The notes under the pieces were generated by a model. It had not been told where the DNA came from and searched no databases. It saw nothing but the letters and a program-made list of their open reading frames with translations. Shown here piece by piece: positions 1 to 64,000 of a stretch of 64,000 bases of DNA (within the stretch, counting starts at the first letter, position 1; the number at the start of each line of letters is the position of its first letter). The DNA is taken from contig NZ_JANAVO010000001.1 in the NCBI RefSeq assembly GCF_024213555.1, positions 1,674,001-1,738,000 on the forward strand. Direction: 5' to 3'. The position numbers and the translations under genes are program-made. Source of the stretch: Allokutzneria sp. A3M-2-11 16. Lineage in GTDB: Bacteria; Actinomycetota; Actinomycetes; Mycobacteriales; Pseudonocardiaceae.

Positions 1-1
1 G

Positions 2-1114
2 ACCGTCACCGCGTTAGGCGTGGCCGCCGTGCTCGTGGTGAGCCAGCTGTACGCGTCCATTCCCCTGTCCGCCTTGACCGCGGCCGATTTCGGTGTCGCG
101 GAGTCCGCACTGGCGTGGTCGTCCACCGGCTTCGGCCTGGCCTACGCCCTCGGTTTCCTGTTCCTCGGCCCGCTGTCCGACCGCTTCGGCCCGGGGCGGG
201 TGATGGTCGTCGGGCTCGCGGTGGCCGCGGTGACCACCGCCGCGGTCGCCATCGCGCCCGGGGTCAGCGCGCTCGTCGTGCTGCGCGCGATCCAGGGCTT
301 CACCGCGGCGGCCTTCGCCCCGGCCGCGATGGCCTACGTCGCCGAGCAGATCGACCCGCGGCGCCGCGCGATCGCCTACACGATCTTGACGAGCGCGTTC
401 GTCTCGTCCGCGGTGATCGGCCAGGTTGGCGCGCAGTTGCTCGGCGACCTGGCCGGCTGGCGCGCGGTGTTCGTGGTGAGCGGGATCGGCCTTTTCGCTT
501 GCGCTGTATGGAAAAAGCTCGCGCTGCGAGCGGATCTGGTGGAGCGCCCTGCCGTGAGCGTGTCGCCGTGGCGCGTCATGCTCGAACTGCTGCGCAACCG
601 ACGGCTGGTGCTCCTGTTCGCCGCCGCGTCGACCTTGCTCGCGGGCTTCGTCGGGGCCTACTCCGGCATCCAGATCACCGGGCTCGCCGACCACGACGGT
701 CTGCTGTGGCTGCGGGCCAGTGCTTTGCCCGCGATGGTGCTGACCGGTGTGGCCGCGCCCTTCGTGACCAGGCTCCCCGCGCCGCGCAGAGCCGTTGTGG
801 CCCTTGGGTTTTCCGCCGTGGGCGCTGCCATCACGACCGTCTCCGGCGGCAGCCTGGTGCTGATCGGCGTCGGCATGTTCCTGTTCTCCGCCTGCGTGGT
901 GGCCGCCGGTCCCGCCCTGGTCGAGTCGATCGGCGACAACGCGGGCCCGGCTCGCGCGACGGCCGTCTCCATCTACTCCTTCGTGCTGTTCATCGGCGCG
1001 AGCCTGGGCCCGCAGCTCGCGGTTGCCTTGCACAGCGCCGGTTTCGTGGTGATCGCGCTGGCCGTCACCGCCCTGCTCGCGCTCGGCACCGTGCTCGCCC
1101 GCCTCGCCCGCTAG
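2..1114 (+). CDS. MFS transporter, 5' end cut by window edge
   Basis: This encodes a 12-helix-type major facilitator protein, probably a drug or metabolite exporter in the cytoplasmic membrane. The frame is open from the left edge, so the true start probably lies outside; a GTG at 20 is the first possible internal start. After the second predicted helix comes the typical MFS motif A (GPLSDRFGPGR), followed by alternating hydrophobic helices and a central basic loop (about residues 165-200) that separates the two six-helix halves. The C-terminus falls after the last hydrophobic segment, so the 3' end looks complete. The substrate cannot be told from the sequence. The gene is followed directly by a palindromic element and a LysE remnant. 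Confidence 0.85.
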   Translation, partial: TVTALGVAAVLVVSQLYASIPLSALTAADFGVAESALAWSSTGFGLAYALGFLFLGPLSDRFGPGRVMVVGLAVAAVTTAAVAIAPGVSALVVLRAIQGFTAAAFAPAAMAYVAEQIDPRRRAIAYTILTSAFVSSAVIGQVGAQLLGDLAGWRAVFVVSGIGLFACAVWKKLALRADLVERPAVSVSPWRVMLELLRNRRLVLLFAAASTLLAGFVGAYSGIQITGLADHDGLLWLRASALPAMVLTGVAAPFVTRLPAPRRAVVALGFSAVGAAITTVSGGSLVLIGVGMFLFSACVVAAGPALVESIGDNAGPARATAVSIYSFVLFIGASLGPQLAVALHSAGFVVIALAVTALLALGTVLARLAR

Positions 1115-1125
1115 CGGGTTCGCCT

Positions 1126-1244
1126 GTCTTCAAGTACCCCGCACCCCCGCTCACACGGTCTCAAACCGCCCCCAACCTCGGCGACGACGCGGGGTTGGGT
1201 GCGGTTGAAGACGTTCTCGGTGGTGGTTCGGGGTACTTGAAGAC
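1126..1244. repeat. 119-base imperfect palindromic element, MITE-like
   Basis: Perfect 15-base inverted repeats (GTCTTCAAGTACCCC at 1126-1140 and its complement at 1230-1244) bound the element. A second nested pair (CCGCCCCCAACCTCG and a complement with two mismatches, near 1162-1203) gives an almost full-length hairpin with a small central loop. It sits between the MFS stop and the truncated LysE gene. No transposase lies inside it. It may be a miniature mobile element, a degenerate insertion-sequence end or a strong terminator. A second copy was not found in this window. Confidence 0.6.
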
Positions 1245-1275
1245 GCCCCAACCACCGTGCGGTTCAGGTTGGTGG

Positions 1276-1638
1276 ATGGGTGGGGGTTTGGTGAGCGGGC
1301 GGCGGCACGAGGAGACGACGGCCCAGGCGGTGCAGCGCGGGTTGTTCGCCTCCTACCGCGCCGGACTGGTGGCGAACCTGGCCAATCCGAAAGCGGCCGT
1401 GCTCTATCTCGCACTGCTCCCCCAGTTCCTCCCGGTCGGCGGGGACGTCCTGAGCGGAACGGCGGTGCTGGCCGCGGCGCAGATGGCGCTCAGCGCGTCC
1501 TGGTACACGCTGGCCGTGGGCGCCGTGCGGCGGTTCCTCGCCCGGCCCGGCGGGGGTGTCCGGGTGGATCAGCTCAGCGGCCTGGTGCTGGTCGGTATGG
1601 GTGTACGCATGGTGACGCTCGGTCGAACCGCGGGCTGA
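1276..1638 (+). pseudogene. LysE/RhtB-family exporter, N-terminal half missing
   Basis: The frame carries the C-terminal half of a LysE/RhtB amino-acid exporter: the family segment AGLVANLANPKAAVLYLALL, a following hydrophobic helix pair and the terminal SGLVLVGMGVRM helix. Family members are about 200 residues; only about 100 recognisable residues remain, and the N-terminal helices that should precede NPKA are absent. In their place is low-complexity G/T-rich sequence and, upstream, the palindromic element at 1126-1244. The ATG at 1276 is only the first in-frame start and may not be used. The remnant is best read as a deletion product, possibly linked to insertion of the palindromic element, and is unlikely to transport anything. 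Confidence 0.7.
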
Positions 1639-1686
1639 GTTCACCCGCTTGTGACATCAGTTCCCTTGGCCACCGCTTGCTCCGAG

Positions 1687-1724
1687 TTACCCATGGGTAA
1701 TATCCTGTTGTTACCGGCTAGTAG
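1687..1724. promoter_or_regulatory. Tandem YTAC-N6-GTAR operators upstream of fadE5
   Basis: TTACCCATGGGTAA (1687-1700) is a perfect 14-base palindrome. TTACCGGCTAGTAG (1711-1724) has the same TTAC-N6-GTAR outline. The same pattern occurs twice in the fadA2-fabG4 divergent promoter at 32444-32473, so a shared regulator, for example of the TetR type common in fatty-acid control, is inferred. The regulator itself is not identified in the window. Confidence 0.6.
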
Positions 1725-1770
1725 GGCGCGTCCCTCGGCCAGCAACCCGCGATGACCCGGGAGCAACGAG

Positions 1771-3603
1771 ATGGGCCACTACAAGAGCAACCTGCGCGAC
1801 CTCGAGTTCAACCTGTTCGAGGTGTTCAAGATCCAGCAGCGGCTGGGCAGCGGGCCGTTCGAACAGGCCGACGAGGACACTGCCCGCGGTGTGCTGACCG
1901 AGCTGAACACCCTGGCCACCGGGCCGCTGGCGGACTCCTTCGCCGACGCCGACCGCAACCCGCCGGTCTTCGACCCCAAGACGCACTCGGTGACGCTGCC
2001 CGAGAGCTTCAAGGCCTCCTACCAGATGCTCATGGACGGCGAGTGGTGGCGGCTCGGCGCGATCGACGAGCTCGGCGGCTTCGGCATCCCGGCCACCGTG
2101 CAGTGGGCCGCGGGCGAGCTGATCCTCGGCTCGAACCCGGCGCTGTTCATGTACATGGCCGGGGCCAGCTTCGCCTCCATCGCATACTCCAACGGCACGG
2201 ACGAGCAGAAGCACTGGGCGCAGCTGATGCTCGACCGCGGCTGGGGCGCCACGATGGTGCTGACCGAGCCGGACGCGGGCTCCGACGTGGGCGCGGGCCG
2301 CACCAAGGCCGTGCAGCAGGCGGACGGCACCTGGCACCTGGACGGCGTGAAGCGCTTCATCACCTCCGGCGACCAGGACATGACCGAGAACATCATGCAC
2401 CTGGTGCTGGCCCGCCCCGAGGGTCCCGGCATCGAGGCCAAGCCCGGCACCAAGGGCCTGAGCCTGTTCCTGGTGCCCAAGTTCCACTTCGACCCGAAGA
2501 CCGGCGCGCTCGGTGAGCGCAACGGCGCCTTCGTCACCAACATCGAGCACAAGATGGGCATCAAGGTGTCCACCACCTGCGAGCTGACCTTCGGCCAGCA
2601 CGGCGTGCCCGCCCAGGGCTGGCTGCTCGGCGAGGTGCACGACGGCATCGCGCAGATGTTCCAGGTGATCGAGCACGCGCGGATGATGGTCGGCACCAAG
2701 GCGATCGCCACGCTGTCCACCGGCTACCTGAACGCGCTGGAGTACGCCAAGGAGCGCGTGCAGGGCGCGGACCTGACGCAGATGCTGGACAAGGCCGCGC
2801 CCCGGGTCACCATCACCCACCACCCGGACGTGCGGCGCTCGCTGATGCTGCAGAAGTCCTACGCCGAGGGTCTGCGCGCGGTCTACCTCTACACCGCGTC
2901 CTTCCAGGACCAGATCCGCGCGGGCGAGAACGTGGAGCTGGCCAACCGGGTCAACGACCTGCTGCTGCCGATCGTCAAGGGCGTCGGTTCGGAGCGGGCC
3001 TACGAGATGCTGACGCACTCGCTGCAGACGCTCGGCGGCTCCGGATTCCTCCAGGACTACCCGATCGAGCAGTACATCCGCGACGCCAAGATCGACAGCC
3101 TGTACGAGGGCACCACGGCCATCCAGTCGCTGGACTTCTTCTTCCGCAAGATCGTCCGCGACAAGGGCCAGGCGCTGGGCTTCCTGGCCAACGAGATCCA
3201 GCAGTTCATCGCCAACGAGAACGGCAACGGCAGGCTCAAGGAAGAGCGCGCGCTGCTCAAGCAGGCCCTTGAGGACGCGCAGGGCATGCTCGGCACGCTG
3301 ATCGGGTTCCTGACCTCCTCGCAGGAGGACCAGCGCAACCTGTACAAGGTCGGCCAGAACAGCGTCACCCTGCTGATGAGCATGGGTGACCTGCTGATCG
3401 GCTGGCTGCTGCTGAAGCAGGCCGACGTGGCGATCGCCGCGCTGGACTCCGGCCCGTCCGCGAAGGACCGCTCGTTCTACGAGGGCAAGGTCGCGGCCGC
3501 GGGCTTCTTCGCCAAGAACGTGCTGCCGGAGCTGTCCTCGCGGCGCAAGATCGTCGAGAGCACGGACAACTCGCTGATGGAGATGGACGAAGCGGCGTTC
3601 TGA
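1771..3603 (+). CDS. fadE5: Acyl-CoA dehydrogenase, FadE5 type
   Basis: A 610-residue FAD-dependent dehydrogenase that forms the 2,3-double bond in acyl-CoAs, the first step of beta-oxidation. The whole protein reads like mycobacterial FadE5 (611 residues as I recall). It starts MGHYKSN-RD-FNLFEVF, carries the FAD/substrate segment [19 protein letters not shown] near residues 165-183, and has the catalytic glutamate in LYEGTTAIQ (E446). The last 130 residues are the extra C-terminal dehydrogenase domain of this long subfamily, ending MDEAAF. The ATG follows a GGGAGCAACGAG-type ribosome site. Upstream lie two operator-like palindromes and downstream a strong terminator, so it is monocistronic. 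The partner genes fadA2, fabG4 and htdX lie at 31-35 kb. Confidence 0.95.
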
Positions 3604-3632
3604 TCTCCCCACGATCCCGGTCGGGAAGAGAA

Positions 3633-3666
3633 GCGGCGGTGCCGGTGACGGCACCGCCGCTTTTTT
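3633..3666 (+). terminator. Rho-independent terminator of fadE5
   Basis: A perfect 11-base stem (GCGGCGGTGCC at 3633-3643 with its complement at 3650-3660) encloses a six-base loop and is followed by six T residues (3661-3666), 30 bases after the fadE5 stop. It is the clearest canonical terminator in the window. Confidence 0.95.
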
Positions 3667-3776
3667 GCTGCGCCAAATAACAGTTCGGATCAAAGCAAAA
3701 GCATTGGCCTGCCGCGAAACAGGAATTAGCCTGCACTCTTCGTCGTCATTGGGGCTCATTGGAGCGAATTATTTCC

Positions 3777-4178
3777 ATGTCTACGTCATTTTCACGTTTC
3801 GCCGCGGCAGTGATCACCGGCGCCACCCTTCTCGCCCTCGGCGCGGTCGTTCCCGCGGCCCAGGCCGCCCCGGCAGGCCAGAAAGAATGCGCGAACAGCC
3901 ACAAGCCCGACAGCAAGATCAAGGTGTCCAGGGCCGACGCCGTCGTGGTCAGGCCGAAACCGGTCAAGAGCGAGGCAGGTGCCCTCGACCAGTTCCACCG
4001 GGGTGAAACCGTCACCACCGTGAAGGGTCATTGGGACGGCAAGAGATGCGTCAGCATGGTCGAGAACGGCCAAAATCAGGACGTGTGCGGCACGGGCGAT
4101 CCGACCCAGCGGTATTACGTGGTGTGGATCGGGCGCTACAAGCAGGTGGGTTACGTGCCCGCGGGTTGTTTCTGGTGA
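3777..4178 (+). CDS. Small secreted protein with four cysteines, function unknown
   Basis: The 133-residue product has an N-terminal signal peptide with a hydrophobic core (about residues 9-25) and an Ala-X-Ala cleavage site near AAQAAPA. The mature part of about 100 residues has four cysteines, in KEC, KRC, DVC and the terminal AGCFW, enough for two disulfides. I chose the ATG at 3777 over the in-frame TTG at 3759 because a GGAG lies 12 bases before it and it begins the signal peptide. The 110 bases upstream are noticeably richer in A+T than the surroundings, which suggests a promoter or acquired DNA. A bacterial SH3-like fold is possible but not shown. I do not recognise the family. Confidence 0.75.
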   Translation: MSTSFSRFAAAVITGATLLALGAVVPAAQAAPAGQKECANSHKPDSKIKVSRADAVVVRPKPVKSEAGALDQFHRGETVTTVKGHWDGKRCVSMVENGQNQDVCGTGDPTQRYYVVWIGRYKQVGYVPAGCFW

Positions 4179-4237
4179 CAGCCGTCGTTGGGTGATGCGA
4201 AAGGGCGGTACCCACGGGGTGCCGTCCTTTCGCCGTC

Positions 4238-5071
4238 TCAGGGCCTGCGGCAGCGGGCGTCGGCGAAGCAGTAGACCCCGAACGCCGCGAGCCCCAGAGC
4301 GACGGCGAGCAGGACGAAGACCCCGAAGGGCAGCGCGGCGAGCTCCCGCAGGGCCTGGTCCAACCCGCCCGCGCGGTTCGGATCGGCGGTGAAACCCGCC
4401 AACGCCAACAGGATTCCCACCACGGCGAAGGCGATCCCCTTGGCCGGGTAGCCGGTCATCCCGAGGCGCCGCGTCCAGGTCCGCGTGCCCGCGGGCAGCC
4501 TGGTCAGGTCGAGCTCTTCGAGGAAGGTCCGGCGCACGCCCTTGAGCACCGCGGCGACGCCGACACCGAACACCACGGCGGCGATCGCGGCGACGATCCA
4601 CGGCCCGCCCGGCAGCGCGAGCAGTTCCGCGGTGAGCGTTTTCTGGCTCTGGTCACCGGATTCCTGGCCCGCGCCGATCAGGAAGTTCACCGCGATGACG
4701 GCGAGCACGATGCCCGCCACCCCGCGCGCGGCCGAGGTGCTCCGCTTGATCGTGCGCTTGCGCTGGTCGGAGATCCAGCGATGGCCGAAGAAGGCGCTCA
4801 GCAGCTGCCAGACCGCGAACGCCGCGAGTCCCGCGGCGAGCGCGATGAGCAGCGCGACGCCCAGCGGCTGCGCGGCGATCGTGGCCAGCGCGCCCTTCTG
4901 GTCCGCCTCGGCCGGGCTGTCGCCGAGCGCGACCTGGACTGCCAGCCAGGCCACCACGAGGTGCACCAGGCCGAAGCAGGCCATGCCCACCCGGCCACCG
5001 ATCTCGACGGCTCGTTCCACCCAGAAGAGATGCACCTCGCGCCACAAGGTGAAACGGGCCGTTCGGAGCAA
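4238..5071 (-). CDS. DUF1206 family membrane protein
   Basis: A 277-residue integral membrane protein with three related hydrophobic modules, each opening with a glycine-rich helix (GRVGMACFGLVHLVVAWLAV near residue 26; a second near 110 and a third near 190). This is the layout of DUF1206, a broadly distributed actinobacterial family of unknown function. The start is uncertain. TTG at 5071 gives the usual 25 residues before the first module, but its GGGAGG lies inside the hairpin that terminates the upstream VanW gene; GTG codons at 5035 and 5020 are alternatives. It is transcribed in the same direction as the VanW gene. Confidence 0.8.
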   Translation of the reverse strand: MLRTARFTLWREVHLFWVERAVEIGGRVGMACFGLVHLVVAWLAVQVALGDSPAEADQKGALATIAAQPLGVALLIALAAGLAAFAVWQLLSAFFGHRWISDQRKRTIKRSTSAARGVAGIVLAVIAVNFLIGAGQESGDQSQKTLTAELLALPGGPWIVAAIAAVVFGVGVAAVLKGVRRTFLEELDLTRLPAGTRTWTRRLGMTGYPAKGIAFAVVGILLALAGFTADPNRAGGLDQALRELAALPFGVFVLLAVALGLAAFGVYCFADARCRRP

Positions 5072-5076
5072 AACGA

Positions 5077-5102
5077 AGGGGCCTCCCGACTGGAAGGCCC
5101 CT
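5077..5102 (-). terminator. Hairpin terminator of the VanW gene
   Basis: Inverted repeat AGGGGCCT/AGGCCCCT (5077-5084 and 5095-5102) lies 15 bases past the VanW-protein stop. Read on the minus strand it is followed by TTCGTTTTG, consistent with a factor-independent terminator. Its loop also supplies the only ribosome-site-like sequence for a TTG start of the next gene. Confidence 0.7.
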
Positions 5103-5116
5103 CGTCGTGCTCCGGC

Positions 5117-8100
5117 TCAGCCGCCCGCGGGCGGCGGGGCGCAGACGACCTTGTGCTGCGGGTTGTAGCGGACCGTCCGCTCCTCACGGCGCACGGTGCC
5201 GGTCGTGAGGTCCCTGATGGTCCTGGTGTCCTTCACGCTGAAGCCGCCCGCGCCGCCGCTCGCCGTGCAGGGCTGGCCGTGCGGGATCTCCTTGACCTGC
5301 GGGGCGGTCTGGGCGAACGGCTCGCCGGTCTGACCGGTGACCTCGTAGGTCTTGGTGCCCCACATCTTCACGGTGATCGACGAGGGCGTCCAGACCGTTT
5401 GGATCAGGATGCCGGTCTTGCTGTCGTTCTTGAACTTCACGTCGATCACGCTGCTGCCGTTGGGGTTCTGGAAGACCGTGGCCTCCCGGCCCTTCGGGTA
5501 GCGCGAGATGTAGAAGCTGTGCTCCTTGTGCGCCACGTCCACCATGCCCGCGTGGTACGACGCGTTGTAGAGCGTGGTCGCCATCTGCGAGACACCGCCG
5601 CCGACCGCGCGGCTCAGCTCGCCCTTCTCGATGATCGCGGCCTCGACGTAGCCGGTCGCCGCGGTGCGCGGACCGGTGCGGCCGTTCATGCTGAAGGTCT
5701 CGCCCGGCTTCACGATCGCGCCGTTGATCTGCTCGGCCGCCCGCCTGATGTTGCGGCCGGAGTCCGCGGCGAAGCCCTTGGTGTCGAACTCCGCGACGAG
5801 CTGCTTGATGCCGAGCGCGTTGGCCTGCTCGGTGGTCAGCTTCGCGGGCAACTGCGAGTAGGTGGCCTTGATCTGCCGGTCCTGCGGCTTGCGCAGCACC
5901 TCCAGCGCGCCCGCGAGGGTCTTCTCCCAGTCGACGCCCCGGCCGTCGGTCGACGGCTTGACCACCGGCTTGCCGCCCTCGATGACGATCTCGGCGTCCT
6001 TGCCGGGCTTGTCGGTCGACGCCAGCTGCGGCCGGGCGACCTCGGCGATCTTCGGCACGTCCAGCGAGGCGGTCAGGCCGCCCTTGCCGTCGGACTCGAA
6101 GCGCATCGCGTTGCCGATCGCGACCGGCTGCACGATGGCGTTGCCGCCCTCGCCGAGCACGGTCAGCGGGCCGGACACCGCGGGCTTGGCGATCTCTTCG
6201 AGCGCCTTGCGCACGCCCTCCGGGGTGGACGTGACGGGCTCGGCGATCGCGGGCAGCTGCACCCGGCGGCCGCTCGGCCAGTCCGACTTGAGCACCGGGA
6301 CCGCGCCAGCGGCGTCGAGCTTCTGGCCGGGCTTCGGGTCGATCGGCTTGGGCTTGCCGTCGGTGAACTCGATCGTGCCCTCGGCGGGCAGGCGGTCGGT
6401 CACCTCGCGCAGGTGCTCCAGCGCGCCGGTGACCTTGCCCTCCTCCGCCGCGGTGACCACACCGAGCTCGGTGGTGGTGAAGAAGGACGCGATCCTGGTG
6501 AACGGGTTGTAGGACTGCTCGCCCGCCTGGTCCAGGGTGCCCTTCCAGTTCATCGTCAGCCCGGCCTCCTGCGGGGAGATCTCGGTGTCGACGTCACCGA
6601 CCCGCAGCGCCACCGGCTTGCCCAGCCTCGGCTCGATCTGCTCGCGCAGCTTGCGCTCGGCCGAGGTCCGGTCCAGCCCGCCGACGTCCACGCCCGCCAC
6701 GGTGATCCCGCGCGGCACGTTGCCCTGGGTGAGCAGGAGGTCGCCGACGTAGAGCACACCGAGCAGGCCCACCACGGAGGCCGCGGCGAGCAGGATCTTC
6801 CTGCCGCGCCCGGCGCGCTCGTCCCCGCCGTCGTCCTCCGGCAGCGGGTCGATCGCGTCGTCGACCGGTGGCGGCGTCGGGGGCGGAGGCGGCGTCGCCG
6901 GGGGCTTGGCGTTGAACACCGAGGTGGCCTTGGCCGGGGCCACGGTGGTGGTGGCGTCGATCTTGGGGATGCGCACGGTGTCCGAGGTGGGGTCGACCGG
7001 GCGGCCCGCGCCGAGCCCGCTCAGCGCCTCCGGGCGCACCGCCGTGGTCGCCTGGTCGATGCGGCTGGTGCTCTCGTCACCGACCGGGCGGACGAACGTG
7101 GTCGTCCGCTCTGGCTTCTGCGGGTCGCCGACCGGGCGCGCGAAGGTCGTGGCCTGCTCGGGGCGCGGGGTCTCGCCGGTCGAGCGCGAGAATGTCGTTG
7201 CCTGCTCAGGCTTCTGCGGATCGCCAACCGGCCGGGCGAACGTGGTCGGCTGCTCCGGGCGCGGGGTTTCACCGGTCGAACGGGTCGGCAGGTCGGGCTT
7301 CTGCGGGTCACCGACCGGGCGCGCGAACGTCGTGGCCTGCTCCGAACGCGGGGTCTCGCCCGTTGAACGCGAGAACGCCGTTGCCTGCTCGGGCTTCTGC
7401 GGATCACCGACCGGCCGGGCGAACGTCGTGGCCTGCTCGGGGCGCGGCGCGTCACCTGCGGAACGGGTCGGCAGGTCGGGCTTCTGCGGGTCACCGACCG
7501 GGCGCGCGAACGTGGTCGCCTGCTCCGGACGCGGCGCGTCACCGGTCGGACGGGTCGGCAGCTCGGGCTTCGGGTTCGGCTGCGTGTCGGCGACGGCGTA
7601 GGTGAACGGCGTTGGCTGCTCGGGCTTCTGGACCTCGCCAGCGGGGCGGGCCTCGTCATCCGAGCGCGCGGGCCCGGCCTCGGGCTTCGGTGCGGACGGG
7701 AGTTGTTGGAACACAACGGTTTCCGTCTGCTCCGCGACGTTCTGGAACAACGCGGCGCCGGAGACCGTCTCCTTCGAGGCGTCAGCGGGCTTCTGCTGCG
7801 CGGCCTCGGGCCGCGGCCGGTTGACCGGACCGCTGTCATGCCGCTGCGGCTGCTGCACCGGCGGCTGCTCGCGACGGACCGGACCGCTGTCGTGGCGCTG
7901 CTGCGGCTGCTCGCCCTGGAACTGGACGTTCCCCGGCTGCTGCTGGGACCACTGCTGACCCGGGTTCCGCGGCGGCTGCGGGGTCCTGGGCTGCGGACCG
8001 CTGTGGTGCACCGGCGGCTGACCGGGCGCGCCGAACGACGACGGCTGCTGCGGCTGCGGCGTGTTGTAGTGCACGCGAGGCATGCCGTCCGTCGGCGCGA

Positions 8101-8401
8101 TGCTCTGCGGCATGCGCGGTTGCGGTCCGCTGCGGTGGACCTGAGGCGCGGGCACCTGGGGCTGCGGGGCCGGAGGTACGGGCGGCTGCGCGGCGGCCGG
8201 GGTCGCCGGGGTGTCCTTGGCGGGCTCGGGTGCCTCGGCCCCGAGCTTCGGCGCGGACATCCACTGGATGCGCTTGGTCGTCCGCTCGGCGCTCACGGGG
8301 CGCTGTTCCGGTCCCGCGGGGTCACCGCCAGCGGGTGTCGACGCAGCCGGTGATGAGTCGTGCTCCGGCTGCGGGTCGGGCCTCCCGTTGTCGTCCGACA
8401 C
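5117..8401 (-). CDS. VanW-domain cell-envelope protein with long disordered repeat N-terminus
   Basis: This 1094-residue protein has a Pro/Gln/Thr-rich cytoplasmic region (1-530), one transmembrane helix (about 535-557) and an extracytoplasmic part. Outside come peptidoglycan-binding-like modules (about 560-860), then a VanW domain with NGRTGPRTAATGYVEAAII, AVGGGVSQMATTLYNA and HSFYISRYPKGREATV, and a short C-terminal G5-like tail. Residues 284-443 are ten tandem copies of a 13- or 16-residue unit. VanW proteins are tied to glycopeptide-resistance and cell-wall loci, but their biochemical role is unsettled. The GTG start is preceded by GGAGGAGG. A GroES-like gene lies 74 bases upstream on the same strand. 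A structural or wall-anchoring role is inferred. Confidence 0.88.
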   Translation of the reverse strand: MSDDNGRPDPQPEHDSSPAASTPAGGDPAGPEQRPVSAERTTKRIQWMSAPKLGAEAPEPAKDTPATPAAAQPPVPPAPQPQVPAPQVHRSGPQPRMPQSIAPTDGMPRVHYNTPQPQQPSSFGAPGQPPVHHSGPQPRTPQPPRNPGQQWSQQQPGNVQFQGEQPQQRHDSGPVRREQPPVQQPQRHDSGPVNRPRPEAAQQKPADASKETVSGAALFQNVAEQTETVVFQQLPSAPKPEAGPARSDDEARPAGEVQKPEQPTPFTYAVADTQPNPKPELPTRPTGDAPRPEQATTFARPVGDPQKPDLPTRSAGDAPRPEQATTFARPVGDPQKPEQATAFSRSTGETPRSEQATTFARPVGDPQKPDLPTRSTGETPRPEQPTTFARPVGDPQKPEQATTFSRSTGETPRPEQATTFARPVGDPQKPERTTTFVRPVGDESTSRIDQATTAVRPEALSGLGAGRPVDPTSDTVRIPKIDATTTVAPAKATSVFNAKPPATPPPPPTPPPVDDAIDPLPEDDGGDERAGRGRKILLAAASVVGLLGVLYVGDLLLTQGNVPRGITVAGVDVGGLDRTSAERKLREQIEPRLGKPVALRVGDVDTEISPQEAGLTMNWKGTLDQAGEQSYNPFTRIASFFTTTELGVVTAAEEGKVTGALEHLREVTDRLPAEGTIEFTDGKPKPIDPKPGQKLDAAGAVPVLKSDWPSGRRVQLPAIAEPVTSTPEGVRKALEEIAKPAVSGPLTVLGEGGNAIVQPVAIGNAMRFESDGKGGLTASLDVPKIAEVARPQLASTDKPGKDAEIVIEGGKPVVKPSTDGRGVDWEKTLAGALEVLRKPQDRQIKATYSQLPAKLTTEQANALGIKQLVAEFDTKGFAADSGRNIRRAAEQINGAIVKPGETFSMNGRTGPRTAATGYVEAAIIEKGELSRAVGGGVSQMATTLYNASYHAGMVDVAHKEHSFYISRYPKGREATVFQNPNGSSVIDVKFKNDSKTGILIQTVWTPSSITVKMWGTKTYEVTGQTGEPFAQTAPQVKEIPHGQPCTASGGAGGFSVKDTRTIRDLTTGTVRREERTVRYNPQHKVVCAPPPAGG
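7073..7552 (-). repeat. Coding tandem repeats in the VanW protein
   Basis: About ten in-frame units encode alternating RPVGDPQKPEQATTFA-like and RSTGETPRPEQATTFA-like peptides of 16 residues; two shortened versions (RPVGDPQKPDLPT) have 13. The units are close in DNA as well as in protein, indicating recent amplification. The predicted peptide is disordered and threonine/proline-rich. Confidence 0.9.
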
Positions 8402-8475
8402 CGCGTTCCCTCCTCCAAGTGCGCTCGGGATGCACGCGCCGGCCTAGCGGCCGACGAAGACTCCGAGAACACGAA

Positions 8476-8796
8476 TCACAGATACAGACCCGTACCGTGC
8501 TCGGTCCGCTCGCTGGCGACCGCGTGCAGGTCGCGCTCGCGCATCACGAGGTATGCCTCGCCCTGTACTTCGACCTCGAACTGGTCCTCGTGGTTGAACA
8601 ACACGCGGTCACCGACCTTGACGGTCCTGACGTGGTTGCCCACCCCGAACACCTCGCCCCACGACAAGCGCTTCGCGACCTGGGCGGTGGCCGGGATGAC
8701 GATCCCGCCGCCGCTCCGCCGCTCTCCGGCCTCCCGCACGACTTTCACCATGACGCGATCGTGCAGAAGCTGGATTTCGAGCTTGGCATCGGGCAC
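8476..8796 (-). CDS. GroES-family (Cpn10-like) protein
   Basis: The 106-residue product has the co-chaperonin-10 fold signature: LLHDRVMVKV at the first strand, a mobile-loop region ERRSGGGIVIPATAQ (about 25-39), VGDRVLFNHEDQFEVEVQGEAYLVM in the second half and the RERDL turn near the end. Length fits Cpn10 (about 95-105). No groEL neighbour or CIRCE operator is visible, so this is a solitary paralogue, not the main groESL operon. GTG at 8796 gives MPDAKLEIQ. It may be cotranscribed with the VanW-domain gene 74 bases downstream. Its binding partner is unknown. Confidence 0.8.
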   Translation of the reverse strand: MPDAKLEIQLLHDRVMVKVVREAGERRSGGGIVIPATAQVAKRLSWGEVFGVGNHVRTVKVGDRVLFNHEDQFEVEVQGEAYLVMRERDLHAVASERTEHGTGLYL

Positions 8797-8904
8797 CAGC
8801 GGAGTTTACTTGGCGCGCTGGGGCGAGCTACCACGGATACCGGTCACACACCAGACCTTCGTTGCGGTGTAACGCGCGAAGACCGCGCCGACGGGTGACG
8901 CGGA

Positions 8905-10764
8905 TCACTCCGACTGCTCATCCATTCCGCCCATGACCAGCGGCAACCGCCGCAGTCCGCGCTGCTCCACCCGGACCGGGACACCCCAGTCCTGACGGGC
9001 CAGCCTGCACACCGGGTGCTCCGCGTCGACGTCGCAACTGGCCGCCTGGGCGACCACGTGCAGCACCCCGGACGGGATGCCGTCAGCGATCACCAGCCGC
9101 CTGCTCAGCCCGGTGTCCGCGCCCGCGCCCTCCAGGAGCAGCTCCGGCGGCGACGAGGTGATCTCCAGCCTGGTCGGCGGGCCGTAGCGCTCGTCGAGCT
9201 TCTCGCCGGGCGGCGGCGTGAACACGACGACGAGCTCGACCTCGCCGGGGGCGATGTCCGTGGGCGGCCTGCGAACCTGCTGGGCGGCTCCGGCCACCAG
9301 CCGTGCGCTGAGCCCGGGCGGCACCGGGCGTTCCAGGCGGTGCGCGGCGGAGGCGACCACGACGAGCTCACCGTCGACGACCACCGCGCCCGACGGTTCC
9401 GCGACGTCGGTGGCGAGCGTGGAGACCTCGTCCGCCACCGGGTCGTACCGGCGGACCGCCCCGTTGTAGGTGTCGCAGATCGCCACGCTGCCGTCCGGCA
9501 GGATCGCGAGGCCGAGCGGGTGTTGCAGCAGCGCCTGCTTCGCCGGACCGTCCCGGTGCCCGAAGTCGAACAGGCCCTCGCCGACCGCCGTGTGCACCGT
9601 GAAACCGTTGTCGCCCTTGGTGATCCACCGCAGCGCCGAGGTCTCCGAGTCGGCCAGCCACAGCCGGTCCGCTCCGGCGGCCAGGCCGGAGGTCTGCGCG
9701 AAGAACGCCTGCTCGACCGCTCCGTCGCGCAGCCCCTCGACGGTCGTTCCGGCAAACCGGGAAACGTTGCCCGACAAGGGATCGAACAGCCCGATCGTGT
9801 GATTTCCGGCCATGGCGACCACCACTCCGCCCGCCGGTGGCCACCACACCGCGTCCCACGGGCTGGTCAGGTCGACTTCCAGGCCGGGACCGTCGGTTTC
9901 CCCGTCACGCCACTGGTTTCCGGTACCGGCCACAGTGGACACCCGGCCGTCCGCGAGCCGTACTCCGCGCAGCAGGTGGTTCACCGTGTCCGCGACCACC
10001 ACGTCGTAGCCCGCCCGCTCGGCGACCTCGGGCGGCAGCAGGGCGAGACCGTTGGGCTCGGAGAAGGTCGGCGCGTCCCCGTCCTCGCGCCCCCGCACGC
10101 CAGAACCGATGCGGCGCAACAGGTTCTCGCCAGTCTCGTCCAGCTCGGCGAGGCTGTGCCTACCGGAGTCGGCGACCAGGATGGAACCGCTCGGCGTGCG
10201 GATCGCCTTGGCGGGGAAGCGCAACGCGGTCTCCGGCGCGGGCGGCGGGACGTAAGGTCCGTCGCCCCGGTGCAGCGTGCCCTTGGCCTCGTGCTCGGCG
10301 ATCACCTCGCGGATCACCCGGCGCAACGCCTCGGCGTGGCCCTCCCCCGCCGCCACGTGCACGACGTAGCCCTCCGGGTCGACCAGCACCAGCGTCGGCC
10401 AGGCCCGCACCGCGTACTGCTGCCAGGTGCCCAGCTCCGGGTCGTCGAGCACCGCGTGGTGCACCTCGTAGCGCTCGACCGCGGCCCGCAACGCCTCCGG
10501 GTCGGCCTCGTGGGTGAACTTCGGGGAGTGCACGCCGATGGTGACCAGGACGTCGGCGAACTCCTCCTCGATCGGCCGGAGCTCGTCGAGCACGTGCAGG
10601 CAGTTGATGCAGCAGAAGGTCCAGAAGTCCAGGAGGACGACCTTGCCGCGCAGATCGGCGAGCCTGACGTCCGCTCCGCCGGTGTTCAACCAGCCACGAC
10701 CAGTGAGTTCGGGGGCGCGCACCCGGGCGCGGGGCTTCGCAGAGGTCACGTCGGGATTCAACAT
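8905..10764 (-). CDS. Thioredoxin-like and NHL-repeat protein (NHLRC2 type)
   Basis: About 620 residues. Residues 20-155 form a TlpA/thioredoxin-like domain with VVLLDFWTFCCINCLHVLDEL, whose active-site motif is CINC. The remainder is a beta-propeller of NHL repeats (recurrent patterns such as GLALLP, ADTVNHLLRGVRLADG, ICDTYNGAVRRYDP) and ends in a beta-sandwich tail. The layout matches NHLRC2 proteins of animals and their bacterial homologues. There is no clear signal peptide, so it looks cytoplasmic. The start may be ATG at 10764 or TTG at 10794; neither has an ideal ribosome site. A redox or protein-interaction role is inferred; the substrate is unknown. Confidence 0.85.
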   Translation of the reverse strand: MLNPDVTSAKPRARVRAPELTGRGWLNTGGADVRLADLRGKVVLLDFWTFCCINCLHVLDELRPIEEEFADVLVTIGVHSPKFTHEADPEALRAAVERYEVHHAVLDDPELGTWQQYAVRAWPTLVLVDPEGYVVHVAAGEGHAEALRRVIREVIAEHEAKGTLHRGDGPYVPPPAPETALRFPAKAIRTPSGSILVADSGRHSLAELDETGENLLRRIGSGVRGREDGDAPTFSEPNGLALLPPEVAERAGYDVVVADTVNHLLRGVRLADGRVSTVAGTGNQWRDGETDGPGLEVDLTSPWDAVWWPPAGGVVVAMAGNHTIGLFDPLSGNVSRFAGTTVEGLRDGAVEQAFFAQTSGLAAGADRLWLADSETSALRWITKGDNGFTVHTAVGEGLFDFGHRDGPAKQALLQHPLGLAILPDGSVAICDTYNGAVRRYDPVADEVSTLATDVAEPSGAVVVDGELVVVASAAHRLERPVPPGLSARLVAGAAQQVRRPPTDIAPGEVELVVVFTPPPGEKLDERYGPPTRLEITSSPPELLLEGAGADTGLSRRLVIADGIPSGVLHVVAQAASCDVDAEHPVCRLARQDWGVPVRVEQRGLRRLPLVMGGMDEQSE

Positions 10765-10851
10765 CGCGGGAGGGGGCTCTGTTCCTCGTCCCAAGATGCG
10801 GGCGCGAGCTAGTTGGCCCTACATGGGCCATTCCCGCCCCCGTTGTGGCCC

Positions 10852-11229
10852 TCATGCTCTCCTGACCGCGCGCGGGCCGAGCGTCTCGGCGCCGAGCGCG
10901 GTGACGCGATCGCGGAGGCCCCGGTCGGCCGTCACCACCACGCGGCGACGCGGAGCCGCCGCGCGGACGAGGTCCACGATCGCGTCGTCACCGGAGCCGG
11001 GGGCGGAGACCACGCGGACGCCCTCGACCCCGGCGACGTCCCGCGCGGCGCCCTCGACGACGAGCACCACGTCGAGCGGACCCTCCAGTTGCGGCAAACC
11101 GTTGTCGCACAACGAGACCAGAGAGTCCCGCAAGCGTTCGTTGGCGCCCCGGCGATCACGCCACCAACCATCGGGCACGGAGCCGACGACGTTGGCGGCG
11201 TCGACGATCAGCAGGGGCCGGGTGTCCAC
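10852..11229 (-). CDS. YacP/NYN-type PIN-like nuclease
   Basis: A 125-residue protein with the acidic core of NYN/PIN-like RNases. LLIVDAANVVGS (D10, N13) carries the first conserved acid, followed by a WWRDRRGA segment, then APGSGDDAIVD with paired acids and VVVTADRGLRDRV with the last acid. These residues would bind the divalent metal of an RNA-cleaving site. The whole protein is the domain, as in short actinobacterial members. It lies between the HAAS membrane-protein gene and the thioredoxin-NHL gene, only 4 bases from the former, so it may be the last gene of the padR operon. RNase activity is inferred from the fold. Confidence 0.7.
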   Translation of the reverse strand: MDTRPLLIVDAANVVGSVPDGWWRDRRGANERLRDSLVSLCDNGLPQLEGPLDVVLVVEGAARDVAGVEGVRVVSAPGSGDDAIVDLVRAAAPRRRVVVTADRGLRDRVTALGAETLGPRAVRRA

Positions 11230-11233
11230 GGCC

Positions 11234-11665
11234 TCAGCCCGTCGGGGACTTCACCGGAGGCGGCACCACGGAAATCGACGTCGGCTCCGGAGCCCGCTCG
11301 GTACTGCCCACGAGCAACATGCTCACCGCGAGCAGCCCCAGCAACACGATGCCGGTGATCACGGCCGCCACGACGATCACCACGAGCTTCGTGGTCGACG
11401 ACTTCTTGGCCGGGGGCACCGGGGAGAACGGGGGCGCGGCGGGCTGGTCCTCCAGGGCGGCGCGGACGATCTCCTCGGGTTCACCGAGGCGGTCGAGGAC
11501 CTGGCGGCGGTCGGCCTCCGTGGTGACGTCGGGATCGTCCAGCGCCACGGCGAGGTGCTCTGCGACATCGGCGATCAGCTCGCGCCCGCGGTCGTGCGGC
11601 AGCACCTTCGCCGCTGCCTCCAGGCGGTCGAGATATCCGCTGATGAGTTGGTCTTCCACCTTCAT
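11234..11665 (-). CDS. HAAS-domain membrane protein, PadR partner
   Basis: A 143-residue protein with an N-terminal helical HAAS-type domain (VEDQLISGYLDRLEAAAKVL, then LIADVAEHL) typical of genes coupled to PadR regulators, a proline-rich linker and one transmembrane helix (about residues 88-110, VVIVVAAVITGIVLLGLLAV), ending with a short extracytoplasmic tail. ATG at 11665 overlaps the padR stop (ATGA) and has an upstream GGAGGGAC. The pairing suggests that PadR controls it, together with itself. The family is thought to act in membrane sensing or in control of the PadR partner; its exact function is unknown. Confidence 0.8.
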   Translation of the reverse strand: MKVEDQLISGYLDRLEAAAKVLPHDRGRELIADVAEHLAVALDDPDVTTEADRRQVLDRLGEPEEIVRAALEDQPAAPPFSPVPPAKKSSTTKLVVIVVAAVITGIVLLGLLAVSMLLVGSTERAPEPTSISVVPPPVKSPTG

Positions 11666-12012
11666 CGTCCCTCCGAGGGGGCCAGAAATCCTTCGACGGC
11701 ATCGCGGAACCGGGTCCACTCCGCCGTGAACTCCGCGAGCGAGTGGTGTCCGGCCTTGGTCAGCGAGTAGTAGCGCCGGGGCGGTCCCGACGCCGACTCC
11801 TGCCAGGTCGTCTCCACCAGGCCGTCGCGGCGCAGCCGGGACAGCAGCGGGTAGATCGTGCCCTCACTGGTGGTGAGGCCGCCGCTCGCGCCGAGCGTCT
11901 GCACGAGTTCCACGCCGTAGCGCGGGGAGTCCCGCAGCAGCGCCAGTACGCAGTACTCCAGAACGCCGCGACGCATCTGACTGACCGCCTTGAATGCTCC
12001 CGCAGCTACCAT
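11662..12012 (-). CDS. PadR-family transcriptional regulator
   Basis: A compact 116-residue PadR repressor (subfamily with a short C-terminal helix). The winged-helix core runs MRRGVLEYCVLALLRDSPRYGVELVQTL, with SEGTIYPLLSRLRRDGLVETTW as recognition helix and wing and PRRYYSLTKAGHHSLAEF completing the wing. ATG at 12012 gives a 12-residue leader; ATG at 11976 would start directly at the domain. A 28-base palindrome lies 45 bases upstream and is probably its own operator. The downstream HAAS gene overlaps by 4 bases, so the two are translated together. PadR proteins often respond to phenolics, antibiotics or membrane stress; the ligand here is unknown. Confidence 0.88.
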   Translation of the reverse strand: MVAAGAFKAVSQMRRGVLEYCVLALLRDSPRYGVELVQTLGASGGLTTSEGTIYPLLSRLRRDGLVETTWQESASGPPRRYYSLTKAGHHSLAEFTAEWTRFRDAVEGFLAPSEGR

Positions 12013-12056
12013 GCTTCACAAGGTACCTGTGATCGCAACGTACTGCCAGTCCGGAA

Positions 12057-12084
12057 ACTTGGCAATGCGCGCGCATTGCCAAGT
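12057..12084. promoter_or_regulatory. 28-base perfect palindrome, candidate PadR operator
   Basis: Each arm reads ACTTGGCAATGCGC and the second is its exact reverse complement, with no spacer. It lies 45 bases upstream of the padR start. A related half site (ATGCGCAT) recurs at about 12108-12117. Autoregulation by PadR is inferred. Confidence 0.75.
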
Positions 12085-12190
12085 GCGCCGAAGCCTGGTT
12101 ACGATGCATGCGCATTACAAAGACACGGGTGATCGCAGGGGTCTGGACCGAGGGGGTCGGACTCACCTGGGGGACGATTCACCCAACCCC

Positions 12191-12223
12191 TTGTCGGGGG
12201 GACCCACGTGGTCCCCCCGACAA
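12191..12223 (-). terminator. Hairpin after the serine hydrolase-GNAT operon
   Basis: A perfect 14-base stem (TTGTCGGGGGGACC at 12191-12204 with its complement at 12210-12223) and five-base loop lie 12 bases past the GNAT stop. There is no T run, as is usual for many actinomycete terminators. Confidence 0.75.
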
Positions 12224-12235
12224 CGGTTTCGCAGG

Positions 12236-12745
12236 TCAGAGCCTGCGCACGAAGGCGATGCGATCCAGCCCGGGACCGTCGTAGTCCGGCTGCACCCACA
12301 CCCCGTCGACCACCTTCTCGCCCTGCTCCACGAGGAAGCCCAAGGCGGTGTGGAAGGCCAGCGACGTGGTGTTCGCCGGGCTGGTGATGCTCTGCACCCT
12401 GCTCCGCCCGTGCTCCCGCGCGAGGTCGAAGAAGCACTGGTAGAGGCTGCGGGCGAGGCCCGAGCGGCGCAGCCCGGGGTCGATGCCGACGAAGTGGACG
12501 TACGCGGCGTCGGGGTCGGTCTGGGACAGGAAGCCGATGAGGAAGCCGACCAAGCGGTCCTCGGCGTCCTCGACCAACCAGCTCGTCGTGGTGAAGTGCT
12601 GGAAGTACAAGCGGGGCAACAACAACGCGCGCTGCTGCGCCCCCGCCTCACCACCCAATCCGCCCCACCACTCGTCGAGTACGGCGAGCAGCCGCAGATG
12701 GTCCTCGGGCCTCGGGTGCCGCAGGCGGAGCCCCTCACCGATCAC
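12236..12745 (-). CDS. GNAT-family N-acetyltransferase
   Basis: About 169 residues with the GNAT fold. It has LRLRHPRPEDH at the start, DRLVGFLIGFLS for the central strands, VGIDPGLRRSGLARSLYQCF with the acetyl-CoA-binding R-R-S-G-L-A turn, and NTTSLAFHTALGFLVEQ for the last helix-strand. The start chosen is the GTG at 12745, whose GTGA overlaps the stop of the serine hydrolase gene; GTG at 12757 is an alternative. Translation is therefore coupled to that gene. The substrate is unknown. It is probably a small-molecule or protein amine acetyltransferase. Confidence 0.82.
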   Translation of the reverse strand: MIGEGLRLRHPRPEDHLRLLAVLDEWWGGLGGEAGAQQRALLLPRLYFQHFTTTSWLVEDAEDRLVGFLIGFLSQTDPDAAYVHFVGIDPGLRRSGLARSLYQCFFDLAREHGRSRVQSITSPANTTSLAFHTALGFLVEQGEKVVDGVWVQPDYDGPGLDRIAFVRRL

Positions 12746-14109
12746 AGGCCGCGCCACCCGTCCGCGTCCACACCGCCCGGCACGGCCGCGTTCGGGTCGT
12801 AGGGGGTCCTGGTGAAGATGAACGTGTTGAGGTCGAGGTGGCTCACCGAACCGTCGGCCCCGCGCACGATCCGCAGCTCCTCGCCCGCGTAGTAGCCGTC
12901 CAGCCCGATCCACGCGCCGTTCTCGTCGCGCCGGAACCGGGACGCCCGGCCCCTGCCGTTGAGCGGCGTCAGGTCGAGCAGTCCGCCCTGGCGCAGGCGC
13001 AGCGCGTACGCCGAAGGACCCCAGTACCACTGCCCGGTCAGCGCGAGCAGCTCACTGTCCACTTCGGACTGAGCGAGCGGCGTCCAGGTCGCGGGCAGAC
13101 GCGGTTCGCGCTCGGCCATGATGTCGAAGTAGTCGGCCAGCAGGTTGTACCCGCCGCCCGCCGTGGTGTTGGCCAGGAACAGCACACCGGTGCCGTCCTT
13201 GGGGTCCACCCACACCGTCGCGAGGAACCCGGGCATCGAGCCGGTGTGCCCGGCGACGCGCCTTCCCTTGTGCCGCATCAGTTGCAGCCCGAGCCCGTGC
13301 CCGCCGCGCCATTCGTCGGCGTCGTCGACGATCGCGGGCTCGCGCATCTCCGCCACCGTGTCCGGGTGCAGCACCTCACCGGTGTCCCCGCCGAGGAACG
13401 CCGCCCAGCGCGCCAGGTCGGTCGCGGTCGACCACAGCTGCCCGGCCGGAGCCATAGCGCCGCCGTCGTGCGAGGGCTCCGGCAACAGCACGTCGGCCCA
13501 CGGGTGCACCGCGTAGCCCTGCGCGTGCGGTGCCTGCGCCAGGAAGGTGGTGCGGCCCATGCCGAGCGGCCGCAGGATCTCCGCCTCCGCCGCCTCCATC
13601 CAGCTCATCCCCCTGTTGCGGGCGATGACCTCACCGAGCAGGCCGAAGCCCAGGTTGGAGTAGTGGAACCGGCGACCGGCGCGGTGCGGCATGGACTGCT
13701 TGCCCAGCAAGGAGATCAGCTCGTCGGCCGGAACGCCGGGGGTGCGCTCCCACCACTCCCCCGGCGATTCGGCGGTCAGTCCTGCGGTGTGCGAGAGCAG
13801 CTGCGCGATCGTGCTCGCACCCGCGGGCGTGCCCGGCACGAACCGGTCCAGCGGATCGTTGAGGTCGAGCCTGCCCTCGTCGCGCAGGCGCATGATCAGC
13901 GCGGCGACGAAGGTCTTGGTGATCGAACCGATCCGGTACTGGGTGTCCGCGGTCGGCTCGGCCCCGTCCACCCGCCCCCGCGCGCCGATCCACACCGGCG
14001 CTCCGTCGCGCACCACGGCGGCGACGATCGACGGGACGCGGTTCTCGCTCTGGTCCACGGCGAGGCGGCGCAGCAGCGCGCGCTGGGTACCGGCCAACAA
14101 CTCGGGCAT
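12742..14109 (-). CDS. Serine hydrolase of the beta-lactamase/penicillin-binding class C type
   Basis: A 455-residue protein with catalytic SITK (S62, K65) following YRIG, LLSHTAGL near 105-111, and YSN (Y150-N152) as second catalytic element; the third, HTGS, lies near residue 283. These are the marks of the class C beta-lactamase/esterase/DD-peptidase superfamily. The last 110 residues form an extra beta-barrel-like domain seen in D-aminopeptidases and related esterases. No signal peptide is seen, so it is probably a cytoplasmic esterase or peptidase rather than a resistance enzyme. It is cotranscribed with a GNAT gene through a 4-base overlap. Confidence 0.85.
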   Translation of the reverse strand: MPELLAGTQRALLRRLAVDQSENRVPSIVAAVVRDGAPVWIGARGRVDGAEPTADTQYRIGSITKTFVAALIMRLRDEGRLDLNDPLDRFVPGTPAGASTIAQLLSHTAGLTAESPGEWWERTPGVPADELISLLGKQSMPHRAGRRFHYSNLGFGLLGEVIARNRGMSWMEAAEAEILRPLGMGRTTFLAQAPHAQGYAVHPWADVLLPEPSHDGGAMAPAGQLWSTATDLARWAAFLGGDTGEVLHPDTVAEMREPAIVDDADEWRGGHGLGLQLMRHKGRRVAGHTGSMPGFLATVWVDPKDGTGVLFLANTTAGGGYNLLADYFDIMAEREPRLPATWTPLAQSEVDSELLALTGQWYWGPSAYALRLRQGGLLDLTPLNGRGRASRFRRDENGAWIGLDGYYAGEELRIVRGADGSVSHLDLNTFIFTRTPYDPNAAVPGGVDADGWRGL

Positions 14110-14199
14110 GCGGGTTCCTCCCTGAACGGCTTCGCCGGGAAGTCCACCACATGCGCGAGGAGCCGCCCAACCATCGGCTGAGCGGCTCGGTCGGCAGGA

Positions 14200-14694
14200 C
14201 TACTCCGCGCACTCCTGACCGTTCTGGTAAAGCCCGATGAAGATCACTTTGTCGTCCCGGACGTCGATCGCATAACCCGCATTCGCATTCCCGGGAACGC
14301 GGACCCAGCGACCGTTCGGGTCATCGGACCATTCCGGATAAGCCGCGAGGAGTTCCTTGCGACTGGAACCGATGCCAATCCCCTGCACCGTCCGGACGCC
14401 CTGGTTGGCGAAAATCACGGAAACGCCCTTGGTCGGCGAGATCAGCACGTCGAGGTCCGTGGGCCGGTTGTGGAACCCGTACCAGGAACAGTTCTTGCTG
14501 AACCCGGCTCCCGGGTCTTCTCCCTGGTAGCCGTGGAGCATGCCGGTCTGGTAGGCATCCTCCTCGGACATTCCGAGCTTCAGGTCGCCCAACCCGTTCG
14601 GCCCGAGAACCTGACCGGCCGGAGCCGCGTGCGCGATCGAACCGACGAGAACCGAGCCGAATACGACTGCCGCAACGGCAAAGGTGCGCTTCAT
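14200..14694 (-). CDS. Secreted protein, function unknown
   Basis: A 164-residue exported protein. An N-terminal signal peptide (MKRTFAVAAVVFGSVLVGS) ends at AHAAPA. The mature part opens with GLGDLKLGMSEEDA, a motif shared by small secreted actinomycete proteins of unknown role, and has two cysteines (KNCSWYG and QECAE at the end) that may pair. ATG at 14694 is preceded by GGGAGAG six bases away. It is a single gene between the serine hydrolase and methyltransferase genes. It could be an inhibitor or surface-binding protein; no enzyme motif is visible. Confidence 0.75.
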   Translation of the reverse strand: MKRTFAVAAVVFGSVLVGSIAHAAPAGQVLGPNGLGDLKLGMSEEDAYQTGMLHGYQGEDPGAGFSKNCSWYGFHNRPTDLDVLISPTKGVSVIFANQGVRTVQGIGIGSSRKELLAAYPEWSDDPNGRWVRVPGNANAGYAIDVRDDKVIFIGLYQNGQECAE

Positions 14695-14860
14695 GTTTTC
14701 TCTCCCTCTCAGTGGAAGTCCCTCAACTTCCACATAAAGGAGGACGGTCAACGGGCACCCTGGTTGCGAGACAGATGGAAAAAGTTCGACAACCACTTCG
14801 GTCGCAGGCGGTGGAGTGGGCCCCGACCAGGGCGCCTTCCACAGCCGCGAGTGAACGCGG

Positions 14861-15664
14861 TCATCCGATCGGCCCAGGTTTCCGCCCGATCCCGCAGCGC
14901 CAGGACTTCCACTGCTCCACCGAGTCCGGCCGCCAGTCGGAGAGCCGCACCAGACCGGGCGGGACCAGCTCCAGACCGGTGAAGAACGCCGCGACCTCGG
15001 CCTCGGTCCGCACGACGATCGGGCTCGACGTGCGCTGGTAGACCTGCCGCACGGTCTCGAAGCCCGAGTTCTCCTCATCGGAGAAGTCGTCGTTGGTGCC
15101 GTGCGAGAGCACCAGGTGGCTGCCGGGGACGAGCCGGTCCAGGTAGCCCGCGACCACCGCCCAGGGGTCCTCGGCGTCGGGCACGAAGTGCAGCACCGCG
15201 ACCATCAGCACGGCGAGCGGCTGGTCCAGGTCGAGCAGGGCGCGCACCTCCGGGTCCTCCAGCACCCGCAGCGGGTCACGCAGGTCCGCCCGCACCGAGG
15301 TCGCGTCCGGGTTGTCCGCCAGGATGCGCCTGCCGTGGCCGACCGCGATCGGGTCGATGTCGACGTAGACCACCCGCGTCCCGTAGCACTCGCCCTGGGC
15401 GATCTCGTGCACGTTGCCGACCGTCGGGATACCGGAGCCGAGGTCGAGGAACTGCCGGATTCCCTTGCCCACCAGGTACTTCACCGCGCGCCGGAGGAAG
15501 GACCGGTTCGCCCGGACGGCCAGCCGCACGCCGGGGAGCGCCTGCTCGGCGGCTGCCGCGGCCTCGCGGTCGACGGAGAAGTTGTGCGAACCCCCGAGGA
15601 AGTAGTCGTACATCCGCGCGGCGCTCGGCCGCGTCAGGTCGATGTCCTCGGGCACCCAGTCCAT
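14861..15664 (-). CDS. SAM-dependent methyltransferase, SAV2177/DUF574 family
   Basis: The 267-residue product begins with the family hallmark TRPSAARMYDYFLGGSHNF (11-29), followed by the SAM-binding loop FLDLGSGIPT (72-81), VVYVDIDPIAV with the ribose-binding acid, and VLMVAVLHFVPD. The family is abundant in actinomycetes and its substrates are largely unknown. ATG at 15664 lies 3 bases from the stop of the upstream PAP2 gene on the same strand, so the two form an operon. It is unlikely to be part of a biosynthetic cluster, as no such genes surround it. Confidence 0.9.
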   Translation of the reverse strand: MDWVPEDIDLTRPSAARMYDYFLGGSHNFSVDREAAAAAEQALPGVRLAVRANRSFLRRAVKYLVGKGIRQFLDLGSGIPTVGNVHEIAQGECYGTRVVYVDIDPIAVGHGRRILADNPDATSVRADLRDPLRVLEDPEVRALLDLDQPLAVLMVAVLHFVPDAEDPWAVVAGYLDRLVPGSHLVLSHGTNDDFSDEENSGFETVRQVYQRTSSPIVVRTEAEVAAFFTGLELVPPGLVRLSDWRPDSVEQWKSWRCGIGRKPGPIG

Positions 15665-15666
15665 GG

Positions 15667-16296
15667 TCAGGAACGGACCTTCGGCAGCACGACGGTCTCC
15701 TCCGCGGCGGGCACCCGCGGGAGGACGGCGGTGATGTCAGCAAGGTCGTCGATCTCTTCGGCGCCGGAGCGCCTGCGCAGGAGCAGCTTGGCCGCCCACC
15801 ACACCAGCACCGTGGCGACGATGCCGACGAGCCCGCCCATGATGATGTCCGACGGCCAGTGCACACCCACGTAGACCCGCGAGAACGCGACGAGCAGCGC
15901 GGGCAGCGCGAGCAGCCAGCCCCACAGCGCCGAGACGAAGATCCCGACGACGAGCGCGACGGTGATCGCGGCGGTCGCGTGGTTGCTGGGGAAGGACACC
16001 CCTGGCTCGTGCTGGACGAGCTGGTTGACGGTGCGCGTCTGGAACGGCCGCTCGTGGAAGGCCATCATCCGCAGCACCCGGTTCACCAGGAAGCCGAGCA
16101 GCAGGGCAGCGCCGACCTGACCGGCCATCCAGACGTTGGTGGTCCGCCCCTGCTTCCGCATGGCCAGCAGGGAGACGATCCCGGCCGCCGCGAAGAGCAG
16201 GTAGATCAACGGCCCGGCGGCGAAGAGCATCACGTCGTCGAGGACGGGGCTGCTGCCTGCCATGCCGTTGATCAGGTCAAATAGCACGTCCTGCAT
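15667..16296 (-). CDS. PAP2-family phosphatase, membrane
   Basis: A 209-residue integral membrane phosphatase with six predicted helices. PAP2 signatures are visible in order: FHERPF (C1), PSNHATAA (C2, with N in place of the common G) and SRVYVGVHWPSDI (C3), giving catalytic histidines in C2 and C3. Related proteins dephosphorylate undecaprenyl pyrophosphate or phosphatidic acid, so lipid-carrier recycling for cell-wall synthesis is the likely role. The C-terminal 35 residues are a charged cytoplasmic tail. ATG at 16296 begins MQDVLFDL. It lies 3 bases upstream of the methyltransferase gene in the same transcription unit. Confidence 0.85.
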   Translation of the reverse strand: MQDVLFDLINGMAGSSPVLDDVMLFAAGPLIYLLFAAAGIVSLLAMRKQGRTTNVWMAGQVGAALLLGFLVNRVLRMMAFHERPFQTRTVNQLVQHEPGVSFPSNHATAAITVALVVGIFVSALWGWLLALPALLVAFSRVYVGVHWPSDIIMGGLVGIVATVLVWWAAKLLLRRRSGAEEIDDLADITAVLPRVPAAEETVVLPKVRS

Positions 16297-16432
16297 CGTG
16301 TTGCTACCCCCACTCGATGAACAGCCGACAACACACCACCGCCGATCATCCCAGTTCCCCAACGGGCGATGTCGAGCCCACCTTTTCAACAGCCGTTGAT
16401 TTATCCGCCCCGTCCGCGCTAACGTGCACCCA

Positions 16433-16454
16433 TGCACTAGTTGCAAGGACGCAA
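16433..16454. promoter_or_regulatory. Candidate MarR operator
   Basis: TGCACTAGTTGCA (16433-16445) is flanked by TTGC-N6-GCAA (16441-16454), both ending 17-26 bases before the marR start and just upstream of its ribosome site. Overlapping inverted repeats in this position fit MarR autoregulation. This is inferred from position and symmetry only. Confidence 0.45.
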
Positions 16455-16470
16455 GCATTTGGAGAACGCC

Positions 16471-16941
16471 ATGCGCCCCCAGGACAGCGACCGCCTCGCC
16501 GAGGAGATCGGCACCGTGCGCCGAGAGCTCCTGTCGGAGTTCGTGGTGTCGGTGGTCCGCGGCGTGGGGGACCTCCAACTCATCCAGGTCGCGACGCTCT
16601 ACCTGCTCGACACGGGTCGCACGCCCACCGTCAAGGACCTCGCCGACCACATCGGCCGTTCCGTCTCGGCGACGAGCCGGATGGTCGAGCAGCTGGTGGC
16701 GAAGGGACTCGCGGGCAGGCGGGAGGACTCGGAGGACCGGAGGGCGAAGCGGGTGCACCTCACCGACGAGGGGCGGGAGTTCCTGCGTGGCTTCGAACGC
16801 ACCAGGGCAGAGGCGCAGCTGGGGCTGATGACGTACCTGTCAGAAGAGGACCAGCAGATCGTCGCGCGATCGACGACGCTGCTGGCCGAGGCCGCGAGGA
16901 GACATCGCGATGGGCAAGCAGCGGGGGAAGAACCGGCGTGA
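16471..16941 (+). CDS. MarR-family transcriptional regulator
   Basis: A 156-residue MarR/SlyA-type winged-helix repressor. TVKDLADHIGRSVSATSRMV is the DNA-reading helix-turn-helix (about 48-67), with EQLVAKGLAGRREDSEDRRA and KRVHLTDEGREFL forming the wing. ATG at 16471 was chosen because GGAGA lies six bases before it; in-frame TTG at 16441 has no ribosome site. It overlaps the next gene by 32 bases, so it is cotranscribed with, and probably controls, the PEP-dependent phosphotransferase gene. MarR proteins usually release DNA on binding small aromatic ligands, which fits an antibiotic or xenobiotic response. Confidence 0.9.
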   Translation: MRPQDSDRLAEEIGTVRRELLSEFVVSVVRGVGDLQLIQVATLYLLDTGRTPTVKDLADHIGRSVSATSRMVEQLVAKGLAGRREDSEDRRAKRVHLTDEGREFLRGFERTRAEAQLGLMTYLSEEDQQIVARSTTLLAEAARRHRDGQAAGEEPA

Positions 16942-19426
16942 CGTGGTGCTCGACCTGGCCGCGCTCGACGGCGGCATGGGCGAGCTGGTCGGCGGCAAGG
17001 CCGCCAACCTGGGTGAGCTGATCAACGCGGGCATTCCGGTGCCACCGGGTTTCTGCGTCACCACGGACGCCTACCGGCGGATGGTCGAGGTCACCGGCCC
17101 CGTCTTCGCACAGGAGCCGGCCACAGCGCGCGAGATGCTGTGCGGCGCAACGATTCCAGCCGATCTGGCCGAGGAGATCAGCACCGCCTACCGTGCGCTC
17201 GGCGATGACGTGCCGGTGGCCGTGCGCTCGTCGGCGACCGCCGAGGACCTGCCGAACGCGAGCTTCGCCGGACAGCAGGACACCTACCTCAACGTGGTGG
17301 GCGTCGACGCCGTGCTGGACGCGGTGCGCAGGTGCTGGGCGTCGCTGTGGACCGACCGCGCGGTGAGTTACCGCGACACCAACGAAATCGACCAGAGCAC
17401 CGTGCACCTCGCGGTCGTCGTGCAGCGCATGATCGACGCCGACGTGGCGGGCGTGATGTTCACGGCGAACCCGGTGACGGGCACGCGGACGGAGTTCGTG
17501 ATCGACGCCAGCCCCGGACTCGGCGAGGCGGTGGTCTCCGGCTCGGTGAACCCGGACCACTTCGTGGTTGCGGCGGACGGCCGCGTGCTCGACCGCACGA
17601 TCGGCGACAAGCACATGGCGATCAGGTCGAAGGTGGGCGGCGGGACGGAGCACGTCGAACTGTCCACAGAGGACTACTGCTTGACCGATGACCAGCTGAA
17701 GCGCCTGGTGGATCTGGGAAAGCGCGCACAGGACCACTACGGAGCACCGCAGGACACCGAATGGGCCCTGGACTCCGAGGGCGAGCTGTGGCTCACCCAG
17801 TCCCGCCCGATCACCACGTTGTACCCGATCCCCGAGTCCACTAGGGACGGTCTGCGGGCGTACTTCTCCGCCAACGTGGCACAGGGCGTGTTCGGCCCGT
17901 TCACGCCCGCGGGGCTGGCGGGGATGCGGCTGGTCGCGGGAGCGGGAGCGAAGCGCTTCGGCGTCCCCATCGAGGATCCGCTGGACGGGCCGCCGGTGTT
18001 CACCCAGAGCGGCGGGCGGATCTACATCGACATCACCACCCCGCTGCGCAATCCGGTCGGCAGGGCGTTCATCCCCCGCCTGTTCGGCATGATGGAGAGC
18101 CGGTCGGCGGAGATCTTCCAGCAGCTCACCGAGGACCCGCGGTTCGCGCTCACCACCGGCAAGCGCGGCCCGACGCTGCGCAAACTCATCAAGGGCGTGG
18201 TGCGCATCGGCGCGCCGCCCAGGGCCCTGCACGCGCTACTGCGGCCGGATGCCGTGCGCGCCAACGCTTTCCGGTACGCCGAGGAGATCGACAAGCTCAC
18301 CAGGACGCTGCCCGGCCTCACCGCGGAGCAGCGGCTGGACTTCATCACGCAGATCTTCACCGACATCACGATCCCGCGGGTCGTGCGCGTCATGCCGGTC
18401 GTGCTCGGCACCTTCGCGCTGATCAGCGCGATGCCGAAGCTCATCGGCGACCCGGACTGCGTCGACGACGTGCGCGTGGTGCTGAAAGGCATGCCGCACA
18501 ACGTCACCACGGAGATGGACCTGGAGCTGTGGCGGATCGCCAAGCACGGCTCGGACGGTGACCTCGACCGCTTCCTGGCCAAGTACGGCCACCGCGCGGT
18601 CGCCGAGATCGACCTGGGTGTTCCGCGCTGGTCGGAGGATCCGGCGCACGTGCGCGGCGTGATCGCCAACTACCGCCGGGTCGACGATCCGGAGTGGGCG
18701 GCCGACAAGCAGTTCGAGAAGGGCGTCGCCGAGGCCGAGGCGATGGTCGAGGAACTGGCCGGGCGGGCAGGTTGGCGCGGCAGGCTGGTGCGCGCCGCGC
18801 TGCGCCGCGTCCGGGCCCTTGCCGGAGTCCGCGAGTTGCCGAAGTTCTGCATCGTCCTGGCGTTCTCCCGCGCGCGCGAACAGCTCAAGCTCGTCGGCGC
18901 GGAGTTGGCCGCGTCCGGCGTGATCGAGCGTGCGGACGACGTGTTCTTCCTCGACTTCCACGAAGCGCGGGAAGCCTTGCGGGGCAAGGACTTCACCGAA
19001 CTGGTCGCTGCCCGCAGGGCGGACTACGACCGCGAGCGGCGCAGGCGCCACGTGCCCAGGATGCTGCTCTCCGACGGCACCGAGCCGGAGGCGATCGGGG
19101 TGGCGGTGGACGGGGCGCTGCGCGGCACCGGTGCTTCCCCCGGCACGGTCACCGGAGTGGCCAGGGTGGTGCTCGATCCGGTCGGCGCCGAGCTGCACCC
19201 CGGGGAGATCCTGGTGGCGCCGTCGACCGATCCGGGCTGGACGCCGCTGTTCCTGACCGCGGGCGGGCTGGTGATGGAGATGGGCGGCCCCAACTCGCAC
19301 GGCGCGGTGGTGGCGCGGGAGTACGGCATCCCCGCGGTGGTCGGCGTCGCCCGTGCCACGCAGGAGATCGTCACCGGTCAGACCATCACGGTGCACGGCT
19401 CCAGCGGCTCGGTCGAGGTCGCTTGA
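16910..19426 (+). CDS. PEP-synthase-like phosphotransferase, possible rifampin phosphotransferase
   Basis: An 838-residue three-domain enzyme. The N-terminal ATP-grasp domain has GGKAANLGEL, VRSSATAEDLPNASFAGQQD, GVMFTANPVTG and LTQSRPIT (about residue 300). A central helical domain of about 400 residues follows. The C-terminal swivelling phosphohistidine domain has TDPGWTPLFLTAGGL and GGPNSHGAVVAREYGIPAVV (phospho-acceptor H797). Length, domain order and the C-terminus, including TVHGSSGSVEV, resemble rifampin phosphotransferases (about 865 residues), which use ATP to phosphorylate rifamycins; PEP synthase is the other possibility. ATG at 16910 has AGGAG eight bases upstream. No rifamycin-associated promoter element was seen. 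Drug specificity is inferred. Confidence 0.85.
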   Translation: MGKQRGKNRRDVVLDLAALDGGMGELVGGKAANLGELINAGIPVPPGFCVTTDAYRRMVEVTGPVFAQEPATAREMLCGATIPADLAEEISTAYRALGDDVPVAVRSSATAEDLPNASFAGQQDTYLNVVGVDAVLDAVRRCWASLWTDRAVSYRDTNEIDQSTVHLAVVVQRMIDADVAGVMFTANPVTGTRTEFVIDASPGLGEAVVSGSVNPDHFVVAADGRVLDRTIGDKHMAIRSKVGGGTEHVELSTEDYCLTDDQLKRLVDLGKRAQDHYGAPQDTEWALDSEGELWLTQSRPITTLYPIPESTRDGLRAYFSANVAQGVFGPFTPAGLAGMRLVAGAGAKRFGVPIEDPLDGPPVFTQSGGRIYIDITTPLRNPVGRAFIPRLFGMMESRSAEIFQQLTEDPRFALTTGKRGPTLRKLIKGVVRIGAPPRALHALLRPDAVRANAFRYAEEIDKLTRTLPGLTAEQRLDFITQIFTDITIPRVVRVMPVVLGTFALISAMPKLIGDPDCVDDVRVVLKGMPHNVTTEMDLELWRIAKHGSDGDLDRFLAKYGHRAVAEIDLGVPRWSEDPAHVRGVIANYRRVDDPEWAADKQFEKGVAEAEAMVEELAGRAGWRGRLVRAALRRVRALAGVRELPKFCIVLAFSRAREQLKLVGAELAASGVIERADDVFFLDFHEAREALRGKDFTELVAARRADYDRERRRRHVPRMLLSDGTEPEAIGVAVDGALRGTGASPGTVTGVARVVLDPVGAELHPGEILVAPSTDPGWTPLFLTAGGLVMEMGGPNSHGAVVAREYGIPAVVGVARATQEIVTGQTITVHGSSGSVEVA

Positions 19427-19461
19427 CGGCTACCGTCAAGTACTTTACGGTCGCCGTCAAG
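19422..19461. promoter_or_regulatory. Two tandem 19-base operators before the HTH gene
   Basis: CTTGACGG-CTA-CCGTCAAG (19422-19440) is a perfect inverted repeat that overlaps the stop codon of the preceding gene. CTTTACGG-TCG-CCGTCAAG (19443-19461) is a second copy with one mismatch, 21 bases downstream, and it runs into the GGAGG of the next gene. Spacing of two helical turns favours cooperative binding, most simply by the HTH protein encoded next. Confidence 0.75.
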
Positions 19462-19471
19462 GAGGCGCGTG

Positions 19472-19945
19472 ATGGCCCTTGAGGTGACCGAGGCGGCACT
19501 GACGGAGCAGCTGGTCCGGCTGGTGACCGGCCACCTGCTCGACCCGCTGGAGATCCTGCTCGGCACGGACTGGACGCTGACCAAGCTGGAACGCAGGACC
19601 AGGACGCAGGCGGCGGTCTGGGCGAAGGACCTGCTCGGTCCCAACGACCGGGTGGCCGCCCAGACCGCGATGCGGCTGGTCGCGACGCTGTACCCGAGCG
19701 ACGGCCCCTTCGACCCGCCCGCGGCTTGGTGGCAGGCCCCGCTCGGGCAGGTCGTCGCGCACCGCGTCGGTCACCCGACCACCGACGGCCTGTCCTACTC
19801 GACCGCCGGTGCGATGCTCGGTATCACCAAGCAGGCCGTGCACGACCTGGTCAACCGGGGCAAGCTGGTCCGGCACTCCGACGGCGGCGTGACCTCGGAG
19901 TCGGTCCGGCTGCGCCTGCACCAGCGAAACTCCCGCGAAGGCTAG
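19472..19945 (+). CDS. Helix-turn-helix protein, probably autoregulated
   Basis: A 157-residue protein of unrecognised family. The first 100 residues are mainly helical and include TQAAVWAKDLLG and FDPPAAWWQAPLGQVVAHRVG. Residues 107-145 (LSYSTAGAMLGITKQAVHDL, then VNRGKLVRH) form a helix-turn-helix like those of excisionase or antitoxin proteins. ATG at 19472 is six bases after GGAGG; GTG at 19469 is too close. Two operator copies overlap its leader. The following hydrolase gene starts 11 bases after its stop. It could be an antitoxin, but no toxin neighbour is evident; a local repressor is the simplest reading. Confidence 0.7.
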   Translation: MALEVTEAALTEQLVRLVTGHLLDPLEILLGTDWTLTKLERRTRTQAAVWAKDLLGPNDRVAAQTAMRLVATLYPSDGPFDPPAAWWQAPLGQVVAHRVGHPTTDGLSYSTAGAMLGITKQAVHDLVNRGKLVRHSDGGVTSESVRLRLHQRNSREG

Positions 19946-19956
19946 GAGTGTCCACA

Positions 19957-20700
19957 GTGGACTTAGTGGATGTCGTTGTGCCAGGCCCGGTTCCGATCGC
20001 GGCGCGGGACTTCGGCGGCGGCGGGAGCCCGGTGGTGCTGTTGCACGGTCTCGGTGGGAGCAAGGAGAACTGGTCCGCCTTCGCCCCGATGATCGCCACT
20101 CGGCACCGCGTGGTCGCACCGGACCTCCGCGGCCACGGCGACTCCGGCGACGCGCCCTGGGACTGGGAGGGCGTGATCGGCGACATCACGCGAGTCGTGT
20201 CGCACTTCGCGCTCAAGACGCCTGCGGTGGTGGGCACGTCCCTCGGTGGCGGGTTGGCCGTGCTGTGGGGCGAGTCCCACCCGCGCTGTCCCGGCGTGGT
20301 CAACATCGACGGCGGGCACCGCCACATCGGCGATCCCTCGCAGTACTCCGACACCACGGGCCTCGACGAACTGAACGCGCTCTTCGACGCGCAGGCACAA
20401 CAGGTCGAACGCCCCGGCCCGGAAATCCTGGGACCTCTGCGCCACGGCTTGACCGGCGTGGACCTGTTGTCCCGCTACGAGGAGCTGCGCTGCCCGTGCC
20501 TGGTCTTCTCCGCCACGCGCGGCATGCCCGGCATGGACGCCTTCGAGGCTATGGGGGTCGTCTACCGCGACGGCCTCAACCGCGAGCTCGCCAAGGTGGC
20601 GAACCCCCGCGTCGAGGTCGTCGAGTTCCCCGGCAGCCACGCGATGCTCTTCGAGAACCCCTCGGAGATCGCCGCGCGCGTGCTGGCCTTCTTGGGCTAG
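19957..20700 (+). CDS. Alpha/beta-hydrolase
   Basis: A 247-residue alpha/beta-hydrolase. The oxyanion motif is LLHGLGGSKENW (28-39), the nucleophile elbow GTSLGG has S95, and the catalytic histidine lies in GSHAM (H228) near the end; DLRGHGDSG marks the third strand. No signal peptide is seen, so it is cytoplasmic. Several GTG codons are possible; 19957 was chosen because AGGAG lies eight bases upstream (19948 overlaps the ribosome site). It is in one operon with the HTH gene 11 bases before it, so it is probably controlled by the tandem operators. The substrate (ester, lactone or epoxide) cannot be told. Confidence 0.85.
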   Translation: MDLVDVVVPGPVPIAARDFGGGGSPVVLLHGLGGSKENWSAFAPMIATRHRVVAPDLRGHGDSGDAPWDWEGVIGDITRVVSHFALKTPAVVGTSLGGGLAVLWGESHPRCPGVVNIDGGHRHIGDPSQYSDTTGLDELNALFDAQAQQVERPGPEILGPLRHGLTGVDLLSRYEELRCPCLVFSATRGMPGMDAFEAMGVVYRDGLNRELAKVANPRVEVVEFPGSHAMLFENPSEIAARVLAFLG

Positions 20701-20704
20701 ATCT

Positions 20705-20732
20705 TCCTGGCTTAGGGTCCTCCTGGCTTAGG
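20705..20732. repeat. 12-base direct repeat between convergent genes
   Basis: TCCTGGCTTAGG occurs at 20705-20716 and again at 20721-20732, period 16. The second copy contains the stop codon of the DivIVA-like gene (minus strand). There is no stem, so it is not a terminator. It is probably a small slippage duplication. Confidence 0.6.
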
Positions 20733-20988
20733 TCTCTGCCCGCACGGCCAGTTCCTCCTCGATGAGGTCGAGGTAGTCGTCGACCTCCTCCTCGTCGAAG
20801 CCGCCGACGCCGAGCGACGTGCTGAACGCGACGTTGTGCACCTGTGTCGCCGTCACGTTGCCCCGGCCGTCCAGGGTGTTCGCCACCTCGGCGAGAAACC
20901 CGATGACCTCGACCTCGCTGTAGCCGCGCCGCCCGAGCCGCGCCTTCGAGAAGCGCTTGTCCCGCACGTCGTCCGCGGTGAGCCCCAT
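20728..20988 (-). CDS. Short DivIVA-domain protein
   Basis: An 86-residue protein that carries two copies of the DivIVA N-terminal motif: LTADDVRDKRFSKARLGRRG followed by YSEVEVIGFLAEV, and VHNVAFSTSLGVGGFDEEEVDDYLDLIEEEL. Wag31/DivIVA proteins place cell-wall growth at curved membrane poles, but they carry a long coiled coil that is missing here. Short double-motif proteins of this type are common in actinomycetes and may act as adaptors of polar growth or be unrelated to it. GGGAGG lies before the ATG, and a 12-base palindrome is just upstream. Confidence 0.75.
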   Translation of the reverse strand: MGLTADDVRDKRFSKARLGRRGYSEVEVIGFLAEVANTLDGRGNVTATQVHNVAFSTSLGVGGFDEEEVDDYLDLIEEELAVRAET

Positions 20989-21002
20989 CCCAGTCCTCCC
21001 AA

Positions 21003-21014
21003 CGGGTTAACCCG
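21003..21014. promoter_or_regulatory. 12-base palindrome upstream of the DivIVA-like gene
   Basis: CGGGTTAACCCG is a perfect palindrome ending 15 bases before the start codon, immediately ahead of the GGGAGG ribosome site. It is a possible operator; position is the only support. Confidence 0.35.
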
Positions 21015-21107
21015 CGGAAAGTATTGGCCCCCTCCCCCACTCCGGCCACTCGAAGCTCAGCGTTGTGCGCCCCACGCCCGGACGACCCGGCTGAATACGT
21101 CTTCCGA

Positions 21108-21332
21108 TCACGTCAACGGAACGACCGGAATGCCCTCGACGAACGCGGCGTGGTTCGTGCACTGGGGCAGCACACCACTCCGCACGAGGAGCACGAGCCG
21201 ACCGTCCGAGTAGTTGCCCTCATAGACGTCGACGCACGGAGCGCCCTTGATCCATCGAAAGGTGTGCCCGAATTCGTACCGCCACAGCACAGGGCTGGAG
21301 GCACGACGAAGACACGGCTTCGCGCAGCTCAC
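21108..21332 (-). CDS. Small protein, unknown, coupled to a tiny upstream ORF
   Basis: The 74-residue product has four cysteines (VSCAKPC near the start, APCVDV in the middle and LPQCTN near the end) and an aromatic-rich core (VLWRYEFGHTFRWIKG). I chose GTG at 21332 rather than ATG at 21362 because that GTG overlaps the stop of a 24-codon ORF in the form ATGTGA, which implies re-initiation. Base composition is less G+C-rich than in neighbouring genes. The cysteines could bind zinc. I do not recognise a family, and this might not be a real gene. Confidence 0.4.
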   Translation of the reverse strand: MSCAKPCLRRASSPVLWRYEFGHTFRWIKGAPCVDVYEGNYSDGRLVLLVRSGVLPQCTNHAAFVEGIPVVPLT

Positions 21333-21403
21333 ATTCGCTTCCCACAGTGAATACAGAGCCAAATTCCATCAGAATCGGCACGAAAAATTTGTTCGCACGT
21401 CAT
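21329..21403 (-). CDS. Tiny 24-residue CxxC peptide
   Basis: ATG at 21403 is preceded by GCGGGGATAAC, a usable ribosome site. The peptide runs MTCEQIFRADSDG, then IWLCIHCGKRM, and stops at 21329. Its CIHCGKR end resembles half of a zinc ribbon. It overlaps the start of the next ORF (21108-21332), with which it may be translationally coupled; read together the two could be an originally single zinc-ribbon protein split by a frameshift. The region is relatively A+T-rich. Evidence rests on start, ribosome site and overlap only. Confidence 0.35.
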   Translation of the reverse strand: MTCEQIFRADSDGIWLCIHCGKRM

Positions 21404-21635
21404 GTTATCCCCGCTTAGCCCGACAAGCCCCTGTTCAGGACGGCTGATCTGCGGGCGGTAGCGACGCGACCGCCTACCGCAAGAACAGCGTCTGTGTGCC
21501 TCTCCGGTAACTGCCTGAACGCAACTGGTCGAACCGCATGAACGCACTTGTCTCACTTGGGTCCTACTTCGGACGAGCGACTTCACAAGAGACCCGTTCA
21601 ACGCGACCATCGAACGCATGGGCGGGGAGAGCCGT

Positions 21636-23015
21636 GTGAACACAGCGCTGCGGCGCTTGTTGACCGAAGCCGGGCTCAGCAGTTCGGCTCTGGCGCGGGC
21701 CATCGTGAAAGCCGGTGCGGAGCAAGGAATTCATCTCGGCACGAGCACCACATCCGTCACAAGGATGCTCGACGGGTGCCACCCGCGAGCACCGGTTCCC
21801 AGGCTGGTCGCACATGTGCTTTCCCGGCGCTTGGGCTACCCCATCCGCGTCACAGACTGCGGCTGGCCGGACCTGTCCGACGAGGGTGCCGACACGTTCG
21901 ACGGTTTCCGCTACTCCAGGTCGATCGATGGCACGATCGACACCGTGGCGGAGCTATCAGGGCGGGATATCAACCGACGGAACTTCCTCTTGGGCTCCGG
22001 ATTCGCGGCCGCGGCGTTCTCCGAACCCGCCTTGCTGGCCATCTCTCTGCCAACGGACTCCGAACGAGCAGCAGGCAGCGGCGCACGGATCGGAGCGTCG
22101 GATGTCAGCGCGTTGCAGGAGACCGTTCGGCACTTCGAGCGCCAGGGACGTCGCTACGGCGGTGGAGCCACGCGCGAACAGGTCGTTCACCTGCTTCATC
22201 ACAACGCGACGCGTGTGCTGCACGGGCGGTACTCCGACGAAGTCGCTCCGACGCTGTATTCCGCGGTGGCGCAAGCAACCTGGCTCGCCGGGCTCACGTC
22301 GGTCGACGCCGGGCGGCATGCGTTGGGACAGCGGTACTACTCGCAGGCGCTCAACTTGGCGATGCACGCGGATGATCGACCATACGCGGCGAACGTTCTG
22401 GCTGAGATGAGCCGAATGACGATAGACGTCGCCCAGGCCACCACGGATACCGACGAAGCCAAGCGGAGCGGTCAGCACGCGGCGGCACTCGCCAGATCAG
22501 CGTTGCAGGTGGCGGACAACCGGGCCACGCCAGCGGTCACGGCCTACCTGCACTCGATCGAGGCGCGGTGTTTCGCGTTCCTCGGTGACGCCGGAGCGAC
22601 GATCACCGCGACCGAGAACGCGCGGCGGGCGTTTGACCGGAAGGGAACCGCGGAACCTGAGTGGCTCGGCTTCTACGGCGAACCCGATTTGCTTGCCGAC
22701 GTGGGGCAATGCCTTCGCGACGCCGGGCGACCTCGGCAGGGGACCGCGATGCTGGAACAGGCGCTGCGCGCGTTGCCATCGGACCGGGTCACGGCAAAGG
22801 CGAAGACCCGGATCCACCTCGCCGCCGCGTACCTGGAACTCGAAGAGTACGAACACGCCGAGACAGTCACCACGGAGGCGTTGAACGCCTTGGGAACGCT
22901 GACGTCCGCGCGCGCCACGGAGCGGGTGAAAGGGCTGCACGTTCGCGTTCGACTGCGCGGAAAGAGAAAGTCCACTTTGGACGACAAGCTGCGGGAGTGG
23001 CAGCGGTCGTCATGA
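21636..23015 (+). CDS. NsdA-like regulator: HTH plus TPR-like repeats
   Basis: A 459-residue cytosolic regulator. The N-terminus (1-80) has a helix-turn-helix, SSSALARAIVKAG then TSTTSVTRML. Residues 165-440 are helical repeats of the TPR kind (YSAVAQATWLAGLTSVDAGR, AYLHSIEARCFAFLGDAGAT, TRIHLAAAYLELEEYEHAET). Between them lies a Tat-like NRRNFLLGSGFAAAAF (about 109-124), which is internal and so unlikely to be an export signal. This architecture is like NsdA-type regulators, which affect sporulation and antibiotic production in Streptomyces. GTG at 21636 follows GGGGAG by seven bases; the ATG at 21618 lacks a site. Its targets are unknown. Confidence 0.75.
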   Translation: MNTALRRLLTEAGLSSSALARAIVKAGAEQGIHLGTSTTSVTRMLDGCHPRAPVPRLVAHVLSRRLGYPIRVTDCGWPDLSDEGADTFDGFRYSRSIDGTIDTVAELSGRDINRRNFLLGSGFAAAAFSEPALLAISLPTDSERAAGSGARIGASDVSALQETVRHFERQGRRYGGGATREQVVHLLHHNATRVLHGRYSDEVAPTLYSAVAQATWLAGLTSVDAGRHALGQRYYSQALNLAMHADDRPYAANVLAEMSRMTIDVAQATTDTDEAKRSGQHAAALARSALQVADNRATPAVTAYLHSIEARCFAFLGDAGATITATENARRAFDRKGTAEPEWLGFYGEPDLLADVGQCLRDAGRPRQGTAMLEQALRALPSDRVTAKAKTRIHLAAAYLELEEYEHAETVTTEALNALGTLTSARATERVKGLHVRVRLRGKRKSTLDDKLREWQRSS

Positions 23016-23051
23016 TGTGGTGGGGCGACGGTGCCGCCCCACCACGTTCGA

Positions 23052-23423
23052 TCAGTGCCAGCCGGTGCAGTGGTAGCGCCCGTTGACGTTGGAGCACGCG
23101 CGCCAGCTGTAGTCCTGGCGGTTGAGCCTCCCGGACCAGCCCTGCCCGGTCGCCAACGGGCCTTCCCAGGTCCTGCCGCCGTCCCGGGACCTGTCGATGT
23201 GGGTGTAGTAGTGCCCGTTGTCCCAGCCCGCCATCTCCCGCGTGTCACCGTAGAACAGGATCGAGATCTTGTGGCCGCCGCTGATGGTGTGCCTGCACAT
23301 CCAGCCACCCGGGCCGTTGCCCTCGCACGCGTCGGCGGCCTGCGCGGCGGGTGCGGTGAGCACCATCCCGCCCGCGGCGGCCAGGGTGACGAGAGCGGCC
23401 GAAAGCTTCTTCTTGATCTGCAT
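23052..23423 (-). CDS. Small secreted cysteine-containing protein
   Basis: A 123-residue exported protein. MQIKKKLSAALVTLAAAGGM is a signal peptide ending at AAQAADA. The mature chain has four cysteines (DACEG, MCRH, RACSN, HCTGWH) and is rich in Gly, Trp and Tyr (WDNGHYYTHIDRSRDGGRTW). ATG at 23423 follows GGGGAAACC. A compact disulfide-linked beta domain is likely; similar small secreted proteins in actinomycetes have no assigned function. The neighbours (a regulator and PH-domain proteins) give no clue. Confidence 0.75.
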   Translation of the reverse strand: MQIKKKLSAALVTLAAAGGMVLTAPAAQAADACEGNGPGGWMCRHTISGGHKISILFYGDTREMAGWDNGHYYTHIDRSRDGGRTWEGPLATGQGWSGRLNRQDYSWRACSNVNGRYHCTGWH

Positions 23424-23529
23424 TGGTTTCCCCGAGCTGTGAGTGTCCTTTGTGGAGATAGACGGACAAGGTAGGAGCCCGGTTCCACCGCTTGCTAAAC
23501 GCTCGCTAAACGGCACTGGCCCCGCAGAT

Positions 23530-25014
23530 CTATCCGAGAACTTCTCGCGATGGACGGGCGAGGAACTCGGTGAGGAAGTTCGGCGTCACGGCTTCGGCGA
23601 AGTCCACCGCGTCGGACTCTGCGAGGTCCCGGATGCGGTAGCCCTGCTCGCCCGCGGCGACGGCCGCGGTCGCGGTGACCAGGCCCGCGCGACGGGAGAA
23701 CGGGTTGCTGCTGAAGGACCACGAGAGAACCCCTTCCCGCTCGAGCAGAACGGTGTCCCGGCTGAACACGCCGGACCGGATCACGAGGTGCGAACCGGAA
23801 ATCCCGTGCCCCAGGTTGCGATAGGCGTCCCGCCCCATCCACACAGCGACAGGCGCGGTCACCAGGAAGAAGATCCACGCCACGTGCAGAAGCACCGTGG
23901 TCAGCAGGAAACCCAACAGCAGCAACACAAAAGTGATCGGCAGCGTCACGAAGACGAAGCCGCGCACGACGCGACGACGCTGGGCGACTTCGGGGTGCTT
24001 GCGCAGCGAGGGATCGGTGCCTTGAGGCAGCCCCAGCACTTCGAGCGCGACCCGGGCAGCTTCCGCTCGCGGCGACGGGGGCAGCACGGAACTGCGTCGG
24101 CGGGTCTCCTCCTGGTTGCCGAGTCCTCCTGCGACCGCGTCCACCAGAGCGCCGCCGCCCGCACGCAGCAGAAGCGGTTCGCGGAGCCGGGAACCGCGCA
24201 ATCTGCGGCGCTCGATGGACACGGCACGCGTGGTGAGCAGCCCGCGCCGGACCTGCAGTGTCTCCGCGTCCGTCCACTCCAGACGGTAGGACCACCAGGT
24301 CTCCACGTAGACGGCGATCGCGCCGATCATCCCGAGCAACGTGAGTCCCAGCGCCAGCAACGGAATCGTGAGCCACAGGGCGCTGTGCCCGAACGCGGCG
24401 AACGCGTCCTGGACGATCCCGATTTCCCACCACTTGATGTCCAGGCCGTTCAGCGCCCGCGTGGCCGCACCGGCCACGATGAGCACGCCGCCGAAGACCC
24501 AGAAGGTCAATGGCGCGTAGCGGAGCCACTTCCAGTGCATCGTCGCGATGACCGGATCGTCGGCGTGCGTGCGGTCGGCACGCGCCAGGAGTTCCTCGCG
24601 GAGCCGGTGCGCGGTCGCTCGGGGCAGCGCGTCGAGCACGAGTTCCTTCCCGCCATCCGATGCCGCGGTGCCCGCACGAAGGACCACCAGGCCGAGGACG
24701 CGGTGCACCGGGCTCGCGGTGAGGTCGACGTTGCGGACGCGCTCCAAGACGATCGAGCGGCGACGACGGTGCAGCACGCCGGTGTTCAGCTCGAACGTGG
24801 ACGCCGAGATCCGGTACCGCGTTGTGGTCAGCCGGAGCACGCCGTAGATGGTGATCACCAAGAACGCCAACGTGATCCCAGCCAGGGTCAGCCAGCCGCG
24901 AACGCCGACGGCACCACCGGTCGCGAGCAGCGTCAGCACGAACGAGGCCAACGGCGCGACGAGCCACGCGCAGTGCACCGCGATGGTGCGGCGGTCCAGT
25001 CGCTGCCAGGTCAC
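23530..25014 (-). CDS. Bacterial PH-domain membrane protein, YdbT type
   Basis: A 494-residue membrane protein with three bacterial PH (bPH_2, YdbT-like) domains, each after a pair of hydrophobic helices. The first has TTRYRISASTFELNTGVLHR, then RRRSIVLERVRNVDLT; the second YRLEWTDAETLQVRRGLL and RAVSIERRRLRGSRL; the third SGSHLVIRSGVFSRDTVLLE. GTG at 25014 overlaps the stop of the short PH gene (GTGA), so the two are translated together. This pair corresponds to YdbS-YdbT, membrane proteins of uncertain role that in Bacillus affect resistance to other bacteria's products. It is possibly under the divergent TetR gene. Confidence 0.88.
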   Translation of the reverse strand: MTWQRLDRRTIAVHCAWLVAPLASFVLTLLATGGAVGVRGWLTLAGITLAFLVITIYGVLRLTTTRYRISASTFELNTGVLHRRRRSIVLERVRNVDLTASPVHRVLGLVVLRAGTAASDGGKELVLDALPRATAHRLREELLARADRTHADDPVIATMHWKWLRYAPLTFWVFGGVLIVAGAATRALNGLDIKWWEIGIVQDAFAAFGHSALWLTIPLLALGLTLLGMIGAIAVYVETWWSYRLEWTDAETLQVRRGLLTTRAVSIERRRLRGSRLREPLLLRAGGGALVDAVAGGLGNQEETRRRSSVLPPSPRAEAARVALEVLGLPQGTDPSLRKHPEVAQRRRVVRGFVFVTLPITFVLLLLGFLLTTVLLHVAWIFFLVTAPVAVWMGRDAYRNLGHGISGSHLVIRSGVFSRDTVLLEREGVLSWSFSSNPFSRRAGLVTATAAVAAGEQGYRIRDLAESDAVDFAEAVTPNFLTEFLARPSREVLG

Positions 25015-25511
25015 GTGGCATCACCCGGAACGACCTCGGCGGCCTCACCGATGCGCCGGGCCAGCTCGTCGGCGTCGGCTGCCGCGAGCCCGGCGATCTT
25101 CACGTCGCCGTGGGTCGAAGCCGTCGTCACCACGACGGTGGCCAGGCCGAACGAGCGCTGGATCGGCCCCTGGGTGGTGTCGACGGTCTGCACTCGGGAC
25201 AACGGCGTCACGCGGTGCTTCTGCCAGAACCACCCGGACGCGGCGTAGACGGCCTTCGAGCCCAGCTCCCACGCGTGCACGCGGTACCGCCACGGCGGCA
25301 TGACCAGGGCGTACAGCAGCGCGGGCAGCACGAGCACCGCGACGAGCAGCGGGCCGAGCCACACCAGTGCCTTCGGGAAGAACAGCAGGGACAACACGAA
25401 CATCGTCAACGCGACCAGCAGCATCGGCCCCGCGAGCGACACCCACGCCTGCGCGCTCCACCAGCGGCGGGCGCGCGGATCGACTCGGTTGACCGGCGGT
25501 CTCAGGTTCAC
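25011..25511 (-). CDS. Bacterial PH-domain membrane protein, YdbS type
   Basis: A 166-residue protein with two transmembrane helices (about 24-44 and 51-71) followed by one bPH_2 domain (WRYRVHAWELGSKAVYAASG, VTPLSRVQTVDTTQGPIQRS and a VVVTTASTHGDVKIAGLA strand pair). It is the first gene of a two-gene operon with the YdbT-like protein; the GTGA overlap couples them. GTG at 25511 has GGGGGAG upstream. The 78-base gap to the divergent TetR gene carries repeated AAGTC boxes. Its function is not established in any well-studied organism. Confidence 0.85.
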   Translation of the reverse strand: MNLRPPVNRVDPRARRWWSAQAWVSLAGPMLLVALTMFVLSLLFFPKALVWLGPLLVAVLVLPALLYALVMPPWRYRVHAWELGSKAVYAASGWFWQKHRVTPLSRVQTVDTTQGPIQRSFGLATVVVTTASTHGDVKIAGLAAADADELARRIGEAAEVVPGDAT

Positions 25512-25531
25512 GGCGGACTCCCCCTCGTTTC

Positions 25532-25573
25532 AAGTCGACCGTATTAAGTCAGCTGTAATAAGTCAAACGACTT
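25532..25573. promoter_or_regulatory. AAGTC boxes in the PH-protein/TetR divergent promoter
   Basis: AAGTC occurs at 25532, 25546 and 25560 (period 14), and the last faces a GACTT at 25569 to form AAGTC-AAAC-GACTT. TATTA and TAATA also flank 25542-25560. The block is A+T-rich and sits between divergent starts at 25511 and 25590, so it is a candidate TetR operator serving both genes. Confidence 0.55.
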
Positions 25574-25589
25574 GCTATAGGCTGACCCG

Positions 25590-26204
25590 GTGCCGAAGCA
25601 GGTGGACCACGAGGAGCGGCGCGCGGCGATCGTCAGCGCGCTCTGGAAGCTGGCCGGGGAGCGGGGCCTGGACCGGGTGAGCCTGCGGGACACCGCGCGC
25701 GCGGCCGGGATGTCGCTCGGGCAGCTCCAGCACTACTTCGCCACCCGCGAGGACATGCTGGTCTCCGCCATGGACTTCATCAGTGAGCGGGTCACCGAGC
25801 GGGTCACCGCCAGGGTCGCGGCGCTGGACGAGCGGACGCCGGAGGCGATCCTGCGGATGTGCGTCGCCGAGATGCTGCCGCTGGACGACCGCAAGCGGCA
25901 GGGCAGCCGGATCAACATCAGCTTCTACGTCGAGGCGCTGGACAACGAACGGCTGCTCGCGCACTCGCGCCAGGGCTCAACGAAACTGCTGGACTTCTTC
26001 GAGCACCAGCTGCGCGAGGCGCGGGACCGCCGCGAGATCCCGGCAGACCGGGACCCGCGGCGGGAGGGCATGCTCATCATGAGCGTGGTCGACGGCCTGA
26101 CCAGCTACTACCACCTGGGCCTGCACACCGCCGAGGAAGCGTTGGCGATGGCGACGCACCACCTGGACACCCTGTTCGGCGCCGCACACGAAACGAAACG
26201 TTAG
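25590..26204 (+). CDS. TetR-family transcriptional regulator
   Basis: A 204-residue TetR-type repressor. The N-terminal helix-turn-helix covers about residues 12-52: AALWKLAGERGLDRVSLRDT is approximated by IVSALWKLAGERGLDRVSLR, then DTARAAGMSLGQLQHYFATRE. The C-terminal domain is all helical and includes MSVVDGLTSYYHLGLH, as in TetR_C_6-like members. GTG at 25590 gives MPKQVDHEERR. It is divergent from the YdbS-YdbT pair, with repeated boxes between them, so it probably controls both itself and that operon. Its stop overlaps the convergent XRE gene by 4 bases. The ligand is unknown. Confidence 0.9.
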   Translation: MPKQVDHEERRAAIVSALWKLAGERGLDRVSLRDTARAAGMSLGQLQHYFATREDMLVSAMDFISERVTERVTARVAALDERTPEAILRMCVAEMLPLDDRKRQGSRINISFYVEALDNERLLAHSRQGSTKLLDFFEHQLREARDRREIPADRDPRREGMLIMSVVDGLTSYYHLGLHTAEEALAMATHHLDTLFGAAHETKR

Positions 26205-26443
26205 TCGGCGCCGATGCGGGGGAACGGGGCGAGCGAGAAGACGACCTCCAGCGGCACCTCGAAGTGCTCGGCGATCCGCAGCGCCAGGTGCAGGCTGGGG
26301 CTGTACTCGCCGCGCTCCAGGTAGCCGACCGTCTGGTAGTGCACGCCGAGCGCCTCGGCGAGCTGGCGGCGCGAGATGCCCCGTTCCGCGCGGAGCATCG
26401 CGATGCGGTTGTGGATCGTCTCCGACCCCGTGCCCTCACCCAA
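26201..26443 (-). CDS. Small XRE-family regulator
   Basis: A short Cro/C1-type regulator, nearly all helix-turn-helix: IHNRIAMLRAERGISRRQLA, EALGVHYQTVGYLERGEYSP and SLHLALRIAEHFEVPLEVVF. The start is doubtful. TTG at 26443 includes the full first helix and overlaps the end of the permease gene by 8 bases; ATG at 26398 would cut the first helix. It is the last gene of the ABC exporter operon, an arrangement common for this YozG/YgzD-like subfamily, and probably regulates it. Its stop overlaps the convergent TetR gene. Confidence 0.8.
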   Translation of the reverse strand: MGEGTGSETIHNRIAMLRAERGISRRQLAEALGVHYQTVGYLERGEYSPSLHLALRIAEHFEVPLEVVFSLAPFPRIGAD

Positions 26444-27284
26444 TGGACTGCATCGCCTTCCTCTTCCTGGCCTCAACGGACGAGCCGGACTCGCGCCTGG
26501 CCATCCGGCGCAGCACGATCGGCGCGAGCAGGAGCCCGACCACCGCCCAGGCGCCGAGCACGCCGAAAGTCTCCAGGTGCCGCCAGGACTGGCCGACCTC
26601 CACCCCGGCCATCCCCTCGGGCAGCAGTGCCGAGCGGGTGCCCAGCCCGAGCCAGTAGACCGGGAAGACCTGGGCGAGGCCCTGCATCCACTCCGGCATC
26701 TGGGACAGCGGGTAGAAGATGCCGGACGAGCCCGCGACGGCCATCACCGGGAGCATCACCACGCCGACGCTGCGCGAGTTGCTGACCAGCGAACCGAGGA
26801 TCGCGCCAACCGGCAGCGTCGCCAGCAGCCCGAGCGCGACCACCCAGACCAGGGTGAGTCCGGAGCCCGCTCCGCTGATCCCGACCCCGTCGAGCAGCAC
26901 CGTGGCCGCGCCCAGCTGGACGGTCACGGAGATGACCGTCGTCCCGGAGATCAGCACGGTCTTGCCGACCAGGTAGCCGACCATGCCGTTGGGCGTGGAC
27001 TTGGCCCGCAGCAGCGTTCCGTCCTCGCGCTCCACGGTCAGCAGCTGCGCCAGGTTGACCAGACCGGTGACCGCGATGCTCATGCCGACGATGCTGGGCA
27101 GCATCAACTCGCCGACCGAGAACGTGCCCGCGATCTTGGCGTCGCGGACGAAGAACAGGACCACCGTGAAGACCACGACGGGGAAGAAGTAGCCCAGCAG
27201 GTCCTGCGGGGTCGTCAGGCTCTGCCGGAGCTCGATGCCGCCCCTGCGCAGCCCGAGCCGCACGGCGTTCCAGGTCGGGTTCAT
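26436..27284 (-). CDS. ABC-2 type transporter permease
   Basis: A 282-residue membrane protein with six predicted helices in the ABC-2 pattern. The cytoplasmic N-terminus is followed by LLGYFFPVVVFTVVLFFV, a conserved VEREDGTLLRAKSTPNGMVG loop, and then four helices including IFYPLSQMPEWMQGLAQVFP, a typical ABC-2 signature. It pairs with the ATP-binding gene just upstream (4-base overlap). Such pairs export antibiotics, peptides or lipids. With the ATPase frameshifted (see below), function of the pair is in doubt. ATG at 27284 begins MNPTWNAV. Confidence 0.9.
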   Translation of the reverse strand: MNPTWNAVRLGLRRGGIELRQSLTTPQDLLGYFFPVVVFTVVLFFVRDAKIAGTFSVGELMLPSIVGMSIAVTGLVNLAQLLTVEREDGTLLRAKSTPNGMVGYLVGKTVLISGTTVISVTVQLGAATVLLDGVGISGAGSGLTLVWVVALGLLATLPVGAILGSLVSNSRSVGVVMLPVMAVAGSSGIFYPLSQMPEWMQGLAQVFPVYWLGLGTRSALLPEGMAGVEVGQSWRHLETFGVLGAWAVVGLLLAPIVLRRMARRESGSSVEARKRKAMQSIG

Positions 27285-28205
27285 CGCGCTCCCTCCACGA
27301 ACTGACTGGCGGCGGCCACGACGCCACCGGATTCGGCTTCCCTGACCAGGGCCATGTAGGTGTCCTCCAGCGTGGCGCGGCGGACCTCCAGGTCGGCGAC
27401 GTCGTCACCGTGCTGGGCGAAGAGGTCGCGGACGAAGGGCGTCGACTCCGTGGTGGAGTGCACGAAACGCTGCCCGCGGACGGTCCAGCGGACCTCGGCC
27501 GAGGTCGCCATCCGCGCGGCGAGCGCGTCGGCGGAGCCGTTGGCGATGATCTGCCCGCCCGCCAGGATCACGATGCGGTCGGCCAGTTTCTCGGCCTCGT
27601 CCAGGTCGTGCGTGGTGAGCAGGACGGTCGTCTCGTCATCGGCGATCCGGTGCACCAGGTCGTGGAACTCGCGTCGGGCGGCCGGGTCGAAACCGACCGT
27701 CGGCTCGTCGAGGAACAGCAGGTCCGGGCGCCCCACCATGCCGATCGCCACGTCCAGCCTGCGGCGCTGGCCACCGGAGAGCTTGGAGATCCGCGTGTTC
27801 GCCTGCGGACCGAGCCCCCACCGACTCGATCAGCTCTTCACCGCGCCACGGCGCCCGCTTCCGCTCCTCGGCGTACGGGAGGTAGTAGTCGCCCAGATGC
27901 GCGAGCAGCTCGCGGACGCGCCACTTCGCGTGGTCCCGCCAGGATTGGAGAACGACGCCGAGCCCGGCCCGCCACCGCTCGTCGCCGTGCGCCGGATCGA
28001 CGCCCAGCACCGAGACCTCGCCGTCGGAGCGCATCCGGAAGCCTTCGAGGATCTCGATCGTGGTGGTCTTGCCCGCCCCGTTGGGCCCGAGCAGCGCCAG
28101 CACCTCGCCGCGCTGCGCCTGGAGGTCGATCCCGCGCAGCACGTCGTTCGTCCCGTACCTCATCCACAGGTCCCGGACCTCGATCACGGTTCCCCAACCC
28201 GTCAT
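27281..28205 (-). pseudogene. ABC transporter ATP-binding protein, single-base frameshift
   Basis: The coding sequence is complete except for one extra base. From ATG at 28205 the frame gives VIEVRDLWMRYG, the Walker A GPNGAGKT (40-47) and EELIESVG (about 123-130). Then five C residues at 27815-27819, where four are expected, shift the frame. In the next frame the protein continues LGPQANTRISKLSGGQRRR, DLLFLDEPTVGFDP (Walker B), LTTHDLDEA and a normal C-terminus to 27281. Removing one base gives exactly 307 residues. This is either a sequencing error in a homopolymer, a recent mutation or phase variation. It partners the ABC-2 permease downstream and would energise drug or peptide export. Confidence 0.88.
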
Positions 28206-28240
28206 GAACCTCCCCCTTCTTGTCGAACTACTGCTAGCGA

Positions 28241-28260
28241 ATGTAGCAAATGTACTACAT
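28241..28260. promoter_or_regulatory. Inverted repeat in the ABC/epimerase intergenic region
   Basis: ATGTAG (28241-28246) and CTACAT (28255-28260) are exact complements separated by eight bases, 36-55 bases before the ABC ATPase start and 40-59 before the epimerase start. GTAG-N8-CTAC spacing suits a GntR or similar dimer, but the XRE protein of the operon is also a candidate. An A+T-rich stretch surrounds it. Confidence 0.5.
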
Positions 28261-28299
28261 CCGACGGCAAAATCGGGGCGGCCGTGTTCGGATGGGGCC

Positions 28300-29259
28300 A
28301 TGCGAGTGGTCGTACTCGGCGGGACCGAGTTCATCGGCAGGCGCATCGTCGAGGAGCTGGTCGCTCGCGGCGACGACGTCCTCGTCGTGCACCGGGGCCG
28401 GACCGAGCCGCGGAACTGGGTCGCCTGCGAGCACCTGCACGCCGACCGGGCGGACTTCGGCACGGTCGCGGCGGACGTGCGCGCGTTCCGGCCGGACGCG
28501 GTGATCGACACCATCGCGCTGAGCCGGGGCGACGTGGACGCGGTGCTGCCGCACCTACCCGACGCGCAGCTCGTCGTGCTGTCCAGCATGGACGTGTACC
28601 GCGCGTTCGAGCTGTTCAAAGCCGGGGCGAGCGGGGAGCCGACGCCGCTGCGCGAGGAGAGCGCGCTGCGCGTCGGCCGCTTTCCCTACCGGGGCCAGGG
28701 CCTCGGCCTCGACGACTACGACAAGCTCGACGTCGAGCCCGCCTACCTGGAACGCGGCGGGGCGGTGCTCCGGCTGGCCGTGGTCTACGGGGAGCACGAT
28801 CCGCAGCACCGGGAGGAGTTCGTCCTGCGGCGGGTCCGGGCGCAGCGCGAGCGGATCCCCATCGGGCCCGGCAACTGGCTGTGGACCCGCTGCTACGTCG
28901 GAGAGGTCGCCAGGGCCGTGCTCGCCGCACTCGGGAACGCCCGCGCGCAGGGCGAGATCTTCAACATCGGTGAGCAGCACACGCACGACTTCGGCACCTG
29001 GACCAGGCAGATCCTGGCCGCTGCCGGGCACGAGGCGGAACTCGTCGAGGTGCCCGGCGACCTGGTCCCCGCCGACCTGGTGTTCACCAAGGCGCACGCG
29101 CAGCACCTGCTCTTCGACAGCTCGAAGGCGCACGACCTGCTCGGGTGGCGACCCGCACCGGTGGAGTTCGGCATCGAGCGGTCGGTGCGCTGGCACCTGG
29201 AGAACCCGCCCGTCGAGCCCGGCGCCGACTTCGGCGAGGACGACCGGGCGCTGGCCTAG
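28300..29259 (+). CDS. NAD-dependent epimerase/dehydratase-like protein
   Basis: A 319-residue extended short-chain dehydrogenase/reductase. The Rossmann glycine motif VVLGGTEFIGRR (4-15) binds NAD(P), and DDYDKLDVEPAYL contains the Y-x-x-x-D/K region, here YDKLD, which differs from the canonical YxxxK. Further conserved segments are LRLAVVYGEHDPQHREEF and IFNIGEQHTHDF. The atypical catalytic segment suggests a sugar-nucleotide or NADP-binding role with altered chemistry. ATG at 28300 follows GGATGGGG. It is divergent from the ABC operon and followed by a hairpin, so it is probably monocistronic. Confidence 0.8.
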   Translation: MRVVVLGGTEFIGRRIVEELVARGDDVLVVHRGRTEPRNWVACEHLHADRADFGTVAADVRAFRPDAVIDTIALSRGDVDAVLPHLPDAQLVVLSSMDVYRAFELFKAGASGEPTPLREESALRVGRFPYRGQGLGLDDYDKLDVEPAYLERGGAVLRLAVVYGEHDPQHREEFVLRRVRAQRERIPIGPGNWLWTRCYVGEVARAVLAALGNARAQGEIFNIGEQHTHDFGTWTRQILAAAGHEAELVEVPGDLVPADLVFTKAHAQHLLFDSSKAHDLLGWRPAPVEFGIERSVRWHLENPPVEPGADFGEDDRALA

Positions 29260-29277
29260 CGCCTGCGGATATGGGAA

Positions 29278-29322
29278 ACCCCGCGGTGCTGCCAGGTCGG
29301 GGGTCCGACAGCATCGCGGGGT
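29278..29322 (+). terminator. Hairpin after the epimerase-like gene
   Basis: ACCCCGCGGTGCTG (29278-29291) and a complement with one mismatch (29309-29322) form a 14-base stem with a 17-base loop, 18 bases after the stop. There is no T run. It could terminate on either strand. Confidence 0.6.
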
Positions 29323-29435
29323 CATAGTGGTCATCGCTGGTGCGACCGACCTTGTTACACCCTACAGCCTATGTGATGCGGGTCACGTTTGGTGACCGGG
29401 TGAGACACGTGACGACGACAGATGAAACAGATGAA

Positions 29436-29472
29436 AGCGCCCCTGGGCGGCGGGAGGCCGCCCAGGGGCGCT
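29436..29472 (-). terminator. Terminator of the 48-residue conserved small gene
   Basis: A perfect 16-base stem (AGCGCCCCTGGGCGGC at 29436-29451, complement 29457-29472) with a 5-base loop. Read on the minus strand it is followed by TTTCATCTGTTT, which fits termination after the small gene at 29555-29701. The rest of 29323-29554 shows no gene. Confidence 0.8.
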
Positions 29473-29554
29473 GGTAACTCCGTTGGGCAGGACGGCGGGA
29501 GGGCCGCTCGAGCCGGCGGTCGAGGTCGCCGGCGAACGTCCGCCGTCCCCGGCC

Positions 29555-29701
29555 TCAGCGGAGGGTAGTCACCTGCTGGCTGGCAATGACCATGAGCTCG
29601 TGACGCAGGGCCGGGGTGGCCGCGCCGTCGATCGCGCGGTTCACGGCACGGCGAGTCCGGTTGTCGGCACGACGAGCACGCATCTTCGCGACGAGGTTCA
29701 T
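29555..29701 (-). CDS. Small basic protein, conserved in actinomycetes
   Basis: A 48-residue (or 52-residue) basic helical protein: MNLVAKMRARRADNRTRRAV, then NRAIDGAATPALRHELMVIA. This reads like a short actinobacterial family I have met repeatedly with no assigned function (Arg-rich helix, then AIDGAATPA and a hydrophobic helix). The ATG at 29701 lies 12 bases after AAGGGG; ATG at 29713 directly abuts that site and is an alternative. It stands alone, followed by a strong terminator, suggesting separate and perhaps high expression. Nucleic-acid or membrane contact is possible; no function is known. Confidence 0.65.
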   Translation of the reverse strand: MNLVAKMRARRADNRTRRAVNRAIDGAATPALRHELMVIASQQVTTLR

Positions 29702-29864
29702 CTGAGTTCGCATCCCCTTGGAAGTCTGTGTCGGAGTGACAAGACAAGTATGCACCAGATACCCCGGTTGTGCACCCGATTGTCCGGTGAGATGCCTCAC
29801 CAGCCGGACAAGTAACGGCGTGTTCCCGGTTACGGCCGGATGTTTGCCAGAGAAACGGGAAGCA

Positions 29865-30371
29865 TCAGAGGTGCCGCCGGTAGCGCACGAAGCTCGGGCA
29901 GTCGGCCCGCCGCGCCATCTCGTCCAGCCACCAGCCGCGCGCGGCGAAGAAGGACCGCGCCCTGGCGTTGTGCTCCCAGACCCACAGGGTGAGGTAGCCG
30001 AAGGAGACCCGGAGCCTGCTCACCGCCGCGCGCAGCAGCTCCCCGCCGACGCCCCGGCGCCAGCTCGGCGGGGCAACGTAGAGCGAGTACAGCTCGCCGA
30101 CCCCGGCCGGATCGGCGTCCGGGTCGTGGCTCGGGCCCGCCGCGGTGAACCCGACCAGCCTGCCGTCCAGCTCGGCGCACAGCAGGGCCTGGTCCGGCGA
30201 GTAGAGGAACCCCTCGATCACGTCCCGGCGCCGCGCGGCCTGTTCGGGGTCGACCAGCACCCGCTCGTCGACGTGGCCGCGGTAGTAGGAGGCGCGGGCC
30301 CTGGTGTGGATCTCCGAGAGGTCGTCGAGGTCAGCGAGATCGGCAGCCCGGATCCGCAGGTCTTCGCTCAT
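29865..30371 (-). CDS. GNAT-family N-acetyltransferase
   Basis: A 168-residue acetyltransferase with GNAT motifs: LRIRAADLADLDDLSEIHTR at the N-terminus, GELYSLYVAPPSWRRGVGGE with the acetyl-CoA-binding R-R-G-V-G-G loop, and FFAARGWWLDEMARRADCPS in the last part. ATG at 30371 starts MSEDLR. The intergenic region to the divergent SIMPL gene is about 120 bases. It is not clearly linked to an operon. The acceptor is unknown. Confidence 0.87.
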   Translation of the reverse strand: MSEDLRIRAADLADLDDLSEIHTRARASYYRGHVDERVLVDPEQAARRRDVIEGFLYSPDQALLCAELDGRLVGFTAAGPSHDPDADPAGVGELYSLYVAPPSWRRGVGGELLRAAVSRLRVSFGYLTLWVWEHNARARSFFAARGWWLDEMARRADCPSFVRYRRHL

Positions 30372-30490
30372 GCAGTGGAGGACGCGCGAGCGGACTCCCG
30401 GTGGCCCGCAAGCGATTTCTCGCACAGTTGCGGTCAAACCCTCAAGTTCCCTCGTTGCGGATGCGGCCATTCGCGGGGAGTGTGGGTGGC

Positions 30491-31105
30491 GTGGCTGAAG
30501 TAGTGACCAAAGGGACCGGAGAAGTCGAACGCATCGCCGACCGCGCGCAGCTGTGGGTCTCCTACAGCGCGAACGGGGCCGATCGCACCGCTGCGGTGAA
30601 CGAGCTGACCTCGCGGATCTCGCGGGTCGAGCCGTTGCTGGACCGCGAGGGCGTCGAGGTCCGTTCACGGCGGCTTTCGGTGCACACCAACTGGGAGAAC
30701 GGGCATCGGGTCGGCTCCGGGGCGGAGCAGTACTACTCGGTGCGGGTCACCGACCGGGAACAGCTGGACGAGCTGCTCGGCGCGCTGATCGCGGCGGAGC
30801 CCGCGTGGCTCAACGGACCGGACTGGGAGTTGTCGGACCGGTCCGAGGCCGTCGCCGACGCCCAGCACCACGCGGTCGAGGACGCGCGGCGCCGGGCGCA
30901 GGGCTACGCGGCGGCGCTGGGCGTGCGGCTCGGCCCACTGCTGCGGATCACCGACGGGGACGAGTCGCACGGTGGCGGCGTCGAGCGGATGGCTTACGCG
31001 GCGACCGCGGCGTCCTACGCGCCGGACACGCGTGAGCTGAAGCTGGAACCGCAGCCGGTGACCGTCTCCGTCCGCTGCACCACCACCTGGGTGCTGCTGG
31101 AGTGA
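30491..31105 (+). CDS. SIMPL (DUF541) domain protein
   Basis: A 204-residue protein consisting of a single SIMPL domain: VTKGTGEVERIADRAQLWVS at the N-terminus, ELTSRISRVEPLLDREGVEV in the middle and a C-terminal pair of beta strands ending CTTTWVLLE. SIMPL proteins have been linked to kinase-associated signalling or oxidative stress but are poorly understood; most are exported, whereas this one has no signal peptide. GTG at 30491 follows GGAG by ten bases; other GTG codons lie close by. It abuts the convergent fadA2 gene with no spacer. Confidence 0.78.
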   Translation: MAEVVTKGTGEVERIADRAQLWVSYSANGADRTAAVNELTSRISRVEPLLDREGVEVRSRRLSVHTNWENGHRVGSGAEQYYSVRVTDREQLDELLGALIAAEPAWLNGPDWELSDRSEAVADAQHHAVEDARRRAQGYAAALGVRLGPLLRITDGDESHGGGVERMAYAATAASYAPDTRELKLEPQPVTVSVRCTTTWVLLE

Positions 31106-32401
31106 TCAGCGTTCCAGGATCGCCGTGACGCCCTGACCGCCCGCTGCGCAGATGGAGATCAGACCGCGGCCGGACCCCTTCTCCGCCAGCAGTTTCGCCA
31201 GGGTGGCCACGATCCGCCCGCCGGTGGCGGCGAAGGGGTGGCCCGCGGCCAGCGAGGAGCCGTTGACGTTCAGCTTGGCCCGGTCGATCCGGCCGAGCGG
31301 GGCGTCGAGGCCGAGCTTCTCCTTGCAGTAGCCCGGGTCCTCCCACGCCTTGAGGGTGGACAGGACCTGCGACGCGAACGCCTCGTGGATCTCGTAGAAG
31401 TCGAAGTCGCCGAGGTCGAGCCCGGCCCGCGCGAGCATCCTGGGCACGGCGTAGGTCGGCGCCATCAGCAGGCCCTCGCCGCCGTGCACGAAGTCCACCG
31501 CCGCCGTCTCGCAGTGGGTGAAGTGCGCCAGCACCGGCAGCCGGTGCCGCTCGGCCCATTCCTCGCTGGCCAGCAGCACGGTGGAAGCTCCGTCGGAAAG
31601 CGGCGTGGAGTTTCCGGCCGTCATCGTCGCGGAATCGCGGAACTCCTTGGACTTCGTGCCGAACACCGGCTTCAGCTTGGCGAGTTTGTCCACTGTGGAG
31701 TCAGGGCGCAGGTTCTGGTCGCGGGTCAGGCCGAGGAACGGCGTCAGCAGGTCGTCGAAGAACCCGCACTCGTAGGCGACGGCCAGCTTGCGGTGGCTGG
31801 CAGCGGCCAGCTCGTCCTGCTCCTGCCGCTCGATCTCCCACTCCTTGGCGGTGATCGCCGCGTGCTCGCCCATGGACAGGCCGGTGCGCGGTTCACCGTT
31901 GCGCGGGAGGTCAGGGACGACGTGGCTCGGCCGCAGCTTCGGCAGCAGCTTCAGCCGGGCGCCGATGCCCTTGGCGGAGTTGAACTTCAGCAACAGCCTG
32001 CGCAGGTCCTCGTTCACCCCGATCGGCGCGTCGCTGGTGGTGTCGACCCCACCGGCGATCCCGGCGTCGATCTGGCCGAGCGCGATCTTGTTGGCGACCA
32101 GGATGACGGCCTCGAGGCCGGTGCCGCACGCCTGCTGGACGTCGTAGGCCGGGGTCTGCGGGGAGAGCCTGCTGCCGAGCACGCTCTCCCTGGTCAGGTT
32201 GAAGTCCCGGCTGTGCTTGAGCACGGCGCCCGCGACCACCTCGCCGAGCCGCTCGCCCTGCAACCCGAACCGCCCGACCAGACCGTCCAGCGCGGCGGTG
32301 AGCATGTCCTGGTTCGATGCGGATGCGTAGGGGCCGTTGGATCTCGCGAACGGGATCCGGTTTCCCCCGATGATCGCGACGCGGCGTGTGGTCTCGGCCA
32401 T
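31106..32401 (-). CDS. fadA2: Acetyl-CoA acyltransferase (thiolase), FadA2 type
   Basis: A 431-residue thiolase that cleaves 3-ketoacyl-CoA with CoA, or condenses acetyl-CoA units. The nucleophilic cysteine lies in QQACGTG (C92), the GHPFAATGGR segment carries the catalytic histidine, and the general-base cysteine is in ICAAGGQG near residue 418. The sequence matches mycobacterial FadA2 closely in many stretches (GGNRIPFARS, SNQDMLTAAL, LSMGEHAAITAKEW). It diverges from fabG4-htdX, and two operator copies lie between them, so the four lipid genes are probably co-controlled with fadE5. ATG at 32401 follows AGGGG. Confidence 0.93.
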   Translation of the reverse strand: MAETTRRVAIIGGNRIPFARSNGPYASASNQDMLTAALDGLVGRFGLQGERLGEVVAGAVLKHSRDFNLTRESVLGSRLSPQTPAYDVQQACGTGLEAVILVANKIALGQIDAGIAGGVDTTSDAPIGVNEDLRRLLLKFNSAKGIGARLKLLPKLRPSHVVPDLPRNGEPRTGLSMGEHAAITAKEWEIERQEQDELAAASHRKLAVAYECGFFDDLLTPFLGLTRDQNLRPDSTVDKLAKLKPVFGTKSKEFRDSATMTAGNSTPLSDGASTVLLASEEWAERHRLPVLAHFTHCETAAVDFVHGGEGLLMAPTYAVPRMLARAGLDLGDFDFYEIHEAFASQVLSTLKAWEDPGYCKEKLGLDAPLGRIDRAKLNVNGSSLAAGHPFAATGGRIVATLAKLLAEKGSGRGLISICAAGGQGVTAILER

Positions 32402-32443
32402 GTGCCCCTCCAGCGGTTACGGGGATACCCTTTCGAGCATAAC

Positions 32444-32473
32444 CTACCGATGAGTAGTCTTACTGATGAGTAG
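32444..32473. promoter_or_regulatory. Two YTAC-N6-GTAR operators in the fadA2/fabG4 promoter
   Basis: CTACCGATGAGTAG (32444-32457) and TTACTGATGAGTAG (32460-32473), period 16, lie between the divergent fadA2 (start 32401) and fabG4 (start 32484). The second ends within the fabG4 ribosome-site region. The pattern equals the pair upstream of fadE5 at 1687-1724. A single TetR-type regulator of both loci is inferred. Confidence 0.65.
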
Positions 32474-32483
32474 GGAGCCTCAC

Positions 32484-33821
32484 ATGGCGGATCGGTACCA
32501 GCGGTTCAGCACCTCTCCGCTCGGGCGGACGCTCGTGCGCAAGCTCGGCCTGCCCAGTCCGGCGCCGCTGCGCAGACACCGCCCTGGTGACCCCGTTGTA
32601 GCAGGTCAGGTACTCATCGGCAGCGCGGAGGACGGCAGGCTGGCCAAGATCGCCACGGCCATTCTGACCGGGGCGGGCGCCGAGGTCGTCACCACCCCTC
32701 CGGAGGGCGAGGACCGCTTCGCCGCGATCGTCTTCGACGCCACCGGGATCACCGACAGCGCCAAGCTCCAGGACCTGCACCGGTTCTTCCAGCCGGTGAT
32801 CCGGCGGCTGGGCCCGTGCGGCCGGGTGATCGTTCTCGGCACTCCGCCTTCGGACTGCTCCGACGCCAAGGAGGCGACCGCGCAGCGCGCTCTGGAGGGC
32901 TTCACCCGATCGCTGGGCAAGGAGGTCAAGCGCGGAGCGACCGCACAGCTCGTCTACGTCTCGCCCGGAGCGGAGGAGGGGATCGCCAGCACGCTGCGCT
33001 TCTTCGTCTCCGATCGCTCCGCGTTCGTCTCCGGGCAGGTCGTTCGCATCGGCGTCGCCGACGTGACCGAGCCGGAGGACTGGGAACGGCCGCTGGCCGG
33101 GAAGACCGCGCTGGTCACCGGCGCCTCCCGGGGAATCGGCGCGGCGATCGCGGAACTGCTCGCACGGGACGGCGCATCCGTTGTGTGCCTTGATGTTCCG
33201 GCACAGGGCGATGAGCTGGCCGAGGTCGCGAACCGGATCGGTGGCAGCACGCTCCAGCTCGACATCACCGCGCTCGACGCCCCCGCCCGGATCGCCGAGC
33301 ACTTCGCGCAACGGCACGGCGGGGTCGACGTCGTGGTGCACAACGCGGGCATCCTGCGGGACAAGACGCTCGGCAAGATGGACGAGCAGCGGTGGGACTC
33401 CGTGATCGCGGTGAACCTGTCCGCGCAGGAGCGGATCAACGACGCGCTGCTGGACGGCGTGCTCCGCCCCGGCGGCCGGATCGTCGGCGTGTCCTCGATC
33501 GCCGGGATCGCGGGCAACTTCGGGCAGACGAACTACGCCACCTCCAAGGCCGGGGTGATCGGCATGGTGCAGTCGCTCGCGCCGGTGCTGGCCCGCACCG
33601 GGAGCACGATCAACGCCGTCGCGCCCGGCTTCATCGAGACGAAGATGACCGCGTCGATCCCCTTGTTCACCAGGGAGATGGGCCGCAGGCTGAGCAGCCT
33701 CGCGCAGGGCGGGCTGCCGGTCGACGTCGCGGAAACCATTGCCTGGTATGCGAATCCGGGCTCGGCCGGGGTCAACGGCAATGTGGTCCGGGTGTGCGGC
33801 CAGAGCCTGCTGGGGGCGTGA
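32484..33821 (+). CDS. fabG4: 3-oxoacyl-CoA/ACP reductase, FabG4 (high-molecular-weight) type
   Basis: A 445-residue reductase with two domains. The N-terminal 200 residues are a flavodoxin-like domain without a nucleotide motif; the C-terminal SDR domain has TGASRGIG (212-219) for NAD(H), the Asn of HNAGI, and catalytic S338, Y351 and K355 (YATSKAG). The long form is the mycobacterial FabG4 type, which reduces 3-ketoacyl-CoA using NADH. ATG at 32484 has AGGGAG six bases upstream; an earlier ATG at 32466 lies inside an operator. It is translationally coupled to htdX (TGATG). Confidence 0.92.
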   Translation: MADRYQRFSTSPLGRTLVRKLGLPSPAPLRRHRPGDPVVAGQVLIGSAEDGRLAKIATAILTGAGAEVVTTPPEGEDRFAAIVFDATGITDSAKLQDLHRFFQPVIRRLGPCGRVIVLGTPPSDCSDAKEATAQRALEGFTRSLGKEVKRGATAQLVYVSPGAEEGIASTLRFFVSDRSAFVSGQVVRIGVADVTEPEDWERPLAGKTALVTGASRGIGAAIAELLARDGASVVCLDVPAQGDELAEVANRIGGSTLQLDITALDAPARIAEHFAQRHGGVDVVVHNAGILRDKTLGKMDEQRWDSVIAVNLSAQERINDALLDGVLRPGGRIVGVSSIAGIAGNFGQTNYATSKAGVIGMVQSLAPVLARTGSTINAVAPGFIETKMTASIPLFTREMGRRLSSLAQGGLPVDVAETIAWYANPGSAGVNGNVVRVCGQSLLGA

Positions 33822-34663
33822 TGAGCGTGGTCAGAACGGTTCGCGAACTGCACAGCACACCCAGTCTCGGATTGCTGTACCCCAAGGCCGCGCTGAGCTT
33901 CGGCGCGCGCGGCTCGGAGCTGCCCGGCGTGGAGTACGTGCGGCCGGACGTGGTGGTCGATCGCGCTGAACTGGTGGCGTACAACGAGGTCTGCGGTTTC
34001 GGCACCGGCGACGTGCTGCCCGCGACCTATCCGCACATCCTCGCTTTTCCTTTGGCAGTGCGGTTGATGACCGATCGCGGGTTCCCGTTCCGGCTGCCCG
34101 GCCTGGTGCACGTCGGCAATCGGATCACCCAGCACCGGCCGGTGTCGGCAGGGGAGGGCCTGCGGCTGCGTGTGTGGGCGGACTCCTTGCGGGACCACGA
34201 ACGCGGGCGGCAGTTCGACATGAACGCCGAGGCGGCGGTGGGGGAGGAGGTCGTGTGGCAGGGCGTGAGCACCTACCTGCGGCGGACGTCCTCCTCGCCG
34301 GGCTCCGCGCAGGCCGAGCTGGAGGCGCTGGCCCCGCCCTCGGCGCTGTGGCGGGTCCCCGACGACGTCGGGCGGCGGTACGCGGCGGTGTCGGGCGACC
34401 ACAACCCCATCCACCTCAGGCGGATCACCGCACGGCTTTTCGGCTTCCCCAGGGCGATCGCGCACGGGATGTGGACCAAGGCGCACTGCCTCGCGGCGTT
34501 CTCGGGCCGGTTGCCGGACGCGTTCACCGTTGACGTCCGCTTCAAACTCCCGGTGCTGCTGCCGTCCTCGGTGGAGTTCCGTTCGGCGCGGCGCGACTCC
34601 GGCTGGGAGTTCTCCGTTCGCTCCGCGCGCGGACCTCACCTGGCGGGTGTCATCGAGGCGTGA
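33821..34663 (+). CDS. htdX: MaoC-like (R)-hydratase, HtdX type
   Basis: A 280-residue double-hot-dog hydratase. The catalytic dyad is in SGDHNPIH (D193, H198) and the following GFPRAIAHGMW is the conserved oxyanion helix. It adds water to trans-2-enoyl-CoA to give 3-hydroxyacyl-CoA. Length and context, directly after fabG4, match mycobacterial HtdX as I recall. Its ATG overlaps the fabG4 stop by one base. It completes a dehydrogenase-hydratase-reductase-thiolase set with fadE5, fabG4 and fadA2. Confidence 0.9.
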   Translation: MSVVRTVRELHSTPSLGLLYPKAALSFGARGSELPGVEYVRPDVVVDRAELVAYNEVCGFGTGDVLPATYPHILAFPLAVRLMTDRGFPFRLPGLVHVGNRITQHRPVSAGEGLRLRVWADSLRDHERGRQFDMNAEAAVGEEVVWQGVSTYLRRTSSSPGSAQAELEALAPPSALWRVPDDVGRRYAAVSGDHNPIHLRRITARLFGFPRAIAHGMWTKAHCLAAFSGRLPDAFTVDVRFKLPVLLPSSVEFRSARRDSGWEFSVRSARGPHLAGVIEA

Positions 34664-34721
34664 TCCACATGAGTGGCGCGTCGTGCTGGCGTCATTCCGT
34701 GAGCACTGGTGTGGTGGAGTC

Positions 34722-35291
34722 ATGGAGCTGCTCGAAGCACACGACCGCGCCATGGAGGAGTTCGACCGACGAGTGCACCTGGTGCGCGCCGACCAATGGC
34801 AACTGCCGACGCCGTGCACCGAGTGGACCGTGCGTGATCTGGTGAATCACCTTGTCGGAGAACAGTTGTGGGCTCCGTTGCTGCTGCGCGGAGCGACGGT
34901 CGAAGAGGTCGGCGACCGCTTCGACGGCGACCAGCTCGGCGACGACCCGGTCGGCACGTGGCAACGCGCGGCGCGCAACGCCCGCGACGCCTTCGAGCGC
35001 CCGGACGCGCTGGACGACGAGGTCGAGGTCAGCTTCGGCACCATCCCCGCGACGGACTACGGCTGGCAGATGACGATGGACCTCACCGTGCACGCGTGGG
35101 ACCTGGCCAGGGCGATCGGCGACGACGACGCGCTCGACGCCGAGCTGGCCGAGGCGGTCTACACCGTGATGCGGCCCGAGGTGTCGAAGTGGCAGAGCTC
35201 CGGCATTTTCGCCCCGCCGATCACCGTCCCCGCCGACGCCGATCCGCAAACCCGCCTCATCGCCCTGGTAGGCCGCGACCCCCGCTCCTAA
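34722..35291 (+). CDS. TIGR03086-family protein (DinB/maleylpyruvate isomerase type)
   Basis: A 189-residue helical-bundle protein. PTPCTEWTVRDLVNHLVGEQ (about 28-47) contains the H-x-x-x-E/Q metal-binding pattern of the DinB/MDMPI fold, and LTVHAWDLARAIGDD (about 110-124) supplies the second histidine. TIGR03086 members are actinobacterial and belong to the superfamily of mycothiol-dependent enzymes, although most have no tested activity. The ATG at 34722 follows GGAG very closely. It lies 58 bases after htdX in the same direction and may be cotranscribed with it. Confidence 0.85.
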   Translation: MELLEAHDRAMEEFDRRVHLVRADQWQLPTPCTEWTVRDLVNHLVGEQLWAPLLLRGATVEEVGDRFDGDQLGDDPVGTWQRAARNARDAFERPDALDDEVEVSFGTIPATDYGWQMTMDLTVHAWDLARAIGDDDALDAELAEAVYTVMRPEVSKWQSSGIFAPPITVPADADPQTRLIALVGRDPRS

Positions 35292-35307
35292 CCCAGCCCC
35301 CGCTTTT

Positions 35308-35370
35308 CCCGTTTCGTACTCTTGCCGGGAAAGAGAGCGCTCCCAAATCCCGCTATGAGTACGAAACGGG
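35308..35370. repeat. 63-base palindromic element between convergent genes
   Basis: CCCGTTTCGTACTC (35308-35321) and its exact complement (35357-35370) bound a 35-base loop that itself holds a smaller CGGGA/TCCCG stem. It lies between convergent genes ending at 35291 and 35432, where a bidirectional terminator is expected, but the length and perfect ends also suit a miniature inverted-repeat element. No further copies were found. Confidence 0.65.
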
Positions 35371-35431
35371 ATTGGTTTGGACCACGTCGGCTCAGGATGA
35401 GGGGGCGTGGACGGCCAGCATGGGGGAGAGT

Positions 35432-36409
35432 TTAGCTGGTGAGGGCCTTCTGCGCGCCTGGGTGGAGCTGCACCGGAGCGGTGGCGGTGGCCTTGTCGCG
35501 GAGGATGTCCTTGGCGGCCGGGTGCACCTTCTCCAGTTCGGCGCGCTTCTCGAAGAGCAGCTTGGTGATCGCGCAGGCGTTGGCGGCGGGGAAGTCCTCC
35601 CGCACCAGCAACAGGTTCGGGACCACGATGGTCGGGACGTCCTTGGCCAGCTTGTAGGTGGCCGCGGGGATGCTGCCCGCGTCGTAGACCGGGTTGATCT
35701 TCTTCAACGGCTCCAGCAGCGGCGTGATGTCCAGGAACCGCACGCGCTCGCGCAGCGACGTGGTCAGGTCGGTCAGCTGCGCGGTGGGCAGGCCGCCGGA
35801 CCACACCAGCCCGTCGAGGGTGCCGTCCTTCATCCCGTCGATGGTCTTGTTCAGGTCCAGCCGCTGCGCCTGCACGTCCTTGGCCGGGTCGAGGCCCGCC
35901 GCCTGGAGCAGCCGGTTGGCGATCAGCTCGGTGCCGGACTTCGGCGAGCCGGTGGAGATCCGCTTGCCGCGCATGTCCGCGATCGAGTTGATGCCGGAGT
36001 CTGCGCGCACCACGACCTGCGTGTAGTTCGGGTAGATCCGGGACAGCGCCTGGATCTTCTGCGGTTTGCCCGCGAAGGAGTCCTTGCCCGCCACCGCGTC
36101 CGCCGCCGTGTCGGCGAGGGAGAACGCGATGTCGTAGTCACCGGCGACGAGCTGCTGCACGTTCTGCACCGAAGCCCCAGTCTCCGCCGCAGTCGCGCGG
36201 AGCTTGGTGTTGCCGCTGACCAGCTGCGCGAGGCCGCCGCCGACCACGTAGTACACGCCGCCCGCGTTGCCGGTGGCGATGGTCAGCCTGCCCTCCCCGG
36301 CCTCACAGCTCGCGCCGCTCGCGCCGCCCGCGTTGGTGTCGACGCGTTTGCCGCCGCATCCGGTCGCCACCAATGCCACCGCGACGAGCGCTGCCAGGGT
36401 CTTACGCAT
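35432..36409 (-). CDS. TAXI-family TRAP transporter solute-binding lipoprotein
   Basis: A 325-residue extracytoplasmic receptor. MRKTLAALVAVALVATGCGG is a lipoprotein signal with lipobox ATGC. The mature protein has the TAXI hallmarks LTIATGNAGGVYYVVGGGLA and VVVRADSGINSIADMRGKRI, plus GSPKSGTELIANRLLQAAGL. It captures an organic anion, probably a C4- or amino-acid-like substrate, and hands it to the TRAP permease. ATG at 36409 overlaps the permease gene by eight bases and is preceded by GGGAG; TTG at 36418 is less likely. Confidence 0.92.
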   Translation of the reverse strand: MRKTLAALVAVALVATGCGGKRVDTNAGGASGASCEAGEGRLTIATGNAGGVYYVVGGGLAQLVSGNTKLRATAAETGASVQNVQQLVAGDYDIAFSLADTAADAVAGKDSFAGKPQKIQALSRIYPNYTQVVVRADSGINSIADMRGKRISTGSPKSGTELIANRLLQAAGLDPAKDVQAQRLDLNKTIDGMKDGTLDGLVWSGGLPTAQLTDLTTSLRERVRFLDITPLLEPLKKINPVYDAGSIPAATYKLAKDVPTIVVPNLLLVREDFPAANACAITKLLFEKRAELEKVHPAAKDILRDKATATAPVQLHPGAQKALTS

Positions 36410-38393
36410 CGATCTCAACTCCCTTGCTTCGACGCCGAGTGATCAGGTGCACCACCACGGCCGCGGCCAGGACCGCGAGCCCGATGACGACCACCACCGG
36501 CTGGAGGTAGAGCAACATCAGCGCGGCGATCGCGCAGAGCACCCGCTCCGGCCACCCGGCCGGGCCGAGCAGCCACCCGCCGGTGGTCACCGACAGCGCG
36601 GCGACTCCCAGCGCGGACACGGCGAACACCCACACGGTGTCCAGGAAAGGCTTCTGCAGCAACAAAGCCGCGCCGTTGTCGGTCAGCACGAACGCGATGG
36701 GCACGAGGAACGCGGGCAGCGTGTACTTCCACGTCTGCCACATCGTGCGCATCACCGCGCCACCGGTGATCGCCGCGGCCGCCACCGCCGCGAGCGCGGT
36801 GGGCGGGGTCACCTCGGACAGAACCGCGTAGTAGAACAGGAACATCGCGCGCTCGGGCGCTTCGACGCCGAGCGTGGCCATGGCCGGGCCGAGCACCACC
36901 CACGCGATGATGAACGAGGCGGTCACCGGGACCGCGAGGCCGAGAACCCCGACCGCGACGGCCGAGAACAGCACGGTCAGCAGCAGCACCACCGTGGCGT
37001 CGGTGGCCAGCGCGCCCGCGAGGTCGACCAGCGCCGAGGACAGCACCTGGCCGAGTCCGGTCTTGGTGATCGTCGAGGTGATCACGCCCGCCGCCGCGCA
37101 GACCGCGACGACCGGCAGCGCGCCGCGAACGCCCCTGGAGAGCGCGATCGCGACCTCGCCCAACCAGTCCACAATGGACCCACCGGCGAGGAGCTTGCTC
37201 GCCAGCGCGAAGAGCGCGGCCAGCCCGGTCGCGTAGACCACCGCCGCGAACGGCGGGATGTCCAGGGCCAGGAACACCACGATGATCGCCAGCGAGGCGA
37301 AGTGGTAGCCGCCGCGCTTGAGCACCTGCCAGGGGCTCGGGGTGTCTATGTCGATCTCGCGGGCGCCGAAGCGCTTGGCGTCGGCCTGCACCGCGAGCAC
37401 GATCCCGAGGTAGTAGAGCACCGTCGGCAGCAACGCCCACAGCAGCACTTCGAAGTAGGTGACCTGGAGGTACTCGGCGATGATGAACGCCGCGGCGCCG
37501 AGGGTCGGCGGGGACAGGATCGCGCCGATGCCCGAGGCCGCGAGCAGCCCGCCCGCCTGTTCCTTCGGGTAGCCGGCGCGCTGGAGGATCGGCCAGGTCA
37601 CCGCGCCGAGGCTGACGGTGGTGGCGGTGCCAGAGCCGGAGACGGTGCCGAGCAGGAAACCGGAGAGCGCGGTGGTGCGGCCGGGCGCCGTCGCCGACTT
37701 CCGGAACGTGGCGAAGCTGATGTCCACGAAGAACTTGCCCGCGCCGGAGGTCTCCAGCATCGCGCCGTAGATGGTGAACAGCACGATGTAGGTGGCCGCC
37801 ACGTCCAGCGGGGTGCCGTAGAAACCGCTGGCGTCGTTGTAGAGCGCGTTGATGATCTGGCTGAAGTCGATGCCCGCGTGCGCGATCGTCCAACCGGGCG
37901 GCAGGAATCCGCCGTAGTAGGCGTAGGCCAGGAAGGCGACGCAGACCAGCGGGAGGACGAGCCCGGTGGTGCGCCTGCACGCCTCCAGGACGAGCACCAG
38001 CAGTACGGCGCCGCACAGGATGTCCATTGTGGACAGAGAGCCCTGGCGGTCGAGGAACGCGTCGAACCCGCCCAGTACCGGGTAGAGCCCCACCAGCAAC
38101 GCCACCGCGGCCAGCACCCAGTCGTATACCGGCGGATTGTCCCGCTCGCGTCGTTGCGAGCGGGACAACCCTGGACGGTAGACCAGGAAAACAAGGGGCA
38201 GCACCAGCGCCAGGAAAATGATCAGGTAGTACTGCCCGCCCTTGCTGAACGGGAAGAACACCTGTTTGAGCACGAGCAGCGCGACGGCGAACGCGGCGAG
38301 ACCGACGCCGAACTCCCAGCGCCCGGTGAGACGGCGGGCGGGGCGTTCCTCGTCGTAGTCGGCAACCAGCTCATCGACCGTCGGACCGGCCAA
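36402..38393 (-). CDS. TRAP transporter fused permease (4TM/12TM)
   Basis: A 663-residue polytopic membrane protein in which the small DctQ-like and large DctM-like TRAP subunits are joined, as is usual for TAXI systems. About 16 helices are seen. LSGFLLGTVSGSGTATTVSL and GGLLAASGIGAILSPPTLGA are the conserved half-helix motifs of the transport domain, and VLSEVTPPTALAAVAAAA the C-terminal repeat of it. Transport is Na+/H+ driven. The start is TTG at 38393, with GGAGG six bases upstream and no in-frame ATG nearby. It forms an operon with the TAXI lipoprotein gene. Confidence 0.93.
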   Translation of the reverse strand: MAGPTVDELVADYDEERPARRLTGRWEFGVGLAAFAVALLVLKQVFFPFSKGGQYYLIIFLALVLPLVFLVYRPGLSRSQRRERDNPPVYDWVLAAVALLVGLYPVLGGFDAFLDRQGSLSTMDILCGAVLLVLVLEACRRTTGLVLPLVCVAFLAYAYYGGFLPPGWTIAHAGIDFSQIINALYNDASGFYGTPLDVAATYIVLFTIYGAMLETSGAGKFFVDISFATFRKSATAPGRTTALSGFLLGTVSGSGTATTVSLGAVTWPILQRAGYPKEQAGGLLAASGIGAILSPPTLGAAAFIIAEYLQVTYFEVLLWALLPTVLYYLGIVLAVQADAKRFGAREIDIDTPSPWQVLKRGGYHFASLAIIVVFLALDIPPFAAVVYATGLAALFALASKLLAGGSIVDWLGEVAIALSRGVRGALPVVAVCAAAGVITSTITKTGLGQVLSSALVDLAGALATDATVVLLLTVLFSAVAVGVLGLAVPVTASFIIAWVVLGPAMATLGVEAPERAMFLFYYAVLSEVTPPTALAAVAAAAITGGAVMRTMWQTWKYTLPAFLVPIAFVLTDNGAALLLQKPFLDTVWVFAVSALGVAALSVTTGGWLLGPAGWPERVLCAIAALMLLYLQPVVVVIGLAVLAAAVVVHLITRRRSKGVEIDA

Positions 38394-38564
38394 CGGCCAC
38401 CTCCAGCGTGGTGCGGCTCACAGAGAGGACCATCCTGCGTTGTGGATGGCAATACTCCACGGCACATTTACCGCGTTGTTGCCAGCTCGTAGCCCTACGG
38501 TGGCACCACCGACGCCGCAGCGCGTTTGGCTCGACGAACACCACTACAGGGGAGGTCTCCCACG

Positions 38565-39698
38565 ATGTCTCGCCGCTCGCGGACGTCCCGGATCGCCGGG
38601 CTCGCCGTCTCCGCAGTCGCCGTGCTCGGCGTGGTCGGGGTGCCCGCCTCCGCCGCACCCGACACCGCGCAGGAGCTCTCCGCGCACCGCGACGCCGGGC
38701 CCCTCGTGCTCGGCCACCGCGGCGCCTCCGGCTACCGCCCGGAGCACACGCTGGCCGCCTACGAGCTGGCCGCGCGGATGGGCGCCGACTACATCGAGCC
38801 GGACCTCGTCTCCACCAAGGACGGCGTGCTGGTCGCGCGGCACGAGAACGAGATCGGTGGCACCACCGACATCTCCACCCGCCCGGAGTTCGCCGACCGC
38901 AAGCGCACCAAGGTCATCGACGGGACCTCGCTCACCGGCTGGTTCACCGAGGACCTGACGCTGGCGGAGCTGAAGACGCTGCGGGCCAAGGAGCGCATCC
39001 CGCAGATCCGGCCGCGCAACACCCTCTACGACGGCCGCTACCAGGTGCCGACGTTCCAGGAGGTGCTCGACCTGCGCGCCCGGCTCTCCCGCGAGCTGCG
39101 CCGCGACATCGGCGTGTACCCGGAGACCAAGCACCCCACGTACTTCAACTCGATCAAGCTGCCGCTGGAGCCCGCGCTGGTCCGCACGCTCACCCGCAAC
39201 GGGTTGAACACCCCGCGCGCCAAGGTCTTCGTGCAGTCCTTCGAGGTCGGCAACCTCAAGGCGCTCAAGCGCGAGCTTCGGGTGCCGCTGATCCAGCTGA
39301 TCGACTCCTCCGGCGCCCCCGCCGACTTCGTCGCCTCCGGTGACCCGCGCACCTACGACGACCTGGTCAAGCCCGCCGGGCTGCGGGAGATCGCGGGCTA
39401 CGCCGCGGGCATCGGCCCGGCCAAGGACCGCATCATCCCGCGCGACGCCAACGGTTTCCTGAAGCAGCCGACCACCCTGGTCAAGGACGCGCACGCGGTG
39501 AAGCTGAAGGTGCACCCGTTCACCTTCCGCAACGAGAACAGCTTCCTGCCCGCGGACTTCCGCAGCTCCACCGATCCGGCGCAGTACGGCCGCGCCTTCG
39601 ACGAGTACGCGTTGTTCTTCAAGCAGGGCGTCGACGGCCTGTTCTCCGACAACCCGGACACCGCCGTGGCCGCGCGCGCCGAGTTCCTCAACCGCTAG
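38565..39698 (+). CDS. Secreted glycerophosphodiester phosphodiesterase
   Basis: A 377-residue GDPD. A signal peptide (about 1-31, ends ASAAPD) exports it. The TIM-barrel active site reads LGHRGASGYRPEHTLAAYEL (H51, R52), IEPDLVSTKDGVLVARHENE (E78, D80, H93) and VYPETKHPTYF. It hydrolyses glycerophosphodiesters to glycerol-3-phosphate, usually for phosphate or carbon supply. The ATG follows AGGGGAGG by nine bases. Divergent from the TRAP permease. No PHO-box pair was seen upstream. Confidence 0.93.
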   Translation: MSRRSRTSRIAGLAVSAVAVLGVVGVPASAAPDTAQELSAHRDAGPLVLGHRGASGYRPEHTLAAYELAARMGADYIEPDLVSTKDGVLVARHENEIGGTTDISTRPEFADRKRTKVIDGTSLTGWFTEDLTLAELKTLRAKERIPQIRPRNTLYDGRYQVPTFQEVLDLRARLSRELRRDIGVYPETKHPTYFNSIKLPLEPALVRTLTRNGLNTPRAKVFVQSFEVGNLKALKRELRVPLIQLIDSSGAPADFVASGDPRTYDDLVKPAGLREIAGYAAGIGPAKDRIIPRDANGFLKQPTTLVKDAHAVKLKVHPFTFRNENSFLPADFRSSTDPAQYGRAFDEYALFFKQGVDGLFSDNPDTAVAARAEFLNR

Positions 39699-40033
39699 CC
39701 GGGCCACGGGGGTGCTACCGACGGGGGCCAGCGGGGTGGGGGAGTTGCCGGCCGGGGCGGTCTTTGCACCTCGTACCACCGCCTCGCCCACTCCGCGGGA
39801 TCGGCGCCGCACGCCTCCGCGAAGGCCATCACCACCGCGCGGGTCGGGAAGTGGTCTCCCCGCGCCGCCGCCGACAGGGTCCCCGCGGAGAAGTAGACCC
39901 GGTCGGCCATATCGCGGTAGGTGGGATTCCCCTTGCTGCTGCGGAGATTCCTGAGCTGGCCGGCCAATCTGCCCGCCGGTGACTCCGGATCGCTTATGGG
40001 GCGCTCCGGCCGCCCCGACTTCCTCGCAGACAT
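39695..40033 (-). CDS. XRE-type helix-turn-helix protein
   Basis: A 112-residue protein with one XRE-like domain: LAGQLRNLRSSKGNPTYRDM, ADRVYFSAGTLSAAARGDHF and PTRAVVMAFAEACGADPAEW, followed by WARRWYEV and a Pro-rich tail. This is a common Pseudonocardiaceae/Streptomyces form in which the domain is followed by a short tail or a much longer effector region. The stop overlaps the GDPD stop (convergent). Targets are unknown. Confidence 0.8.
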   Translation of the reverse strand: MSARKSGRPERPISDPESPAGRLAGQLRNLRSSKGNPTYRDMADRVYFSAGTLSAAARGDHFPTRAVVMAFAEACGADPAEWARRWYEVQRPPRPATPPPRWPPSVAPPWPG

Positions 40034-40207
40034 CGAACCCCCCGGTCGACGCTTTCGTGCGGCTCGTTTTCGCGGCCCACAACGATTGTGCGGTCACCGA
40101 GCGTGCACGGACAGGGCCACCGGGGTTTGATTGACGGCGCACAGTTACGGCAAACGGACCAAGGGGCACCCCGCGCGCGGCGGAGTGCCCCTTGGTGCGG
40201 AACGGGA

Positions 40208-42225
<2,018 letters not shown>

Positions 42226-42365
42226 GGGCCCCAGCTTTCCCGACCTTCGGAGGGAATTGCTGATCTGTTCGTACTGAGGTAACTCGAATGTGTTGCTTCC
42301 CTCACTCCAGCGGGTGATGGTCTAGTTGACCTTGCAACCAGGCCAACGACCTGCCGGAGGCCCGA

Positions 42366-43007
42366 GTGTCCGCCACCGCCCGTGTGCTCAAGACCCTGTT
42401 GCCCGCAACGCTGCTCGCCGGAGCCGTCTCGATCGGCGTGACCGGATCGGCGTCCGCCACCCCGCCGGGAATCCCCGACACCGGCACCGCGAAGTCCGAG
42501 CTCGCCGCGTTGCGCGTGGCCCCGGAGGGCCCGATGACCGGCTACTCCAGGGAGGAGTTCCCGCACTGGGGAACGGTTTCCGGCGAGTGCAACACCCGTG
42601 AGACCGTGCTCAAGCGCGACGGTACGAACGTGCAGACCAACGCCTCCTGCGCCGCCGTCTCCGGCAGCTGGTTCAGCCCGTACGACGGAAAGACCTACAC
42701 CGCCGCGTCGGACGTCGACATCGACCACGTCATCCCGCTCGCCGCCGCCTGGCGGTCCGGGGCGAAGGCGTGGACCAAGGAGCGGCGCACGCAGTTCGCC
42801 AACGACCTGGCCAACCCGCAGCTGATCGCGGTGAAGGACTCGGTGAACCAGAACAAGGGCGACAAGACTCCCGACGCCTGGAAGCCGCCGGTCCAGGGCT
42901 ACTGGTGCACCTACGCGAAGATGTGGACCCGGTCGAAGGCCAAGTGGGGCCTGACGATCACCCAGGCCGAGAAGTCCGCGCTGACGAGCATGCTCGGCGG
43001 CTGCTGA
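42366..43007 (+). CDS. Secreted HNH nuclease (DUF1524/GmrSD type)
   Basis: A 213-residue exported protein. Signal peptide (about 1-31, ends ASATPPG). The C-terminal nuclease domain has DVDIDHVIPLAAAWRSGAK with the metal-binding D-H and NDLANPQLIAVKDSVNQNKG with the N and N-x-x-K-G ends of a DUF1524-like HNH motif. Two cysteine pairs (GECNT/ASCAA and YWCTY/GGC) may be disulfides. It is a typical streptomycete-style extracellular nuclease, presumably for DNA scavenging. GTG at 42366 follows GGAGG. Confidence 0.9.
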   Translation: MSATARVLKTLLPATLLAGAVSIGVTGSASATPPGIPDTGTAKSELAALRVAPEGPMTGYSREEFPHWGTVSGECNTRETVLKRDGTNVQTNASCAAVSGSWFSPYDGKTYTAASDVDIDHVIPLAAAWRSGAKAWTKERRTQFANDLANPQLIAVKDSVNQNKGDKTPDAWKPPVQGYWCTYAKMWTRSKAKWGLTITQAEKSALTSMLGGC

Positions 43008-43015
43008 CCTCGTCC

Positions 43016-43049
43016 GTCCTAAGAGGACGCACGAGCGTCCTCTTAGGAC
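43016..43049. terminator. Bidirectional terminator
   Basis: A perfect 14-base stem (GTCCTAAGAGGACG at 43016-43029, complement at 43036-43049) with a six-base loop separates the convergent nuclease and membrane-protein genes, 8 bases after one stop and 3 before the other. Confidence 0.85.
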
Positions 43050-43052
43050 AGT

Positions 43053-43889
43053 TCAGCTGTTGATGGCCCGGCGCAGCGCGTCCTGCATCGCGAGCAGGCG
43101 CTCCGGAAGACGCGATGGCGCCTCGATCTCGTTGCCCTGGAAAAGGGTTCGCGTCACCTCGGCGTCGCGCGCGCGTTCGCACTCGAACTGCCGGATCGCG
43201 ATGTCGAAGGTGACCAGACCGCGGAAGAGGTTGTGCACCACGGAGTTCAGCCGCTCCACCTCGTACTGCATCTCCGCGGCGATCCCGGCGAACGCGGGGC
43301 GCCCGCGCGCCTCGCCCAGGTCGGAGCGCAGCACCAACTGGTCCCGCAGCTCGACCAGCGTCTCCCAGACCCGCCGCTCCAGCGCGGCCAGCGCCGCGCG
43401 GTCGACGAAGTCCAGCTCGGCGATGCCGCTGCGCTGGATGCTGGTGAGCGGTTCGCACAGCGAGCGGGCGAGGTTGTTGTCGTCCGGGTACCCCTCGAAG
43501 TGCACCCAGGCGATGACGTCCTCCTCGTCGGCGACGCCGACCATGAGCTGCTCGACCTCGGCGTGCGCCCCACCGGAAACGCGAACGCGGATCGACCCCA
43601 CGGCGAGGTACCCGCCGGCCAGCGCCACGATGAGGACCCCCAGCAACAGGGCGACCAGGAGCACGTTGCTGAAGTTCATGCCCAGCACCAGAAGCACGGT
43701 CACCGCGGGCAAGCCGAACCCCGCTCCGATCCTGCCGAAGTTGCCGAACACGGACTGGATTCGCTTGCGCTGGGCCAAACGGCGTACCGCGTTGAGGTCG
43801 GCGGCGGGGTTCCACATCCACCAACGGGGGAACCCGGTGAGCACGACGACGTGACCGGGACGCGCGGGAAGCCAGTTGTGCCGGGTCAC
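43053..43889 (-). CDS. Membrane protein, unknown function
   Basis: A 278-residue protein with two transmembrane helices (about 58-74 and 78-100, LPAVTVLLVLGMNFSNVLLV and LLGVLIVALAGGYLAVG) and a cytosolic C-terminal domain of about 175 residues that is largely helical and acidic (EVEQLMVGVADEEDVIAWVH, IAAEMQYEVERLNSVVHNLF). No enzyme motif was found. GTG at 43889 is five bases after GGAGG. It stands alone between terminators. I do not recognise the family. Confidence 0.65.
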   Translation of the reverse strand: MTRHNWLPARPGHVVVLTGFPRWWMWNPAADLNAVRRLAQRKRIQSVFGNFGRIGAGFGLPAVTVLLVLGMNFSNVLLVALLLGVLIVALAGGYLAVGSIRVRVSGGAHAEVEQLMVGVADEEDVIAWVHFEGYPDDNNLARSLCEPLTSIQRSGIAELDFVDRAALAALERRVWETLVELRDQLVLRSDLGEARGRPAFAGIAAEMQYEVERLNSVVHNLFRGLVTFDIAIRQFECERARDAEVTRTLFQGNEIEAPSRLPERLLAMQDALRRAINS

Positions 43890-43990
43890 ACCAACCTCCC
43901 CCGTCGCGGGCCAAGCCGGTTCCGTCCTGCGCCGTGATACCACTCCCGGTACCGTCCGCGCATCCCCTTGAGACGACAAGGACATCCGGT

Positions 43991-44251
43991 ATGAGCGAAC
44001 TGACGTCGAAGTTCACCGCGCTGCCCGGCGGGGTCATGACCGACGAGGTCGGGGTGATCACCGGCGACCTGGAGCTGCGCACCCGCTACGACGGGGACGG
44101 CGCACTGACCTCGGAGGTCCGCTACGACGGCGCGCTGGAGTGGTACGGCCTCACCGGCGCGGACTGCAAGCTCTACGACGAGCGGGACCACGAGACCGTG
44201 CACACCGTGCTGCGCAACGTCCTGCACCGGGCGCCGATCGAGACCGGCTGA
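43991..44251 (+). CDS. Small conserved-looking protein, unknown
   Basis: An 86-residue protein (MSELTSKFTALPGGVMTDEV, GDLELRTRYDGDGALTSEVR, YDGALEWYGLTGADCKLYDE). The repeated beta-rich RYDG pattern suggests two similar strand pairs. ATG at 43991 is preceded by a weak GGACATCCGG site. It lies between a divergent membrane-protein gene and the convergent FUSC gene. Codon use fits the local G+C pattern, so it is probably coding. Function unknown. Confidence 0.55.
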   Translation: MSELTSKFTALPGGVMTDEVGVITGDLELRTRYDGDGALTSEVRYDGALEWYGLTGADCKLYDERDHETVHTVLRNVLHRAPIETG

Positions 44252-44255
44252 CGAA

Positions 44256-45362
44256 TCACTCCACAGTGGACGGTGGCTGGCGCTTCTGGCTGAGCGGGGG
44301 CAGCGCGGCGAGCGCGTCGTTGCGCTTGATCCCCGTCGCCAGCAGCAGGTCCACCGCGATCGAGCGGAGCTGGGCGAGCACGACGCGCGAGGAGAACCCG
44401 CCCTCACCGATGAGGGCCAGCGTCGCGCCGCGTGCCGCAACGTAGATCTCCTCCCTGGCCTTCACCGGTTCCCGCCCCTCGGCCAGATCGGCCTGCAGGG
44501 TGCGCACCGCGTCGGCGAGCCGGTCGAGCACGTCCGCGACCCCGCCCGGCATCGGCTCGTCGTCCCGCAGTGCCGCGAGCGCCCGCCGCACCAGCACCCT
44601 GGTGTTGCGCAGCGCGTGGTCCACGGCGGTCGCCGCCGTCTTGTACCGCTCAAGATCGCCGCGGCGGCGCCAGCGTATCGGTGCGATCTTGGCGATCTCC
44701 GCCCCGGCTGCCAGTCCGGTCCGCAGGTCCTCGACGGCCTTGTGGCTCTCCCTGGCCTTCGCGAGCACATCGGCGCACTTCGCGGCGTCGTGCCCGCGCA
44801 CGGCGGCGGCGACTCCGCGCAGGGCCCGCTCCAGCTCGTCGAGCACCACCTTGCCCTGGCGGTGCGCCACGGTCAGGGGGTTCGCGGGCAGCAACCCCGC
44901 GACGAGGAGCCCGACGACCCCACCGATGAGCGCGTCCACCATGCGGTCGAGACCGCCGGTGTCCCCCGGCGGCAGGAGCGTGGCGACCAGCACCGCGGAG
45001 GACCCCGCCTGCAACGCGATCACCGCGCCGCTGTCCAGCAGCACGGCCGCGGACATGGCCAGCGCGACGACCAGGGTGATCTGCCACGGGCCCGAGCCGA
45101 TCAGCGAGATCAGCAGGTCACCGACGCCGATGCCGACGCTGACGCCGACCACGAGTTCGCCGACGCGGCGCAGGCGCTGGCCCAGGGAGACCCCGAGGCA
45201 GATCACCGCGGCGATCGGCGCGAAGAACGGCCGGGGATGGCCGAAGACGTAGAACGCGACCAGCCAGGCGATGCCCGCGGCCAGCGAGCACTGCACGATC
45301 GGGATCGCCGTGCGCTGCCACCGCTTCAGCCTGCGTTCCAGTTCCGACCACACCCGATGCAC
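44256..45362 (-). CDS. FUSC-family aromatic-acid-exporter-like membrane protein
   Basis: A 368-residue protein. The N-terminal half has six hydrophobic helices with FFAPIAAVICLGVSLGQRLR and VALAMSAAVLLDSGAVIALQ, the FUSC/ArAE signature. The C-terminal half is a cytosolic helical domain (RHRQGKVVLDELERALRGVA-like segment at 170-190). Family members export aromatic carboxylates or act in envelope stress. GTG at 45362 begins MHRVWSELERRL. It is 3 bases from the stop of the SRPBCC gene, so it is part of the fba-side operon. Confidence 0.85.
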   Translation of the reverse strand: MHRVWSELERRLKRWQRTAIPIVQCSLAAGIAWLVAFYVFGHPRPFFAPIAAVICLGVSLGQRLRRVGELVVGVSVGIGVGDLLISLIGSGPWQITLVVALAMSAAVLLDSGAVIALQAGSSAVLVATLLPPGDTGGLDRMVDALIGGVVGLLVAGLLPANPLTVAHRQGKVVLDELERALRGVAAAVRGHDAAKCADVLAKARESHKAVEDLRTGLAAGAEIAKIAPIRWRRRGDLERYKTAATAVDHALRNTRVLVRRALAALRDDEPMPGGVADVLDRLADAVRTLQADLAEGREPVKAREEIYVAARGATLALIGEGGFSSRVVLAQLRSIAVDLLLATGIKRNDALAALPPLSQKRQPPSTVE

Positions 45363-45365
45363 GGG

Positions 45366-45950
45366 CTAATGCTGTCTTCTCGAACGCGAAAGGGCCACAG
45401 CAATGCCCAGGACAAGCGCCACACCGGCACCGATCAGCGGCCAGCGCGGGGCGGTCGGCGGGGCGGGCACCGCCCGCGCGCGACGGCGGTCCAGCTCCAG
45501 CAGCAGACTGCGCTCGCCCATCCGCATCGCCCAGTCGTGGTTGGCAGCCAACGCCGGCTTGAAGAGCACGGAACCGTGCCGCAGCAACGCCCGGTCCGCC
45601 CGCACGATCCAGTCGAAGACGACGAGCACGTCGGAGTCCCGCTGCTGGTAGTGCCACTCGCCGCGGCCGGTCAGGTCACCGCGGCCGGTGAAGGCCGAAC
45701 CTTGCTCATCGTGCTCGGCGACCGTCAGCCGCCAGCGCAGCGTGTACGGCAGCCAGCCGTTGGTGTGGAGGTCGAAGGCGGCGCCGATGCCGTTGTCGTC
45801 CCCGGGCTCGACGAGCACCACCTCGCGGTAGACCGCGGGCCACCACCTCGGCAGCTCGCGGGGGTCGCCGAGCACCTCGCGGACCTCGGTGACGGTGCTG
45901 TCGGGAACCACCCAGCGGGTCTGGAAGACGTAGTCGTTGGCGCCGCCCAC
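45366..45950 (-). CDS. SRPBCC-family protein with a C-terminal membrane anchor
   Basis: A 194-residue protein. Residues 1-150 form a START/SRPBCC-type ligand-binding fold: VTEVREVLGDPRELPRWWPA, LPYTLRWRLTVAEHDEQG and VVFDWIVRADRALLRHGSVL. The last 35 residues contain a transmembrane helix (WPLIGAGVALVLGIAVAL), so it is probably tail-anchored. GTG at 45950 lies five bases after the DUF3151 stop. A lipid or polyketide-like ligand is possible. It belongs to the DUF3151-SRPBCC-FUSC run. Confidence 0.75.
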   Translation of the reverse strand: MGGANDYVFQTRWVVPDSTVTEVREVLGDPRELPRWWPAVYREVVLVEPGDDNGIGAAFDLHTNGWLPYTLRWRLTVAEHDEQGSAFTGRGDLTGRGEWHYQQRDSDVLVVFDWIVRADRALLRHGSVLFKPALAANHDWAMRMGERSLLLELDRRRARAVPAPPTAPRWPLIGAGVALVLGIAVALSRSRRQH

Positions 45951-45955
45951 CCGAC

Positions 45956-46372
45956 TCAGGCCAGCCCGAGCGCGGCCGGTGCCTTGGGGTCGCTGTCGGT
46001 GAGGAACTGGCGGCAGCGGTCGTACTCCTCCGTCTCGCCGATCTCCCCGGCGGCGCGCGCGAGCGCGGCCAGCGCGCGCAGGAAGCCCTGGTTCGGGCCG
46101 TGCTCCCACGGCACCGGGCCGAAGCCCTTCCAGCCCGCGCGGCGGAGCTGGTCCAGCCCGCGGTGGTAGCCGGTGCGCGCGTAGGCGTAGGCGGCGACCG
46201 GGTCACCGGCGTCCAGCGAGCGCTCGGCGAGCGCGGCCCACGCGGCGCTGAAGTACGGGTGCTCGCGGGCGACCTGCGCCGGGTCGGTGCCGCTGTCGAT
46301 GGCGGCCTTGGGCACCGGAAGCTCCGGCAGCGTGGTGGGGTCGGGACCGAGAAGGTTGCCGTGCAAGCTCAT
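45956..46372 (-). CDS. DUF3151 protein
   Basis: A 138-residue protein of the actinobacterial DUF3151 family: MSLHGNLLGPDPTTLPELPV at the start, AREHPYFSAAWAALAERSLD in the middle, and GLDQLRRAGWKGFGPVPWEH near residue 80-100. The family lies near fba in many actinobacteria (Rv0360c in M. tuberculosis, as I recall) and is essential-looking, but its function is unknown; helices of this type resemble TPR units. ATG at 46372 begins the conserved sequence. Two tandem palindromes lie 41-85 bases upstream. Confidence 0.88.
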   Translation of the reverse strand: MSLHGNLLGPDPTTLPELPVPKAAIDSGTDPAQVAREHPYFSAAWAALAERSLDAGDPVAAYAYARTGYHRGLDQLRRAGWKGFGPVPWEHGPNQGFLRALAALARAAGEIGETEEYDRCRQFLTDSDPKAPAALGLA

Positions 46373-46412
46373 TCCCCCATCGTGCCACCCGCCCACCCCA
46401 GCGCTTGCGTAC

Positions 46413-46457
46413 CCAATGTGGCATTTGTTTCGTCAGACGTAACCAATGCCGCATTGG
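46413..46457. promoter_or_regulatory. Tandem palindromes upstream of the DUF3151 gene
   Basis: CCAATGTGGCATTTG (46413-46427) and CCAATGCCGCATTGG (46443-46457, a perfect palindrome) have centres 30 bases apart, three helical turns. Together they also form an inverted repeat of about 17 bases. They precede the DUF3151 start and follow fba's terminator. This is a candidate operator pair for an unknown dimeric regulator. Confidence 0.6.
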
Positions 46458-46463
46458 GTACAC

Positions 46464-46498
46464 AACGGCCCGGCACCAACGGGGGGTACCGGGCCGTT
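46464..46498 (-). terminator. Hairpin after fba
   Basis: AACGGCCCGG (46464-46473) and its complement (46489-46498) form a 10-base stem with a 15-base loop, 20 bases after the fba stop on the minus strand. No T run follows. Confidence 0.65.
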
Positions 46499-46517
46499 CG
46501 GCGGTGCGGGGTGCGGG

Positions 46518-47552
<1,035 letters not shown>

Positions 47553-47672
47553 TGAAACGTCCTCCTCGTGGGCGTTTTACGGGCTCGGGGCAACGCCGTC
47601 TCGCTGCATCCTACGAGGCGAGGCCGTAACGGCCCTCACACACCGACCAAATCGATCAAGATCGGCTTCGGC

Positions 47673-48461
47673 TCACGCCGCGACGGTCTTCTCGATCCAC
47701 GCCCGGTGGCCCGCGATGGCGGTCCAGATCCCGAAACCGCCGCCGCAGGTGACCACCTGGTTCGCCTGGCGCGAGGTGACCCCGAGGAGCTGCCAGTCAC
47801 CGAAGACGTCCCGCCGGACCAGCGGCCCGCCCGAGTCCTGGTTGCAGACTCCGGAGCCCGCCTTGACCGGGGCCGCGCAGAGCTCCTTCCCGGCCGCGAG
47901 ATCCGTGCACTTCGCGTCGGGCGCCGCCGCGTAGTCCGCCTCTTGCAGGACCACCGGTCGCTCAACGCCCGGACAGGCGGTGTGCGAGGCCGTTTGGCAC
48001 GTGATTCCCCAGCCGAGCGCCCGGTAACCCGCACCGGGGACACCGACCGCCCCGTCGATCCGCGCCGGTCGCAGCGGCACCGCCTCGACCAGTTCGACCA
48101 GCATGATGTCGTTCAGCAAGGCGGTCTCGCCCGCCGAGTACTCCGGGTGGAGGTGCGCGGACCGCACGCCGACGTAGCTGCCGCCCTTGGTGCGGTCGAG
48201 GCTTCCGATCCGGTAGAACGTCTTCCCCGGCACGATTCCCTGAGCGCAGTGCCCAGCGGTGACGAGCCAGCGCGCGGCGATCAGGGCGGCCCCGCAGAAG
48301 TGCTCGCCATCCTTGCCCGCGGCGGGGAACTGGGCGGACGCCATGAACGGGTACGGCCCCGTGGCGTCCCGCCCCTTGACGATCGCGCCCGCGCTGCCCG
48401 CGCCGCTCGCCATGAGCAGCGCCACCGCCACGACAGCCAGGGAATGCCTTCGCGAGTTCAT
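47673..48461 (-). CDS. Secreted trypsin-like serine protease
   Basis: A 262-residue chymotrypsin-family protease. Signal peptide (1-26, ends SAGA), then IVKGRDATGPYPFMAS at the mature N-terminus. The triad is TAGHC (H71), NDIML (D118) and CNQDSGGPLV (S210); six cysteines make disulfides. The residue six before the catalytic serine is not the Asp of true trypsins by simple reading (VCNQ), so its specificity may differ. Secreted. No propeptide is obvious, which suggests the signal cleavage creates the active N-terminus. Confidence 0.93.
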   Translation of the reverse strand: MNSRRHSLAVVAVALLMASGAGSAGAIVKGRDATGPYPFMASAQFPAAGKDGEHFCGAALIAARWLVTAGHCAQGIVPGKTFYRIGSLDRTKGGSYVGVRSAHLHPEYSAGETALLNDIMLVELVEAVPLRPARIDGAVGVPGAGYRALGWGITCQTASHTACPGVERPVVLQEADYAAAPDAKCTDLAAGKELCAAPVKAGSGVCNQDSGGPLVRRDVFGDWQLLGVTSRQANQVVTCGGGFGIWTAIAGHRAWIEKTVAA

Positions 48462-48509
48462 GAGCTGCCCCGATCGTCCGTGGATTCGGACAATCTTCGA
48501 GTACGGGCG

Positions 48510-49157
48510 TCACCTCCGCCAGAACAGGTGGTGGACGACGCCGCTCGGACTGGGCACGACGTCGAGGTGGAACCGGTCGAGCAGCTCCTCCGGCGATTCC
48601 CAGAGCCGCGATCCGGAGCCGATCTCCACCTGGGGCGAGACCGCCACGTGCAGGGTGTCGACGAGGTCGGCGTCGAGGAACTGCCGGATGGTGGCGGCCC
48701 CGCCGCCGAGCCGGACGTCCTTGCCACGGGCCGCCTCCTTCGCCAGCTTGAGGACGGTGACGGGCTCACCGTCAACGAAGTGGAACGTGGTGTCGGAGAG
48801 CGTGAACGACGGGCGCTCGTGGTGGGTCAGCACGAAGACCGGGGTGTGGAACGGCGGCTCGTCGCCCCACCAGCCGCGCCACTCGTGGTCCGCCCACGGG
48901 CCGCGCGACGGGCTGAACTTGTTGCGCCCCATGATCTCCGCACCGATGTTGTTGGCGAAGTCCCGCGTCAGGTAGTCGTCGAGGCCGCGGCTCCCGCCCG
49001 GGTCGGTGCGGTTGGGCCAGCTCGCCGTGGCGCCGGCCCACGCGAACATGGTGCCGGGATCGGCGTGGCCGAACGGCCGCTCCAGGCTCTGGCCCTCGCC
49101 CGCGCCGAACCCGTCGCCGGAGACGTTGAAGTTCTGGACTTTCAGCAGCTGGGTCAC
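48510..49157 (-). CDS. Dihydrofolate-reductase-fold (RibD C-terminal-like) protein
   Basis: A 215-residue protein of the RibD_C/DHFR-fold family. QNFNVSGDGFGAGEGQSLER at the N-terminus, GAEIMGRNKFSPSRGPWADH (about 77-96) with the NADPH-contact MGRNKF motif, VFVLTHHERPSF and DVRLGGGAATIRQFLDADLV with the GGG cofactor loop. These proteins reduce unknown substrates and are common in actinobacteria. GTG at 49157 has AGGAGG upstream; a GTG at 49172 lies in front of it. It is monocistronic. Confidence 0.87.
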   Translation of the reverse strand: MTQLLKVQNFNVSGDGFGAGEGQSLERPFGHADPGTMFAWAGATASWPNRTDPGGSRGLDDYLTRDFANNIGAEIMGRNKFSPSRGPWADHEWRGWWGDEPPFHTPVFVLTHHERPSFTLSDTTFHFVDGEPVTVLKLAKEAARGKDVRLGGGAATIRQFLDADLVDTLHVAVSPQVEIGSGSRLWESPEELLDRFHLDVVPSPSGVVHHLFWRR

Positions 49158-49247
49158 GTGGTCCTCCTGCACTCGTGGTGATGGAGAGACCGCGCCGGGC
49201 GGAACAACTCATCGCCGACCCCAGGGTGACACGGGTCACATGGCCCG

Positions 49248-49802
49248 ATGACCCTGATGCTTGAAGAGATGCCCCCGCCGGCCAGCCCTGCCGAACTGGA
49301 CGCCGCCAGGAGCCTGGCCGAGACCGTCGCCGGCAGCGCCGTCGAACTGGTCGTCCGGGAGGCCGATGGCACGGAGCACGTGCTGTCTGCGGCCGAGGCC
49401 AGGATCTGGCTCCTGCTGCTGCAGGCGCGGGCGCGGGGCCAGAAGGTCATCCTCTTCGGCGAGGACGAGCAGATCAGTCCGCGTCAGGCCGCCGAGCTGC
49501 TCGGTATCTCCCGGCCGATGGTCTACCGGCTGATCGACCGGGGGGATCTGACCGCGATCCAGGTCGGCAGCCACCGCCGGCTCCGGGCCGTCGACGTCGT
49601 CGATCTCGCTCGGTCCCGGGCCGCCGCGGCAGCGGTCGTGGACGCCGGGTTCGCCGCCGCCCTCCGCACCGGTCACGCGACCGGTGAGTCCACCAAGGCG
49701 GACGCCGACGCGAAGGCCGCGTGGCGCGAAGCCGACGGCGAAGAACGCGCGGCGGCCACCGAGCGCACCGCGAAGCGGATAGCGAGGCGACGCGGTCAGT
49801 GA
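49248..49802 (+). CDS. Excisionase-type HTH antitoxin
   Basis: A 184-residue protein with an N-terminal helical region and a central excisionase-type helix-turn-helix: QISPRQAAELLGISRPMVYR, then LIDRGDLTAIQVGSHRRLRA (81-115). The C-terminal 65 residues are alanine-rich and helical, as in antitoxins that bind PIN toxins. Its stop overlaps the start of a PIN-domain gene by four bases (GTGA), the usual antitoxin-toxin order. The toxin is damaged, so this may be a solitary regulator now. Confidence 0.82.
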   Translation: MTLMLEEMPPPASPAELDAARSLAETVAGSAVELVVREADGTEHVLSAAEARIWLLLLQARARGQKVILFGEDEQISPRQAAELLGISRPMVYRLIDRGDLTAIQVGSHRRLRAVDVVDLARSRAAAAAVVDAGFAAALRTGHATGESTKADADAKAAWREADGEERAAATERTAKRIARRRGQ

Positions 49803-50060
49803 CGGCGACGAACGACCCACTGCGATTCGTCGTGTTGGACGTCAACGTCTACCTCGACGCCGTCCTGCACGACGACGCAGTGGTGCTCGGTTCGCCACCG
49901 AACCTGGCGAACATCCCTTCGCTGCCGCCGCGTCTCGTGCACCCGGCACTGCACGTACTCGGTATCGAACGACAGCGATCTGTTGTCGCTGAGCAGGCGA
50001 TCGGGCTGGCGACCGCACGCGCGTGAACTGTTCCGAAACCCCCGTCCGGGCAGGGTAAAC
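49799..50060 (+). pseudogene. PIN-domain toxin remnant
   Basis: GTG at 49799 overlaps the antitoxin stop. The first part reads LRFVVLDVNVYLDAVLHDDA, the N-terminal strand with the first conserved Asp of a PIN nuclease. After about 45 residues the homology ends; the frame continues to 50026 without PIN features. In another frame at 49958-50045 the DNA encodes VSNDSDLLSLSRRSGWR and RPHARELF, the C-terminal PIN strand with conserved D-D. The middle of a domain of about 140 residues is therefore missing and the ends are out of frame. The end coordinate is approximate. A degraded toxin; the antitoxin at 49248 survives. Confidence 0.7.
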
Positions 50061-50103
50061 GGCGGGACCGGAGTCGGGCCGATCCCGCCGTCACGTGTGC
50101 GCC

Positions 50104-50619
50104 CTAGGCGGCTTCCGCGGCCCTGGAGCCGGCGAACTTGCGGTCGACCTCGGCCGCCTCGGCGGCGTTCGGCGCGACGCTCTTGCAGCCGACGCCGCCG
50201 GTGCTGCCGGACATCAGGCTGGAGCACGGACCGGGCTTGCGGTCCGGCAGGCCGAGGATGTGGCCCAGCTCGTGGGTGGCGATGCGCGGCACGTGGTAGC
50301 CCTGGTTGACCGCGGTGCGGCCCATCCAGACGGTGCCGGAGCCCAGGCGGCCCGGCTGCGCGCGCGGCCAGCCGTTGTCGACCAGGATCTTGATCGACGA
50401 GTTGGCCGGGGTGCCCTTGGCGAGCTTGACGTTCTTGACGCTGTTGTTCCAGACGACTGCCGCGTCCTCCCAGGCCTTCGCGAACTCGCCTGCCTGGGTG
50501 TTGTCGTAGTACAGGGTGCGGGCCATCGGGGCCGCGGACGCCGCGACCTGCAGGCCCGCCGCGAGCGGGATCGCCACGACGAGACCGATCACCGCGCGTC
50601 GGAGGTTCGAGAGTGCCAT
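50104..50619 (-). CDS. Snapalysin-type secreted zinc metalloprotease
   Basis: A 171-residue M7 metalloprotease. Signal peptide (1-29, ends ASAAPM). The zinc site is ATHELGHILGLPD (H116, E117, H120, D126), the HExxHxxGxxD pattern typical of snapalysin, with the Asp as third ligand; two cysteines (PCSS, GCKS) lie after it. Snapalysins are small milk-protein-hydrolysing proteases of Streptomyces, often beside a LysR gene; none is present here. ATG at 50619 follows AAGGAGAAC. Monocistronic. Confidence 0.93.
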   Translation of the reverse strand: MALSNLRRAVIGLVVAIPLAAGLQVAASAAPMARTLYYDNTQAGEFAKAWEDAAVVWNNSVKNVKLAKGTPANSSIKILVDNGWPRAQPGRLGSGTVWMGRTAVNQGYHVPRIATHELGHILGLPDRKPGPCSSLMSGSTGGVGCKSVAPNAAEAAEVDRKFAGSRAAEAA

Positions 50620-50736
50620 TTTCTGAGTTCTCCTTGCTGTTGCAGGGAAAGCGGGGTCCTCAGGTGGCCGTGTGCTCCGACGCTAATTCGTGATCTTGAT
50701 GGCTGACAGGGCCGTTCGTTGGTTCTTGTTCACCTT

Positions 50737-51072
50737 TCAGTCGGTGATGCCCAGGTCCTTGAGCAGCCTCGTCTTGGGCTTGGCGCCGACGACCCGGCGG
50801 ACGACCTCACCTTTGTCGAACACCAGCAACGTGGGCAGCGACAGCACGGCGTAGCGGGCTCCGACAACGGGGTTCTCGTCGTAGTTGAGCTTGACGACGC
50901 GCACCTTGTCCGCGTGCTCGGCTGCGATCTCGGCGAGCACGGGCGCGATCATCCGGCACGGCGGGCACCAGGTCGCCCAGAAGTCGACGACAACGGGGAG
51001 GTCGCTGCCGAGCACGATCTCGTCGAAGGTCGCGTCGGTGACGGCGGTCAGTTCCTGCGCAGGCGCGGACAT
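50737..51072 (-). CDS. trxA: Thioredoxin with WCPPC active site
   Basis: A 111-residue thioredoxin. Active site FWATWCPPCRMIAPVL (W35, C36, C39) with P in place of the usual G at the third position, then NYDENPVVGARYAVLSLPTL with the cis-proline and LLVFDKGEVVRRVVGAKP. It reduces disulfides in cytosolic proteins; the CPPC motif shifts the redox potential. ATG at 51072 follows GGAGAAG inside the end of the MerR gene and overlaps it by 25 bases, so the two form an operon, probably activated by MerR under redox stress. Confidence 0.92.
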   Translation of the reverse strand: MSAPAQELTAVTDATFDEIVLGSDLPVVVDFWATWCPPCRMIAPVLAEIAAEHADKVRVVKLNYDENPVVGARYAVLSLPTLLVFDKGEVVRRVVGAKPKTRLLKDLGITD

Positions 51073-51434
51073 GTCTTCTCCTTGTGCTTCTTGGCCCGTT
51101 CGAGCTGGGTCTCCAGGTGGGCGCGGACCGCGTGCAGGCGCTCGACGCAGTCGTCGATCTCCTCGATCTTGCGGCGGTAGACGGCGACGGCGTCCGGGCA
51201 CGCGTCACCCGCCGCGTTGCCCGCCCGCAGGCAGGCCACGAACGGCCGGGTCTCCTCCAGCGCGAAGCCGATGTCCAGCAGCGACCGGATCTCGCGGGCG
51301 ACCCGCAGGTCCAGCTCGTCGTAGTCGCGGTAGCCGTTGGCGCTGCGCCGGGCACCGAGCAGGCCCTGGCTCTCGTAGTAGCGCAGCGCCCTGGTGCTCG
51401 TGCCGACCTTCTCGGCGAGTTCTCCGATGCGCAT
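51048..51434 (-). CDS. MerR-family regulator
   Basis: A 128-residue MerR activator. MRIGELAEKVGTSTRALRYY and ESQGLLGARRSANGYRDYDE are the DNA-binding helix-turn-helix and wing; VAREIRSLLDIGFALEETRP leads into a dimerisation helix with C-terminal cysteine residues (ACL and GDACPD, KTCPR) that might sense thiols or metals. ATG at 51434 follows GGGAGG. It overlaps trxA. A TTGAC-N6-GTCAA operator lies 30 bases upstream. Thiol or drug sensing is inferred from the thioredoxin partner. Confidence 0.87.
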   Translation of the reverse strand: MRIGELAEKVGTSTRALRYYESQGLLGARRSANGYRDYDELDLRVAREIRSLLDIGFALEETRPFVACLRAGNAAGDACPDAVAVYRRKIEEIDDCVERLHAVRAHLETQLERAKKHKEKTCPRLRRN

Positions 51435-51463
51435 GTCCGCCTCCCGCTCGGCGACGCTAGACC

Positions 51464-51479
51464 TTGACGCCGATGTCAA
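51464..51479. promoter_or_regulatory. MerR-type operator
   Basis: TTGAC-N6-GTCAA (51464-51479) lies about 30-45 bases before the merR start. TTGAC is also a good -35 element on the minus strand, so the site would sit between or across the promoter elements, as in other MerR promoters. Inferred from symmetry and place. Confidence 0.55.
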
Positions 51480-51590
51480 CGCCAGGGATTCCGGCAGATT
51501 CCGGCACACCAACGGGTGCGGAGATCACCACGGGAAGCCGACCCTCAGTAGCCTTTCGGGCACGAGGAGTCACTTCGGGGAGGCGCTGCG

Positions 51591-51977
51591 GTGGAGCTGG
51601 CGTTGGACGTACCGTGCCCGGTCTGCGAGGGCAGCGGGAAGAACACCGAGCCGGAGGCCGAGCACATCGGCGAGGAGGCGTACCGCAGGCGCAAGCGCGC
51701 CGTCCGCTTCCTGCTGGCACCGCCCGTCGCGGCCAGGATCAACGAGATCGCCGACGAGTGGGAGGAGCTCAAGCAGTACGCGGCCGACCGCGGCGACGAG
51801 GAGGTGCTGGGCTTCGTGGAGTACCTCCAGCTGCGCGAGGGCGACTCGGTGATCACCAGGGCCTACGTCACCGCGAACACCCACCCCGACTGCGAACCGT
51901 GCAAGGGCAAGGGCCGCGAGCTGACCGACCAGGGCAAGATGGTGCTGGCCTTCATCAAGCGCTGGCCGCCGGAGTAG
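51591..51977 (+). CDS. Small zinc-ribbon-like protein, unknown
   Basis: A 128-residue protein with two DnaJ-like CxxCxGxG motifs: CPVCEGSGKN near residue 9 and CEPCKGKGRELTDQGKMVLA near residue 100. Between them is a helical, charged segment (EEAYRRRKRAVRFLLAPPVA and so on). The two cysteine pairs probably bind one zinc ion. GTG at 51591 follows GGGGAGG by six bases. Related small proteins are found in actinobacteria; no function is assigned. It convergently ends 3 bases before the LuxR gene. Confidence 0.72.
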   Translation: MELALDVPCPVCEGSGKNTEPEAEHIGEEAYRRRKRAVRFLLAPPVAARINEIADEWEELKQYAADRGDEEVLGFVEYLQLREGDSVITRAYVTANTHPDCEPCKGKGRELTDQGKMVLAFIKRWPPE

Positions 51978-51980
51978 CGC

Positions 51981-52958
51981 TCACGCGCCGAGCAGGACCA
52001 ACCCGGCCCGCTGCGCGCGCACGGCGGCCTCGGTGCGGCTGCGCACGTCCATCTTGTGCAGCACCCGCTCGACGTGCTTGGCCACGGTCTTCGGCGAGAT
52101 CAGCAGCCTGGTCGCGATCTGCACGTTGGTACGGCCCTCGACGAGCAGGGTCAGCACCTCCAGTTCGCGCACGCTCAACCCGAACGGCGGCTCGGCGACC
52201 TCCTCCAGCACGAGCACCCGGTTCTCCCACCGCGTCGTGGTGATCGCGTGCAGGACGCCGCCGCCGGAGTGCCACCAGAACTGCTGCGGCAGCCGCTGCT
52301 CGGCGTAGCGCGCGAGCAGCATCGCGATCAGCGGCGTTCCCTCGGCGAGGTGCGGGCCGGTCGGCCTGCCGGGCACGCCCTCGATGACCGGGCCAGGGTA
52401 GAAGCAGACGCAGTTCACCGCGTCGTCGACCTCCCACACCGGCGGCGGGAACGAGCGCGTGCGGTCGACCAGCCCGCCGAGCATGGTCTGCATGGCGACG
52501 AAGAGGGGAACGTCCTCGTCGGCCGGATGGTGGACGTCCTCCATCGAGGCGTGCAGGTTTCCGGTGTAGACGCCGAGCCGGTTGTAGAGGCGGACCGTGA
52601 TTCCCTCGTTGAATCCGGCGGGCAGGAAGACCTCCTGGGCCGAGAACGTTTCCCGGTAAGGAAAGCTCGTGTCCCGCCACCTCAGTGGGCGGCGGTCCAC
52701 CTTCCGCATGTGCAGATAGGCAGGATCGTTGTGCACGAGCCATGAGTCCAGGTGGTCGAGCACCCGATCCGGATAACCGACGTTGACCAGGGAGTTGTGG
52801 TCCACGTCAAAGTCGTGGAAAGTCGACAGGCACGCCGCGTCGTACGGAACGACCTTCCGCAGCCCGTACAGAATTTCCTCCGCCTTCTCCGAAGAAGCGG
52901 AGGAGCCTCCGAGGATCGCTCCCGCCTCGACCAGGAAAGCTACGTGGTCATCGCGCAT
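51981..52958 (-). CDS. LuxR-family regulator with a GAF-like sensor domain
   Basis: A 325-residue regulator. The N-terminal 240 residues look like a GAF/autoinducer-type sensor (EILYGLRKVVPYDAACLSTF, FNEGITVRLYNRLGVYTGNL); the last 65 are a LuxR DNA-binding domain: LSVRELEVLTLLVEGRTNVQ, IATRLLISPKTVAKHVERVL and MDVRSRTEAAVRA. ATG at 52958 follows GGGGAGG. It is divergent from an ECF sigma gene, with a long inverted repeat between the two starts. No phospho-receiver domain is present. The ligand is unknown. Confidence 0.87.
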   Translation of the reverse strand: MRDDHVAFLVEAGAILGGSSASSEKAEEILYGLRKVVPYDAACLSTFHDFDVDHNSLVNVGYPDRVLDHLDSWLVHNDPAYLHMRKVDRRPLRWRDTSFPYRETFSAQEVFLPAGFNEGITVRLYNRLGVYTGNLHASMEDVHHPADEDVPLFVAMQTMLGGLVDRTRSFPPPVWEVDDAVNCVCFYPGPVIEGVPGRPTGPHLAEGTPLIAMLLARYAEQRLPQQFWWHSGGGVLHAITTTRWENRVLVLEEVAEPPFGLSVRELEVLTLLVEGRTNVQIATRLLISPKTVAKHVERVLHKMDVRSRTEAAVRAQRAGLVLLGA

Positions 52959-53002
52959 CCGCCACCTCCCCGTTGAGGGTGCGCCAGGGTACGTCGGCCC
53001 CC

Positions 53003-53043
53003 TCGGCCGAACAATGGGCAATTGATCCCATTGGCTCGGCCGA
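53003..53043. promoter_or_regulatory. Inverted repeat between luxR-type and sigma genes
   Basis: TCGGCCGA-A-CAATGGG (53003-53018) faces CCCATTGG-C-TCGGCCGA (53027-53043) across eight bases, with one gap and one mismatch. It lies 45-85 bases before the luxR start and 79-119 before the sigma gene start. Suitable for a LuxR dimer acting on both promoters. Confidence 0.55.
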
Positions 53044-53121
53044 CCTCGGAAAATAGCGTGTTCACCCTGGGGAACAAGCGGTATCAGGGGGCGGACTACC
53101 CCGATGTGGGGATGGTGGCAG

Positions 53122-53664
53122 ATGACTGACGACTCGGAGTTCGCAACGGGTCTGGCCCGCTGCCGACCGGCGATGCTGGTGATCGCCCAGGGGATCATCC
53201 GGGATCGGGACGACGCCGAGGACGCCGTCCAGAGCGCTTATCTGCGGGCTTGGCACAAACGCGCACAACTGGGCGATCCAGGTGCGATCAAGTACTGGCT
53301 CGCCACCACTGTGCGGCGCGAGTGCTATGCGCTGCTCCGGGCGAAGAAGAAATGGACGGAGGCGCCGGAGGAATTCCGCAGGACGGCCTGCGACCCCGCC
53401 GAGGTGGTGACGGCGGGGGAGGCGCTGAACCGGCTGCGGCGTGCGTTCTCCCGGCTACCGAGGACCGACCAGCTGGTCTGGTACCTCAAGGTGCACAGGC
53501 ACTTCCGGCACCGGGAGATCGCGACGATCGTGCACAGCTCGGAGGGCGCGGTCGGCGCCCGGCTGCACCGGATGCGGATCGCCCTCCGAGAGGCGCTGGG
53601 TGAGCCCGCTACGACAGCCAGGCGCCGAGGCCCGGCTTCCACTCGCTCACCGTGGTCTTCGTGA
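53122..53664 (+). CDS. ECF-type RNA polymerase sigma factor
   Basis: A 180-residue sigma factor. Region 2 is RDRDDAEDAVQSAYLRAWHK (about 32-51) and region 4 is FRHREIATIVHSSEGAVGAR (about 130-150). ATG at 53122 was chosen as MTDDSEF; GTG/ATG at 53104 adds six residues with weak support. No anti-sigma factor is adjacent. The C-terminal 18 residues are basic and overlap the convergent YciI gene by 56 bases. Target promoters are unknown; perhaps linked to the divergent LuxR. Confidence 0.83.
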   Translation: MTDDSEFATGLARCRPAMLVIAQGIIRDRDDAEDAVQSAYLRAWHKRAQLGDPGAIKYWLATTVRRECYALLRAKKKWTEAPEEFRRTACDPAEVVTAGEALNRLRRAFSRLPRTDQLVWYLKVHRHFRHREIATIVHSSEGAVGARLHRMRIALREALGEPATTARRRGPASTRSPWSS

Positions 53665-53890
53665 TCACGCCCGCCTTGGTGTACGGATCAGCGTCCAGGT
53701 GGGACTGGAGCTCGTCGGCGTCCGCGGCGTCGAAGACCACGATGCCGCCGGTGTCGTCGGCGAGCGGGCCCGCCGCCAGCACGATCCCGCGCTCGGCCAG
53801 CGCGCCGAGGTGGGCGCGGTGGTCGGGACGGGCGGCGTACCTGGTGTCCCGGTCCGCGCTGTACTCCCACTTCACGACGAAGCGCGCCAT
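53609..53890 (-). CDS. YciI-family protein
   Basis: A 93-residue YCII-fold protein: MARFVVKWEYSADRDTRYAA, RPDHRAHLGALAERGIVLAA with the conserved His-Asp pair (H32, D in RPDH), and GPLADDTGGIVVFDAADADE. YciI proteins form small dimers with a His-Asp site whose chemistry is uncertain. ATG at 53890 follows GGAGG. The 3' end overlaps the convergent sigma-factor gene, so antisense pairing of the mRNAs is possible. Confidence 0.85.
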   Translation of the reverse strand: MARFVVKWEYSADRDTRYAARPDHRAHLGALAERGIVLAAGPLADDTGGIVVFDAADADELQSHLDADPYTKAGVITKTTVSEWKPGLGAWLS

Positions 53891-54034
53891 GATGACCTCC
53901 AACCTCGGGTGATCTTGCGCGCCGAACGCTAGACCACTGCGCTGCGTAATCGATTGACCGTGGATCGTCACGTTTTCTGGCACTTATCCCAAGCTGGTTG
54001 CCACAAGGGCGGCCAACCTCGGTACGGTCGTCGC

Positions 54035-54640
54035 GTGGTAGGGGACGACGCGCAGGGCCTGGGTCAGCAATCCGGTCCGAGGCCGGTCACCGTCGAACAG
54101 ACGGTAGAGCGGACGCTCGGCCACATTCGCGCACTCGATCCCGACGACCGGCCGGGCGGGAACACGCTCACGCTGGAGGACCTCTACCGCCAGCACCGGA
54201 TGCGCCTTGTCCGGCTGGCCGTGCTGCTCGTCGACGACGCCGCGACCGCCGAGGACGTGGTCCAGGAGGCGTTCACCGGGCTCTACCGCAACTGGTCCGG
54301 CCTGCGCGACGGCGCCGCCGCCGTCGGCTACCTGCGCACCGCCGTGGTCAACGGCAGCCGCTCCGTGCTGCGCCGCCGCAAGACCGCTCGCGAGTACCAG
54401 CCGCCGCACATGATCAACGCCAGGTCGGCGGAGTCCCTGGCCATGCTCACCGCCGAGCACCAGGCGGTCGTCGCCGCGCTCGGCCAGCTGCCGCCGCGGC
54501 AGCGCGAGGTGCTGGTGCTGCGCTACTACGGCGGGATGTCCGAGGCGGAGATCGCCGAGTCCACCGGCATCTCCCGCGGCACGGTGAAGTCCACCGCGAG
54601 CCGGGCGCTGGACGCGCTGCAGAAGATCATCAAGACCTGA
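54035..54640 (+). CDS. SigE-family ECF sigma factor
   Basis: A 201-residue ECF sigma factor of the actinobacterial SigE (sigma-24) family. Region 2: LRLVRLAVLLVDDAATAEDV is approximated by RMRLVRLAVLLVDDAATAED, then VVQEAFTGLYRNW. Region 4: LPPRQREVLVLRYYGGMSEA, then EIAESTGISRGTVKSTASRA. GTG at 54035 has weak ribosome-site support but precedes region 1.2-like sequence; GTG codons further upstream are possible. No anti-sigma gene. Its targets may include nearby transport or catabolic genes; not shown. Confidence 0.87.
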   Translation: MVGDDAQGLGQQSGPRPVTVEQTVERTLGHIRALDPDDRPGGNTLTLEDLYRQHRMRLVRLAVLLVDDAATAEDVVQEAFTGLYRNWSGLRDGAAAVGYLRTAVVNGSRSVLRRRKTAREYQPPHMINARSAESLAMLTAEHQAVVAALGQLPPRQREVLVLRYYGGMSEAEIAESTGISRGTVKSTASRALDALQKIIKT

Positions 54641-54692
54641 GCGAACCGGAAAGGTCTAGACCAGGCGCCGCCCGGTGCCGCAGGATGCCAGG

Positions 54693-55622
54693 GTGACCAG
54701 CCCCCCTGTTGTCGTCGCGGTCGACGTCGGCGGCACCGAGATCAAGGCCGCGCTCGTGCGCGGGCTCGCGGAGCCGACCGTGCTCCGCGAGCTGCGCCGG
54801 GCCACCCCGAAGCGCGCGAGCGGCACCGAGACCGCGGACGCCGTGGTGGCCGAGGTCACGGGCATCGTCGCCGAACTGAGCACCGAACTCGGCAGCGGGG
54901 AACGACCGGACGCGGTGGGCGTCGTGGTCCCCGGCATCGTCGACGACGACCGGCGGATCGGCGTCTTCTCCGCGAACCTGGGCTGGCGGGACTACCCCTT
55001 CGGCGAAGCGCTCGCCGCGCGCATCCCCGGGCCGCTGGCCTTCGGCCACGACGTGCGCGCGGGCGGGCTGGCCGAAGCGCGGCTCGGCGCGGGTCAAGGC
55101 TTCGACGACCTGGTGGTGCTGCCGATCGGCACCGGGATCGCCGGGGCGCTGATCATCGGTGGGCGACCGCACTCCGGCGGCGGCTACGCGGGCGAGATCG
55201 GGCACCTGGTGATCGCGGACGGCCCGGAGTGCGCGTGCGGTCAGCGCGGCTGCCTCGAACTCATCGCCTCCTCCTCCGCCGTCGCCCGCCGCTACACCGA
55301 GCGCACCGGGCGGCCGGTCGCCGGGGCGGCGGATGTCGCGGCTTTCCTGCGCGACGGCGATCCGGAGGCCAAGCTGGTCTGGGACGACGCGGTGAACGCG
55401 CTGGCCAGGGCCATCACCCACCTCGCGACGCTGTTCGCTCCGCAGGCCGTCGTGCTCGGCGGCGGGCTGGCCATGGCCGGTGAGCTGCTGACCGCGCCGC
55501 TGGAGAAGCGGCTGGACGAGCTGATCACCATCCAGCGCCTGCCGGAGCTGCGGCGGGCCGCGCTGGGTGACCGGGCCGGGTGCCTCGGCGCGGCGCTCAT
55601 GGCGATCGAGGAGGGCCGATGA
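54693..55622 (+). CDS. ROK-family sugar kinase
   Basis: A 309-residue ROK kinase. VVAVDVGGTEIKAAL is the phosphate-binding loop (7-21); LPIGTGIAGALIIGG and GGGYAGEIGHLVI follow, and CACGQRGCLE (the zinc-binding CxCGxxGCxE) is intact. ROK kinases phosphorylate glucose, N-acetylglucosamine or other sugars. Because nagA overlaps it by 4 bases (ATGA), N-acetylglucosamine is the most likely substrate. GTG at 54693 was taken as the start. Such pairs serve amino-sugar salvage and cell-wall recycling. Confidence 0.9.
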   Translation: MTSPPVVVAVDVGGTEIKAALVRGLAEPTVLRELRRATPKRASGTETADAVVAEVTGIVAELSTELGSGERPDAVGVVVPGIVDDDRRIGVFSANLGWRDYPFGEALAARIPGPLAFGHDVRAGGLAEARLGAGQGFDDLVVLPIGTGIAGALIIGGRPHSGGGYAGEIGHLVIADGPECACGQRGCLELIASSSAVARRYTERTGRPVAGAADVAAFLRDGDPEAKLVWDDAVNALARAITHLATLFAPQAVVLGGGLAMAGELLTAPLEKRLDELITIQRLPELRRAALGDRAGCLGAALMAIEEGR

Positions 55623-56764
55623 AGCTCGCTGGAGGCAGGATCGTCACGCCGGACGGGGTGCTCGACCCCGGCTGGCTGCACGTGAAGGGCGACAGGATCG
55701 CCGCGCTCGGCGAGGGCCGCGGACCCGAGCTGCCCGGCGAGGACGTGGTGGACGCGAGCGGCTGCTGGATCGTGCCCGGCTTCGTCGACGTCCACTGCCA
55801 CGGGGGCGGCGGCGAGTCCTTCTCCACACTCGACGGCGACCGGATCGCGCACGCCGTGGCCGCGCACCGCAAGCACGGCACCACCACGATGCTGGCCAGC
55901 CTGGTCACCGGCGAGATCCCCGAGCTGGCCAAGCAGGTCGCGGCGCTCGCCGAGGCCACCAGGGACGGGCTGGTCGCGGGCGTGCACCTGGAGGGGCCGT
56001 TCCTCTCCGCGGCCCGCTGCGGCGCGCACGACCCCGCACTGCTGCGCGCGCCGGACCGCGAGTCGGTGCGGACGCTGCTGGACGCCGGGGACGGCGCGGT
56101 CCGGATGATCACGCTCGCGCCCGAGCTGGACGGCGCTGTCGACGCGGTCCGGCTGCTCGCCGACAGCGGCGTGATCGCCGCGATCGGGCACACCGACGCG
56201 ACGGAAGCGCAGGTCAGGCCCGCGGTGGACGCCGGGGCCACGGTGGCGACGCACCTGTTCAACGGCATGCGCCCGCTGCACCACCGCGAACCGGGGCCGA
56301 TCGGCGCGCTGCTGGACGACGAGCGGGTCACCGTCGAGCTGATCTGCGACCTGGTGCACCTGCACCCGACCGCGGTGCGGCTGGCCGCGCGGCACGCGGG
56401 GGCCGGGCGGACCGTGTTGATCACCGACTCGATCTCCGCGTCCGGCATCGGGGACGGCGTGTACGACCTGGGCGGGCTCCAGGTCACCGTGCGCGACGGG
56501 GTGCCGACGCTGGCGGGCGGCTCCCTCGCGGGCAGCACGCTGACCATGGACGCCGCCTTCCGCAACGCCGTGGTCAACGGCGGGCTGAGCATGTCCGAGG
56601 CCGCTTTCGCCTGCTCCACCCGGCCCGCCGCGCTGCTCGGGCTCGCCGGGGCCACCGGGGCGCTCCGCGCCGGGCTCACCGCCGACCTGGTGGTGCTGGA
56701 CGCGGACCTGCGCCTGCGTTCGGTGCTGCACCGGGGCGGGTGGGTGGACACGGCGACGGCCTGA
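55619..56764 (+). CDS. nagA: N-acetylglucosamine-6-phosphate deacetylase
   Basis: A 381-residue amidohydrolase that deacetylates GlcNAc-6-phosphate. Metal and catalytic motifs are FVDVHCHGGGG (H59, H61), HLEGPFLS (E125), IGHTDA and HLFNGM (metal histidine), and ITDSISA with the catalytic Asp. Length agrees with NagA (about 380). It overlaps the ROK kinase gene, so the kinase product is probably its substrate. Together they convert GlcNAc to glucosamine-6-phosphate for glycolysis or wall synthesis. Confidence 0.94.
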   Translation: MKLAGGRIVTPDGVLDPGWLHVKGDRIAALGEGRGPELPGEDVVDASGCWIVPGFVDVHCHGGGGESFSTLDGDRIAHAVAAHRKHGTTTMLASLVTGEIPELAKQVAALAEATRDGLVAGVHLEGPFLSAARCGAHDPALLRAPDRESVRTLLDAGDGAVRMITLAPELDGAVDAVRLLADSGVIAAIGHTDATEAQVRPAVDAGATVATHLFNGMRPLHHREPGPIGALLDDERVTVELICDLVHLHPTAVRLAARHAGAGRTVLITDSISASGIGDGVYDLGGLQVTVRDGVPTLAGGSLAGSTLTMDAAFRNAVVNGGLSMSEAAFACSTRPAALLGLAGATGALRAGLTADLVVLDADLRLRSVLHRGGWVDTATA

Positions 56765-56782
56765 CCCCGCTACCTTGGAGGG

Positions 56783-57070
56783 ATGGGCCAGGCAGACGAT
56801 CCGGAGCGCTTGCTAGCCGAAGCGCTGCGGGCGCAGGCCGCCTCCACCCCGGCGAGCGGGTCGAGCGGCTCGGGCGGGTGGGGCGACAACACGGAAGCCG
56901 CCCTGCGCGCGATCACCGGCACCGGGCCGACCGAGCGCGTGGACAACGACATGCCGACCGTCCGGACGGACGGTGAGCGGGCCCCGCTGCGGCCGCGGAC
57001 GGTGCTCCTACTCGCCGTGCTGCTCGGGCTGGCGGTCGGGACTGTGGCCGGGCTCGTATCCGTGCTGTGA
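56783..57070 (+). CDS. Small membrane protein, unknown
   Basis: A 95-residue protein with an acidic, Ser/Gly-rich N-terminus (PASGSSGSGGWGDNTEAALR) and one C-terminal transmembrane helix (VLLLAVLLGLAVGTVAGLVS). A typical tail-anchored small actinobacterial protein of unknown function. ATG at 56783 follows GGAGGG. It lies 24 bases before the dedA-like gene in the same direction. Confidence 0.7.
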   Translation: MGQADDPERLLAEALRAQAASTPASGSSGSGGWGDNTEAALRAITGTGPTERVDNDMPTVRTDGERAPLRPRTVLLLAVLLGLAVGTVAGLVSVL

Positions 57071-57094
57071 CCCGAATCTGTATGGTGGGCGCTC

Positions 57095-57814
57095 GTGACG
57101 ACCGTTTTGCCCGCTCTCGCCAGCACCACGACCGAGATGGCGCTTTTCGGCATCAAGTGGCTCGATCCCGAGTACATCATCACCTCGATGGGCCACTTCG
57201 CGCTGGTGGGGATCTGCCTCATCGTCTTCGCCGAATGCGGTCTGTTCGCGTTCTTCCTGCCAGGTGACTCGCTGCTGTTCGTGGCGGGACTGTTCGTGGC
57301 CAGCGGCGCCATCAACACGCCGATCTGGCTGGTCTGCACGCTGATCACGCTGGCGGGCATCCTCGGCAACGTCGTGGGCTACGCGATCGGCTGGAAGGCC
57401 GGTCCCACCCTGTTCGACAAGCCGAACTCCAAGATCTTCAAGAAGGACTACGTCGACAAGACGCACGAGTTCTTCGAGAAGTACGGCGCGCGGGCGATCG
57501 TGCTCTCCCGGTTCGTCCCGGTGGTGCGCACGTTCATCACCGCGCTCGCCGGGGTCGGCCGGATGGAGCCGAAGAAGTACTTCACGTACTCGATCGTCGG
57601 CGGTATCGCCTGGGGCGCGGGCATCACCGTGCTCGGCTACTCGCTCGGCGGGGTCGCGTTCGTGAAGAACAACCTCACCGCCGTGCTGCTGGCCATCGTG
57701 TTCATCTCGATCCTGCCGATCATCATCGAGGTGATCAAGGCCCGCAAGGAGAAGCGGATCGAGGCGCGCGAGGCCGCCGAGAAGACGCAGATCTTCCAGA
57801 CCTACCGCGACTGA
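57095..57814 (+). CDS. DedA-family membrane protein
   Basis: A 239-residue DedA/SNARE-associated protein. FAECGLFAFFLPGDSLLFVA (about 48-67) and SRFVPVVRTFITALAGVGRM, then YFTYSIVGGIAWGAGIT, are the DedA signatures including the R-F-x-P-x-x-R motif. DedA proteins are proposed flippases for polyprenyl or phospholipids that help membrane integrity. The C-terminal 25 residues are charged. GTG at 57095. A paralogue is at 60868. Confidence 0.93.
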   Translation: MTTVLPALASTTTEMALFGIKWLDPEYIITSMGHFALVGICLIVFAECGLFAFFLPGDSLLFVAGLFVASGAINTPIWLVCTLITLAGILGNVVGYAIGWKAGPTLFDKPNSKIFKKDYVDKTHEFFEKYGARAIVLSRFVPVVRTFITALAGVGRMEPKKYFTYSIVGGIAWGAGITVLGYSLGGVAFVKNNLTAVLLAIVFISILPIIIEVIKARKEKRIEAREAAEKTQIFQTYRD

Positions 57815-57850
57815 TGCAACCCGGCGGGTGAGCGCGTCCGTAGGTGAGGC

Positions 57851-58606
57851 GTGATCACCAAGATGAAGCATCGTCTTGCCGTCAGCACGCTGGGCGCCCT
57901 GGTCGTCCTCTCCGTGCTCACCCCGCCGGGTTCGGCAGCCCCCGTTGCCACCGATTCGGCCAGACCTCAGATCGGCGTGGACGCGGGCGGGCACCTCTCG
58001 CGCGCGACCCCGGCTCCGGCGGCGACGTCGCGGCTCAGCGAGATCCCCGACATCCCGTGGCCGCCCGCCGGTGTCGTCCCGCCCAAGCACTCCGCCGAGA
58101 AGCTGCGCGAGTTCGGCGCGGCGATGGGCGAGCGCCTGGCGAAGTCCTTCCCGCAGGTGGTCCCCGAGGCGCAGAACATGCAGCTGACTCCGTGGAGCGG
58201 CGAGTGGACCGGCGTCATCGAGGACGGCCAGGACTACCTGACCACGTGGGCGGTCTACCACGACAAGATCGGCAGGACCGCCACGGCGTACCAGATCGAG
58301 GCGCCCGGCCACTTCACCAGCTCGCCGCGCAAGTGGTGCGAGATCAACTCCACCACGATCTGCACGGCGACCAAGCAGCCGGACGGTTCACTGGTGCTGC
58401 ACGGGGTGAGCAAGATCGAGACCGGCAAGGAACCCCGGCACATCGAGAGCGCGCTGCACTACCGCCTGGACGGCACCGTGGTGTGGACCTCGGCCTACGA
58501 CTACGACCCGATCTTCGACCCGAACCAGGGGCCGAACCGGGACAAGATCGCGCTGACCACCGCGCAGCTCACCGAACTGGCCACCGATCCCGCCCTGCAC
58601 CTGTAG
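57851..58606 (+). CDS. Secreted protein, unknown
   Basis: A 251-residue exported protein with signal peptide (about 1-30, ends GSAAPV). The mature part has LREFGAAMGERLAKSFPQVV, an aspartate-rich WSGEWTGVIEDGQDYLTTWA segment and a cysteine pair (KWCEINSTTICTA). A beta-rich fold seems likely. GTG at 57851 is very close to a GGTGAGG; ATG at 57863 is an alternative start without a site. I do not recognise it. It lies after the DedA gene. Confidence 0.65.
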   Translation: MITKMKHRLAVSTLGALVVLSVLTPPGSAAPVATDSARPQIGVDAGGHLSRATPAPAATSRLSEIPDIPWPPAGVVPPKHSAEKLREFGAAMGERLAKSFPQVVPEAQNMQLTPWSGEWTGVIEDGQDYLTTWAVYHDKIGRTATAYQIEAPGHFTSSPRKWCEINSTTICTATKQPDGSLVLHGVSKIETGKEPRHIESALHYRLDGTVVWTSAYDYDPIFDPNQGPNRDKIALTTAQLTELATDPALHL

Positions 58607-58616
58607 ACGGACCGGC

Positions 58617-60002
58617 TCAGCTGAACATCGACCCCGGGTTGAACACCGACCCGGGGTCGAGCGCCTTCTTGATCGCCCGGTGCGCCTCGATGCCGACCGG
58701 GCCGATCTCCCTGGCCAGCCACTCGCGCTTGATCTTGCCGACGCCGTGCTCCCCGGTGACGGTGCCGCCGAGCCGCAGGCCGACCTCCAGGATCTCGTCG
58801 AAAGCCTGCTGCGCCTTGGCGAACTGCTCGGGCGAGGACGCGTCGTAGACGATCGTCGGGTGCATGTTGCCGTCGCCCGCGTGCCCGACGACGGCGATCA
58901 CCAGGCCGCACCGCTTGCTGATCTCCTCGCAGCCGCTGATCAGCTCGCCGATCCTGGTCCTCGGCACGCACACGTCGTCGGTGAGCCAGGAGCCGTAGAC
59001 CTCCAGCGCGTTCAGCACCGCCCGCCGCGCGGTCAGCAGCATCCGGCCCTCTTCGAGGTCGGTGGTGGAGTACGCCAGGTCCGCGCCGGAGTCGGTGCAG
59101 ATCTGCTCGATCGCGGCCAGCTCCTGGAGCGCGGCCTCGCCGCCGGAGTCGGACTGGCAGATCAGCAGGGCGGCACTGCCCGCGCCCGCGCCGACCTCGG
59201 TGTTGAGGTGCTGCTCGACCGCCTTGATCGACGCCGCGTCCATGATCTCCATCAGCGACGGGACAAGGCCCTCGCGGACGATGCGGCTCACCGCGGCTCC
59301 TGCGGCGGCGGTCGAGGAGAACGAGGCGACCATCGTGCCGGGCGCCTTCGGCAGCGGGCGCAGCGCGAGGGTGGCCTGGGTGATCACGCCGAGGGTGCCC
59401 TCGCTGCCCACGAAGAGCTTGGTGAGGTCGTAGCCCGCGACGCCCTTGACGGTGCGGCGACCGGTGCGCAACACGTCCCCGTTGGCCAGCACGACTTCCA
59501 GGCCGAGCACGGAATCCGTTGTGACGCCGTACTTCACGCAGCACAGGCCGCCCGCGTTGGTCGCCAGGTTGCCGCCGATCGTGCACCAGTCGTAGCTGGA
59601 GGGGTCCGGCGGGTAGAACAGCCCGTGCTTCTCGACGGCCTGCCGGAGGTCGAGGTTGATCACGCCGGGCTCGACGACGGCCAGCCGGTTGTCCGCGTCG
59701 ATCTCGACGATCTTGTTCATCCTGGTGGTCACCAGCACCACGCAGCCGTCGATCGCGTTGGCGCCACCGGAGAGCCCGCTGCCAGCGCCGCGCGGCACGA
59801 TCGGCGTCCCGGCGGCGGCGCAGGCCAGCACGACCTGGCGCACCTGCTCGGTGTCCGACGGCAGCACCACGGCCAGCGGAGAGCCCACCGGGGCCAGCGG
59901 CATCATGTCGCGGCTGTAGCCCGCGGTGACGTCCGGATCGGTCAGCACCCCGTCTGCTCCGACGGCGGCTTTGAGCTGGTCGATGAGGGCGGCGGTGTCC
60001 AC
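58617..60002 (-). CDS. FAD-binding oxidase, GlcD type
   Basis: A 461-residue flavoprotein. The FAD domain (FAD_binding_4) has VPRGAGSGLSGGAN (69-82) and IGGNLATNAGG; the C-terminal FAD-oxidase domain has VVGHAGDGNMHPTI with the metal-binding histidines and VTGEHGVGKIKREWL. This is the GlcD/D-lactate dehydrogenase subfamily oxidising 2-hydroxy acids such as glycolate or D-lactate. Other Glc subunits are not seen, so it may act alone. The GTG start at 60002 has weak ribosome-site support. Confidence 0.9.
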   Translation of the reverse strand: MDTAALIDQLKAAVGADGVLTDPDVTAGYSRDMMPLAPVGSPLAVVLPSDTEQVRQVVLACAAAGTPIVPRGAGSGLSGGANAIDGCVVLVTTRMNKIVEIDADNRLAVVEPGVINLDLRQAVEKHGLFYPPDPSSYDWCTIGGNLATNAGGLCCVKYGVTTDSVLGLEVVLANGDVLRTGRRTVKGVAGYDLTKLFVGSEGTLGVITQATLALRPLPKAPGTMVASFSSTAAAGAAVSRIVREGLVPSLMEIMDAASIKAVEQHLNTEVGAGAGSAALLICQSDSGGEAALQELAAIEQICTDSGADLAYSTTDLEEGRMLLTARRAVLNALEVYGSWLTDDVCVPRTRIGELISGCEEISKRCGLVIAVVGHAGDGNMHPTIVYDASSPEQFAKAQQAFDEILEVGLRLGGTVTGEHGVGKIKREWLAREIGPVGIEAHRAIKKALDPGSVFNPGSMFS

Positions 60003-60045
60003 CCACCGACCGTAGTCCGCGGCGCCCTGGCTCGGCGAGGGCTCT

Positions 60046-60798
60046 TCAGCGCAGTTCGTAAGTCTCGTTCTCGGCGACCGCGACGGTGCGTCCGCCGAAG
60101 ACCTTCGCGGCGCGCCCGGCGGCGAACTCCGGCGTCATCGCGGGGCCGACGTGGGTGATCAACAGCTGCTTCACGCCGCCCTTGCGCGCGGCTTCCCCAG
60201 CGTCCTCCGGCGTGCAGTGGACCTCGGTCTGGTCGTCCGAGTCCGCCTCGCAGAGCAGCACATCCGCGCCGGTGGCCAGCTCGTCCAGCGCCGCGCACGG
60301 ACCGGTGTCGCCGGAGTAGGCCAGCACCCGGCCGTTGTGCTCGGCCCGCAGCCCAAACGCGGGGATGCCGTGGTGCACGGCGCGGCTGGTGAGCCGGAGG
60401 TCGCCGACGTCGACCTGGTGGCCGTCGTGCAGCTCGTGCTCCTCGAAGACCGCGCTCATCGCCGCCACCTGCGCGTTGGTCAGGAAGGCTTCGAGCCGCC
60501 CACCCCAGCCGATCGGCCCGTAGACCGGGATGCGGTGCCGCGGGCGCAGCTCCGAGAAGGCCAGCGCGTAGTAGGCGGAGGCCAGGTCCGCGAAGTGGTC
60601 GGCGTGCAGGTGGGAGATCCAGATCGCGCTCAGCTGATCGGGGGAGACGTGGCGCTGGAGGTTGGCGAGGGAACCGGGGCCCGCGTCGACCCACACCGCG
60701 CTCTCCTCGGTCCGCAGCAGGTACCCGGAGCAGGCGTTATCCGGGCGCGGGTAGGGCGTGCCCGCGCCGAGCACGGTCAGGCTCAACGTGCTGATCAC
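60046..60798 (-). CDS. MBL-fold metallo-hydrolase, RNase Z-like
   Basis: A 250-residue metallo-beta-lactamase-fold protein. SHLHADHFAD (H63, H65, D67, H68) is the metal-binding HxHxDH motif, AYSGDTGPC supplies the bridging Asp, and LITHVGP the last His. This form resembles RNase Z-like or arylsulfatase-like family members, and its substrate is unknown. GTG at 60798 has GGGAGG five bases upstream. Divergent from the second DedA gene. Confidence 0.87.
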   Translation of the reverse strand: MISTLSLTVLGAGTPYPRPDNACSGYLLRTEESAVWVDAGPGSLANLQRHVSPDQLSAIWISHLHADHFADLASAYYALAFSELRPRHRIPVYGPIGWGGRLEAFLTNAQVAAMSAVFEEHELHDGHQVDVGDLRLTSRAVHHGIPAFGLRAEHNGRVLAYSGDTGPCAALDELATGADVLLCEADSDDQTEVHCTPEDAGEAARKGGVKQLLITHVGPAMTPEFAAGRAAKVFGGRTVAVAENETYELR

Positions 60799-60867
60799 GT
60801 TGTCCTCCCTCCCGGTCAACCAGGAATTCACCGATGACCGGCCGCTGGTCCACGTAGGGTCGGCGAA

Positions 60868-61533
60868 GTGACGGCGACGCAGACCCTCCTGGCCTGGGAC
60901 CCGCTGGGGTCCGGCGGCCCGGTCCTGATCTGGGCCGTGGTCGTCAGCTTCATCTTCGCCGAGTGCGCGCTTGTCATCGGGCTTTTCCTACCCGGCGACT
61001 CGCTGCTGTTCACCGCCGGGGTCCTGCTCGCGCAGCAGGGACTGCCCGGCAACGCGTGGGGACTGGCCGTCGCGACGACACTGGTCGCGATCTGGGGCAA
61101 CGACGTCGGCTACCGGATCGGCGTGCGCACCGGCACCCGGGTGCTGGCCCGCGAGGGCGGCAAGGTGCTCAACCGGCAGAACCTGGAGCGGGCGCGGAAC
61201 TTCCTGGACCGCTACGGGTTCTGGGCGATCGTCGCGGCCCGCTGGCTGCCGTGGGTGCGCACGCTGGCGCCGATGATCGCGGGCGCGGCGCGGATGGACC
61301 GCGGGCGGTTCTTCTGGTCCTCGGTGATCGGCTCGATCACCTGGGCGCCGCTGCTGATCCTCTTCGGCTACTACGCGGCGGGACTGCTCGACCGGTACCC
61401 CTGGCTGAAGGTGACGGCCGCCGTCGCGTTCCTCGTGGTGGTGCTGGCCGGAACGGTCTACGGCGCAATCCGCTTCCGCCAGGACATGAAGCGGCCCATC
61501 GACGAGTCCGCCTCCTCACCAGACCGAACGTGA
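60868..61533 (+). CDS. DedA-family membrane protein
   Basis: A 221-residue DedA protein. IFAECALVIGLFLPGDSLLF, WGNDVGYRIGVRTG, RNFLDRYGFWAIVAARWLPW (RWLPWVRT motif) and FFWSSVIGSITWAPLLIL are the family's conserved blocks. It is a paralogue of the DedA gene at 57095. GTG at 60868. Convergent overlap of 18 bases with a small membrane-protein gene. Lipid transport or envelope maintenance is likely. Confidence 0.92.
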   Translation: MTATQTLLAWDPLGSGGPVLIWAVVVSFIFAECALVIGLFLPGDSLLFTAGVLLAQQGLPGNAWGLAVATTLVAIWGNDVGYRIGVRTGTRVLAREGGKVLNRQNLERARNFLDRYGFWAIVAARWLPWVRTLAPMIAGAARMDRGRFFWSSVIGSITWAPLLILFGYYAAGLLDRYPWLKVTAAVAFLVVVLAGTVYGAIRFRQDMKRPIDESASSPDRT

Positions 61534-62016
61534 GCCCTCGGCGAACCTGCGCAGCGTGGCGAGCGACGGCCGCACGAACATGTGCCCGGACGCGAACCCG
61601 ATCATCCCGATGAACAGGAACACCACGGGCTCGAAGTAGGTCAGCGCGTTCACCTGGCGCGGGTCGGTCAGCACCGGCAGCAGGACGGCGACCGCCGAGC
61701 TCACCGCGATGGCGCCGAGGCACGCGAACAGCGCGTTCCGGATGCCGCGAGCGCGGGAGACGATGAGGTTGTCACCGTGCAGGCAGCACCGGGACACCAG
61801 CAGCGTCACCGCGAGGGCCACCACGAACAGCGGCGGCAGCGCGCTGACGACCTGCGCCAGTGGACCGCCCGGTGAGCCGACGACCGTGCCGACGAAGCGC
61901 ATGAACGCGTACATCAGCGGGGTCAGCACGGTCAGCGTGACGCCGATGGTGACCACCCCGCCGCGGAAGCGGCTCGCGAACAGCGGCGGCAGCGGTACGA
62001 GTTCCTGGTGCGGCAT
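61516..62016 (-). CDS. Membrane protein, unknown
   Basis: A protein of about 166 residues with four transmembrane helices: VVTIGVTLTVLTPLMYAFMR, SALPPLFVVALAVTLLVSR, LFACLGAIAVSSAVAVLLPV and PVVFLFIGMIGFASGHMFVR. ATG at 62016 begins MPHQELVPLPPLF, with AGGGGA too close to it; ATG at 62091 with an added basic segment is possible. The 166 bases upstream, toward the divergent peptide gene, are less G+C-rich. I do not recognise the family. Confidence 0.6.
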   Translation of the reverse strand: MPHQELVPLPPLFASRFRGGVVTIGVTLTVLTPLMYAFMRFVGTVVGSPGGPLAQVVSALPPLFVVALAVTLLVSRCCLHGDNLIVSRARGIRNALFACLGAIAVSSAVAVLLPVLTDPRQVNALTYFEPVVFLFIGMIGFASGHMFVRPSLATLRRFAEGSRSVW

Positions 62017-62182
62017 TCCCCTTCGACGGAACCCGGCGGCGGCGCGTTCCGTCCCAACCCGGCGGGAAAAGATGAACGAAAGCCATTTCATCAAGGCTAT
62101 ATCAGGAATTCTTGACGCCACTCGATGAAGCCTGTCATCTTTTCCGGAACAACCAGGAAAGGCTACCGGAAAGTAGAAAAGC

Positions 62183-62302
62183 ATGCGCTCTCAACTGAGG
62201 ACCGCCTTCCTCGCCCTGCTGGCCCTCGCCGCGCTCGGCGCGCTGGCGCTCCCGCCTGCCGGAGCGGCGGACACGCAGGTCACCGTGTCGGTCCAGCAGT
62301 AA
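62183..62302 (+). CDS. 39-residue secreted peptide
   Basis: ATG at 62183 lies nine bases after GGAAAG. The peptide begins MRSQLRTAFLALLALAALGA, continues LALPPAGAADTQVTV and ends SVQQ. Residues 1-28 are a textbook signal peptide with Ala-X-Ala cleavage at GAADT, leaving a mature part of only about 11 residues (ADTQVTVSVQQ). It stops 2 bases before the end of the convergent kinase gene. It could be a signalling peptide, or the 5' end of a longer secreted protein lost by a premature stop; nothing is open downstream. Shorter than usual gene-calling limits. Confidence 0.4.
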   Translation: MRSQLRTAFLALLALAALGALALPPAGAADTQVTVSVQQ

Positions 62303-62304
62303 TC

Positions 62305-62928
62305 CTAGATCACCGAGCCAATACAAAGGTCGGCACGCGACATTGTTTCGGTTACCCGGATCGCGTTCGACTGATCCGAGCCGTGCGCGCGGTTTTCCGC
62401 TTCTTCGTGGGTGCGGCCGTAACGCTCGTGCCGGGCGACAAGGCGGGCGAGCCGGACGTTTTCGTCGGGCGCCAGGAACCAGACCTCGTCGAGCACCTCG
62501 CGCAGCCGGGACCACGGCCGGTCGGCCAGCAGCAGGTAGTTCCCCTCGGTGACCACCAGCGGCACCTCGGCGGCGACCGGGACCGCGCAGGCCACCGGCT
62601 CCTCGATCTCGCGGCGGAACTCCGGGGCGTAGACCGTCACCCCCGGCTCCGCCCGCCGCAGCCGGACCAGCAGGTCCAGGTAGCCGTGCGCGTCGAAGGT
62701 GTCCGGGGCGCCCTTGCGCTCGGCCCGGCCCAGCCGCTCCAGCTCGCGCTGCGCCAGGTGGAAGCCGTCCATGCCGACCAGCACCGCCCGCCCGCCGAGC
62801 GCGGTGACCAGGCGCTCCGCCAGGGTCGACTTGCCAGCACCCGGAGCCCCGGTGATGCCGAGCAGGCGCCGCCCGCCCGGCTCCGCCAGCTTCGCGGCGC
62901 GCTCCAGCAGCTCCGCGAAAGCGGTCAC
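62305..62928 (-). CDS. P-loop kinase of the uridine-kinase/FrcK type
   Basis: A 207-residue nucleotide-binding protein. Walker A GAPGAGKS (27-34), LVGMDGFHLAQRELERLG (about 50-67) with an Asp typical of uridine/pantothenate-kinase-like folds, GAPDTFDAHGYLDLLVRL, and VTEGNYLLLADRPWSRLREV. Such kinases are found at the end of sugar ABC operons (FrcK) and in general may phosphorylate sugars or nucleosides. GTG at 62928 overlaps the ABC ATPase stop (GTGA), so it is translationally coupled to the sugar ABC genes. Confidence 0.85.
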   Translation of the reverse strand: MTAFAELLERAAKLAEPGGRRLLGITGAPGAGKSTLAERLVTALGGRAVLVGMDGFHLAQRELERLGRAERKGAPDTFDAHGYLDLLVRLRRAEPGVTVYAPEFRREIEEPVACAVPVAAEVPLVVTEGNYLLLADRPWSRLREVLDEVWFLAPDENVRLARLVARHERYGRTHEEAENRAHGSDQSNAIRVTETMSRADLCIGSVI

Positions 62929-63719
62929 CGGTACACCTCGACCAGCTCGCCGTTGTCGGAGAGCGCGAGCGCTCCGGTGATCAGGCCGACCACCTCGTTC
63001 ATCGTGCGCTCGCGCGGGGAGACCACGCCGACCCGCCTGCCGAGCCGGTGCACGTGCACGCGGTCGGCGATCTCGAAGACGTGCGGCATGTTGTGGCTGA
63101 TCAGCACCACCGGCAGGCCGCGGTCGCGAATCCGCTGGATCAGGTCGAGCACCTTGGCCGACTCCGCGACGCCGAGCGCGGCCGTGGGCTCGTCCATGAT
63201 CACCACGCGGCTGCCGAACGCGGCGGCACGGGCCACCGCGATGCCCTGGCGCTGGCCACCGGAGAGGGTCTCGACGGCCTGCGTCATCGACTTGATCTTG
63301 ATGTCCAGCTCGCCGAGGATGCGCGCCGCCTCCGCCCGCATGCCCCCGGCGTCGAGCAGCCGGAACACCGAGCCGAGCGGCCCGGACCTGCGGCGCTCCC
63401 GGCCCAGGAACACGTTGGTCGCGATGTCCTGGGCGGGCGCGAGTGCGAGGTCCTGGTAGACGGTCTCGATCCCGTGCCTGCGGGCGTCGAGCGGCCCGGA
63501 GAACCGCACCGCCTCGCCGTCGACCAGGATCTCGCCCGCGTCCGGGACGACCGCCCCGGACAGCGCCTTGATCAGGCTGGACTTGCCCGCCCCGTTGTCG
63601 CCGACCACGGCCAGGATCTCGCCGGGCAGCAGGTCGAAGTCGGCGCCGTCGATCGCGGTCACCTTGCCGTAGCGCTTGACCAGGCCGCGGGCCTGGAGCA
63701 CCGGCACCTGCTCGCTCAT
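62925..63719 (-). CDS. Sugar ABC transporter ATP-binding protein, single-domain
   Basis: A 264-residue ATPase of the carbohydrate-uptake CUT2 class (FrcA-like, one ABC domain instead of the two of RbsA). Walker A GDNGAGKS (40-47), LSGGQRQG signature, Walker B VVIMDEPTAAL and ISHNMPHVFE switch histidine are all intact. It drives uptake of a sugar, fructose or ribose type. It overlaps the permease gene upstream (4 bases) and the kinase gene downstream. ATG at 63719. Confidence 0.93.
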   Translation of the reverse strand: MSEQVPVLQARGLVKRYGKVTAIDGADFDLLPGEILAVVGDNGAGKSSLIKALSGAVVPDAGEILVDGEAVRFSGPLDARRHGIETVYQDLALAPAQDIATNVFLGRERRRSGPLGSVFRLLDAGGMRAEAARILGELDIKIKSMTQAVETLSGGQRQGIAVARAAAFGSRVVIMDEPTAALGVAESAKVLDLIQRIRDRGLPVVLISHNMPHVFEIADRVHVHRLGRRVGVVSPRERTMNEVVGLITGALALSDNGELVEVYR

Positions 63720-64000
63720 CGCTGCTTCCTCCTGGAGAACCGGTCGACCGCGACCGCGACGATCACCAGCACGCCGGTGGCCACGTCCTGGTAGAGGCTG
63801 TCGATCCCGGCCTGGGTCAGCCCGGAGCGCAGCACCGCGACGATCAGCGCGCCGACCAGGGTGCCGATCACGCTGCCCCGCCCGCCGAACAGGCTGGTCC
63901 CGCCGAGCACCACCGCGGTGATCGAGTCGAGGTTGCCCATCTGGAAGGCGTTCGGGTCGGCGTTGGGCACGCGGCCGAGCGCCTGCCAGGCCGCGATGCC
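63716..64000 (-). CDS. Sugar ABC transporter permease, C-terminal part
   Basis: The window ends inside this gene; only about 94 C-terminal residues are present. They show ITAVVLGGTSLFGGRGSVIG, the conserved BPD_transp_2 (RbsC/FrcC) loop, and GTLVGALIVAVLRSGLTQAG with the last helix VATGVLVIVAVAVDR. It is upstream of and overlaps the ATPase gene. The solute-binding protein gene should lie beyond the right edge. Confidence 0.92.
   Translation of the reverse strand, partial: GIAAWQALGRVPNADPNAFQMGNLDSITAVVLGGTSLFGGRGSVIGTLVGALIVAVLRSGLTQAGIDSLYQDVATGVLVIVAVAVDRFSRRKQR

Follow-up and report, generated by a model that had tools for sequence, protein, structure and literature searches.

The four YTAC-N6-GTAR sites in front of fadE5 and between fadA2 and fabG4, within the 64,000-nucleotide stretch of DNA analysed here (the window), look like genuine operators and probably belong to two sister switches, not to one. 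From the sites, their spacing, their conservation and their co-occurrence with regulator genes, all of which are observed, we infer a pairing of proteins with DNA that we hold to be fairly probable: the fadA2/fabG4 pair would be the operator of TetR46, a putative Rv0238-type regulator, and the fadE5 pair an older, class-wide operator, most likely read by a FasR-like TetR protein common to the class. Both operators would be built from the half-site (C/T)TAC(C/T)NR. Two adjacent TetR46 dimers, occupying the divergent promoters, would shut off fadA2 and fabG4(-htdX), and an acyl-CoA ligand would release them from the tandem. The same 16-bp-offset tandem is probably also the means by which TetR46 regulates its own gene and a divergently oriented gene with an SCP2 domain, while the fadE5 operator would serve a wider beta-oxidation regulon.

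Two loci in the window

The names fadE5, fadA2, fabG4 and htdX, as well as the Rv numbers, are used here as presumed labels. Upstream of fadE5, the sites TTACCCATGGGTAA (1687..1700) and TTACCGGCTAGTAG (1711..1724), sequence matches with no strand assigned, form a pair offset by 24 bp, at distances of 70 and 46 bp from the gene start at 1771. This gene (1771..3603, plus strand) encodes a fadE5-type acyl-CoA dehydrogenase according to its Pfam domains Acyl-CoA_dh_M, _1 and _C; the protein reaches no NCBIfam equivalog cut-off. The first and second sites of the other operator, CTACCGATGAGTAG (32444..32457) and TTACTGATGAGTAG (32460..32473), likewise unstranded sequence matches, form a tandem offset by 16 bp. 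They stand 42 and 58 bp before fadA2, a thiolase gene on the minus strand (31106..32401, start 32401; NCBIfam PRK09268, 792 bits against a cut-off of 539), and 26 and 10 bp before the ATG at 32484 of fabG4, a 3-oxoacyl reductase gene on the plus strand (32484..33821; NCBIfam PRK08261, 698 bits against a cut-off of 410). The listed fabG4 open reading frame begins at 32466, and the ATG at 32484, chosen by the gene finder, is the likely start. Behind fabG4 on the same plus strand comes a MaoC-type dehydratase gene, htdX-like (33872..34663), assigned by Pfam MaoC_dehydratas and by synteny, which is also a neighbour of fabG4 in relatives.

All four sites were found exactly where the initial annotation had placed them. 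Its remark that no regulator for them is visible in the window held as well: the only TetR protein found there (25590-26204) has a BetI-type C-terminal domain and no match to the pattern nearby, and was set aside as a reader.

TetR46 and the fadA2/fabG4 tandem

The gene of TetR46, the likely regulator of fadA2/fabG4, is located outside the window, 16 kb beyond its end (G000:C11:1754253-1754924, about 80253-80924 in window numbering), and the promoter of this gene carries the same 16-bp-offset tandem. The protein belongs to the TetR family, with 62.6 bits for PF00440 TetR_N (cut-off 24) and 76.4 bits for PF21943 TetR_C_46 (cut-off 27); against the NCBIfam FasR equivalog NF053731 it scores 98.5 bits, far below the cut-off of 330. 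We would class it by synteny as Rv0238-type, that is, as a neighbour of fadA2/fabG4 sharing their operator, and TetR46 indeed stands beside fabG4 in 20 relatives and in 8 of 10 stretches that were compared for gene order. The two genes are 0.8-8.4 kb apart in these 20 relatives versus 46 kb in the window genome; the element that moved in the window genome is the TetR46 gene.

Among the 33 readable fabG4 promoters of the order, a site was present in 22/22 genomes with TetR46 and in 0/11 without it. Unreadable, and so outside this count, were G013 at a contig end and G033 with a fabG4 fragment; the sites of G021, G060 and G043, which lie 205, 199 and 112 bp upstream of the match start, were included. 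In the named genomes, all 48 of 48 fabG4 genes near TetR46 carry a site. Across genomes with TetR46 the fabG4 sites are only partly 16-bp tandems; the 30-bp tandem composite was found in 14 of 61 genomes, at 19 places in all, of which 18 are fabG4 or TetR46 promoters. Moreover, when resemblance to the TetR46-promoter sites is compared within each of 22 genomes, the fabG4 sites are nearer than the fadE5 sites in 18, tie with them in 2 and are more distant in 2. Counting against the two-operator reading, TetR46's own promoter is without a site at 5 of 21 loci in the order and at 27 of 80 named loci, a good part of these 27 being mycobacterial or holding low-identity paralogues.

In mycobacterium-like genomes, the Rv0238 locus resembles that of TetR46 by its synteny with fadA2, fabG4 and the MaoC gene, and its further neighbours are, we presume, lpqI and aftD; the TetR46 homologues there are only about 37-44% identical to that of the window genome. 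Rv0238 has been described as one of five TetR proteins kept in all mycobacteria analysed, and in the available text of that paper its motif table holds no Rv0238 entry, nor is a target or operator of Rv0238 given (PMC4482099). In the open-licence PMC literature that we searched, we found no Rv0238 targets, no mention of the present operator and no pairing of an Rv0238-type TetR with a fadA2/fabG4 operator. Another candidate reader, MadR (Rv0472c), the mycolic acid desaturase regulator, is similar in being a TetR protein with acyl-CoA control of lipid genes (PMC8872791); it was rejected, as its published consensus TCTGTGxxxxxxxGT, compared by reading, fits none of the four sites.

The fadE5 operator and its candidate reader

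By its distribution, the fadE5 pair is older than the fadA2/fabG4 tandem and is a predicted class-wide operator. In the order-wide and class-wide draws, a TAC-N6-GTA site was present in 120/120 readable fadE5 promoters, 102 of them with two sites; 57/57 were readable promoters of the order and 63/63 were examined in the class outside it. Seven second-copy fadE5 paralogues were counted apart, and 21 further class genomes with fadE5 outside the order were left out. The offset is mostly near 24-25 bp across the class, and the 24-bp-offset pair is kept in 6/6 family genomes examined. Genomes that yielded no TetR46 and no fabG4 site also have fadE5 sites, offset by 20-32 bp. In the class locus G164 the fadE5 sites lie at -203/-176, beyond the first 160 bp.

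The likeliest reader of these sites would be a FasR-like TetR, whose gene is found in 60/61 genomes of the order, and in 89/92 class genomes with fadE5 versus 12/26 without it. The window genome's FasR-like protein, L025, matches nearly the whole NF053731 model with 294 bits, short of the cut-off of 330, and orthology is deduced because the next-best match is far weaker. FasR itself (Rv3208) is a TetR-type activator of fas-acpS in mycobacteria and is released by long acyl-CoAs (PMC7382501). As a kind, lipid regulators of the TetR type that use palindromic operators were already known. The oligonucleotide of the FasR crystal has TAC(C/T) half-sites like those here, in one exact TAC-N6-GTA site and one single-mismatch site, but these are 13 bp apart (PMC7382501), versus 24 bp at fadE5 and 16 bp at fadA2/fabG4. 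FasR resembles TetR46 and the FasR-like protein in family and recognition helix, the latter two both having a TetR_C_46 domain (76 and 32 bits). Its published target is fas-acpS and its action activation, whereas repression is proposed here for TetR46 at fadA2/fabG4; since FasR is published as an activator, the FasR-like protein could act at fadE5 in either direction.

More tentatively, the two-site operator at fadE5 may have persisted throughout Actinomycetes at the centre of a FasR-type beta-oxidation regulon that senses acyl-CoA, its members being thiolases, ETF, an EtfD-like Fe-S protein, crotonyl-CoA carboxylase/reductase, aceE and the FasR-like gene. Regulator paralogues, namely TetR46 and a desaturase-linked TetR, might then keep the half-site and separate their targets largely by two-site spacing (about 24, 16 and 15 bp). 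In the available text of a 2017 paper, the signals that regulate fatty-acid catabolism in bacteria of the Streptomyces type were called undescribed (PMC5539140), and no fadE5 operator present throughout a bacterial class was found in the open-licence PMC literature.

Competing readings and the pattern genome-wide

TetR46 and the FasR-like protein, though only 27-31% identical, have nearly the same recognition helix (SKP, then Tyr three residues on), and the half-site is common to both loci. Each locus might be bound by both proteins in competition, the spacing doing no more than adjusting affinity. We consider this unlikely: the 11 fabG4 promoters of genomes where TetR46 was not found have no site though the FasR-like gene is present, and fabG4 and fadE5 sites are constant but different in 9/9 mycobacterial loci holding both.

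A lower chance is given to TetR46 controlling fadA2/fabG4 while some class-wide regulator other than the FasR-like protein reads fadE5. Four genomes (G010, G110, G124, G125) keep fadE5 sites with no FasR-like orthologue detected, but several of these assemblies are fragmented. A site stands in the own promoter of 18/56 FasR-like genes (starts re-anchored, 220 bp), which favours the FasR-like protein, and is missing from 38/56, which favours this rival. On the other hand, of the 47 matches to the refined pattern YTACYN4RGTAR in the window genome, a regulator's own gene is touched only at TetR46 and at a MarR gene with a perfect adjoining site (L022), with no further candidate among them. The MarR gene was discarded, as only 1 of 30 orthologous promoters has the site.

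The initial annotation had proposed that the operator may have kept the loci together as one regulon after they separated. Genuine-looking operators do persist at both separated loci, and fadE5, fadA2 and fabG4 do lie close together, as it stated for mycobacteria, in three stretches read as mycobacterial (L235-L237). The separation is not recent, since loci some 30 kb apart are common among members of the family (fabG4 to fadE5, 31-49 kb in G027, G037, G046 and G055; different contigs in G014). It is quite improbable that all four sites are bound by TetR46 alone and both loci controlled in common. Half-sites overlap strongly (position 5 is T in 89% at fabG4 versus 46% at fadE5, the classes overlapping), which defeated a clean sequence classifier, and the window's two fabG4 sites form no separate class by score, even being slightly fadE5-like. 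But fadE5 sites are kept where TetR46 was not found, the spacing differs, fabG4 sites track TetR46, and within-genome likeness pairs them with the TetR46 sites. A single uniting regulator is not supported, and two sister operators are the preferred reading. A single degenerate motif in a single genome can merge two paralogous regulons, which spacing and presence across genomes tell apart; the result supplies named proteins and exact sites for testing.

Chance or composition, by which a GC-rich genome would have short AT-containing palindromes in its intergenic stretches, is practically negligible: although the loose pattern is barely above control genome-wide, place and spacing are conserved and control stretches 300-600 bp upstream of 63 class fadE5 promoters gave one match. 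The annotation's view that YTAC-N6-GTAR is unexpected by chance was confirmed for the window, with 5 matches (the fifth at 62163) against a mean of 0.23 and a maximum of 2 in 100 dinucleotide shuffles. Genome-wide, the counts came out divided: the loose pattern, with 70 matches versus 56 for the control, is hardly enriched, while the refined one is (47 versus 12), the control being the pattern read backwards, imperfect in that it contains ATG/CAT. Contrary to the annotation, the pattern is not confined to exactly these two promoters, 42 of the 47 refined sites lying outside predicted genes and many at beta-oxidation genes.

Putative operator sites and adjacent genes in the window's genome

The four YTAC-N6-GTAR sites of the initial annotation, at fadE5 (1687-1700 and 1711-1724) and between fadA2 and fabG4 (32444-32457 and 32460-32473), agree exactly with the sequence. 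The pattern is indeed beyond chance in the window (G000:C11:1674001-1738000, genome of 8.81 Mb), as had been proposed, with 5 matches to YTACN6GTAR in 64 kb versus 0.23 from shuffles. The fifth match, CTACCGGAAAGTAG at 62163-62176, has no purine-pyrimidine centre, unlike the other four, and no recognised lipid gene lies downstream of it. Genome-wide, YTACN6GTAR occurs at 70 places versus 56 for its reversed control, and the refined YTACYN4RGTAR at 47 versus 12. Counts of YTACYNRYNRGTAR versus control in three relatives are 35 versus 2 (G014), 10 versus 3 (G048) and 30 versus 15, a weak margin (G055). With genes predicted by a simple codon-usage finder (coding fraction of the window 0.877), 42 of the 47 refined sites fall outside genes and the other 5 overlap the beginning or end of one.

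Site-adjacent genes in this genome encode thiolases, enoyl-CoA hydratases, crotonyl-CoA carboxylase/reductase, acyl-CoA dehydrogenases, an Fe-S/CCG protein and a protein with an ETF domain (by eye, ETF beta), together with many products without a lipid link. They were compared with two other genera, covering all 35 refined places of G014 and 20 of 30 in G055, and leaving out matches at 29-35% identity (L032, L050; L027 in G055). Orthologue-like matches carry a site in all three genomes at fadE5, fadA2/fabG4, thiolase L019, the ETF protein of L020, Ccr L023 (in G055 with a divergent neighbour), Fe-S/CCG protein L030 and SCP2/TetR46 L031. Those shared with G014 are the methyltransferase of L020, the divergent pair of FasR-like gene and hydrolase (L025), the second thiolase L027, DUF4442 protein L034 and luciferase-like protein L049. 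Between the divergent genes for pyruvate dehydrogenase E1 and a DUF3052 protein (L039:3904-4187), the promoter region bears a site in G000, G014 and G055, three genera of the family, and the L037 gene shares one with G055 (match at 54%). An identical site, CTACCGCAAGGTAA, lies on opposite strands at L040:4001 and L046:79 (contigs C18 and C26), 110 bp upstream of two similar 374-aa genes.

TetR46 and the fadA2/fabG4 sites

A second tandem with the 16-bp offset of the fadA2/fabG4 pair occupies C11:1754181-1754210, where it is flanked by an SCP2-domain gene and the TetR gene TetR46. At E<=1e-40, TetR46 is found in 21 of the 61 order genomes, and more divergent copies exist in G007 and G043. fabG4 was detected in 34 of the 61; excluding the gene fragment of G033, its promoter has a site in 22/22 genomes with TetR46 versus 0/11 in which none was found (Fisher p 5e-9, overstated because the genomes are related). 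The site is a 16-bp pair in 6 of these promoters and single in 16. Of the 21 TetR46 promoters in the order, 16 have a site and 13 have at least two, with a 16-bp offset in 12 and a 15-bp one in the remaining promoter. The 30-bp composite built on the 16-bp offset is encountered at 19 places in 14 of the 61 genomes, 18 of them at TetR46 or fabG4 promoters. The sole place elsewhere, G043:C12:8331-8360 (L234), is flanked by genes that are PE-like by eye.

The 80 best-matching named loci, drawn from a larger set of TetR46 matches and themselves including low-identity paralogues, have fabG4 near the TetR gene in 48 cases, all 48 with a site; a site also stands at the promoter of the TetR gene itself in 53 of the 80, with the 16-bp offset in 17. 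Among the matches listed, the top named one is from Kutzneria viridogrisea (69%), and we take the genera of the best ones to be Pseudonocardiaceae. TetR46 lies 0.8-8.4 kb from fabG4 in 20 other genomes versus 46 kb here. In ten neighbourhoods compared, fabG4 is adjoined by fadA2 and followed by a MaoC gene. TetR46 falls inside eight of them and just past the stretch end in G021, and G048 has no match at E<=1e-40. fadE5 is also a few kb away in the three stretches read as mycobacterial, in line with the proposal that these genes are neighbours in mycobacteria.

Tandem dimers over divergent promoters are a common mode of TetR repression. FasR, for its part, is described as releasing DNA on binding long acyl-CoAs (PMC7382501). 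On these two grounds, TetR46 would, by analogy, release fadA2/fabG4 on fatty-acid CoA esters and so lift repression. Because FasR acts on fas-acpS as an activator, control of fadE5 may be positive or negative. Rv0238 is reported as one of five TetRs that every mycobacterium analysed retains, and the motif table of the same paper, as shown, lists Rv3208 (FasR) and not Rv0238 (PMC4482099). No named operator or target was found in the open-licence literature searched.

The fadE5 sites and their candidate reader

fadE5 is present in 58 of the 61 order genomes, and each of the 57 readable promoters (that of G013 is lost at a contig end) bears one or more TAC-N6-GTA sites. Two are present in 47 of these promoters, generally 22-27 bp apart (31-32 in two cases). 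A TetR46 match was found in just 23 of the 61 genomes. In the class-wide draw, fadE5 occurs in 92 of 118 genomes; 63 promoters of the 84 outside the window's order were examined, and all have a site, 55 having two with spacing of 20-28 bp (those of G164 at -203/-176). Control stretches 300-600 bp upstream of these 63 loci, four anchored on provisional starts, gave one match. Among named loci a strict site stands at 16 of 17 fadE5 promoters, the exception being L325. None of seven second fadE5-like copies has (C/T)TAC(C/T)N4(A/G)GTA(A/G). Four of the seven, each from a different genome of family f8 (L221-L224), share another palindrome, TACGGTTGCGTA, instead.

Our best guess for the reader of fadE5, at a little better than even, is the FasR-like TetR of L025. 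It has a match in 60 of the 61 order genomes (E<=1e-30). In the class, with E<=1e-45 for orthologues, it is found in 89/92 genomes with fadE5 versus 12/26 without (Fisher p 9e-9; six of the 26 are inferred by elimination). The site stands at its own promoter in 18 of the 56 best-matching loci and is absent from control stretches, and the FasR-DNA crystal oligo, as printed, contains one exact TAC-N6-GTA and one single-mismatch copy 13 bp apart (PMC7382501). Against this assignment, G010, G110, G124 and G125 keep fadE5 sites with no orthologue detected, and the L025 protein reaches 294 of 330 bits, below the FasR model cut-off.

Site classes and further palindromes

T occupies position 5 of the half-site in 89% of cases at fabG4, 63% at TetR46 and 46% at fadE5. 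With leave-family-out scoring, 91% of 102 fadE5, 61% of 28 fabG4 and 73% of 30 TetR46 sites are classified correctly; both fabG4 sites of the window score on the fadE5 side (-1.76 and -0.81), which counts against a two-class reading. When sites of one genome are compared, those at fabG4 are closer to the TetR46-promoter sites than those at fadE5 in 18 of 22 genomes, with 2 ties and 2 reversals (Wilcoxon p 9e-4, ignoring relatedness). Among nine named mycobacterial loci with a site at both genes, that of fadE5 is always TTACTGGTGGGTAA, and that of fabG4 is TTACTCTGGAGTAA (5), TTACTCTGAAGTAA (3) or TTACTCAGGAGTAA (1).

Two more tandem palindromes of the window's genome, in L367 (G000:C11:1146452-1151480) and L366 (G000:C11:1079472-1084500), are of TACG type with a 15-bp offset and are possibly a third sister regulon. 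One is upstream of a membrane fatty-acid desaturase-like gene followed by a FasR-related TetR gene (names by eye), whose product scores 116 bits to the FasR model; the other precedes a gene resembling, by eye, a hemolysin III family protein.
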